Made by a program: the position numbers and the translations under genes. The notes under the pieces are model-generated. The model had not been told where the DNA came from. It did no database searches and saw only the letters and a program-made list of their open reading frames with translations. Source: a virus. From it: a DNA stretch of 26,358 nucleotides. Positions 1-26,358 of the stretch are shown here, in pieces. Numbering within the stretch: position 1 is the first letter of the stretch; each line of letters starts with the position of its first letter. The stretch spans positions 1 to 26,358 of IMG/VR virus record IMGVR_UViG_3300031669_000208; one strand, 5' to 3'.

Positions 1-188
1 CAAAAATAACAGCAGTTGTCAAACAGAACCCCGGTCTTATTGTCGCAATGGTGTTTATGGAACCAAATAAGAAGATAAGCAGTTCGTCAAAAACCTCTTA
101 CGCAGACTATTGTGACAAGAAAGGTATTATCTGGTTCGACGCAAAAGACAAAGCAGGCATAGATTCATTTATCAAGGCAAACAAATAA
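1..188 (+). CDS. T7 endonuclease I-like Holliday junction resolvase, C-terminal part (5' end outside window)
   Basis: The reading frame is open from base 3 to TAA at 186-188 and gives about 61 residues. It contains VFMEPNKK, TSYADYCDKKGI and WFDAKD. These align with the C-terminal third of T7 endonuclease I (gp3), where R-VF, then TSYGEFCEKHGIKFAD, follow the catalytic core. That family resolves branched DNA before packaging and breaks down host DNA. The catalytic Glu/Asp/Lys residues lie upstream of the window, so activity cannot be judged. The stop overlaps the next start (TAATG), suggesting translational coupling. The family call rests on one conserved block; another phage nuclease of the same fold is possible. 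Confidence 0.72.
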   Translation, partial: KITAVVKQNPGLIVAMVFMEPNKKISSSSKTSYADYCDKKGIIWFDAKDKAGIDSFIKANK

Positions 189-358
189 TGACAACGACAA
201 CAAGAAAAATAGGGTCAGGTATATACGAAAGAACACAAGCACATAAAAATGCTATTTCAAAAGCAATGTCTGGTAAGAAGAAAACAAAAGAACACAATCA
301 GAAGATAGCAGCGTCAGTGAAGAAAACACTCGCAAAGAAAAAACAGGCTCAAAAGTAG
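188..358 (+). CDS. 56-residue NUMOD3-like basic peptide
   Basis: ATG at 188 overlaps the resolvase stop, and TAG is at 356-358. The protein is very basic (many K, few acidic residues). Its centre, with HKNAISKAMSGKKKTKEHNQ followed by KIAASVKK, looks like one and a half copies of the NUMOD3 DNA-binding motif (consensus near EEHRKKISEALKGRK-S-E-KKKIS). NUMOD3 normally forms the DNA-contact tail of GIY-YIG or HNH homing endonucleases. Here no nuclease domain is attached. It could be a remnant of a homing endonuclease, a free-standing DNA-binding peptide, or a lysine-rich protein that matches by chance. It sits just before a GIY-YIG gene, which supports the remnant idea. Confidence 0.5.
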   Translation: MTTTTRKIGSGIYERTQAHKNAISKAMSGKKKTKEHNQKIAASVKKTLAKKKQAQK

Positions 359-370
359 TCCAAATAAGAG

Positions 371-378
371 TATAAATA
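371..378 (+). promoter_or_regulatory. T4-type late promoter box TATAAATA before the first GIY-YIG gene
   Basis: Exact TATAAATA ends 4 bases before the ATG at 383. If transcription starts about 6 bases downstream, as at T4 late promoters, the mRNA would start at or within the start codon, giving an almost leaderless message. There is no good SD between box and ATG; the only purine run, AAGAG, lies upstream of the box. Function is inferred. Confidence 0.5.
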
Positions 379-382
379 CAAT

Positions 383-1039
383 ATGACAAAAGCATTCTTA
401 TATAAATGGACTGAAATATCAACAGGTATGTGGTATCGAGGATCACGAACAGCAAAAAATTGTCACCCAGATGATGGTTATATCTGTTCAAGTAAAATAG
501 TAAAACCAAAAATATTGGCAAATCCATCTGATTGGGTTAGAGAAATAGAATGTATCGGAGAGTCTAAATATATACTTGAATTAGAAGCTAAATATCTGAA
601 AACATTAGATGCTAGAAATGATCCTATGTCATATAATCAACATAACGGAAATGGGCATACTGGATATGGTATCAAGGGTTCAAAAGGTCCACAGAAAAAT
701 CCATATAAAGGGCCAAGAAATGGACATGTTGGAATCAAGGGCCCACGCGGTCCACAGAAAAAGCCATATAAAGGGCCAAGAAAGACACCTTGGAATAAAG
801 GAATGATTCTTGGTCCAAAAGGTCCAAAAGGACCACAGAAAAATCCATCAGGCCCACGCGGTCCACAGAAAAATCCACATAAAGGGCCAAGAAAGACACC
901 TTGGAATAAAGGAATGATTCTTGGTCCAAAAGGACCACAGAAAAATCCATCAGGCCCACGCGGTCCACATAAAAATCCACATAAAGGGCCAAGAAAGACT
1001 TGGACTTGTATAGATGGAAAAAGAATATATAAAGGATAA
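383..1039 (+). CDS. GIY-YIG family homing-type endonuclease with expanded Gly-Pro-Lys repeat tail
   Basis: The 218-residue protein starts with a GIY-YIG-type domain in which the first motif is LYKW and the second is WYRG (Y18-G20), followed by R22, an ELE helix near residue 68 and SYNQHNGNG near residue 84. These match the phage GIY-YIG proteins with a G-MWY-GSR signature and the second copy at 9045. From about residue 94 to 210 the chain is low-complexity repeats of GPKGPQKNP, GPRGPQKNPHKGPRK and TPWNKGM. It ends WTCIDGKRIYKG, which matches the end of the second copy. The TPWNKGM pieces resemble NUMOD-type DNA-binding motifs, so the tail may be an amplified DNA-contact region. Expected role: site-specific cleavage and self-spread. 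Whether it is still active is unknown. Confidence 0.75.
   Translation: MTKAFLYKWTEISTGMWYRGSRTAKNCHPDDGYICSSKIVKPKILANPSDWVREIECIGESKYILELEAKYLKTLDARNDPMSYNQHNGNGHTGYGIKGSKGPQKNPYKGPRNGHVGIKGPRGPQKKPYKGPRKTPWNKGMILGPKGPKGPQKNPSGPRGPQKNPHKGPRKTPWNKGMILGPKGPQKNPSGPRGPHKNPHKGPRKTWTCIDGKRIYKG
705..999 (+). repeat. In-frame tandem repeats in the GIY-YIG tail
   Basis: Units beginning ATAAAGGGCCAAGAAA start at 705, 768, 879 and 981. The spacings are 63, 111 and 102 bases, all multiples of three. The two long units (768-878 and 879-980) are nearly identical except for loss of a 9-base GGTCCAAAA unit and a few substitutions. This is a recent, frame-preserving expansion. Confidence 0.85.
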
Positions 1040-1043
1040 TATA

Positions 1044-1508
1044 ATGCGACTATATCAAACAGGTGGATTTACAGGAGTGCATTCAAAGATAAGTAAAAAC
1101 AAAGTAACTTATGTGGTATTCACAGACGACGAAAGAAACACAATCAAGAACCTACAAGCAGCACTAAAAGAGATACAAGTAGAACAAAAAAGTCTCGGTA
1201 AAATAACAAGATGGAATAAGTTAGACGACGAAGCACTTGACGAAATACTTATGTGGCCACTGCCATTAAAAGATGGTGGAAAACACACAGACTTGTCAGT
1301 TGATCAAATAGATAAGATAGATAAGATGCTTACCAAACTCAATATAGTAGATATGGAACCACTATTAGACTTATTGGGATTTACTCTTGACACAGAAGAA
1401 CCAATGACGGACAGAGAAATGCGAAAAGAGATGGATCGCCGTCGGGAATTGGCAGCAAAACACAAAGCAGAAACAAGTAGATTCGGTATGCTCTTCAGGA
1501 TAGAATAA
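1044..1508 (+). CDS. Hypothetical protein, 154 residues
   Basis: I chose ATG at 1044 because AAAGGA lies about 7 bases upstream. An in-frame ATG at 1014 lies inside the preceding gene and has no SD. The product begins MRLYQTGGFTGVHSKISKNK and has a beta-rich N-terminus, then a charged helical middle (NTIKNLQAALKEIQVEQKS, VDQIDKIDKMLTKL) and a charged C-terminus (DREMRKEMDRRRELAAKHKAE). No signal peptide or membrane segment is seen. I do not recognise a family. It follows the GIY-YIG gene with a short overlap of signals and precedes another unknown gene by one base, so the two are probably co-translated. Confidence 0.75.
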   Translation: MRLYQTGGFTGVHSKISKNKVTYVVFTDDERNTIKNLQAALKEIQVEQKSLGKITRWNKLDDEALDEILMWPLPLKDGGKHTDLSVDQIDKIDKMLTKLNIVDMEPLLDLLGFTLDTEEPMTDREMRKEMDRRRELAAKHKAETSRFGMLFRIE

Positions 1509-1509
1509 G

Positions 1510-1824
1510 ATGGCACACAATAACTTTAGTTTCGACGAACAACTCAGAATATTCAAAGCACTGTCGCCGACTATATCAGAATGTAAAACCAAATATATAG
1601 AATCTTATTCTTTATTCGATTTACTCAGAGAAGATTCACAGAGAGCAATCTCGATGTATCAGCCAATGAGAGAGATTCAACTCTGGGGTATGATTAAGAG
1701 ATATTATGAAAAAGGACTAACAGTAGAAGAAACAATAGAATACGCAAAGATAAGTCTAAAGCAAACAAACGATAGATTGATTAAAAATATAAATACAACT
1801 ATGACAACAGAGGAATCACAATAA
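1510..1824 (+). CDS. Hypothetical helical protein, 104 residues
   Basis: It starts one base after the previous stop and its own stop overlaps the next ATG (TAATG at 1822-1826). The protein is mostly helical and charged: DEQLRIFKALSPTISECKTK, SLFDLLREDSQRAISMYQPM, GLTVEETIEYAKISLKQTND. No family is recognised. Its last codons contain a TATAAATA box at 1788, so the 3' end doubles as the promoter region of the next gene. Tight coupling on both sides and the position at the head of the fibre module suggest a virion or assembly role, but this is only inference. Confidence 0.7.
   Translation: MAHNNFSFDEQLRIFKALSPTISECKTKYIESYSLFDLLREDSQRAISMYQPMREIQLWGMIKRYYEKGLTVEETIEYAKISLKQTNDRLIKNINTTMTTEESQ
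1788..1795 (+). promoter_or_regulatory. TATAAATA late promoter box inside the end of the preceding gene
   Basis: Exact TATAAATA, 28 bases before the ATG at 1824. The predicted start lies near 1801, leaving a leader of about 23 bases that includes GAGGAA as SD for the gene at 1824. Inferred from match and position. Confidence 0.5.
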
Positions 1825-2219
1825 TGGCAACTATCATCAATGCCTTACCACAAGAAACTGACTTTAATATAATGCAAGATAGCACCTTTATCTGTAATAT
1901 ATCTGTCCTGGATACTTATGGTATCGCCTTAGACTTAACTGGATATGACATTCAGGCAGAGTTTAAGAGAGCATATACTGGATCAGCAGTCATAACAGCA
2001 AATATAGCAAACGGGAGTATCAAAGTGTCGTCTCCCATAACCGGTAACATAACTTTAACTCTATTGCCAACAGATACAGCATCAATATCACCAGTAAATC
2101 AATCAGATGACACGATTGAGTTACTTTATGACATTTCGTTGATTAGTTCAACAACTCCGCAAGTAATACTAACCCCTACTTTCGGCACACTGAACATACA
2201 ACGAAAGATAACAATATAA
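1824..2219 (+). CDS. Baseplate/fibre-associated protein with BppU-N-like beta domain, 131 residues
   Basis: The protein has the pattern seen in many small phage tail-associated proteins: FNIMQDSTFICNISVLDTYG, then DLTGYDIQAEFKR, a central beta segment ending NITLTLLPTDTASI, then IELLYDISLIS and a C-terminal GTLNIQRKITI. This layout (polar start, DLTGY-A-I, then YD-I with a closing beta strand) is typical of BppU N-terminal-like domains, which attach adhesin devices to the tail. The gene opens the fibre module, starts from an overlapping TAATG and has GAGGAA as SD. It ends inside the next promoter box. The fold assignment is from motif pattern only. Confidence 0.55.
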   Translation: MATIINALPQETDFNIMQDSTFICNISVLDTYGIALDLTGYDIQAEFKRAYTGSAVITANIANGSIKVSSPITGNITLTLLPTDTASISPVNQSDDTIELLYDISLISSTTPQVILTPTFGTLNIQRKITI

Positions 2220-2222
2220 ATA
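2215..2222 (+). promoter_or_regulatory. TATAAATA late promoter box before the gene at 2241
   Basis: Exact TATAAATA overlapping the previous stop codon. The predicted start near 2228 leaves a 13-base leader that begins with AAGGAG, a perfect SD, before ATG 2241. The compact promoter-SD-ATG arrangement supports function. Confidence 0.62.
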
Positions 2223-2240
2223 TAATCAAGGAGAAACACA

Positions 2241-2642
2241 ATGTCAATATCAGTATATTTAGCAGATAAGTTATTGGATCATCAGAACGGCAAAACTGCC
2301 TATACTATGCCAACAGCATATATTGCTTTATCTTCAACAACACCAGCAACAGACGGAACAGGCGTAACCGAACCTACAGGTGGCTCTTATGCTCGAGTAG
2401 CAACATCTTCTGCCACTTGGAACGCAGCAGCAGCAGGGTCAGTGACTAACGCAGCAGCAATCACATTCCCAGCAGCAACCGCAGATTGGTCAGCAGGTGC
2501 TAATATGACTTATGGCGTTATTTACGATGCTGCAACGGCAGGCAATATGCTATCTTTCGGCGTATTAACAGTAGCAAAGAATGTTCTCAACGGCGACACA
2601 GCATCTATCGCTATTGGTGGAATAACAATCACATTATCTTAA
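2241..2642 (+). CDS. Phage virion-associated protein of the YLADKLLDH family, 133 residues
   Basis: The protein begins MSISVYLADKLLDHQNGKTA and continues YTMPTAYIALSSTTPATDGT, GGSYARVATSS-TWNAAAAGS, AAAITFPAATADWSAGA, YGVIYDAATAGNMLSFG, then GDTASIAIGGITITL. This is a very widespread phage family found beside tail-fibre genes and usually annotated as a structural or tail-fibre-like protein. It is predicted all-beta with no membrane segment. It has its own TATAAATA box and a strong SD (AAGGAG), suggesting high late expression, which suits a decoration or fibre subunit. The exact virion location is unknown. Confidence 0.7.
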   Translation: MSISVYLADKLLDHQNGKTAYTMPTAYIALSSTTPATDGTGVTEPTGGSYARVATSSATWNAAAAGSVTNAAAITFPAATADWSAGANMTYGVIYDAATAGNMLSFGVLTVAKNVLNGDTASIAIGGITITLS

Positions 2643-2662
2643 TAGTAAGATAACCTGAACCA

Positions 2663-2687
2663 GGGTGGGAGTAGAAATGCCTCACCC
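2663..2687 (+). other. Intergenic GC-rich hairpin
   Basis: GGGTGGG (2663-2669) can pair with CTCACCC (2681-2687), including one G-U pair, around an 11-base loop. There is no T run after it, so it is not a classical terminator. It lies between two fibre-module genes; the next gene has AGGAG at 2696. It may slow read-through or protect the mRNA. Confidence 0.45.
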
Positions 2688-2706
2688 GCAAATATAGGAG
2701 TATTAA

Positions 2707-3672
2707 ATGGCAGATAATGTCTCAATAAAAGACTTTGGTGGTAATGCCGCAGTCATTGCAACAGATCAAGTAACAGATGCTACCCTCGGAACAGTAGAAG
2801 TTCAATATATGAAGTTGATGGACGGAACCATCGACTCTACAAACAAGCTTGTTATAGATAGTTCTGGTCGCCTACAAGCAAACATTGGTAACTTACCAAC
2901 AGACTTGGCTGTGTCAGGAACAATCACGGCACTGTCACAGACTATATCCATACCCACTTCCGAGACACAAACAGTGGGTGTTCAAATAAGTGGAACCTGG
3001 TCAGGATCACTTACTCCAGAAGTATCTATAGATGGAACAACATATTATCCTATAAACTTCGTAGATACTGGAGGTGGGTTATTGGGAAATACCTGGTCCG
3101 CAAACAATCTCGGACAAATAAATGTTGGCGGCACATTATACTTCAGAGTAAGAGCAAGTGCTTGGAGTAGCGGAACAGCAACAATATCGCTAAGAGCAAC
3201 TTCCCGTTCGTCGGTTATTTCACTTAATGAATCATTGCCACAAGGATCAAATACTATTGGTGCAGTGTCCCAATCAGGAACCTGGAACATTGGATCAATA
3301 ACAACAATGCCAACAACCCCAGTTACTGGAACATTCTGGCAAACAACACAACCAGTAAGTGGAACTGTAGGAATAACAGGCACAGTAGCAACAGCAGAAG
3401 TTCCTCCAACAACAGTAGCACACGCACTTGCGACAGTCACTACAGCAGGAACAAGTGTTCAACTACCAGCAAACACAGCAAAATCAATCACAATTAAAGC
3501 ATCAACCACAAATACAGGGATTATATATGTAGGCGGATCTACTGTGTCGGCATCAAATGGATTCCCCCTATATGCTGGCGACACTGTGTCATTAGATATA
3601 AGTAACACAAGTGTGATCTGGATTGACGCTTCAATAAATGCTCAAACAGCAAACTGGATAAGCAATGAGTAA
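2707..3672 (+). CDS. Beta-rich tail or virion surface protein, 321 residues
   Basis: The protein starts MADNVSIKDFGGNAAVIATD and has an N-terminal segment of the type found in phage appendage proteins (TDQVTDATLGTVEVQYMKLM, then IDSSGRLQANIGNLP). The middle (about 85-170) is a Ser/Thr/Gly-rich beta sandwich: GVQISGTWSGSLTPEVSIDG, LYFRVRASAWSSGTATISLR. The C-terminus (about 235-321) has VTTAGTSVQLPANTAKSITI, NTGIIYVGGSTVSAS, LYAGDTVSLDISNTSVIWID, a small beta domain common at the end of phage virion proteins. No membrane segment or catalytic motif is seen. It overlaps the start of the fibre gene by 8 bases, suggesting coupled translation and a shared appendage. Confidence 0.65.
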   Translation: MADNVSIKDFGGNAAVIATDQVTDATLGTVEVQYMKLMDGTIDSTNKLVIDSSGRLQANIGNLPTDLAVSGTITALSQTISIPTSETQTVGVQISGTWSGSLTPEVSIDGTTYYPINFVDTGGGLLGNTWSANNLGQINVGGTLYFRVRASAWSSGTATISLRATSRSSVISLNESLPQGSNTIGAVSQSGTWNIGSITTMPTTPVTGTFWQTTQPVSGTVGITGTVATAEVPPTTVAHALATVTTAGTSVQLPANTAKSITIKASTTNTGIIYVGGSTVSASNGFPLYAGDTVSLDISNTSVIWIDASINAQTANWISNE

Positions 3673-5257
3673 AACTAACGCAACTTCAAAAACAATCAAC
3701 ATTCCTGGTAATGCTGGCACTGCAACCGACGCAACCAACGCACACTATGCAGTCGCAGGCAAGAACGTAGCTTTAGCTTCAGATACAAACCTACAAACTT
3801 GGGCTGATAGTCTGCCAAGATGCGGGATGTATGATGTTGGCTTGTCAGTGGCGCAAGGAAACTTACCTGCTGCTTTTTGGTATATTGAGTTGCAGCGTTA
3901 TTCAAGTGACGCTGCTGGAAACTTATACCATGTCATCACTGCAAAAGGCCTGGATGGATCAGGATCAGGATTAATGTATACGAATACTTGTTATTATGGA
4001 ACTTGGACAGGATGGATACAGGTTGTCACGTCGATTGCTGGCACAGCAACCAACGCAACCAATGCTATTAACGCGACTACGGCGACCGCAGCAAACGGCC
4101 TTAATTCAGCAACGACCACTGTTGGAGTTTCAACTGCCGCAGCACCAACAGTGGGGCAAGTGCTAACGGCAACATCAAGCACAGCGGCAACTTGGCAAAC
4201 ATCGTCATCGCCGTCAATGTTCCGCAACCGCATCATCAACGGAGATATGTCAGTAAGTCAGGTGAATGGTGGAACTACGGTTACTCTTACTACCATTGGG
4301 TATGTTACTGACATGTGGACTGCGTCATTAAGTTCAGGCGGGCTAAACTGTATTTCAGCACAACAAGTTGTAGATGCTCCTCCGGGATTTAAGTATTCAA
4401 CTAAATTTACCGTTACTAACCAACACGCTCCGGGGGTTGGAGAACCATTCTACTTCCAACAACCAATTGAAGGTCAGAACATTATTGATTTTGGATTTGG
4501 AACAGCCTCTCCTAAAACTATCGCAACTGGGCAGTGGATTAAAGGGAGTGTTCCGGGAGTCTACAGTGTTTCAATAAGGAGCGGCACGGCTGATTACAGT
4601 TATATTGGGACAGTCAACGTAACAACCTCGTGGACTCAAGCCGTGATTACAATAGTAGGAACATCTTCTGGAACTTGGCCTACAGATAATACGACAGGAA
4701 TGCAGTGGGCATTGGATTTAGGTTCTGGCTCAAACTTCAACACCACTGCTGGTTCTTGGCAAGCAGGTAACTACTTCAACACCACAGGTTCAGTTACCTT
4801 CGTCAATCAAGTAGCAGGCTCAACCCTCAACATCACAGGAGTCCAGTTAGAGAAAGTGCCAACAGGTGCAACCACTGGAACTGACTTTGAGTTTCTTCCT
4901 GATGATGTGGTGTTGATGAGGTGTCAGAGGTATTTACAGCCACTCGGTATAGCTGGAAATGAAGCACCGATAGGAATAGGATTTGGAATAGGCTCGGGCG
5001 CAGTTGTTACTCAGAGCGAATTTAATCCACCTATGCGAACTGCGCCCACTGTAAGTATTATTGGTTCAGCAGCAAGTATATATATGACAACAGCATCCAT
5101 CGCAGCATACGCTTCTTCGGGCATAACTGCCGTAATAGCAAGCCCAACTGGATGTAACTATCAGTTGAGTGGCCCGACAACATTCCCGATTTATTCCTGC
5201 GCACATATTCGGAGTGCCGCAGTTGGCACAGCAATACTGGCAGACGCGAGACTATAA
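3665..5257 (+). CDS. Tail fibre / receptor-binding protein, 530 residues
   Basis: The N-terminal region has two Ala/Asn/Thr-rich segments, GNAGTATDATNAHYAVAGKN near residue 15 and GTATNATNAINATTATAANG near residue 125, typical of trimeric fibre shafts. Between them is the block TWADSLPRCGMYDVGLSV through YGTWTGWIQV, a common fibre unit. From about residue 185 comes MFRNRIINGDMSVSQVNGGT and DMWTA, then a jelly-roll-like C-terminal region ending TGVQLEKVPTGATTGTDFEF and MRCQRYLQPLG. NRIINGDM-V-Q with VQLE-G-TDFE and CQRYL is the signature of many phage fibre C-terminal carbohydrate-binding domains. The likely role is host receptor recognition. The last 100 residues (after CQRYL) probably form the variable tip. 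Confidence 0.8.
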   Translation: MSKTNATSKTINIPGNAGTATDATNAHYAVAGKNVALASDTNLQTWADSLPRCGMYDVGLSVAQGNLPAAFWYIELQRYSSDAAGNLYHVITAKGLDGSGSGLMYTNTCYYGTWTGWIQVVTSIAGTATNATNAINATTATAANGLNSATTTVGVSTAAAPTVGQVLTATSSTAATWQTSSSPSMFRNRIINGDMSVSQVNGGTTVTLTTIGYVTDMWTASLSSGGLNCISAQQVVDAPPGFKYSTKFTVTNQHAPGVGEPFYFQQPIEGQNIIDFGFGTASPKTIATGQWIKGSVPGVYSVSIRSGTADYSYIGTVNVTTSWTQAVITIVGTSSGTWPTDNTTGMQWALDLGSGSNFNTTAGSWQAGNYFNTTGSVTFVNQVAGSTLNITGVQLEKVPTGATTGTDFEFLPDDVVLMRCQRYLQPLGIAGNEAPIGIGFGIGSGAVVTQSEFNPPMRTAPTVSIIGSAASIYMTTASIAAYASSGITAVIASPTGCNYQLSGPTTFPIYSCAHIRSAAVGTAILADARL

Positions 5258-5259
5258 CT

Positions 5260-5688
5260 ATGAACACTAACTACACATATCAACTCACCCAATACACATC
5301 AATCCTTCGCAGCGACGGAGCGTCTATTCCTCCTGACCCTGCGAATCGTGACTATGCAGAATACCTTGCTTGGATAGCAGCAGGAAATACTCCAGATCCT
5401 GTGCCACAACCTACAACTGCTCAAATAATCGCATCACTTGAAGCAGATGTGAGCAAATATATAGACTCAATAGCACAGAAGAAAGGTTATGACTCAGGAG
5501 TATCTTGTGCTTCTTATGCGGCAAGCACAAACGCAACTTTTGCCGCAGACGCTAAAGCCTTTATTGCTTGGAGAGATTCAGTATGGACAACCTGTCAGAC
5601 TATTGAGAATACAGATTTGGCCGCAACACCGCCAATAGTGCCAACCTCTGCCCAAGTAATCGCAGCACTTCCAGCCGCACCGTGGTAA
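5260..5688 (+). CDS. Tail fibre-associated protein (assembly or fibre tip chaperone type), 142 residues
   Basis: The N-terminal half contains ILRSDGASIPPDPANRDYAE and YLAWIAAGNTPDPVPQP, a motif seen in proteins encoded straight after phage fibres. The C-terminal half has DSIAQKKGYDSGVSCASYAA, NATFAADAKAFIAWRDSVWT and TCQTI, a module (RGYD-I-SA-TYA-S-P-F-AE---WRD-VW) found in many fibre-adjacent phage proteins. It lies two bases after the fibre stop and two bases before the next gene. A chaperone or fibre-linked structural role is likely. The exact function of this module is not known to me. Confidence 0.65.
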   Translation: MNTNYTYQLTQYTSILRSDGASIPPDPANRDYAEYLAWIAAGNTPDPVPQPTTAQIIASLEADVSKYIDSIAQKKGYDSGVSCASYAASTNATFAADAKAFIAWRDSVWTTCQTIENTDLAATPPIVPTSAQVIAALPAAPW

Positions 5689-5689
5689 T

Positions 5690-6949
5690 ATGTCACTCCT
5701 GCTCTTATTTAATCCAACTGGAGAAACAAAGGGTTTAGTATTTAATATACCCGAATCAGAATCTGTATCTGCGACATTAAATAGAGTAAGGGTAGAAAAC
5801 TTCACGATCAACGAAACAGGAACAATAACTCTTTCGGCAATAAGAGCCAGAAAGAATATATTCACTGTTTCTGAAACATCTTCTGAATCATTCTCAACTA
5901 ATAGAAACAGAAAGAATATCTTTGCTGTGTCTGAAACAACTTCTGAATCATTCTCAACTAATAGAAACAGAAACAACTCATTTACTATAACAGAATCAGA
6001 AACAGCAACCATTGCTCTAAATAGATTAAGAAATACTACTCTTAACTTAGCAGAGACATTTAACTTCACATTATCTCTTGCGAGACTAAAACAACTAACA
6101 TCAACAACAACAGAAGCATCCTCTACGACTTTCGGCGCATTGCGTAGAACAAGAGATATAACATCAACCATCGCGATGATACTTACTGAAGTAGAAACAC
6201 TATTGGTAAATAGATCGTTGGGATTCACATCAACAGAACAAGAAATAATATTAGTAACATTGTCTGAAGTAAGAGCAATGTCGGCAACAATATCTGAAAC
6301 ACAAAATACAGAAATATTGTCAGTGTCAAGAAACAGAGCAGTCACCTCAACTATAAATGAGTTAGAATCTGTGACCATAACACTAAATAGATTGTCGTTA
6401 ATGACTTATATAATAAACGAAGGACCACAAAACGAATCATTCTATCTCAATAGAGCAAGAAAGATCGACTTTACCAACAACGAACTACAAGATGTGATCG
6501 CATCGTTTAATAGATCACGAACATATCTAACAAATATCAACGAAACATATTCAACCGCAACGATAGATTGGAGAAGAATAAGAACACAGGTATTAAATAT
6601 TGCCGAAACACACAACACAGAAATAATCGCACTTAATAGATTAAGAGATATAATACAGTCTATTTCAAGCACACTTGACATAACATTTATTGTTTATATC
6701 ACAGGCAGGAGCCAAATACCTAACAAGGCAACTATATCCTGGAGTGAATGGCAGAATACTGCACACGGATACCAATATGTGTTAATGTCAAAAGTGGTAA
6801 GTTTCAATCCTAATAACAAAGTATCAGTTACTTTGCCCGACTCAGTCGCACAAACAACCACAACACAACTAACCAATATAGGTTCGGCATCTTTAATAGC
6901 AAATGACAAATACGACACCTTCGTGATTATGCCGAAAAGTTTCTTGTAA
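5690..6949 (+). CDS. Repeat-fibre protein: about fifteen 20-residue repeats plus C-terminal domain, 419 residues
   Basis: From residue 17 to about 337 the protein is built of degenerate 20-residue repeats with the pattern F/L-T-I-x-E-[TS]-x-[ST]-x-[ST]-[IF]-x-x-x-R-x-R. Clear units include FTVSETSSESFSTNRNRKNI and FAVSETTSESFSTNRNRNNS. Alternating hydrophobic residues and a conserved Arg pair suggest a beta-solenoid or stacked-strand fibre. The last 80 residues are non-repetitive (KATISWSEWQNTAHGYQYVL through DTFVIMPKSFL) and may be a tip or capping domain. No signal peptide, membrane segment or catalytic motif is seen. Position directly after the fibre genes and before a new promoter box suggests a second appendage or a fibre extension. 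I do not know a named family for it. Confidence 0.7.
   Translation: MSLLLLFNPTGETKGLVFNIPESESVSATLNRVRVENFTINETGTITLSAIRARKNIFTVSETSSESFSTNRNRKNIFAVSETTSESFSTNRNRNNSFTITESETATIALNRLRNTTLNLAETFNFTLSLARLKQLTSTTTEASSTTFGALRRTRDITSTIAMILTEVETLLVNRSLGFTSTEQEIILVTLSEVRAMSATISETQNTEILSVSRNRAVTSTINELESVTITLNRLSLMTYIINEGPQNESFYLNRARKIDFTNNELQDVIASFNRSRTYLTNINETYSTATIDWRRIRTQVLNIAETHNTEIIALNRLRDIIQSISSTLDITFIVYITGRSQIPNKATISWSEWQNTAHGYQYVLMSKVVSFNPNNKVSVTLPDSVAQTTTTQLTNIGSASLIANDKYDTFVIMPKSFL
5738..6700 (+). repeat. 60-base coding repeats (20 residues each)
   Basis: The repeats are mostly protein-level, but 5851-5910 and 5911-5970 are almost identical 60-base tandem units that differ at only a handful of positions. 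That points to a recent duplication on top of older diverged copies. Some units near residue 160-200 carry short insertions or deletions. Confidence 0.75.
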
Positions 6950-6953
6950 CACG

Positions 6954-6961
6954 CATAAATA
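6954..6961 (+). promoter_or_regulatory. CATAAATA late promoter-like box
   Basis: One mismatch from TATAAATA, four bases before the ATG at 6966. The context CATAAATACAATATG matches the arrangement at 371-385, where TATAAATACAATATG precedes the GIY-YIG gene. The predicted mRNA start falls at the ATG. Confidence 0.42.
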
Positions 6962-6965
6962 CAAT

Positions 6966-7037
6966 ATGACCAGTAGAGCAGAATACCAACGAGAATACTA
7001 TAATAAGAGGAAAAAAGAAAAAAATCACAACCAATGA
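6966..7037 (+). CDS. Possible 23-residue leader peptide or remnant
   Basis: ATG 6966 to TGA 7035-7037 encodes MTSRAEYQREYYNKRKKEKN plus three residues. The stop overlaps the ATG of the next gene (ATGA at 7034-7037), a typical coupling arrangement. The EYQREYYNKRK segment is a basic helix like those at the start of small phage DNA-binding proteins. It may be a coupling peptide, the stub of a lost gene, or not translated. It follows a CATAAATA box by four bases. Confidence 0.35.
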   Translation: MTSRAEYQREYYNKRKKEKNHNQ

Positions 7038-7456
7038 CCACAAGAGTAAAATACAAAAGACTAACAAAAGATGAAATGATTCAAAAGTTCTTTAGACTAA
7101 ACCACTATACACCCGATATGATGATCGCATTCTATTCATTGCAAAAAGATCATCAGAAAAAAATCATCAAGAAACAAGAACAACTACCATACAACCATCA
7201 ACCCATCCATAACCAAGAACTAATAAATAAAATGGATAAATACACTAACCGACTTATATCAAGAACAGAAACAGAAGATTCGATTCATATAGGTAACGGG
7301 TTATTCGAAAAAAGAGAAGTAACAATAACAAACAAAAAAATCTACCAATATATAGACAAAACAAGATCTTATATAGAAATAACAGAACAAATATATGAAT
7401 CACAAGGAGAAGAATCATCCAATACGAATATTATTGCCAACACTGCAAAAAACTAA
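7034..7456 (+). CDS. Hypothetical protein, 140 residues
   Basis: The protein is polar and charged: MTTRVKYKRLTKDEMIQKFF, then RLNHYTPDMMIAFYSLQKDH, a middle rich in N/Q/K and a C-terminal part VTITNKKIYQYIDKTRSYIE. No family is recognised and no membrane segment is seen. Its last codons GCA AAA AAC TAA contain A AAA AAC, a classic -1 slippery heptamer, directly before the stop. The next gene's frame is -1 relative to this one and is open there. A frameshifted extension of 78 residues is therefore possible. No SD better than GAGGAAAAAAG (about 16 bases upstream) is seen, so translation may depend on the small upstream frame. Confidence 0.6.
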   Translation: MTTRVKYKRLTKDEMIQKFFRLNHYTPDMMIAFYSLQKDHQKKIIKKQEQLPYNHQPIHNQELINKMDKYTNRLISRTETEDSIHIGNGLFEKREVTITNKKIYQYIDKTRSYIEITEQIYESQGEESSNTNIIANTAKN

Positions 7457-7689
7457 CAGAAGTAAGTTGTTCAATAAAAGAAACAACACCTACAATCATA
7501 TGTGCTTGTGGAGAAGTGGCAGACAAAAATCTGTCAAAACAAATAGGAAGCAACAGTGCTTCTGAAGTATTTTGGGGAAACTTCTTCTCATTGACTGTAG
7601 GACAACAGAGAACACCACAACAAACCTGGCATATACCAACAGCAGAAATAGGAAGAAACAAGACAGGAACATTAAAGAGACTAAAATGA
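7417..7689 (+). CDS. FmdB-like zinc-ribbon protein, no ATG/GTG/TTG start (probable ATC start), about 90 residues
   Basis: The frame gives QYEYYCQHCKKLTEV, then SCSIKETTPTIICACGEVAD, then a C-terminal stretch ending NKTGTLKRLK at TGA 7687-7689, which overlaps the next ATG. The N-terminus matches the FmdB-type zinc ribbon (M-P-x-YEY-x-C-x2-C then C-x-C-G). No ATG, GTG or TTG exists between the in-frame stop at 7396-7398 and the first cysteine pair. AAGGAG at 7404-7409 lies seven bases before ATC at 7417, exactly where a start would be expected. Options are an ATC start, loss of the start by mutation, or partial expression by -1 shift from the preceding gene. Such small zinc ribbons occur in phages as putative regulators. 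Confidence 0.6.
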   Translation: MQYEYYCQHCKKLTEVSCSIKETTPTIICACGEVADKNLSKQIGSNSASEVFWGNFFSLTVGQQRTPQQTWHIPTAEIGRNKTGTLKRLK

Positions 7690-7985
7690 CTACAACAACA
7701 TATATAAAAAACACCGTGTATATCTTACCATACAAAAACTTACTAATAACACTAAAGTTTAATGAGACGAATACCTTCTGGCAGAAATACCCGAAACAAC
7801 TATCTGAAACAACAGAAAACTTGATCGGAAATTCACTGTCATTATCTTCTTCAATCAACATACTGGCAACAACATTATCTGAAGTAGGACTATACTCTGT
7901 TCAGGTATTAGATTCGGCAACAGGGTCTGGTATGGAAATAACAACAGAACAAACCGCAACAAAACCGGTAAAAAAATCAAAGTAA
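7686..7985 (+). CDS. Hypothetical protein, 99 residues
   Basis: I start it at ATG 7686, which overlaps the zinc-ribbon stop (ATGA); an in-frame ATG at 7572 lies deep inside that gene. The product begins MTTTTYIKNTVYILPYKNLL and has a polar middle (FNETNTFWQKYPKQLSETTE), a Ser/Leu-rich segment and a C-terminus rich in T and K (TTEQTATKPVKKSK). No family is recognised. It may be a small virion or regulatory protein. The stop TAA is followed directly by the HNH gene's ATG. Confidence 0.55.
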   Translation: MTTTTYIKNTVYILPYKNLLITLKFNETNTFWQKYPKQLSETTENLIGNSLSLSSSINILATTLSEVGLYSVQVLDSATGSGMEITTEQTATKPVKKSK

Positions 7986-8354
7986 ATGGATTATCAGAGA
8001 ATATATGCTAACTTAATCTCGTATGCCGAAAGAACATACTTAACCGGTTATAGAGAAAAGCATCATATTATTCCAACTTCACTTGGTGGAACAAACTCAC
8101 CAGAAAATCTCGTCTATTTAACATTGAGACAACATCTGATGGCACATTTACTATTATATAAGATGGGACACGGCAACCAGATCTTCTCTGTAGAATGTAT
8201 GCTAATAGATAGTCTCAATCCGAACCACCGAAGATACCATAAGATAAAATGGAAGAGATTATATAGAAAACTCATCACCTTACAAAGAGCGAAGGTAAAT
8301 CTGGAACAAAAAAGACAACAAGTAGAAGAAAGACAAAAGAATCAACATATATAA
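7986..8354 (+). CDS. HNH homing endonuclease, 122 residues
   Basis: The protein carries a clear HNH core: YREKHHIIPTSLGGTNSPEN then LVYLTLRQHLMAHLLLYKM. H26-H27, N41, H50 and H54 fit the metal and active-site pattern of the T4 mob / phage HNH family (K-HHIIP---GG---ENLV-LT-R-H--AH-LL). The C-terminus is a basic helix (KIKWKRLYRKLITLQRAKVN), probably DNA-binding. It has no intron hallmarks around it that I can see, so it looks like a free-standing homing gene. Start ATG immediately follows the previous stop. The stop codon overlaps a TATAAATA box. It lies between unknown small genes and a truncated ParB-like gene, whose breakage may be linked to homing. Confidence 0.85.
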   Translation: MDYQRIYANLISYAERTYLTGYREKHHIIPTSLGGTNSPENLVYLTLRQHLMAHLLLYKMGHGNQIFSVECMLIDSLNPNHRRYHKIKWKRLYRKLITLQRAKVNLEQKRQQVEERQKNQHI

Positions 8355-8357
8355 ATA
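8350..8357 (+). promoter_or_regulatory. TATAAATA late promoter box upstream of the ParB remnant and terminase genes
   Basis: Exact match overlapping the HNH stop. The predicted start near 8363 is one base before a 13-bp hairpin (8364-8394), so the transcript would begin with a structured 5' end. No other box lies between here and the terminase genes, so this may be their promoter. Confidence 0.6.
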
Positions 8358-8363
8358 CAAATA

Positions 8364-8415
8364 AGCAATATATTATAGGATTATAATATTTGCTGTAGGG
8401 CTTATGGATGTAAGC
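8364..8415 (+). other. Two-hairpin leader element, copy A
   Basis: Hairpin 1: AGCAA-ATATTATA (8364-8368 and 8370-8377, one bulged T) pairs with 8382-8394 around loop GGAT. Then GTAGG leads to hairpin 2: GCTTA (8400-8404), loop TGGATG, TAAGC (8411-8415). The same plan and the same GTAGGG and TGGATG segments occur at 12487-12534, with a different but compensated second stem. A good SD, AGGAGG, follows at 8433, before ATG 8447. Confidence 0.6.
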
Positions 8416-8446
8416 ACATATATCAAGAATACAGGAGGTATTCACA

Positions 8447-8626
8447 ATGTCAAAAAGCAATCTTACTGTAGAGATGGTAGATATAAATCTTATTCAACCA
8501 TACAAAAACAATCCCCGTAAAAACACCGATGCTACTAAAGAAGTGGTTAAATCTATTAAGGAATATGGATTTAGACAACCTATTGTGGTTGATGAGAATA
8601 TGCGGTTAAACACGAAAAACCGATAA
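8447..8626 (+). pseudogene. Truncated ParB-like N-terminal domain (59 residues)
   Basis: AGGAGG precedes ATG 8447, so it is probably still translated. The product has VEMVDINLIQPYKNNPRKNT, DATKEVVKSIKEYGFRQPIV and VVDENM, matching the start of ParB/Srx-type domains found in phages, often fused or adjacent to DNA methyltransferases (consensus LI-PY-NNPRKN---V--SI-EFGF-QPIVVD). The expected next segment, IIVGHTR with the core catalytic or binding residues, is missing. Instead the frame reads RLNTKNR and stops. A small inverted repeat, CGGTT/AACCG (8603-8622), spans the break. This looks like a deletion remnant, with the rest of the gene lost up to the terminase small subunit. Confidence 0.68.
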
Positions 8627-8637
8627 GGAGATAGAAT

Positions 8638-9048
8638 ATGGCAGCACCTAAAGGTCATCCTAAATATATTAAAAGAGTAGATGAAAAGCAACTGGCAAAG
8701 TTGGCTGGAGCACATCTCACAACTAAAGAAATATCGGCAATATTAGATATAAGTGTATCTGCATTAGAAAAATCACCATACAAAGAGATTATTTCGGTCG
8801 AAAGAGGACTAACAAAACAACGACTAAAGCAAAAAGCACTACAACGAGCATTGATTGACAGCTCTGATGTGATGCTAAAGTTCTGTCTCAAGAACTATTG
8901 TGGAATGACGGATAATGATATAATACCAATTGACGGAAATGGAGAAGATTCAAATGTCGGATATACTATTAAAATAGTCAGACCACAAGCATTTAAATCA
9001 AAAGCCGAAATTGCCGCAGAACAAGAAGACGACAATAACAAAGAATGA
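8638..9048 (+). CDS. terS: Terminase small subunit, 136 residues
   Basis: The N-terminus (MAAPKGHPKYIKRVDEKQLA, KLAGAHLTTKEISAILDISV, SALEKSPYKEII) is the helix-turn-helix layout of phage terminase small subunits. It is followed by a helical segment RGLTKQRLKQKALQRALIDS and the family mark MLKFCLKNYCGM, similar to AAIWLGKQYLG-TD in relatives. The acidic C-terminal tail (AAEQEDDNNKE) is where the large subunit often binds. Its job is to recognise the packaging site and load the motor. SD AAGGAG is at 8625-8630. Its stop overlaps the start of a GIY-YIG gene, which separates it from the large subunit. Confidence 0.8.
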   Translation: MAAPKGHPKYIKRVDEKQLAKLAGAHLTTKEISAILDISVSALEKSPYKEIISVERGLTKQRLKQKALQRALIDSSDVMLKFCLKNYCGMTDNDIIPIDGNGEDSNVGYTIKIVRPQAFKSKAEIAAEQEDDNNKE

Positions 9049-9557
9049 CAACACCATATTTATATAAATGGACAGAAATATCTACCGGCATGTGGTATGT
9101 TGGCTGTAGATGGGCTATCGGGTGTTCTCCTGAAGAAACAACCTATTATACATCAAGTAAGAAAGTAAAATCATTTATTAAGGCAAATCCCCAAAACTGG
9201 ATTAAAGAAATATTAGAAGTTTCTCATTCAGGTGAGTATATTCGAGAATTAGAATCAACCTGGTTATGGTCAAACGATGCTAAAAACAATGTATTGTCAT
9301 ATAATTTACATAATGGAAATGGTGAAGGTGCAATAATAAAAAAAAGCAGAAAAGGAATATCCACAGGACCAAACCTAAAAAATCGCGGCAGAAAACGACC
9401 TGATGTGTCTATATCAAATATAGGAAATACTTATGGTAAAGCAAATAAAGGTAGATTAGTCACCGACGAGCACAGAAAGAATATATCAGAAGCAAAGAAA
9501 AAAGGTAACTATACCTGGATTCTTGTAGATGGTAAAAGGATATATAAATCAAAATGA
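9045..9557 (+). CDS. GIY-YIG homing endonuclease between the terminase genes, 170 residues
   Basis: It is related to the protein at 383: both begin LYKWTEISTGMWY (first and second GIY-YIG motifs LYKW and WYVG, Y18-G20), share ELE and SYN-HNGNG, and end DGKRIYK. Here the tail has no Gly-Pro expansion. It instead has a good NUMOD3 motif, NKGRLVTDEHRKNISEAKKK, near residues 135-155. It overlaps terS by ATGA and terL by ATGA, so it is fully embedded in the operon without interrupting either gene. This is typical of a mobile endonuclease inserted between conserved late genes. The final codons before terL look like those after the first copy (GATGG-AAAAGGATATATAAA), which may supply the terL SD. 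Confidence 0.85.
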   Translation: MTTPYLYKWTEISTGMWYVGCRWAIGCSPEETTYYTSSKKVKSFIKANPQNWIKEILEVSHSGEYIRELESTWLWSNDAKNNVLSYNLHNGNGEGAIIKKSRKGISTGPNLKNRGRKRPDVSISNIGNTYGKANKGRLVTDEHRKNISEAKKKGNYTWILVDGKRIYKSK

Positions 9558-10810
9558 AAGAAGTAGAATTACTTTCTCATCAGATAGACTTTATTCAATC
9601 AGTAGAGCCCGCTTTCTTGGGATTGGTAGGTGGTTATCGGTCAGGAAAAACCCATGCATTGTGTCATAAAGCATTATATATGTCTCTTCTTAATACCAAA
9701 GAAGATGGTGCTCTATTATCTCCGACTTATGGTATGATCACCAGAACACTCGTTCCTACAATGAATAAGATACTATACGAAATAGGACTGAAATTCACAC
9801 ACAACAAATCAGACGGATATTATGAAATAACATTCGGAAACAAAGTAAGAAGAATATGGTTACTGTCAGCAGAAAACTTCGACAAGGCAGCTGGTATGAC
9901 TCTATCGTGGTTCGGAATAGATGAGATTGACCGTATGACTCTACAAGTGGCAACAGATGCGTGGAAAATGATGGTAAGTCGTCTAACAAAAGGTGAGAAG
10001 AAACAAGGATTCTGTGTATCTACTCCAGAAGGATATAACTGGATGTATCAGTTTTTCGAAGCAAATGCTGACACAACGAGAAGACTCATCAGAGCATCAA
10101 CATACGACAATCCGTTTATAGACGAAGACTACTTTATACAAATGGCTGCAACTCATACTTCAGAACAGTTGGAAGCATATTTCTATGGTAAGTTCATCAA
10201 CTTCACAGACGGCAACGTGTATTATCCGTATGACAGAGCAAAGAATAGATCAACAGAAACATTGGCAAAACATCCTCACGCACCATTATCTATTGGTATT
10301 GACTTTAACATCGGTAAAATGGCAACAATCGTAGGGATCATCATAGGTCAGGTTCCTCATATTGTTGATGAAATATATGGAACACAGAATACAGAGGCGC
10401 TGATTAGAGAGATAAAACGCCGTTATCCGAATAGGCAAATCAAGTGTTTTGTTGATGGATCAGGTGACACAATGCGATCTGACTTTACGTCAATGTCACA
10501 AACCGATGTGATGCAACTCAAACAAGCATTCGGAACAAACAATGTTCATCACTACAAAGGACATATTCCTGTTGCAGATAGAATAGGAGCAGTTAATCAG
10601 AAGTTTGCCAATGCTCTCGGACAGAGACAACTATTCATCAATGACTTTATGTGCCCTGTTCTGGTAAGATGTATAGAAACACAGGGTTTCATAAATGGTA
10701 AGCCAGATAAATCAGGTGATATAGACCATATGCCAGACGCACTTGGTTACTTTATATCATATGTATGGGCACCAACAAAGCATAGATCAAAGATAACGGT
10801 ATTGGTATAA
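9554..10810 (+). CDS. terL: Terminase large subunit, 418 residues
   Basis: The ATPase domain has Walker A GGYRSGKT at residues 26-33 and Walker B WFGIDEID at 119-126 (D123, catalytic E124). A coupling motif candidate, CVSTPEGYNWMYQFF, follows near residue 153. The nuclease domain begins SIGIDFNIGKMATIVG with D250, has FVDGSGD with D301 and ends DIDHMPDALGYFISYVW with D391/D395; these acidic residues fit the RNase H-like metal site. The enzyme pumps DNA into the head and cuts it. Length is normal for a compact member. The start overlaps the homing endonuclease stop (ATGA); the nearest SD, AAAAGGA, is about 12 bases away, so coupling may matter. Confidence 0.93.
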   Translation: MKEVELLSHQIDFIQSVEPAFLGLVGGYRSGKTHALCHKALYMSLLNTKEDGALLSPTYGMITRTLVPTMNKILYEIGLKFTHNKSDGYYEITFGNKVRRIWLLSAENFDKAAGMTLSWFGIDEIDRMTLQVATDAWKMMVSRLTKGEKKQGFCVSTPEGYNWMYQFFEANADTTRRLIRASTYDNPFIDEDYFIQMAATHTSEQLEAYFYGKFINFTDGNVYYPYDRAKNRSTETLAKHPHAPLSIGIDFNIGKMATIVGIIIGQVPHIVDEIYGTQNTEALIREIKRRYPNRQIKCFVDGSGDTMRSDFTSMSQTDVMQLKQAFGTNNVHHYKGHIPVADRIGAVNQKFANALGQRQLFINDFMCPVLVRCIETQGFINGKPDKSGDIDHMPDALGYFISYVWAPTKHRSKITVLV

Positions 10811-10818
10811 TAGAGAAG

Positions 10819-10826
10819 TATAAATA
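10819..10826 (+). promoter_or_regulatory. TATAAATA late promoter box before portal
   Basis: Exact match in the gap between terL and portal. The predicted start near 10832 leaves a leader of about 15 bases with AAGGA as SD before ATG 10847. Confidence 0.6.
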
Positions 10827-10846
10827 AGATATAAGGACAAAAGACA

Positions 10847-12478
10847 ATGGCACAGACAAAACAAAAAGCAATAGCTGGCAAGACAATAACATTCGAAGAC
10901 TTTTTCAGTCCTAATGCTAATGCTGTTCAGAAACTTGTTGATTATTATGAAGGTGATCAACTTGCGTATGTTATTCAGATGCTTGACGGTGGAATGAACG
11001 GATGGGGAAAACGAAAAGAATGGAAACATAGAGGTATTATTCCTCGTGTTAGAAATATAACCCGATCAATCATATCTAAATCAGGTATGTTATTCAATAG
11101 ACCGCCAGTTATGGGAATTGTTACAGATACAGATAAGTTGCCAGTAACAGACCCAGTATTATCTGAAATGCTCGAAAACGCAGATTGGATGGAGGTGATG
11201 CAAAATCTGGATATTTACACTCGACTAACTGGTTCGATTATATTACTACAACAGTTGTCAATCCCAGACGGAGTTACCACAACAAATGGTCAATATAGAT
11301 ACGATCATACTCGCGGCGATCAACTAATAATGACTATCCTTCATCACGGAAATACTGTGGCGAGAATGAATCAAGCAAGAACAAAGATAACCGAACTTGG
11401 GTTTATCCTTGGAGATACGGCACTACAAGGCGGAAATAACTATTCACCAAGACCGAAAGAATGGTCATATTGTGTATGGACACCAGAAGAGATTATCGAA
11501 ATACAGGTAAATGAAGACGCAGACGACTCAAACAAAACAAATAATGACAATCAAATCGAAACAGTCATCAGCAGAGAACCTAACCCATATGGTATGATTC
11601 CAGCGTCATTCTTCTATGACACAAATAAACCTCGTCGTGGAATATGGCAAAGACCAGCAGAAGACTTAATCGCATTACAAGAAGTGGTCAATCTTGCTTT
11701 AACAGACACAGAGTTTGCGATCGCATTCCAGAAACAAAAAACATTATTCATCACTGGTGACATTATCAATGACGACGCAAACTCAGGTGATCAACTTATA
11801 CCAGCAGCACAGATGGGATCTTCGCCAGCAGGAGCAGTATATAATGACATACCATTCTATCAAACAAGAAAGCAATCTTATATTGGTGGTTTAGGTTCAA
11901 TCGCAAAACTTGGATCAGATGGTGACGGAGTGGCAGGAAAAGCAGAGTTTATTGGACCAGACACTAAACTCGGAGAGTTAGATGCGATCATAACAGAATA
12001 TATCGGTTCAGTGGCAAACGACTGGGCAGTAAATATTAACTATGGTGGTTCTGGCAAAGCAACTTCGGGGTTTCAACTTATAGTAGAGGAAATATCAAAC
12101 TTACAACTACGAGAACTTCGCGGACAGTTAATGCAAGCAAATTTACGCAGATTCTACGAAATAACCAAATCAATCTACCCAGGACAACTTACAGACGGAT
12201 ATTTACAAGCACAATTTGCTGCACCGAATCTACCAGTAAATCAGATCGAAGTAGAAAATATCTGGACATTAAAGATTGACAACAACAGAGCGTCAATCAA
12301 AGACTACTTTATGGAAGAAAAGGGCTTGTCGGAAACAGAAGCAATGGAAAAGATTGCCGACATAATGGCAATGAATAAAGAAACAAATATACCACTGCCA
12401 GCAGCACCAGCAATACCTACACCAATAAAACCAGTAGCAACAACAAAGGCAAGCGCAGGAGCAATATTAGCAGGATAA
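10847..12478 (+). CDS. Portal protein (DUF4055-type), 543 residues
   Basis: The N-terminal part has VQKLVDYYEGDQLAYVIQML, WKHRGIIPRVRNITRSIISK and SGMLFNRPPV, typical of portal proteins of the DUF4055 type. The middle shows the wing-like region with EEIIEIQVNEDADDSNKT, then FFYDTNKPRRGIWQRPAEDL, LIALQEVVNLALTDTEFAIA. The clip and stem part includes LGSIAKLGSDGDG and KATSGFQLIVEEISNLQLRE. A C-terminal Ala/Pro-rich tail ends the protein. Portals form a dodecameric ring at one vertex through which DNA enters and to which the tail binds. Position right after terL and before the scaffold gene is canonical. The start has AAGGA as SD. Confidence 0.85.
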   Translation: MAQTKQKAIAGKTITFEDFFSPNANAVQKLVDYYEGDQLAYVIQMLDGGMNGWGKRKEWKHRGIIPRVRNITRSIISKSGMLFNRPPVMGIVTDTDKLPVTDPVLSEMLENADWMEVMQNLDIYTRLTGSIILLQQLSIPDGVTTTNGQYRYDHTRGDQLIMTILHHGNTVARMNQARTKITELGFILGDTALQGGNNYSPRPKEWSYCVWTPEEIIEIQVNEDADDSNKTNNDNQIETVISREPNPYGMIPASFFYDTNKPRRGIWQRPAEDLIALQEVVNLALTDTEFAIAFQKQKTLFITGDIINDDANSGDQLIPAAQMGSSPAGAVYNDIPFYQTRKQSYIGGLGSIAKLGSDGDGVAGKAEFIGPDTKLGELDAIITEYIGSVANDWAVNINYGGSGKATSGFQLIVEEISNLQLRELRGQLMQANLRRFYEITKSIYPGQLTDGYLQAQFAAPNLPVNQIEVENIWTLKIDNNRASIKDYFMEEKGLSETEAMEKIADIMAMNKETNIPLPAAPAIPTPIKPVATTKASAGAILAG

Positions 12479-12486
12479 AGATATTC

Positions 12487-12534
12487 AGCATAGACGGGTG
12501 TTTATGCTAAATAGTAGGGAGTGTGGATGCACTC
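12487..12534 (+). other. Two-hairpin leader element, copy B, before the scaffold gene
   Basis: Hairpin 1: AGCATA (12487-12492) with TATGCT (12503-12508). Hairpin 2: GAGTG (12519-12523), loop TGGATG, CACTC (12530-12534), preceded by GTAGG. The order, the GTAGGG segment and the TGGATG loop are the same as in copy A at 8364-8415, while both stems differ in sequence and still pair. CGGAGA follows as SD before ATG 12556. Confidence 0.6.
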
Positions 12535-12555
12535 AACATTTAATCGGAGATTAAA

Positions 12556-13170
12556 ATGGAAAACGAAAATCAAGAAGTAACAGCAGTAGATCCAAGAGAA
12601 GTAGCTACTCAAGTAGAAGATAATGCGGATCATATTGACTGGGAAGCAAAAGCAAAAGAGTTAGAGGCAGTTATTGCCAAGCAAGCAGCTCAAAAGAAAG
12701 AAACCGAAAAACAAAGAGATTTACTAAAGCAAAAAGTTAAAACACCTTTAGAAAATCCAGAAGTAACGGCATACTTAAAAGAAGAGTTGGCAAAAGTGTC
12801 AGCACAACAACAAAAGTATGTAGAAAGAGCAAAATCAGGTGCGATCAAAGTTGCCGCTTCATCAAAACTATCGGCAATGGGAATCAATCCACAGGCATTA
12901 GATTTAGCAGTTGCTCAACTTGATAAGAGTCTTGTTCAATATGACGAAGATACAGATTCAGTAGATGATACAGCATTGTCAGCAGCAGTGTCAAAACTAA
13001 AAAGTCAGCATCCGTTCTTATTCGAAAAGACTGTTGGATCACCTAAAGTGAGAACACCAGCAGAAGGATCTTCAAGAGGAGACAGCAACACTATCTCAAG
13101 AGAAGACTGGCAAAATATGACGACAAAAGAACAAAGAGCAGCAATACTGTCTGGTCGTCGAGTGGAATAA
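12556..13170 (+). CDS. Head scaffolding protein, 204 residues
   Basis: The protein is highly charged and helical, with an acidic start (MENENQEVTAVDPREVATQV), a long coiled-coil-like helix (WEAKAKELEAVIAKQAAQKK, ETEKQRDLLKQK, YLKEELAKVSAQQQKYVERA) and a polar C-terminus containing ISREDWQNMTTKEQRAAILS. Small size, coiled coil and location between portal and coat gene are the usual signs of a scaffold, which guides procapsid assembly and is then released. The C-terminal basic bit (GRRVE) could contact coat. No protease motif is seen. Its 5' leader holds a structured element shared with another leader. Confidence 0.75.
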   Translation: MENENQEVTAVDPREVATQVEDNADHIDWEAKAKELEAVIAKQAAQKKETEKQRDLLKQKVKTPLENPEVTAYLKEELAKVSAQQQKYVERAKSGAIKVAASSKLSAMGINPQALDLAVAQLDKSLVQYDEDTDSVDDTALSAAVSKLKSQHPFLFEKTVGSPKVRTPAEGSSRGDSNTISREDWQNMTTKEQRAAILSGRRVE

Positions 13171-13201
13171 TAGTAAAACTACTCTTATTTAGATGCTAAA
13201 A

Positions 13202-13209
13202 TATAAATA
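13202..13209 (+). promoter_or_regulatory. TATAAATA late promoter box 1 before the capsid gene
   Basis: Exact match, first of two boxes 38 bases apart. The predicted start near 13215 is followed by a small AT-rich hairpin (ATACT 13218-13222 with AGTAT 13230-13234). Confidence 0.6.
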
Positions 13210-13239
13210 ACTGTATAATACTATAAAAAAGTATAGAAA

Positions 13240-13247
13240 TATAAATA
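13240..13247 (+). promoter_or_regulatory. TATAAATA late promoter box 2 before the capsid gene
   Basis: Exact match. The 14-mer TAGAAATATAAATA (13234-13247) is repeated exactly at 16328-16341 before the tail tube gene. The predicted start near 13253 lies at the foot of the hairpin at 13251-13274. Confidence 0.65.
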
Positions 13248-13250
13248 AGA

Positions 13251-13274
13251 GTAGAACATATTGTTATGTTCTAC
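13251..13274 (+). other. 10-bp perfect hairpin at the 5' end of the capsid leader
   Basis: GTAGAACATA pairs with TATGTTCTAC around loop TTGT. No T run follows, so it is not a terminator. It sits at the predicted transcript start and 40 bases before the ATG, where it could protect the capsid mRNA from 5' decay. AAAGGAG lies about 10 bases before the ATG. Confidence 0.7.
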
Positions 13275-13313
13275 CACAAATCGAACATAACACATTAAAG
13301 GAGATTTACGATT

Positions 13314-14534
13314 ATGGCAAATATTCAAGGCGGAACAAACTATGCAGGAGCAGGTGCAACGACACTGTCAGCACTTATTCCTATCATCTACGAAGCAAGA
13401 GATAAAGTGGCTCGTGAGCCTATTGGCCTTATTCACGCAGCAACACGCGACGCTTCAGAATCACAAGCAGCAGTTGGACAAACAGTAAGAAGCCCAGTTA
13501 CTCAAGCAGCAACATTGACAGCGATTACTCCAAGTAACGTTGTTCCTAATACTGGTGGTCAAACATTGCTTTACAAAGACTTGGTTATTGCCGACTCTTG
13601 GGCAGCTCCGGTTCAGTGGACAGGTGAAGAACAACGCGCAGTTGGAGATAACTACGAAGTTATTGCTCGTGATCAGTTCTCCCAAGCATTTCGTGTTTTA
13701 GATAACAAAATCGAAGCAAGTCTCGTAAATACAATGGTAGCTGGATGCTCCCGCGCATACGGAAATGTATTAGTATCACCATTCACTTATGTCGCAAACA
13801 GCAATTCGTCAATGCTTCCATTCGCAGAACTTAACCTTATCCTGGACAATAACGGAACACCAGATGGCAACCGTGCTCTTATCCTTGGTAACCGTGCTAT
13901 GGCAAATGTTCGCGCAATGCCTAACTTATACAAAGCAAACGAAGCTGGAACAGACGAACTATTGCGTTTAGGCGCAGTGATGGAAGTTGATGGTTTCAAA
14001 TTCTACAAGTCAGGTCAGTTAGACAAAAACGGCCACACAGCAGGAACAGGAACTGGATATGTTACAGACGGAACTGGCGCAGCATCAGGTTCAGTATATC
14101 AAGCAGGCGAAACAGCAATCAAAGTTAAAACAGGCGCAAATGTTATTTCAGCAGGCGACACAGTTACTTTCGCAGGCGACACAAATGTTTATGTTGTTGC
14201 TTCAGGTGTTACAGCAGCAGGTCAGACATTGACTTTAGCAGCACCAGGACTACAACAGTCAGCAGCAGATAGTGTTGCGATCACAGTAGGTGCTTCATAC
14301 TCGCCTAACATTGCTTTCGACCCAACAGCACTTATCCTTGCTTCCCGTGCTCCGATTATGCCAGTAGGTGGCGACGCAGCAACTGATGTGGCAATGGTTC
14401 TTGACGCTATTTCGGGTATTTCTTACCAGATCGCTCAATACAAAGTGTATCGTCAGGTTCACTTCGAAGTTGGTCAAGCTTGGGGTTCATTAGCTAACAA
14501 GCCAGAGTTTGCAGCAATGCTGATCGGTAACTAA
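13314..14534 (+). CDS. Major capsid protein, P22 coat (gp5)-like HK97 fold, 406 residues
   Basis: The N-terminal part ALIPIIYEARDKVAREPIGL followed by the segment to TLLYKDLVIADSWAAPVQWT and GEEQRAVGDNYEVIARDQFS matches the P22 coat-like family, as does NKIEASLVNTMVAG. A beta insertion at about residues 240-330 (YVTDGTGAASGSVYQAGETA, AGDTVTFAGDTNVYVVASGV) fits the I-domain of that family. The C-terminus NIAFDPTALILASRAPIMPV, ISYQIAQYKVYRQVHFEVGQ, AWGSLANKPEFAAML is a very good family match. Codon usage here is richer in CGT and GTT than in neighbours, as expected for an abundant protein. The gene has two promoter boxes, a 5' hairpin, a strong SD and a terminator-like hairpin, so it is a self-contained high-expression unit. 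Confidence 0.88.
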   Translation: MANIQGGTNYAGAGATTLSALIPIIYEARDKVAREPIGLIHAATRDASESQAAVGQTVRSPVTQAATLTAITPSNVVPNTGGQTLLYKDLVIADSWAAPVQWTGEEQRAVGDNYEVIARDQFSQAFRVLDNKIEASLVNTMVAGCSRAYGNVLVSPFTYVANSNSSMLPFAELNLILDNNGTPDGNRALILGNRAMANVRAMPNLYKANEAGTDELLRLGAVMEVDGFKFYKSGQLDKNGHTAGTGTGYVTDGTGAASGSVYQAGETAIKVKTGANVISAGDTVTFAGDTNVYVVASGVTAAGQTLTLAAPGLQQSAADSVAITVGASYSPNIAFDPTALILASRAPIMPVGGDAATDVAMVLDAISGISYQIAQYKVYRQVHFEVGQAWGSLANKPEFAAMLIGN

Positions 14535-14557
14535 TAGTAAGCATTAAATCAGTAAGT

Positions 14558-14598
14558 GAAATACGGCCTCGCTCTTGGCAACAAGGCGGGGCCATTTC
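14558..14598 (+). terminator. Terminator-like hairpin after the capsid gene
   Basis: GAAAT (14558-14562) and GGCC-TCGC-CTTG (14565-14577, one bulge) pair with CAAG-GCG-GGGCC and ATTTC (14582-14598), capped by a GCAA tetraloop. The downstream arm ends in ATTTCAT, a weak U tract. The strong GC stem, the GNRA-type loop and the position between the capsid stop and a new promoter box support termination or mRNA 3'-end protection. Confidence 0.72.
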
Positions 14599-14605
14599 AT
14601 AAATA
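14598..14605 (+). promoter_or_regulatory. CATAAATA late promoter-like box before the connector gene
   Basis: One mismatch from TATAAATA, directly after the terminator-like hairpin. The predicted start near 14611 leaves a leader with AAAAAGGA as SD before ATG 14627. The terminator-promoter order supports it. Confidence 0.55.
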
Positions 14606-14626
14606 CTATATAAAAAGGATAATATT

Positions 14627-15217
14627 ATGACAACAGCATATCCAGGGCTTACTTTCAAGGTAGAAGACGGAACAGGATTCGTAGATTCAAACTCATACAC
14701 CACAACTGATTATGCCGACGCATATCATAATCTATACGGTCATACAGATTGGACTGGTATCACCGATGTGACAACAAAAGAAGAAGCATTGATGCAAGCA
14801 ACAAACGCAATAGATATTATGTATGGTCAAGAATATTACTCTATTCCAAGAGCACAAGGACTACAGAACTACTATCCAGGATCAGGTCCATATATTCAAG
14901 CATTGCTGTTCCCCAGATTTGTGTTCGTTATCAATCAGATTCAAGTTATACAAACAGGCGTTATTCCTGTTCAACTTCAGAAAGCAGTATGTGAAGTTGC
15001 TCTGATGTATATCAATGGTGGAGAGACAGCAATCTATCCTCAACCGAACTTACTTAAATTTACAAAAACTAAATCGGTTAAAGTTGGTGGTATAGCAACT
15101 TCAACAACATTCGGCAAAGAGATTGACGCAGAGCGTTATCCTGGCTTCTGGAAAATAGATAAGATTCTATATCCATTACTCAAGAAAACAAACAATCCTC
15201 AATATATGAGTCTATAA
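14627..15217 (+). CDS. Head-tail connector (adaptor) protein, 196 residues
   Basis: The start FKVEDGTGFVDSNSYTTTDY, ADAYHNLYGHTDW, then EEALMQATNAIDIMYGQEYY and ALLFPRFVFVI fits the phage family often labelled DnaT-like, which occupies the adaptor slot after the coat gene in many siphoviruses (VE-GTG--DANSYVS---ADAY---RG---W, ALI-AT-YID---W-G, Q-L-WPR). IPVQLQKAVCEVALMYINGG and the late KSVKVGGI complete the family pattern. The protein probably sits below the portal. The stop overlaps the next ATG (TAATG). Confidence 0.75.
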   Translation: MTTAYPGLTFKVEDGTGFVDSNSYTTTDYADAYHNLYGHTDWTGITDVTTKEEALMQATNAIDIMYGQEYYSIPRAQGLQNYYPGSGPYIQALLFPRFVFVINQIQVIQTGVIPVQLQKAVCEVALMYINGGETAIYPQPNLLKFTKTKSVKVGGIATSTTFGKEIDAERYPGFWKIDKILYPLLKKTNNPQYMSL

Positions 15218-15588
15218 TGGCCCTACAAGACTATATAACACTAAAATCAGATATATACACTATTCTAAAAGAGTGGGGAACACCATTCAAGATAGTAAGA
15301 GCAGTAAATGGCACCGGAACGGCTCTTGGATCTATATCTGACAAAACAATCGCAACAAATGTCTATGGAACAATGGACAAACAAATCAGAAGTTATATAC
15401 CAGCATCAAATGGAGGCGTGATAGAAACTGGAACAAAAACTATATACCTAAATCCTCCAGATAATAATGTTGTGTTAGAACCAGGAGACAGACTCATTAG
15501 TGGTAAGGTCACCTGGAGAATCATATCAGTAGAACTATTTAGACCAGATAATCAGACTCTTATATGTTATGAACTGTCGGTGACATAA
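15217..15588 (+). CDS. Head closure / stopper-type protein, 123 residues
   Basis: The small beta-rich protein starts MALQDYITLKSDIYTILKEW and has SYIPASNGGVIETGTKTIYL, then NVVLEPGDRLISGKVTWRII and SVELFRPDNQTLICYELSV. A segment with PGDRLI-G--W-I--VE-F-P shared by head-closure proteins and the gene order (after adaptor, before the HK97 gp10-like gene) point to the stopper that seals the head. Function is assigned mainly by position. It is coupled on the left by overlap and on the right by a one-base gap. Confidence 0.62.
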   Translation: MALQDYITLKSDIYTILKEWGTPFKIVRAVNGTGTALGSISDKTIATNVYGTMDKQIRSYIPASNGGVIETGTKTIYLNPPDNNVVLEPGDRLISGKVTWRIISVELFRPDNQTLICYELSVT

Positions 15589-15589
15589 T

Positions 15590-15901
15590 ATGATAACTGT
15601 AGGCGATGCAATCAAAAGATTAGAAAAGCTCGAAGAAGAGTTTGAAACAGAGTTTCTCGAAAGAGTAAAACAAAGAACACCAGTGTCAAAGCAAGATAAG
15701 GGTGATGTAGGACGACTACAAAAAGGTTGGTCGTGGGAAGACGACGGCAAAGATGGCAAAAGAGTATTCACAAATGAAGCACCGTATGCGATATTCGTAG
15801 AACAAGGAACACGATATATGTCACCAACACTAATGGTAGGAACCACAATACTCGAATCAGAAGATATATTAAAGAAAGCATTAGAGAAGGTTGGATTATG
15901 A
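15590..15901 (+). CDS. HK97 gp10-like neck / tail completion protein, 103 residues
   Basis: The sequence has the family pattern: N-terminal helix IKRLEKLEEEFETEFLERVK, QRTPVSKQDKGDVGRLQKGW (matching RTPVDTG-LR-SW), FTNEAPYAIFVEQGTRYMSP (matching V-N---YA--VE-GT--M-P) and a C-terminal helix. Members join head and tail. Its last bases overlap the next ATG (ATGA at 15898-15901). Confidence 0.8.
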   Translation: MITVGDAIKRLEKLEEEFETEFLERVKQRTPVSKQDKGDVGRLQKGWSWEDDGKDGKRVFTNEAPYAIFVEQGTRYMSPTLMVGTTILESEDILKKALEKVGL

Positions 15902-16320
15902 GTTATATAAATACGCTAGATATACAACAAACATTAGATGGTCAGCTATTAACCATATCATCTTTGCCAACATTGTCAGTAGAGAATACTCAGACGGTTC
16001 AAGCAGGAATAACACCATATTGCCGTTCGACTTTAGCGCCAGCAAAGACAACACTATTGACTATGGGCAGCAAAAAAGGTATGAAGCAAACCGGATTATA
16101 CCAGGTTGATTTATTCTATCCAACAAACTATGGATATATGGATCATAGGAAAATGTCAGATCTTATTATTGCGGCATTCCCCCCAGGAACACTTACTTTG
16201 TCAACAGGAGAGAATCTGATTATACTTTCGGCGTGGTCACAACCAGGAAGAAATGTTCAAGACGCATTCCTACAGGTTCCGATACAAATCGAGTGGGTTG
16301 CTTATACAATACCACAGTAA
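15898..16320 (+). CDS. Tail terminator protein, 140 residues
   Basis: The protein has SYINTLDIQQTLDGQLLTIS, ENTQTVQAGITPYCRSTLAP, QTGLYQVDLFYPTNYGYMDH and LSAWSQPGRNVQDAFLQVPI, then QIEWVAYT. This fits the tail-terminator-like family (related to DUF4128), which caps the tail tube and joins it to the neck (typical features: R-TL-P, QRG-Y-V-v--P-G-G-------A--I---F). Order between gp10-like and tail-tube genes is canonical. A TATAAATA octamer falls at 15906 inside the third codon region but reads as normal coding sequence. Confidence 0.72.
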   Translation: MSYINTLDIQQTLDGQLLTISSLPTLSVENTQTVQAGITPYCRSTLAPAKTTLLTMGSKKGMKQTGLYQVDLFYPTNYGYMDHRKMSDLIIAAFPPGTLTLSTGENLIILSAWSQPGRNVQDAFLQVPIQIEWVAYTIPQ

Positions 16321-16333
16321 AAAGCAGTAGAAA

Positions 16334-16341
16334 TATAAATA
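16334..16341 (+). promoter_or_regulatory. TATAAATA late promoter box before the tail tube gene
   Basis: Exact match within the 14-mer TAGAAATATAAATA that is identical to capsid promoter 2. The predicted start near 16347 leaves a 16-base leader with AAAGGAG before ATG 16363. Confidence 0.65.
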
Positions 16342-16362
16342 TACAATAAAGGAGACATTACT

Positions 16363-17271
16363 ATGTCAGCAGTCATTTCAAGCGGTATCTTTACAAAACT
16401 ATTATATGTGCCAGAAGCAACCTTCGACACTCTCCCAGCAACACCTACAATGATTGACATTCCCTTCGTTGATTGCTCACTGTCTCCTGATATTACTAAA
16501 GTCACAGACAATATCATTCAAGGTGACACAATGCACCGTTATGTTGTTCCTACGACACAAAAAGTAACAGGAACTATCTCAGGCGAAGTATCTCACACAC
16601 AAATGGACTGGTTATTGGAAGGTGTATTCTACAGCACATTCACATCGAATGTATTGTCAGTAGGTTCGACGCAATCCAGTTATTCATTAGAGATTGGCGC
16701 AACAGACATATCACAATATACTCTATATTCTGGAGCAGTGGTAGATAAGTTGGCATTAACATTCGCACCAGCAGGACTCGTTACCTACAAAGCAGACTTA
16801 GTAGGAGCAAGTTTCTCAATGGGAACAGTAACTAACGCAAATACAACCACAGCAGCACCACACTTTGCTCCATTGACAACAGTAAATGCCACAATCAAGG
16901 CAAACGGCGCTAATGTAGGTTGGATTACTGGTGCGACAATCACATTCGACAGAAAGACAACGGTCAATTATGCTCTTGGAAATGCAACGCCAAGAAGTAT
17001 GAGCACATCATTCTTTAATGCTTCCGGAACATTAGATTTGTTTTTCGAAGATGAAATTGCTTTCGGATACTTCAAAGACAATACAGCAAGTTCATTAGAT
17101 TGGACATTAACAGACGGAACAAACACATATGAACTATTATTGCCTAATATGTATTACGAAACATTCTCAGTGAATGTGACAAGTGCTGGTCCAATCAAAG
17201 TAAAGAGCAACTTCAGTGCTGTTTATGACCCAACAACAGCAACAGTGGCAAAAGTAACTCGTTCTTCATAA
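16363..17271 (+). CDS. Major tail (tube) protein, 302 residues
   Basis: The protein begins with ISSGIFTKLLYVPEATFDTL and has the tube pattern: TGTISGEVSHTQMDWLLEGV near residue 70, a duplicated half with NVGWITGATITFDRKTTVNY near 185, ASGTLDLFFEDEIAFGYFKD and a C-terminal beta part PIKVKSNFSAVYDPTTATVA. Two repeated tube-fold halves (G-isGe-s----d-ll and a--i--aS-Tl-lff-D) are typical of siphovirus tube proteins of about 300 residues that form trimer-derived rings. Own promoter, strong SD and a clear terminator behind it mark it as a high-expression unit. Confidence 0.8.
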   Translation: MSAVISSGIFTKLLYVPEATFDTLPATPTMIDIPFVDCSLSPDITKVTDNIIQGDTMHRYVVPTTQKVTGTISGEVSHTQMDWLLEGVFYSTFTSNVLSVGSTQSSYSLEIGATDISQYTLYSGAVVDKLALTFAPAGLVTYKADLVGASFSMGTVTNANTTTAAPHFAPLTTVNATIKANGANVGWITGATITFDRKTTVNYALGNATPRSMSTSFFNASGTLDLFFEDEIAFGYFKDNTASSLDWTLTDGTNTYELLLPNMYYETFSVNVTSAGPIKVKSNFSAVYDPTTATVAKVTRSS

Positions 17272-17292
17272 TACAAGAACTAAAGCAATAAG

Positions 17293-17318
17293 AAAAGCCA
17301 GTCTCCGGACTGGTTTTT
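17293..17318 (+). terminator. Rho-independent terminator after the tail tube gene
   Basis: AAAAGCCAGTC (17293-17303) pairs with GACTGGTTTTT (17308-17318), 11 bp with one G-U, loop TCCG. The right arm ends in five T, and the left arm begins in A, so it may work in both directions. Confidence 0.88.
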
Positions 17319-17324
17319 CATGAG

Positions 17325-17332
17325 CATAAATA
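17325..17332 (+). promoter_or_regulatory. CATAAATA late promoter-like box before tail chaperone genes
   Basis: One mismatch from TATAAATA, six bases after the terminator, 25 bases before ATG 17358. AGGAG at 17344 is the SD. Same terminator-then-box layout as after the capsid gene. Confidence 0.55.
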
Positions 17333-17357
17333 AAATATAACATAGGAGAAATGAAAT

Positions 17358-17804
17358 ATGTCATTCAGCATCACAGAACTAAAAAACAAACCATTAGAGA
17401 TGATTCTACAACATCCTCTAACAAAAAAGCCGATTAAGAACCCAGAGACTAAAAAAGAGGTTATCTTCCTCATTGTGAATCAGGATAGTAAATCATTCTA
17501 TGACGCACAATATGAAGCACAAGCAAAACTTCGTCAAATCTACGAAGACACTAAAGTATTACCTACACCAGAACAAACAAGAGAAGCAACCTATGTGATG
17601 GTATCAAGTCTGGTTGTTGGCTGGACAACAGACACAGAAGAGTTTCTGTCAGAAGAGTTGGGAGATGACTCAAAGTATTCAAAAGAAAATGCCTTTAAGA
17701 TTCTGTCAAACGACGACTATTTCTGGATTGTCAAACAAGTGGAAGAGTTTATTGCGGACAAAACTCGCTTTTTCAAGACGCAGTCAATCAAACCTGTAAA
17801 ATAA
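17358..17804 (+). CDS. Tail assembly chaperone, G-type, 148 residues
   Basis: The product starts MSFSITELKNKPLEMILQHP and has a central KEVIFLIVNQDSKSFYDAQY and REATYVMVSSLVVGWTTDTE, the common layout of lambda gpG-like tail chaperones (short beta start, then helices with VVGW). Its neighbours are the tube gene and, in the -1 frame, a second frame leading to the tape measure gene. In lambda, gpG and the frameshift product gpGT bind the tape measure and tube subunits during tail assembly. The last codons are CGC TTT TTC AAG, where the -1 frame is open for more than 60 bases on each side. Confidence 0.78.
   Translation: MSFSITELKNKPLEMILQHPLTKKPIKNPETKKEVIFLIVNQDSKSFYDAQYEAQAKLRQIYEDTKVLPTPEQTREATYVMVSSLVVGWTTDTEEFLSEELGDDSKYSKENAFKILSNDDYFWIVKQVEEFIADKTRFFKTQSIKPVK
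17768..17774 (+). promoter_or_regulatory. Candidate -1 frameshift site CTTTTTC
   Basis: In the G frame the codons are CGC TTT TTC. A -1 slip gives CTT TTT and then CAA GAC GCA, which stays open to the end of the T frame at 18145. It is not a perfect X-XXY-YYZ site, since the first base is C. The exact slip site is uncertain; the need for a shift is better supported than this position. Confidence 0.4.
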
Positions 17805-17821
17805 TAGAATCACAGGTTGAG

Positions 17822-18145
17822 TTGGATATGCCGAGAAGTGACGGTTCCACACTGCGACAAGATTTGATTCAACTTCAGAAAATGACCGGCAAAGCAAGCA
17901 AGGAACTTATGCCGGCACTCATACCCTATAACTGTGTGAATGTTTATAACTCGTTTCTCAAATTGAGAAGATCGTCGAGAGGCAATCCTATAACATATAC
18001 CGAAATAAAGGCATATTTAGATGTAACTGGTGACAGACTCTCACCAGGTGAGACACAGGCGATTCTCCTCTGGGATATGGTAAATATAAATAAGGTATAT
18101 GAGTTGCGGAAAAAGCAAGAACTTACTAACATAGAGGATCAATAA
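17822..18145 (+). CDS. Tail assembly chaperone T-domain, likely expressed by -1 frameshift from the G gene
   Basis: This frame is -1 relative to the G gene and is open through the whole G C-terminus. Around its nominal TTG/ATG starts (17822, 17828) no good SD is visible, while the residues before them (QDAVNQTCKIIESQVELDMP in the shifted frame) look like normal protein. Then come STLRQDLIQLQKMTGKASKE, ALIPYNCVNVYNSFLKLRRS, ITYTEIKAYLDVTGDRLSPG and a helical end. This arrangement and position directly before the tape measure gene match the GT system of siphovirus tails. The stop overlaps nothing; the tape measure ATG begins at the next base. Confidence 0.75.
   Translation: MDMPRSDGSTLRQDLIQLQKMTGKASKELMPALIPYNCVNVYNSFLKLRRSSRGNPITYTEIKAYLDVTGDRLSPGETQAILLWDMVNINKVYELRKKQELTNIEDQ
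18085..18092 (+). promoter_or_regulatory. TATAAATA box 54 bases before the tape measure gene
   Basis: Exact match inside the end of the T frame (codons GTA AAT ATA AAT AAG). The position would give a 48-base leader to ATG 18146. It may be an internal late promoter or chance coding sequence; the spacing favours the former only weakly. Confidence 0.4.
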
Positions 18146-20623
18146 ATGTCAGACAATATAGAAATAGGCAAACTAACATTACCAGCAGATACTTCCGGTA
18201 TCAAATCAATGACCGCAGAACTAAAGAATCTAAAACATACTGGTCCTGAAGTAGAAAGTGCAATGTCAGATATTGGTAAATCATTGACCGATATGCTATT
18301 AGGATTCGCAGAAGTAACTGCGGTCATTGAAATGACCAAAGCATTCGGCGAAATGCTACTTAAAACATCAGAACTAAATGAACAACTCGGGCAAACATCT
18401 GACTCGCTGGGCATACCAGTGGCAAAACTACAAGCAATGCAGGCAACAATGGATCTTGCTGGTGTATCCGCAGGTGTATTAGACAAATCACTACAACGAT
18501 TGGCATCAAATACAACAAAAGCACTATCACAACCCGTCGGACAAGCAGCAGATGCATTTAGACAACTTGGTATTTCACAAGCAGAACTAAAACAAGGCGA
18601 CACTGCAAAAATATTCGACGATGTGGTAAAAGGATTTAGCAAGTATGCTGATTCAGCACAAAAAACTGCCGCCGAAGTATCACTATTAGGAAAACAAGGG
18701 CCGCTTATTGTATCCGTTGCCGAAATGACTGCATCTTCATATAAGAATGTAGAATCGGCTATGAGCGATTATGGAGCCACAGTAACAGATGCTCAAGTAA
18801 AAACCGATACAATGTTCAACGGAACAATGAAGTTGGCGGGTCAAGTAACAAAGGGATTAGATAACACAATCACACAAGGACTTATGCCTGGACTACAAGC
18901 ACTGGCGTCTGGCTTTGTTGATTCAGCAAAAAAAGGTGGAACTTTGAGGACCGTGTTAGACTCTGTTGCTACTATAGCAGTATTCCTCGGTAAAACAATG
19001 ATTGTAACTCTAGGTGGTGCTGTGATAGAGTTAGGTGGACTGTTTAATTCACTGGAAGCAATTGCATCATATACATTTACCGCCATCGCGGACGCTGCCC
19101 ACGGTAAGTTCACACAAGCATTTCAAGATCTTAAGGATGGTATACAAGCATCCGATAAGGCACTGTCAGACGCTGATGCACAAGTTGCAAAACTAACAGT
19201 GACAACATTTGCTGCAACAGACGCAACAGATAAGAATACCGCATCAACAGATAAAGCAAAGGCGGCATTTAAAGCCTTTCAACAAGCACAGGTGTCAGTT
19301 GGATTTACGATGGATCAATATGTTTCTCAACTAAAGAAACAAAAAGAAGAAGAAGCAGCATCGATAGTCAGTCTAAAAGACTACAAAGAAACACTGGGAG
19401 AAGTTGCCATAGCAACGGCAATGACTACACTAAAAAGACAAGGTGCCACAAAAGCAGAGTTAGAATCAACTGCTGCCACAATGAAGAATATCGCAATATC
19501 TAAAGAAGCAACAACAGAGAATGTGGCTGGTCAGAACCTATTGATTCAACTTCAACAAAAAATATTACAAAACGGACATAAGCAAACCGAGTTAGACAAA
19601 GTGCAGTTGCAGATAGCAAAAGATCCGTCGATGAATAACAACTTGAAGAATGAGTTAATTCAGAAAGCACAGATCTTGGATGCTACATCAAAGCAAAATG
19701 ATTATGACAAAGCTAACCTAGCTATTCAAAATTTGATTGGTTTCAACATTGACAAGCAAACTGCATCCCTTGGCAAGTCAAAACAAGAAATGATAGTTTG
19801 GAATCAACAGGCGGCTCTTAAAAACGCGCTTGATAAAGATCTTGAGAAGCAGATAATCACACAGGATCAATATAACAAGCTTCTGATAGCTGGTAACACA
19901 CAGATCGTGAAAGAAAATGAAAACTTGAACGCGCTGTATACTACATCTCACGCGTTCACTCAAGGATTTAGCAAAGGACTCAAGGACAACCTAAATGACA
20001 GTGAAAACTTAAACAAGTTAGGTCTTGATGCATCTAACAAGTTAATCAATGATGGAACAACTGCCTTTATGAATATGGGCACTCAAGGTTCACAGGCATT
20101 CAAAACACTGTTGTCATCTATGCTCAAGTTTTTTGCAGAGTATATAATCAAGTTAGAAATAACTAATGCGCTAAAAGCAGCAGGAAATGCAATGGGCGGT
20201 GGCGGTGGCGGTGGCGGTTTCGCATCTATGCTTGGATTCGCAAATGGTGGAGCATTCAGTGGCGGCAACCAAGTAACAGCATTCGCAGACGGTGGTGTTG
20301 TGGGTGGCCCAACAACATTCAATATGGGATTGATGGGAGAAGCTGGCCCAGAAGCAATAATGCCACTACACAGAGATGGTAGCGGAACACTTGGAGTAAA
20401 AATGAATGGTGGTGTAGGTGGTGGATCTTCAGCAGGAACAACTCACTATAATCCAGTATCTATTCAGATTCATAGCAATCAAGATCCGAAACAAATCGCA
20501 GATCAAGTAAAACAAACATTCAACACTGCGAAAATGATAAGCAAAAAGACTATGCTTGATCAACAAAGACCAGGTGGTGTGTTGAGCAATAACTATACAC
20601 AGAACGCATTTAGGAGAGGATAA
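18146..20623 (+). CDS. Tape measure protein (lambda gpH-like), 825 residues
   Basis: The N-terminal half is helical with coiled-coil-like segments and a lambda-type pattern (SDSLGIPVAKLQAMQATMDL, LQRLASNTTKALSQPVGQAA, FRQLGIS). A hydrophobic stretch lies near residues 270-310 (VATIAVFLGKTMIVTLGGAV), typical of tape measures that insert into the host membrane. The C-terminal part has FAEYIIKLEITNALKAAGNA, an eight-glycine run near residue 685, then FANGGAF, VTAFADGGVVGGPTTFNMGL, MGEAGPEAIMPLHRDGSGTL, the hallmark C-terminal region of lambda H-like proteins. The protein sets tail length; at about 0.15 nm per residue this predicts a tail near 120 nm. Confidence 0.92.
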   Translation: MSDNIEIGKLTLPADTSGIKSMTAELKNLKHTGPEVESAMSDIGKSLTDMLLGFAEVTAVIEMTKAFGEMLLKTSELNEQLGQTSDSLGIPVAKLQAMQATMDLAGVSAGVLDKSLQRLASNTTKALSQPVGQAADAFRQLGISQAELKQGDTAKIFDDVVKGFSKYADSAQKTAAEVSLLGKQGPLIVSVAEMTASSYKNVESAMSDYGATVTDAQVKTDTMFNGTMKLAGQVTKGLDNTITQGLMPGLQALASGFVDSAKKGGTLRTVLDSVATIAVFLGKTMIVTLGGAVIELGGLFNSLEAIASYTFTAIADAAHGKFTQAFQDLKDGIQASDKALSDADAQVAKLTVTTFAATDATDKNTASTDKAKAAFKAFQQAQVSVGFTMDQYVSQLKKQKEEEAASIVSLKDYKETLGEVAIATAMTTLKRQGATKAELESTAATMKNIAISKEATTENVAGQNLLIQLQQKILQNGHKQTELDKVQLQIAKDPSMNNNLKNELIQKAQILDATSKQNDYDKANLAIQNLIGFNIDKQTASLGKSKQEMIVWNQQAALKNALDKDLEKQIITQDQYNKLLIAGNTQIVKENENLNALYTTSHAFTQGFSKGLKDNLNDSENLNKLGLDASNKLINDGTTAFMNMGTQGSQAFKTLLSSMLKFFAEYIIKLEITNALKAAGNAMGGGGGGGGFASMLGFANGGAFSGGNQVTAFADGGVVGGPTTFNMGLMGEAGPEAIMPLHRDGSGTLGVKMNGGVGGGSSAGTTHYNPVSIQIHSNQDPKQIADQVKQTFNTAKMISKKTMLDQQRPGGVLSNNYTQNAFRRG

Positions 20624-20625
20624 AA

Positions 20626-20973
20626 ATGGCATTATTCGGAAATGTTATACCAAGCATATCATCACAAGTATCAACAACCTACAGAGTATTAGAGTATCAG
20701 TTTGGAAATGGATATAAGCAGGTTGCTCCAGATGGAATCAACTATGCTCTCGAACATTGGCAGGTTGAGTTTGACAATCTGGACACAACTCAATCGGCTG
20801 CCCTCGAAAGTTGGATAAATACTTATGGTGATCCTACAAAAGTATTCACAGCAACAATGGTATTAGGAACAACACCAAAAACATATCGTATGAATAAAAC
20901 AGGATGGACAAAAACTTGTCCAACTGGAGGAAATGTATATACCTATACTTTCGTATTAGAACAGGTTTATTAA
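20626..20973 (+). CDS. Minor tail protein M-like, 115 residues
   Basis: The protein has the lambda gpM-type pattern: TTYRVLEYQFGNGYKQVAPD, then GINYALEHWQVEFDNLDTTQ, a helix ALESWINTYGD, and a C-terminal PKTYRMNKTGWTKTCPTGGN, VYTYTFVLEQVY. gpM joins the tail tip complex. SD AGGAG (20613-) precedes the start two bases after the tape measure stop. Length is normal. Confidence 0.85.
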   Translation: MALFGNVIPSISSQVSTTYRVLEYQFGNGYKQVAPDGINYALEHWQVEFDNLDTTQSAALESWINTYGDPTKVFTATMVLGTTPKTYRMNKTGWTKTCPTGGNVYTYTFVLEQVY

Positions 20974-20974
20974 A

Positions 20975-21550
20975 ATGCCAACAACACCAACAATAGCCTC
21001 GCAGATGGCGATAGCCTATAGTTCAGATGGAATGATCGATCTTTACAAACTCGACTGTTCGAATATTGGTGGGTCAATATATTATTTCTCACCACAGTGC
21101 TATCAAGATGGAACACTAATCTCATTTAATAGTCAGGTATATAACAGAATACCTATTGGATTAGAAACAGTAGAAGAACATGCATCAACACAAGCATTGC
21201 CACAACCAGTGTTGTCAATATCAAATGTTCAAGGTCCACTTATGTCCGCACTTGTGAGTCTTGGCGATTTAGTTGGTGCGTCATTAACATATATAAGAAC
21301 AAAAACATCATATCTCGACGGACAGGCAAACGCTGACCCAACAAAATATATTGGACCGCAAGTGTGGTATGTATTCCAAAAATCAACACACACGAATGTA
21401 TTATTACAGTGGGCATTATCTTCGCCGATGGACAGACCAGGAATGATGCTGCCAGTAAGACAAATATTAAAAGATGCTGGAGTAAATCCTGGCATTCCGG
21501 TGTATTTCCCGGGCGTGACACCCTACAGAATCAATCCCGCGGCACCTTAA
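20975..21550 (+). CDS. Minor tail protein L-like, lacking the C-terminal cysteine cluster, 191 residues
   Basis: The N-terminal domain fits lambda gpL: IDLYKLDCSNIGGSIYYFSP, then VYNRIPIGLETVEEHASTQA, LPQPVLSISNV and DLVGASLTYIRTKTSYLDGQ. The region QWALSSPMDRPGMMLPVRQI corresponds to FEL-SALD-EG--iP-RQ in relatives. In lambda this is followed by a domain whose cysteines hold an Fe-S cluster. Here the protein ends 30 residues later without any cysteine; the only two are C28 and C42. So the cluster is absent or replaced. Order between M and K is canonical. Confidence 0.83.
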   Translation: MPTTPTIASQMAIAYSSDGMIDLYKLDCSNIGGSIYYFSPQCYQDGTLISFNSQVYNRIPIGLETVEEHASTQALPQPVLSISNVQGPLMSALVSLGDLVGASLTYIRTKTSYLDGQANADPTKYIGPQVWYVFQKSTHTNVLLQWALSSPMDRPGMMLPVRQILKDAGVNPGIPVYFPGVTPYRINPAAP

Positions 21551-21551
21551 T

Positions 21552-22301
21552 ATGAAACTTAATCAATATGCTACTGAAGCATTCAGACAAGATGTGATTA
21601 AAAGATACCCGAACGAGGCTTGTGGATTCATAATCAACGACGACTATCACTCTTGCTTCAATGTCTCAGAGGAACCAGAAAAACACTTTAGAATAAGTGG
21701 CGAGGAAAGATTCGACATAGAACAATTATTCGGACCTATTCAAGCAATAGTTCATTCTCATCCATACACATTAGAAGAATCACAGCACTTCGCAAAACGA
21801 AAATATAATCCAGTATGGCCAAGTGTCGGTGATCAAGAGTCATTTTTATCCGACAACATACCTTGGGGAATAGTGGCAACAGACGGAGAAGGTATTTCAG
21901 AAATAACCTGGTTAGATGAGACAGAGATAATACCATTAGAGTCGAGAAAGTTTAGTTGGTTCAATGCCGACTGTTATGCTTTAGTGAGAGATTGGCACCG
22001 CATAAATAACAATATAACCTTGCCGAACTTTACCAGAGAATATGGATTCTGGTTAAATGGACAGAATATTATAGAAGAAGGAATAGCAACAATAGATTGC
22101 TTAAAAAGATACCCAACAGAACAATCAATAGTAGGCGACATAGCAATATTTGACACAGCAGGAACAGGAATAGTGAATCATCTCGGTGTTATAGCAGGAA
22201 CAAATGAACTATATCATCAATGGATAGAACGATACGCAGAGAAAAGTCGATGGGATCATTGGCAAAAACACTGTAAGTATGTGGTAAGGATAATAAAATG
22301 A
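21552..22301 (+). CDS. Tail assembly protein K-like: JAMM/MPN domain plus NlpC/P60 peptidase, 249 residues
   Basis: The N-terminal domain has YPNEACGFI with E22, then VHSHP with H68 and H70, and S91-V-G-D94, the JAMM metal site (E, H-x-H, S-x2-D). The gap between the HxH and the S-x2-D is 20 residues, about 13 more than the usual seven, so a loop is inserted (YTLEESQHFAKRKYNPVWP). The C-terminal domain begins NADCYALVRDW with C141 as nucleophile, has VGDIAIFDTA and NHLGVIAG with H210 as the second catalytic residue, then a His further on (LYHQW). Lambda gpK acts in tail-tip assembly and may cut peptidoglycan. Start ATG follows the L stop by one base. Confidence 0.88.
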   Translation: MKLNQYATEAFRQDVIKRYPNEACGFIINDDYHSCFNVSEEPEKHFRISGEERFDIEQLFGPIQAIVHSHPYTLEESQHFAKRKYNPVWPSVGDQESFLSDNIPWGIVATDGEGISEITWLDETEIIPLESRKFSWFNADCYALVRDWHRINNNITLPNFTREYGFWLNGQNIIEEGIATIDCLKRYPTEQSIVGDIAIFDTAGTGIVNHLGVIAGTNELYHQWIERYAEKSRWDHWQKHCKYVVRIIK

Positions 22302-22837
22302 AAAGAGAAATACACTTATATGGATCATTGGCTAAGATAACAGATAAATCTGTTTATACTTTAGATTGTGATGATCAGAAGATGCTATTTGCGTCATTAC
22401 GATCACTGTCACCAAAAATGAACTATGCTCTGCGAAAAGTAGAACAAGTAAAAATAATCGGGACGAACAAAGAAAAGAATAAAGTAGAAGGATTAGATTC
22501 AGACTTTACTTTCGGAGACACAGTAGAAGAGATTCATATCGTGCCAGATACAACAGGTGACGCACAAGCAGCAATTGCAGCTTTCTCCATAACAAATCCA
22601 TGGGCGGAGGTGGCAATCTATGTAGCAGTTGCCGTAGCAACAGCATATATCACAGCAGCACTTACTATGCATCTATCTCCTGGAAATAATGGAGCAGGTG
22701 GTGCTAAATCAACAATGTTTAACGGCCCAATCAACTCTACTGACCAAGGCGGACCTATTCCGATTATATACGGAACAAAAGTGCTAACAGGATCGACGAT
22801 TATAGCAGCAGATGTGACATATATAAATGTAGCATAA
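22298..22837 (+). CDS. Tail assembly protein I-like, 179 residues
   Basis: It starts MKREIHLYGSLAKITDKSVY, with MLFASLRSLSPKMNYALRKV next, fitting the ubiquitin-like N-domain of lambda gpI. A loop ends EEIHIVPDTTGDAQ. A hydrophobic glycine/alanine-rich segment follows (VAIYVAVAVATAYITAALTM, about residues 105-125), and then the family end AKSTMFNGPINSTDQGGPIP, IIYGTKVLTGSTIIAADV, which is typical (FNGP-N---QG-PVPL-YG---vGS-vIS). The ATG overlaps the K stop (ATGA at 22298-22301). It helps assemble the tail tip. Confidence 0.85.
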   Translation: MKREIHLYGSLAKITDKSVYTLDCDDQKMLFASLRSLSPKMNYALRKVEQVKIIGTNKEKNKVEGLDSDFTFGDTVEEIHIVPDTTGDAQAAIAAFSITNPWAEVAIYVAVAVATAYITAALTMHLSPGNNGAGGAKSTMFNGPINSTDQGGPIPIIYGTKVLTGSTIIAADVTYINVA

Positions 22838-22838
22838 A

Positions 22839-25800
22839 ATGGACAACATAATGACAACAACAAAAGATATTATTGGATCAGGTGGTGGAGGAAAGTCAGG
22901 TGGTGGCGGCGGATTATCCGAAGCAACCGACACACTCAGAACAAATGAACTTGTCTCTGTATTACACTTACTTGGAGAAGGTGTTGTCAATCTATATACG
23001 GGTGACGGACAAAGTATATATCTAAATAATATTCCTTTACAAAACAGTGACTTATCCTGGAACTTCGGTAAAACATCATACGAATTTAAGAGTGGATCAG
23101 CAACACAGTCTCCACTCTCAACAACTGTGTTTCCCGGAGCGTCAAATGTATATACGGTAAATCAGATAGCATATGGTGGAACAACCACACCACTTGTTGC
23201 GCCAGCACCAGTTATATATGATGTGGTAAGTGGAACAACCGACTACTGTAAGATAGGTATTGGCTTCCCTAATGGTTTGGCATCAACAACATCTCAAGGA
23301 TCTATTGTTGGTGACTCGGTGACTTTCGCGTTAGATACAAAACCACACACAAGCTCAACTTGGGTCCAACAAATATATACAACTATAAATGACAAATCAT
23401 CCCAACCAGCAGTTGTTCAATATCGTCTAAATAACCCAAGCGGTGTAGGATCTGGTGTTTTGTGGGATATTCGTCTTCGTAGAATAACACAAGACAATGA
23501 AACAAGTGTTCGCAAAAACGCAATCAGAGTAGGAACAGTAGAAGAAGTAGAACAAATACAACTACCATATAATGGGGTATCTTATGTTGGATTAAATCTA
23601 AATGCCGCAGAGATGGGTGGTCAGTCAGCAGCAATTCCTGGTGTGTCGTTTATGCTAAAAGGTCAGACTATACAAGTCCCATCAAACTATAATGCCACAA
23701 CACGAGTTTATACAGGAACCTGGGATGGAACATTCACAACAGCAGTTTCAGATAATCCTGCCTGGATACTTTATGACTTATTGACTAACTCAAACTATGG
23801 ATGTGGATTATTTGGTATAACAGCAGCAATGGTAGATAAGTATTCATTCTATAATGCAGCAGTATTCAATGATGTGTTTGTCAATAATGGTGTAGGTGGA
23901 ACAGAACCAAGATTTACCTTTAATGCTCCGATACAAAATCGCCAAGATATGCTAAAAACCCTACAGGAAATAGCAGGAGCATTTAATGCTGTATTGGGAA
24001 CTTCAGATGGTTTAATCACTTGCTTCCAAGATCGTCCAACAAACTCACTATATCCAATTACAAAGAGCAATGTTATTGGAGATAGCAATACACCATATTT
24101 CTCATATCATTCGTCTGCATTACCAACAAGAACAACTGTATGTAACACAACTTATGTGAATGGATTAGATAATCGTTATTTACCGAAAGTAAGTTCTGTG
24201 TCAGACGCAGCAGGTTTGGCACGATACGGTTATCAACCATATGATATGGCCGCATTTGGAGCAACAACAGAAGGTCAAGCACAAAGAGCAGGTAAGTGGT
24301 GGCTTTATACCAACTTACACCAGACAGAAACTGTCACCTTCAAGATGGGCCTACAGGGTTTATTGGTAAATCTATATGATGTGTTCGACTTATATGACGA
24401 AGATTATACTCTACAAGCAGGTGCAGGCAGAGTTGTGTCTTCAACAACAAATACAATCACATTCGACCAACCAGTTATAGTAAGTGGCACTTCACCAACA
24501 GTGTCAGTATTATTGTCAGATGGAATAACATATGAGACTCACCCAATCACAACAGCAACAGGAACCTGGAGCAACGTAAGCATATCTGGCACCTGGTCAG
24601 TATTGCCAACACAGTATGACAACTATATTGTCACTTCAGCAGTTGCTCCTCGCACTTTCAGAATAATCAATATAAAAATAGACACTGCGACAAAAGAAGC
24701 AACAATAGTGGCACAACTATACGACAAAAATAACTATACAAATATTGAGTCAGGTATAGTTATTCCTGCGAACACATACACAATACCAACAACAAATATA
24801 ATCGCAGATGTATCGAATATAGCATTTACGCCAACTTCGTATATAAGCACAATAGATAATAGTTTCGAACGAGGAGTTACTGTATCTTGGGATGCTCCAG
24901 CAAACACTCTCACTTCGGGATATGTGATGAAGTGGAGATGGAATGCTGGCAACTATGTGACTATGTCAGAAACATCCACCACATCAATAGAGTTAAAAAA
25001 TATATTGCCAGGAACATATGATGTGATTATATATGCTCTAAATATAGCAAACTCAACTTCACTTGGAAAAACAGCGTCATATATTCTCGACACAAGTGGA
25101 GGAAATGTATCAGCAATCTTGTCAGAAGTATCCAACTTATCTGTGTCGGGTGGTGGAGTAACCTGGACTACTCCAGATTGTTCGTTTGTGTTTGACAACC
25201 CAGTGGCAAATGGTGCCAACCTGGCAGGATTCGAAGTAACAATAATGGACAGTGCTAATGTGGTATTACAAACAGATACTCTTGGACCAGTAGGACCAGG
25301 TATTCAGGATGGATATATCTATACTTACGCAATGAATAGCACAAGCACAATAACAAATGCTCCATTCAGAACATTAAATGTCAAAGTTCAAGGTATAGAT
25401 ATAAACAACAACACAACTTTGGGTGTCTTTAACACATTCACTAATCCAGCACCGGTGACACCAGCATATCTAACAATAACTGGTGGATTTAATGTCAATC
25501 AAATCAACTATAACAAACCAATAGATCCAGATTATGTAGGAACTTTGGTATGGCAATCTAACATATCAGGGTTTACGCCAGATGCAGCAACCATCGTATA
25601 TACAGGACCAGACACAGCATATACTGATGTAGGATTATCTACGACCACGACATACTATTATAGAGTGGCGTCATATGACACATTCTATAATCCAGTAACC
25701 GATACTTATCTCGGAACAGGATTAAATATAAGTCCAGAAGTAAGTTCAATGACTGCATTACCATCCAACACAAATGAATACCAACTCACAGGCACTACTT

Positions 25801-26358
25801 GGACACCTAACTCACCAGCAACAAACAGTATTGCCTGGTCAGCGGGTATTGTGGCAAAAACACAAGGATCTGGTATAGGAACAACATGGAATATATCTGC
25901 CGGGAATGCTGCCTGGACAAGCGGAATAATGTATATATATTATGCTGAAGGTGACACATTCCTAACAGCAACCACAAATATCACAACAGCAATTGCGGCA
26001 AATAAAATCATATTGGCAACTTATCGTGGAGGAACATCTCTACAGATTGGAAACGGCAACGCTTATATGGATGGATCATTCCTTATTGCGGGAACCGTAG
26101 GTGCTTCTCAGTTGGTAACGGGATCAGCAGTTATCACAGGATCAGCACAAATAGCAAATGGCATTATTGGAACAGCACAAATCGCAAATGCGGCAATAAC
26201 CAATGCTCAGATCGGCACTGCGGCAATATCAACAGCACAAATACAGAATGCTGCCATAACTAACGCACAGATCGCAACTACGTCAATATCAACAGCACAA
26301 ATACAGAATGGTGCAATAACCAATGCTCAGATCGGCATTGCGGCAATATCAACAGCAC
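22839..26358 (+). CDS. Tail tip attachment protein J-like, central tail tip (3' end outside window, at least 1173 residues)
   Basis: ATG 22839 lies two bases after the I stop; an in-frame ATG at 22851 is an alternative, and neither has an SD, so coupling to I is likely. The frame stays open to the window end. A Gly-rich start is followed by ATDTLRTNELVSVLHLLGEG, typical of the J hub. SVRKNAIRVGTVEEVEQIQL, PGVSFMLKGQTIQVPSNYN and NPAWILYDLLTNSNYGCGL (near residue 305) are strong J-family marks. The hub continues through TPYFSYHSSALPTRTTVCNT. FN3-like domains follow from about residue 670 (GVTVSWDAPANTLTSGYVMK, PGTYDVIIYALNIA). The end consists of 10-residue units such as AAITNAQIGT. The protein contacts the host outer membrane; the variable tip is beyond the window. 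Confidence 0.92.
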   Translation, partial: MDNIMTTTKDIIGSGGGGKSGGGGGLSEATDTLRTNELVSVLHLLGEGVVNLYTGDGQSIYLNNIPLQNSDLSWNFGKTSYEFKSGSATQSPLSTTVFPGASNVYTVNQIAYGGTTTPLVAPAPVIYDVVSGTTDYCKIGIGFPNGLASTTSQGSIVGDSVTFALDTKPHTSSTWVQQIYTTINDKSSQPAVVQYRLNNPSGVGSGVLWDIRLRRITQDNETSVRKNAIRVGTVEEVEQIQLPYNGVSYVGLNLNAAEMGGQSAAIPGVSFMLKGQTIQVPSNYNATTRVYTGTWDGTFTTAVSDNPAWILYDLLTNSNYGCGLFGITAAMVDKYSFYNAAVFNDVFVNNGVGGTEPRFTFNAPIQNRQDMLKTLQEIAGAFNAVLGTSDGLITCFQDRPTNSLYPITKSNVIGDSNTPYFSYHSSALPTRTTVCNTTYVNGLDNRYLPKVSSVSDAAGLARYGYQPYDMAAFGATTEGQAQRAGKWWLYTNLHQTETVTFKMGLQGLLVNLYDVFDLYDEDYTLQAGAGRVVSSTTNTITFDQPVIVSGTSPTVSVLLSDGITYETHPITTATGTWSNVSISGTWSVLPTQYDNYIVTSAVAPRTFRIINIKIDTATKEATIVAQLYDKNNYTNIESGIVIPANTYTIPTTNIIADVSNIAFTPTSYISTIDNSFERGVTVSWDAPANTLTSGYVMKWRWNAGNYVTMSETSTTSIELKNILPGTYDVIIYALNIANSTSLGKTASYILDTSGGNVSAILSEVSNLSVSGGGVTWTTPDCSFVFDNPVANGANLAGFEVTIMDSANVVLQTDTLGPVGPGIQDGYIYTYAMNSTSTITNAPFRTLNVKVQGIDINNNTTLGVFNTFTNPAPVTPAYLTITGGFNVNQINYNKPIDPDYVGTLVWQSNISGFTPDAATIVYTGPDTAYTDVGLSTTTTYYYRVASYDTFYNPVTDTYLGTGLNISPEVSSMTALPSNTNEYQLTGTTWTPNSPATNSIAWSAGIVAKTQGSGIGTTWNISAGNAAWTSGIMYIYYAEGDTFLTATTNITTAIAANKIILATYRGGTSLQIGNGNAYMDGSFLIAGTVGASQLVTGSAVITGSAQIANGIIGTAQIANAAITNAQIGTAAISTAQIQNAAITNAQIATTSISTAQIQNGAITNAQIGIAAISTA
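26149..26358 (+). repeat. 60-base tandem repeats in the J stalk region
   Basis: The frame encodes 10-residue units alternating AITNAQIGTA and ISTAQIQNA. At DNA level the segment CAATATCAACAGCAC recurs at 26224, 26284 and 26344, a strict 60-base period. The array is cut by the window end. It corresponds to the coiled or beta-helical stalk between hub and receptor-binding tip. Confidence 0.85.

Follow-up and report, generated by a model that had tools for sequence, protein, structure and literature searches.

Late transcription of the T4 type has, to our knowledge, been described as unique to T4-related phages. Its promoters are built on the octamer TATAAATA, located at positions −13 to −6, in which the first base is poorly kept (PMC1524935, PMC2988020). 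The late promoter of cyanophage S-PM2 is NATAAATA (PMC2984593), while that of Aeh1, a phage with a diverged gp55, is CTAAATA, counted from −12 (PMC1524935). The T4-like late promoters stand before head and tail genes and lack a −35 element (PMC2988020, PMC2984593, PMC1524935). The 8-bp element of T4 (the gp55/gp33/gp45 system), KVP40, 44RR and S-PM2, which consists of a −10 alone and leaves its first base free, recurs, with the same siting, in a family of phages of a different kind.

The window, meaning the whole stretch of DNA analysed (IMGVR_UViG_3300031669_000208:1-26358; 26,358 nt), is part of a phage genome, and all gene calls are mechanical ORFs. Its plus strand encodes the terminase large subunit (9554-10810, phrog_2), the portal (10847-12478), a head scaffold (12556-13170, phrog_2303), the major capsid protein (13314-14534, phrog_283), a tail tube or minor tail protein (16363-17271, phrog_290) and the tail tape measure protein (18146-20623, phrog_24). 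The portal, which has no match among cultured phages, defines the family. An earlier note, made from the sequence alone, had called the phage a lambda-tailed siphovirus, and the call holds, given the tail-tube/minor tail, tape measure, tail terminator and chaperone genes. Because these siphovirus tail genes are combined with a P22-like coat protein, the phage falls outside the T4-like phages (Straboviridae and kin), and the boxes described below differ from those of T4 in their setting, siphoviruses whose tail genes are lambda-like and whose coat protein resembles that of P22. The window strain also carries two GIY-YIG homing endonuclease genes (367-1013 and 9053-9576). Both are cleanly missing from a sibling strain (L081, 95-99% identical); with the first insertion comes a TATAAATA copy, 4 nt ahead of the start codon, and this box is missing in L081 as well.

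Counted over both strands of the window, TATAAATA occurs ten times on the plus strand and once on the minus strand (9057-9064), whereas dinucleotide shuffles of the window predict 2.64 copies (sd 1.65) for the two strands pooled; the observed 11 copies were reached in none of 100 shuffles. The shuffled-control count proposed in the earlier note thus favours its box array, and its positions for the ten plus-strand copies, the minus-strand copy and three intergenic CATAAATA variants are all exact. Its remark that nearly all boxes lie within 60 bases of a gene start was somewhat overstated: six of the ten plus-strand TATAAATA copies do (60 nt or less), those at 8350, 13202 and 13240 lie within 110 nt, and that at 15906 is just inside a gene.

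All boxes of the array are on the plus strand. In its first part, TATAAATA precedes the GIY-YIG homing endonuclease gene 383-1039 (box 371-378, 4 nt), the gene at 1824 (box 1788-1795, 28 nt) and the gene at 2241 (box 2215-2222, 18 nt). A CATAAATA box (6954-6961), past the stop of the gene 5690-6949, lies 72 nt 5' of the gene at 7034, and the TATAAATA box at 8350-8357, followed by an inverted repeat, lies 89 nt 5' of a ParB-like gene (8447). Among the head genes, TATAAATA stands 20 nt 5' of the portal gene (10819-10826) and twice 5' of the major capsid gene (13202-13209 and 13240-13247), the second copy being followed by a hairpin (GTAGAACAT..ATGTTCTAC). A related, Aeh1-like form overlooked by the earlier note, GCTAAATA, is found at 12506-12513, upstream of the scaffold gene (12556). 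Further on, CATAAATA boxes follow terminator-like hairpins, one directly behind the hairpin and 21 nt 5' of the head-tail adaptor gene 14627 (14598-14605), the other 25 nt 5' of the tail assembly chaperone gene (17325-17332), and TATAAATA lies 21 nt 5' of the tail tube gene (16334-16341) and 53 nt 5' of the tape measure gene (18085-18092). The copy at 15906-15913, within the beginning of the tail terminator gene (15898), is probably due to chance, and further ATAAATA copies inside genes, at 7222, 7235, 20814 and 22001, look like chance occurrences.

The motif also emerges when it is not chosen beforehand. All 7-mers were ranked by intergenic enrichment in the window together with a diverged relative, G005 (L077; 39,706 b), whose portal and coat proteins are 72% and 69% identical to those of the window. 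ATAAATA is the top 7-mer (P 2e-16): 24 of its 42 copies are intergenic, in 7.7% of the sequence, and one is reversed. As a string, ATAAATA read backwards is ATAAATA again, and a reversed-motif control is uninformative for it. In G005, 11 copies of TATAAATA are on the late strand versus one on the opposite strand. Moreover, a minus-strand operon of G005 homologous to the plus-strand genes near 6954 of the window has its box, GATAAATA, on the minus strand, 5 nt ahead of a start codon.

Portal alignments gathered a family of 66 viral loci, most of them metagenomic contigs. An independent set of 58 contigs, without the Sapientia prophage, G005 and the window strain, puts ATAAATA first once more among 7-mers in the regions ahead of genes for head and tail proteins (150 copies versus 11.5 expected, five reversed, P 8e-122). 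A box lies 5' of the scaffold gene in 46 of 50 cases, of the tail-tube gene in 25 of 28, of the small terminase gene (TerS) in 16 of 21 and of the portal gene in 27 of 49, the distance to the portal start being mostly 15-37 nt. The signal is seen also at 57% GC, and it is starkest in the GC-rich locus L133 (56% GC; 12 forward copies, none reverse, 0.04 expected), since composition cannot produce the box there. In orthologous leaders the position of the box is kept, repeatedly directly behind a terminator: the portal-gene box occupies the same position in G005, L078, L010, L012 and L073, and these five genomes and the Sapientia prophage have the terminator-then-box layout of the adaptor gene in common. 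At the level of operons, many units have no box, in a count that rests on crude gene calls. Cultured phages whose coat or terminase proteins are related showed no strand-biased box array. One family member, SAP, is a prophage of Sapientia aquatica, a sequenced isolate; its ends were set by gene order and not by att repeats, and a survey of 392 genomes from the Sapientia family found the portal only in Sapientia itself.

Other genes of the relatives are varied. G005 encodes an Hfq-like protein (L077:13427-13684, PF17209, E 2e-6), a type uncommon in phages, and a 468-aa protein (L077:16201-17607) with no Pfam or PHROG match, in which some stretches (YDIRCCAPTL, LEHDGW) recall, by eye, palm motifs of the family A polymerases. 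The minus strand of L078 (585-3626) carries a gene for a 1013-aa replication protein resembling the RepA type of N15/PY54-like linear plasmid-prophages (phrog_4913). An H-NS-like protein, often adjoining the integrase, is present in nine members (including SAP, G426, G431, G433, G445, G450, G456 and L105), and a protein of 85-90 aa with a GDWGDL motif is conserved in twelve (SAP, G426, G445, G450, L010 and others). The near-universal non-structural genes are those for the integrase, the H-NS-like protein and the small GDWGDL protein, none of which is likely to be a sigma factor.

Some family members replace ATAAATA with a second form, [AG]CTAAATA. Locus L067 contains no ATAAATA but nine forward and no reverse copies of CTAAATA (0.4 expected), which stand 5' of genes, one of them directly behind a terminator. 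At the scaffold gene, [AG]CTAAATA is found in the window, L010, L012, L067 and L082. The octamer had been equated in the earlier note with the T4 late promoter, and the comparison extends to both forms, since TATAAATA/NATAAATA and the Aeh1 CTAAATA are published T4-family promoters. The Aeh1 element (from −12) is thus the second form seen here, in L067, L082 and the scaffold genes of other members, although Aeh1, unlike this family, belongs to the T4-like phages and encodes a diverged gp55 itself.

The surroundings of the boxes also resemble those of promoters lacking a −35 element. No −35 had been apparent by eye, and in an alignment of 35 sites from two phages no position upstream of −1 exceeds 0.25 bit. 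Boxes on both strands track gene orientation, divergent pairs included, and the divergent regions of SAP, L010, L011, L012 and L073 contain two back-to-back boxes ~16 nt apart. Boxes often begin a few bases past the T-run of a terminator, and ahead of the adaptor and chaperone genes the terminator is followed immediately by the box. Many boxes of G005 have a short hairpin (GTAGCAnnnTGCTAC) within a few bases downstream, as expected at the 5' end of an mRNA. G450 has no boxes in its integrase/replication region (72-7330), and the terminase, head, tail and lysis units carry them, which is a late pattern, in one complete genome. In the SAP prophage and G426, boxes occur at some non-structural units too, so their use may not be strictly late. 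G426 also has, in an apparently complete genome, a gene-poor stretch (~24.5-28.9 kb) with several boxes on both strands.

The boxes are probably T4-type late promoters. Each would consist of one −10-like element, N(A/C)TAAATA, and lack a −35, and transcription would start a few bases downstream of it; each head, tail and lysis operon would be driven by a box, often placed right behind the terminator of the previous operon, and the boxes would be read by host core RNA polymerase with a gp55-class sigma. The match to both T4-family forms, a comparison of sequences, seems the strongest pointer to gp55-class recognition: because the two forms are those read by the gp55-class sigmas of T4-like phages, we infer a reader of this class in the window phage. 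Promoter activity and the start site are likewise predicted. The sigma itself might be encoded in the unseen part of the genome, exist in a form too diverged to be recognized, or come from another phage in the same cell.

A gp55-like sigma, predicted in the earlier note, was detected in one relative and not in the other ~70 family contigs. The 6,039-b contig L144 encodes a 153-aa gp55 homologue 38 nt past the portal gene (phrog_234, E 4e-26; hhalign 99.5%, E 4.5e-22, with a profile built without the L144 protein) and has AATAAATA ahead of TerS and portal. This gp55 is closest to proteins of a 90-kb T4-like/jumbo-type contig (46%) and of Pseudomonas phage MIJ3 (40%); L144 is a metagenomic contig, and the end that carries gp55 might be the product of a chimeric assembly. 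Searches with phrog_234, in 8 and then 45 records, found gp55 in L144 only, as did a local gp55 HMM run on every ORF of 35 aa or more, and in hhalign comparisons over 404 non-structural ORFs the next best score after L144 was 12.6%. Sigma70_r1.2 was found in none of seven records, G005 among them, and no Sigma70_r2 protein (PF04542, E up to 10) in the tested viral records or the Sapientia prophage, the only PF04542 matches being on other contigs of the Sapientia host. The earlier note had also invoked the sliding clamp, but a gp45-type clamp (PF02916) was found in none of 32 records. The family therefore differs from T4 in having gp55 in one relative only and no clamp detected in those 32 records, and its start sites are predicted ones. 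In six contigs (G428, G438, G439, G445, G447 and G450) the ends overlap by 121-186 b, with full or 99.5% identity, which usually indicates that a circular assembly is complete. As gp55 is not detectable in these six or in the Sapientia aquatica prophage, and no clamp was found, the reader would be either an undetected factor of the phage's own or, as a bolder reading, the gp55 of a co-infecting T4-like phage. A diverged factor of its own is the most ordinary source.

Such a factor might also be unrelated to gp55: a small early protein, not homologous to it by sequence, could steer the host polymerase to the box. This is a tentative alternative, with less than an even chance by a wide measure, for which candidates exist in a small early protein family beside TerS, lacking a box of its own in nine genomes, a Fis-like HTH protein in five members and the H-NS-like protein in nine. 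However, no non-structural gene was found to be universal among the box-carrying members, the AlphaFold model of the TerS-side protein is confident only for a short predicted three-helix C-terminal domain, and it would take a coincidence for such a factor to converge on both T4-family forms.

Alternatively, the phages may have no late sigma of their own and depend on the gp55-RNA polymerase of a co-infecting T4-like phage to activate their late genes. This would account for the missing gp55, for the two box forms, as if tuned to different helpers, and for three contigs with overlapping ends, G439, G438 and G428, whose non-structural proteins (at least ~75 aa) match no Pfam family of polymerases, primases or helicases at E 1e-3; apparently complete members have neither a detected gp55 nor a clamp, and a silent form exists in the Sapientia aquatica prophage. 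There are precedents. Virophages have late promoters in common with their giant virus, which awakens the integrated forms (PMC6428243); in the mavirus/CroV pair, too, virion genes of one virus are under the late promoters of another and the integrated form is silent, as would be the case here if the helper idea holds. MiniFlayer-type satellites (MiniFlayer, MulchRoom) are small phages of Streptomyces that make their own virions; they have encapsidation genes but no known primases, as seems true of G439, G438 and G428 (PMC10690885), and are not known to share promoters with a helper. Unlike virophages, several box-family members have replication and integration genes of their own (primase/helicase or RepA, integrase), as well as lysis genes, and look autonomous. 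No helper phage has been identified, and undetected replication genes or sigma factors are not the same as absent ones, the scan having covered the larger ORFs and not the smallest. Dependence on a helper is thus unlikely. Its fullest version is doubtful in the same way: a widespread siphovirus family, a prophage included, that would have its late genes under a T4-like late promoter without keeping the late sigma, would express its virion genes only upon T4-like co-infection and, with box forms matched to its helpers, would be a bacterial counterpart of the virophages.

Reading of the box by an alternative sigma of the host is less probable again. It would suit the failure to find a universal phage factor and the eight clear sigma-70-type factors of the Sapientia host. 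However, boxes are rare and unpatterned in the host DNA flanking the SAP prophage, the two box forms track phage lineage, and we know of no standard host sigma with such an element in the absence of a −35. That the box is an RNA-level element (a processing or protein-binding site) and not a promoter is very improbable: it lies in leaders, 15-60 nt ahead of start codons, and in G005, which encodes an Hfq-like protein, is often followed by a hairpin, but boxes that abut terminator T-runs or stand back to back ~16 nt apart leave no room for another promoter.

If the boxes are T4-type late promoters, the T4 promoter code, in both of its forms, is in use in an unrelated siphovirus family, and either a late-sigma system has moved, or arisen anew, outside the T4-like phages, or these phages await a foreign sigma. 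Either outcome would be informative about the mobility and interplay of regulatory systems in phages. This uncultivated family is cleanly marked by the box, and because Sapientia aquatica, which carries the prophage, is a sequenced isolate, the late-gene switch can be tested.

Follow-up and report, generated by a model that had tools for sequence, protein, structure and literature searches.

Rows of GGA-loop RNA hairpins before head genes of tailed phages, through which a phage protein probably adjusts the amount of scaffold

Results

Gene context of the two leaders

The DNA analysed here, called the window, is a stretch of 26,358 nucleotides from the IMG/VR virus record IMGVR_UViG_3300031669_000208. 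Two leaders on its + strand, A and B, carry small hairpins (Table 1). An earlier sequence-only reading had placed them before a ParB remnant and terS and before a scaffold gene, and the gene assignments agree with this. The small terminase (terS) candidate was assigned by position, and PHROG and Pfam searches with it gave no match. In L001, the nearest relative, its counterpart has a match to phrog_309, terminase small subunit (5e-4), and a leader homologous to leader A directly precedes terS. The scaffold gene was assigned by its match to phrog_2303. It is the proposed target of the hairpins and also the proposed source of the protein that would read them. Structure prediction of the scaffold gave a pTM of 0.37, and the PDB fold search found no significant match. 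The capsid gene leader of the window phage has no row of GGA hairpins, in contrast to many relatives.

Table 1. Features of the two leaders and the surrounding genes in the window.
Feature	Positions	Strand	Description	Basis
T4-late-promoter-like -10 element	8351..8358	+	ATAAATAC; putative promoter	pattern scan
Copy A hairpin 1	8364..8394	+	AGCA...TGCT; 13 bp, single bulge, loop GGAT	sequence, fold, scan
Copy A hairpin 2	8400..8415	+	gcttatGGATgtaagc; loop UGGAUG	fold, scan
Copy A hairpin 3	8427..8443	+	gaatacAGGAGgtattc; loop contains SD, ATG 8447 4 nt on	fold, scan
ParB-like protein remnant	8447..8626	+	59 aa; between leader A and terS	PHROG 3e-15, first quarter of the family
Small terminase candidate	8638..9048	+		location 5' of terL
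Copy B hairpin 1	12487..12508	+	9 bp, loop GGGT; overlaps promoter-like element	sequence, fold
Promoter-like -10 element of scaffold unit	12507..12514	+	CTAAATAG; putative activity	pattern scan
Copy B hairpin 2	12519..12534	+	gagtgtGGATgcactc; loop UGGAUG	fold, scan
Copy B hairpin 3	12539..12555	+	tttaatcGGAgattaaa; loop contains SD, abuts ATG 12556	fold, scans
Scaffold protein gene	12556..13170	+	N-terminus MENENQE...	phrog_2303 head scaffolding protein 2e-6; Phage_scaffold PF06810 4e-6, under the curated cut-off
Major capsid protein gene	13314..14534	+	P22-coat-5 family	phrog_283 3e-69; tblastn relatives

Hairpins of leaders A and B

The sequence and the folds confirmed both copies where the sequence-only reading had seen them. 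In hairpin 2 of both leaders, the loop is UGGAUG and the stems differ yet stay paired, as had been described. Because the terminal T and G of TGGATG pair as U.G in this hairpin, the folded loop is GGAU. Other details had to be redrawn. Of the five stem pairs, three rather than four are changed, the outer G-C and one T-A being identical. The copies had been put 30 to 20 bases before the Shine-Dalgarno sequence (SD), and the distance from the end of hairpin 2 to the GGA of the SD is 18 nt in A and 11 nt in B. The GTAGGG lead-in is indeed common to A and B, but it is missing in L001 and therefore is not part of the element. An exact search with the pattern GTAGGGNNNNNTGGATG gave no match; the actual register is GTAGG-N5-TGGATG. 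Finally, the motif had been drawn as two hairpins plus GTAGGG, and a third hairpin with the SD in its loop had been overlooked in each leader. What is conserved is a single small hairpin with a loop of the GGA type; it is repeated, and its last copy carries the SD. The earlier observation is partly confirmed: it was real, and its unit was mis-drawn.

At 8364-8443 and 12519-12555, the hairpins recur with a loop of (Y)GGAU(G) or GGAG, and the SD lies in the last of them. From one GG(A/G) motif to the next, the spacing is 28 and 28 nt in leader A and 28 and 21 nt in leader B. Folding was better than that of dinucleotide shuffles in both leaders, with z values of -3.1 and -4.3 for longer stretches. 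Five of the 19 GGA-loop hairpins scoring at least 5 on the + strand of the window fall in leaders A and B, which is more than chance.

Promoter-like elements also lie at these leaders. In a pattern scan, [ATC]TAAATA[CGA] precedes 13 of the 15 leaders of the window's lineage with a strand bias. The predicted transcript start at about 8364 is the first base of copy A hairpin 1. The element CTAAATAG sits between hairpins 1 and 2 of copy B. Therefore, copy B hairpin 1 may lie upstream of the transcript start at this putative promoter and would then be off the scaffold mRNA.

The window's own lineage

The portal of L001 is 72% identical to that of the window. This phage carries atgctaTGGATTtagcat and tgttatGGAGataaca 5' of the scaffold gene and ccactaTGGAGTtagtgg and tgttaTGGAGTtaaca 5' of terS. 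Likewise, gctaacGGAGgttagc and tgtcGGAGgaca are found 5' of the scaffold gene in L002, and L003 has ttcaacAGGAGgttgaa 5' of the scaffold gene and gctgatGGAGgtcagc 5' of terS. There are 14 different 5' arms among the 15 hairpins compared in the lineage. In four of its phages, the upstream hairpin has a near-constant loop, TGTAGT or TGTAGG, on different stems. Ten SD-in-loop hairpins scoring at least 5 were found among 103 genes with GGA near the start in ten phages, and they belong to scaffold genes (eight) and terS (two). An SD-loop stem of at least 4 bp is present at 10/10 scaffold genes of the lineage, window included. The portal-based search for relatives found none among genome contigs and no similar portal in the phage collection.

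GGAU arrays in the wider phage family

Phages with a homologous capsid protein were compared, of which 80 were fetched out of about 600 matched. Their scaffold leaders carry tandem hairpins with a GGAT loop and different stems, mostly two or three. These arrays lie directly 5' of the scaffold gene and often also 5' of the capsid gene. The phages concerned include E. coli HK639, Klebsiella phage 5, Rhizobium P106B, Salicola CGphi29, and Synechococcus Ssp-JY42. Arrays are missing from several relatives. The distance from the first to the second hairpin is usually 24 nt. In 31 of 60 GGAT-bearing leaders, the last GGAT ends 4-8 nt 5' of the ATG, and its GGA is therefore the likely SD.

Neither the tetraloop test nor the repeat test was steered by the hypothesis. 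When all tetraloops were compared in 33 scaffold leaders, GGAT ranked first: it formed 20 distinct hairpins, where shuffles averaged 0.165, and no tetraloop exceeded 4 in any shuffle. The search for pairs of hairpins with the same loop and different stems took in every loop of 4-6 nt across more than 100 loci. GGAT gave 46 such pairs, of which 44 lay 5' of the capsid gene; no other loop gave more than 4. In 79 new viral loci (663 kb), the coding strand had 36 hairpin clusters and the opposite strand 1, and 33 of the 36 stood at a scaffold or capsid leader. Four flanking pairs were formed at 190 of 519 GGAT sites in the scaffold and capsid leader zones and at 128 of 3918 elsewhere.

A covariance model of the arrays (R1) matched untrained arrays with E-values down to 1e-9. 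In Rfam (release 15), no score reached any family's gathering threshold. The scan of one bacterial order returned only a known prophage and one weak match without a head gene. Against the window and its close relatives, R1 gave no match up to E = 10, and therefore R1 membership is not claimed for the window. The window hairpins are linked to the GGAU arrays by the loop, the place, and the SD geometry, and the two may share a common descent. The window hairpins are AT-rich and the GGAU arrays are GC-rich.

Covariation and strand

The sequence-only reading had proposed a conserved RNA motif in which the loop is fixed and the stems covary, and this was upheld at 70 GGAT sites taken from the 110 nt that precede the scaffold ATG and not chosen for pairing. 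At these sites, 84.9% of cells were paired, as against 52.8% after shuffling and at most 51% after sliding. The covariation score was 0.803 against 0.239 in shuffles. In 32 complete arrays, 12 of 15 pairs had changes on both sides, exceeding every shuffle. Sequence kinship inflates such covariation counts, and the slid controls retain this kinship. RNAalifold recovered the identical three hairpins from the arrays unaided. Most units close the loop with C-G or U-G, which gives the consensus (Y)GGAU(G); both window copies match it as UGGAUG. The homologues that could have spoken against the motif do covary, and in the window's lineage the scaffold SD always lies in a hairpin loop.

G-U pairs outnumbered A-C mismatches by 40:9 and 57:6. 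Since G-U is far above A-C, the structure is formed by RNA of the coding strand. The hairpins, the fixed loop, the covarying stems, the RNA strand, and the SD in the last loop are all read directly from the sequences. A signal at the DNA level, namely a pac site or a hairpin promoter, was ruled out by the strand bias and the G-U pairs. The packaging signal or processing site suggested earlier finds no support either, because the arrays stand 5' of scaffold and capsid genes, mostly not of terS, and because the RNA is strand-specific.

A role in transcription, with the hairpins acting as a put-like antiterminator RNA or a hairpin promoter, was also weighed. HK639-like phages have a strong intrinsic terminator just 5' of the array, and put RNAs of the HK022 type work without a phage protein. 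However, the array lies a few bases from the start codon, often has the SD as its last loop, and is found again 5' of the capsid gene. Nothing in antitermination would call for a link to the SD, and G-U pairing speaks against a hairpin promoter. This explanation is therefore very improbable.

Discussion

Tailed phages need balanced amounts of scaffold and coat. The rows of hairpins before head genes probably let a phage protein adjust the amount of scaffold. The hairpins could also work with no protein reader, by presenting or hiding the SD, as a ribosome standby site, or by protecting the 5' ends of abundant late mRNAs. Scaffold and coat presumably rank with the proteins made in the largest amounts, and copy A hairpin 1 would begin at the predicted transcript start. 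However, a passive structure leaves unexplained the fixed tandem (Y)GGAU(G) loop, the free stems, and the copies away from the SD. Such passive tuning is considered unlikely.

A protein reader can be sought in the host or in the phage. The host protein CsrA/RsmA, which binds GGA loops and represses translation in many bacterial leaders, was the first favoured reader. Rows of GGA-loop hairpins with one at the SD are the textbook target of CsrA, and such rows are what the leaders present. In addition, copy A hairpin 2, AUGGAUGU, has an A two bases 5' of the GGA; copy B has a G there. The CsrA consensus is an ANGGAX hexaloop (PMC4005645). However, the A two bases 5' of the GGA occurs in only 4 of 99 units, so that the units do not follow ANGGAX. 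Other clades have loops without GGA; beside GGAU, the loop types include CUGAG, AGGUAA, and UGUAGU. No match to the CsrA family was found in eight whole host genomes whose prophages bear arrays or a hairpin. These hosts are Afipia, Phyllobacterium (three), Variovorax, an alphaproteobacterial MAG, Duganella, and Janthinobacterium; one of their prophages, a truncated locus (L157), has a capsid-leader hairpin instead of an array. A phage-encoded CsrA was looked for in the phage contigs and was not found.

The array covariance model gave 19 matches in 13 whole host genomes, and 18 of them were at prophage scaffold or capsid leaders, which indicates that there is no host regulon. The restriction to head-gene leaders, the lack of host-gene copies, and the independence from host CsrA are likewise read from the sequences. 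Because array prophages occur in hosts without CsrA, host CsrA was dropped. On the evidence of these prophage hosts it is excluded as the general reader, and as the explanation of the window's leaders it is improbable. Taken together, the hosts without CsrA and the missing host regulon suggest that the reader should be phage-borne. A row of GGA-loop hairpins need not mean CsrA.

Among phage proteins, the scaffold would be the most economical reader, as its gene is the constant target. In array phages, the scaffold has the N-terminal motif MKLKLDxxGHVVVxDGKPVYVHDDGKE. Arrays accompany 54 of 65 scaffolds with this motif and 6 of 75 without it. When kinship was controlled, the median p was 0.06, with 4.8 independent pairs in the same direction and 0.1 in the opposite one. 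With relatedness controlled, the link between motif and array is only suggestive. Phages whose scaffold begins with MPWKM... use other loops, AGGUAA in L021 and AGCA/AGTA in L096. The window scaffold is without the motif, and therefore its reader may differ. This counts against a scaffold operator, as do the merely suggestive motif link, the silence of model R1 in the window's lineage, and the lack of an array before gene 8 of P22 and in several relatives.

Another phage protein, such as the coat or an unrecognised small regulator, may read the hairpins, and the scaffold would then be only the target. Arrays also stand 5' of the capsid gene, and of terS in the window's lineage, and the absent host regulon also speaks for such a reader. 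However, no second candidate gene was identified, and the most constant target is the scaffold gene. This alternative is rather unlikely.

The reading in which a phage head protein, most likely the scaffold itself, uses the leaders as a translational operator comes in our estimate close to an even chance. We infer for it that a protein binds the hairpins, that the binder is the scaffold, and that binding represses. A row of small hairpins with a fixed GGA-type loop would present the ribosome-binding site in its last member. Free scaffold, outside procapsids, would bind the loops and cover the SD. The bound operator would slow scaffold synthesis and, in some phages, that of coat or terS too. 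Uptake of scaffold into procapsids would then free the operator. Of the functions named in the sequence-only reading, a translation regulator bound by a phage protein would fit best, and that interpretation as a whole is partly supported. The wider proposal is more tentative and falls somewhat short of an even chance. It holds that tandem (Y)GGAU(G) operators, with the SD in the final loop, form a widespread family by which the scaffold of tailed phages would control its own and coat translation, with the loop tracking the scaffold N-terminus by clade.

If this is true, scaffold autoregulation in double-stranded DNA phages would have a mapped RNA element. The element is compact and repeated, it has strong covariation and a candidate reader encoded adjacent to it, it lies where control of this kind would be expected, and it is found in tractable phages such as E. 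coli HK639. An RNA family absent from Rfam would be added; the literature compared was open-access only, so that an earlier description is possible.

Comparison with known systems

Leaders controlled by CsrA/RsmA (PMC4005645) resemble the present ones in having several GGA-loop hairpins with one at the SD. Here, in contrast, C-G or U-G closes a GGAU tetraloop, the A of the ANGGAX consensus is not retained, and the hairpins also occur in hosts without CsrA. RegA and RegB of phage T4 control early mRNAs at SD sites of the GGAG type. The control at a GGAG-type SD and the putative T4-late-like TAAATA promoters of the window are similar, but RegA and RegB act on early genes. Neither was found among the proteins tested, which were a subset of the genes.

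It has long been known that the scaffolding protein of P22 (gp8) limits its own synthesis by post-transcriptional autoregulation, which serves as the precedent for the proposed mechanism. To our knowledge, no RNA element or operator has been mapped for it, and no paper on this autoregulation was found in the open-access literature. P22 is similar in the control of scaffold synthesis and in the scaffold gene lying directly 5' of a capsid gene of the P22-coat-5 type, but it lacks a row of GGA hairpins in the gene 8 leader. The coat operators of MS2, PP7, and Qbeta each place a small hairpin of fixed loop at the ribosome-binding site, where a virion protein recognises it. These RNA phages have a single hairpin and an RNA genome, whereas the present phages have tandem copies and double-stranded DNA, and the binding is proposed from their sequences. 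On the RNA side, an autogenous operator of a virion protein is matched here by a hairpin of fixed loop and covarying stem that stands at the ribosome-binding site in the gene of the proposed reader.

Neighbourhood of the hairpin leaders

The hairpin row of leader A is separated from the candidate small terminase gene (terS) by a 59-aa ORF (8447-8626), whose match is confined to the first part of ParB-like proteins. In L001, the nearest relative, the counterpart of leader A immediately precedes terS. Hence the proposed operator of the window seems to have been displaced from terS by insertion or decay. The terS region of the window is also bracketed by the second and third of the homing-endonuclease-like genes listed below. 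Similar genes occupy other insertion places in L001 (8320-8907 and 12406-12759).

Homing-endonuclease-like genes and promoter-like elements of the window
Feature	Position	Strand	Basis
Homing-endonuclease-like gene	383-1039		PHROG homing-endonuclease match
Homing-endonuclease-like gene	7986-8354		PHROG homing-endonuclease match
Homing-endonuclease-like gene	9045-9557		likeness to 383-1039 gene judged by eye
T4-late-promoter-like [ATC]TAAATA[CGA] elements	372, 1789, 6955, 8351, 10820, 12507, 13203, 13241, 14599, 17326, 18086	+	pattern scan of window

The listed promoter-like elements lie 11-111 nt from the following gene start. A strong strand bias of the pattern was observed in the window (21 forward versus 5 reverse), and the same bias appeared across ten related loci (71 versus 12). 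None of the ten proteins checked, eight of them from G001, matched a sigma factor.

Other hairpins and transcription

In contrast to many relatives, no GGA hairpin row was found in the capsid-gene leader of the window (13170-13313), which carries hairpins of other kinds, for example gtagaacatATTGTTatgttctac. Repeated hairpins with non-GGAU loops occur in other clades, in the scaffold leaders of L080 and L129 (about 4260-4330) and 5' of the L081 capsid gene. Their loops are CTGAG (ccccgCTGAGcgggg, tgggCTGAGccca, gcacCTGAGgtgc) and TAGTG. Both may be additional loop variants of the operator class to which the GGAU hairpins would belong, although one of the CTGAG copies resembles a terminator.

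L001 also carries short hairpins, GTAGCA-(2-3 nt)-TGCTAC, with near-identical stems and without the GGA loop (about 1170-1190, 2920-2940 and 3330-3345). They lie 3' of TAAATA elements and 5' of several non-structural genes, and possibly constitute a separate regulon within L001.

In the HK639-like phages, a strong intrinsic terminator is located immediately 5' of the GGAU array, the tandem hairpins proposed as a translational operator (4616-4637 in E. coli phage HK639, L045; also in L024-L032). Therefore, the scaffold-capsid unit of these phages may be a transcription unit of its own.
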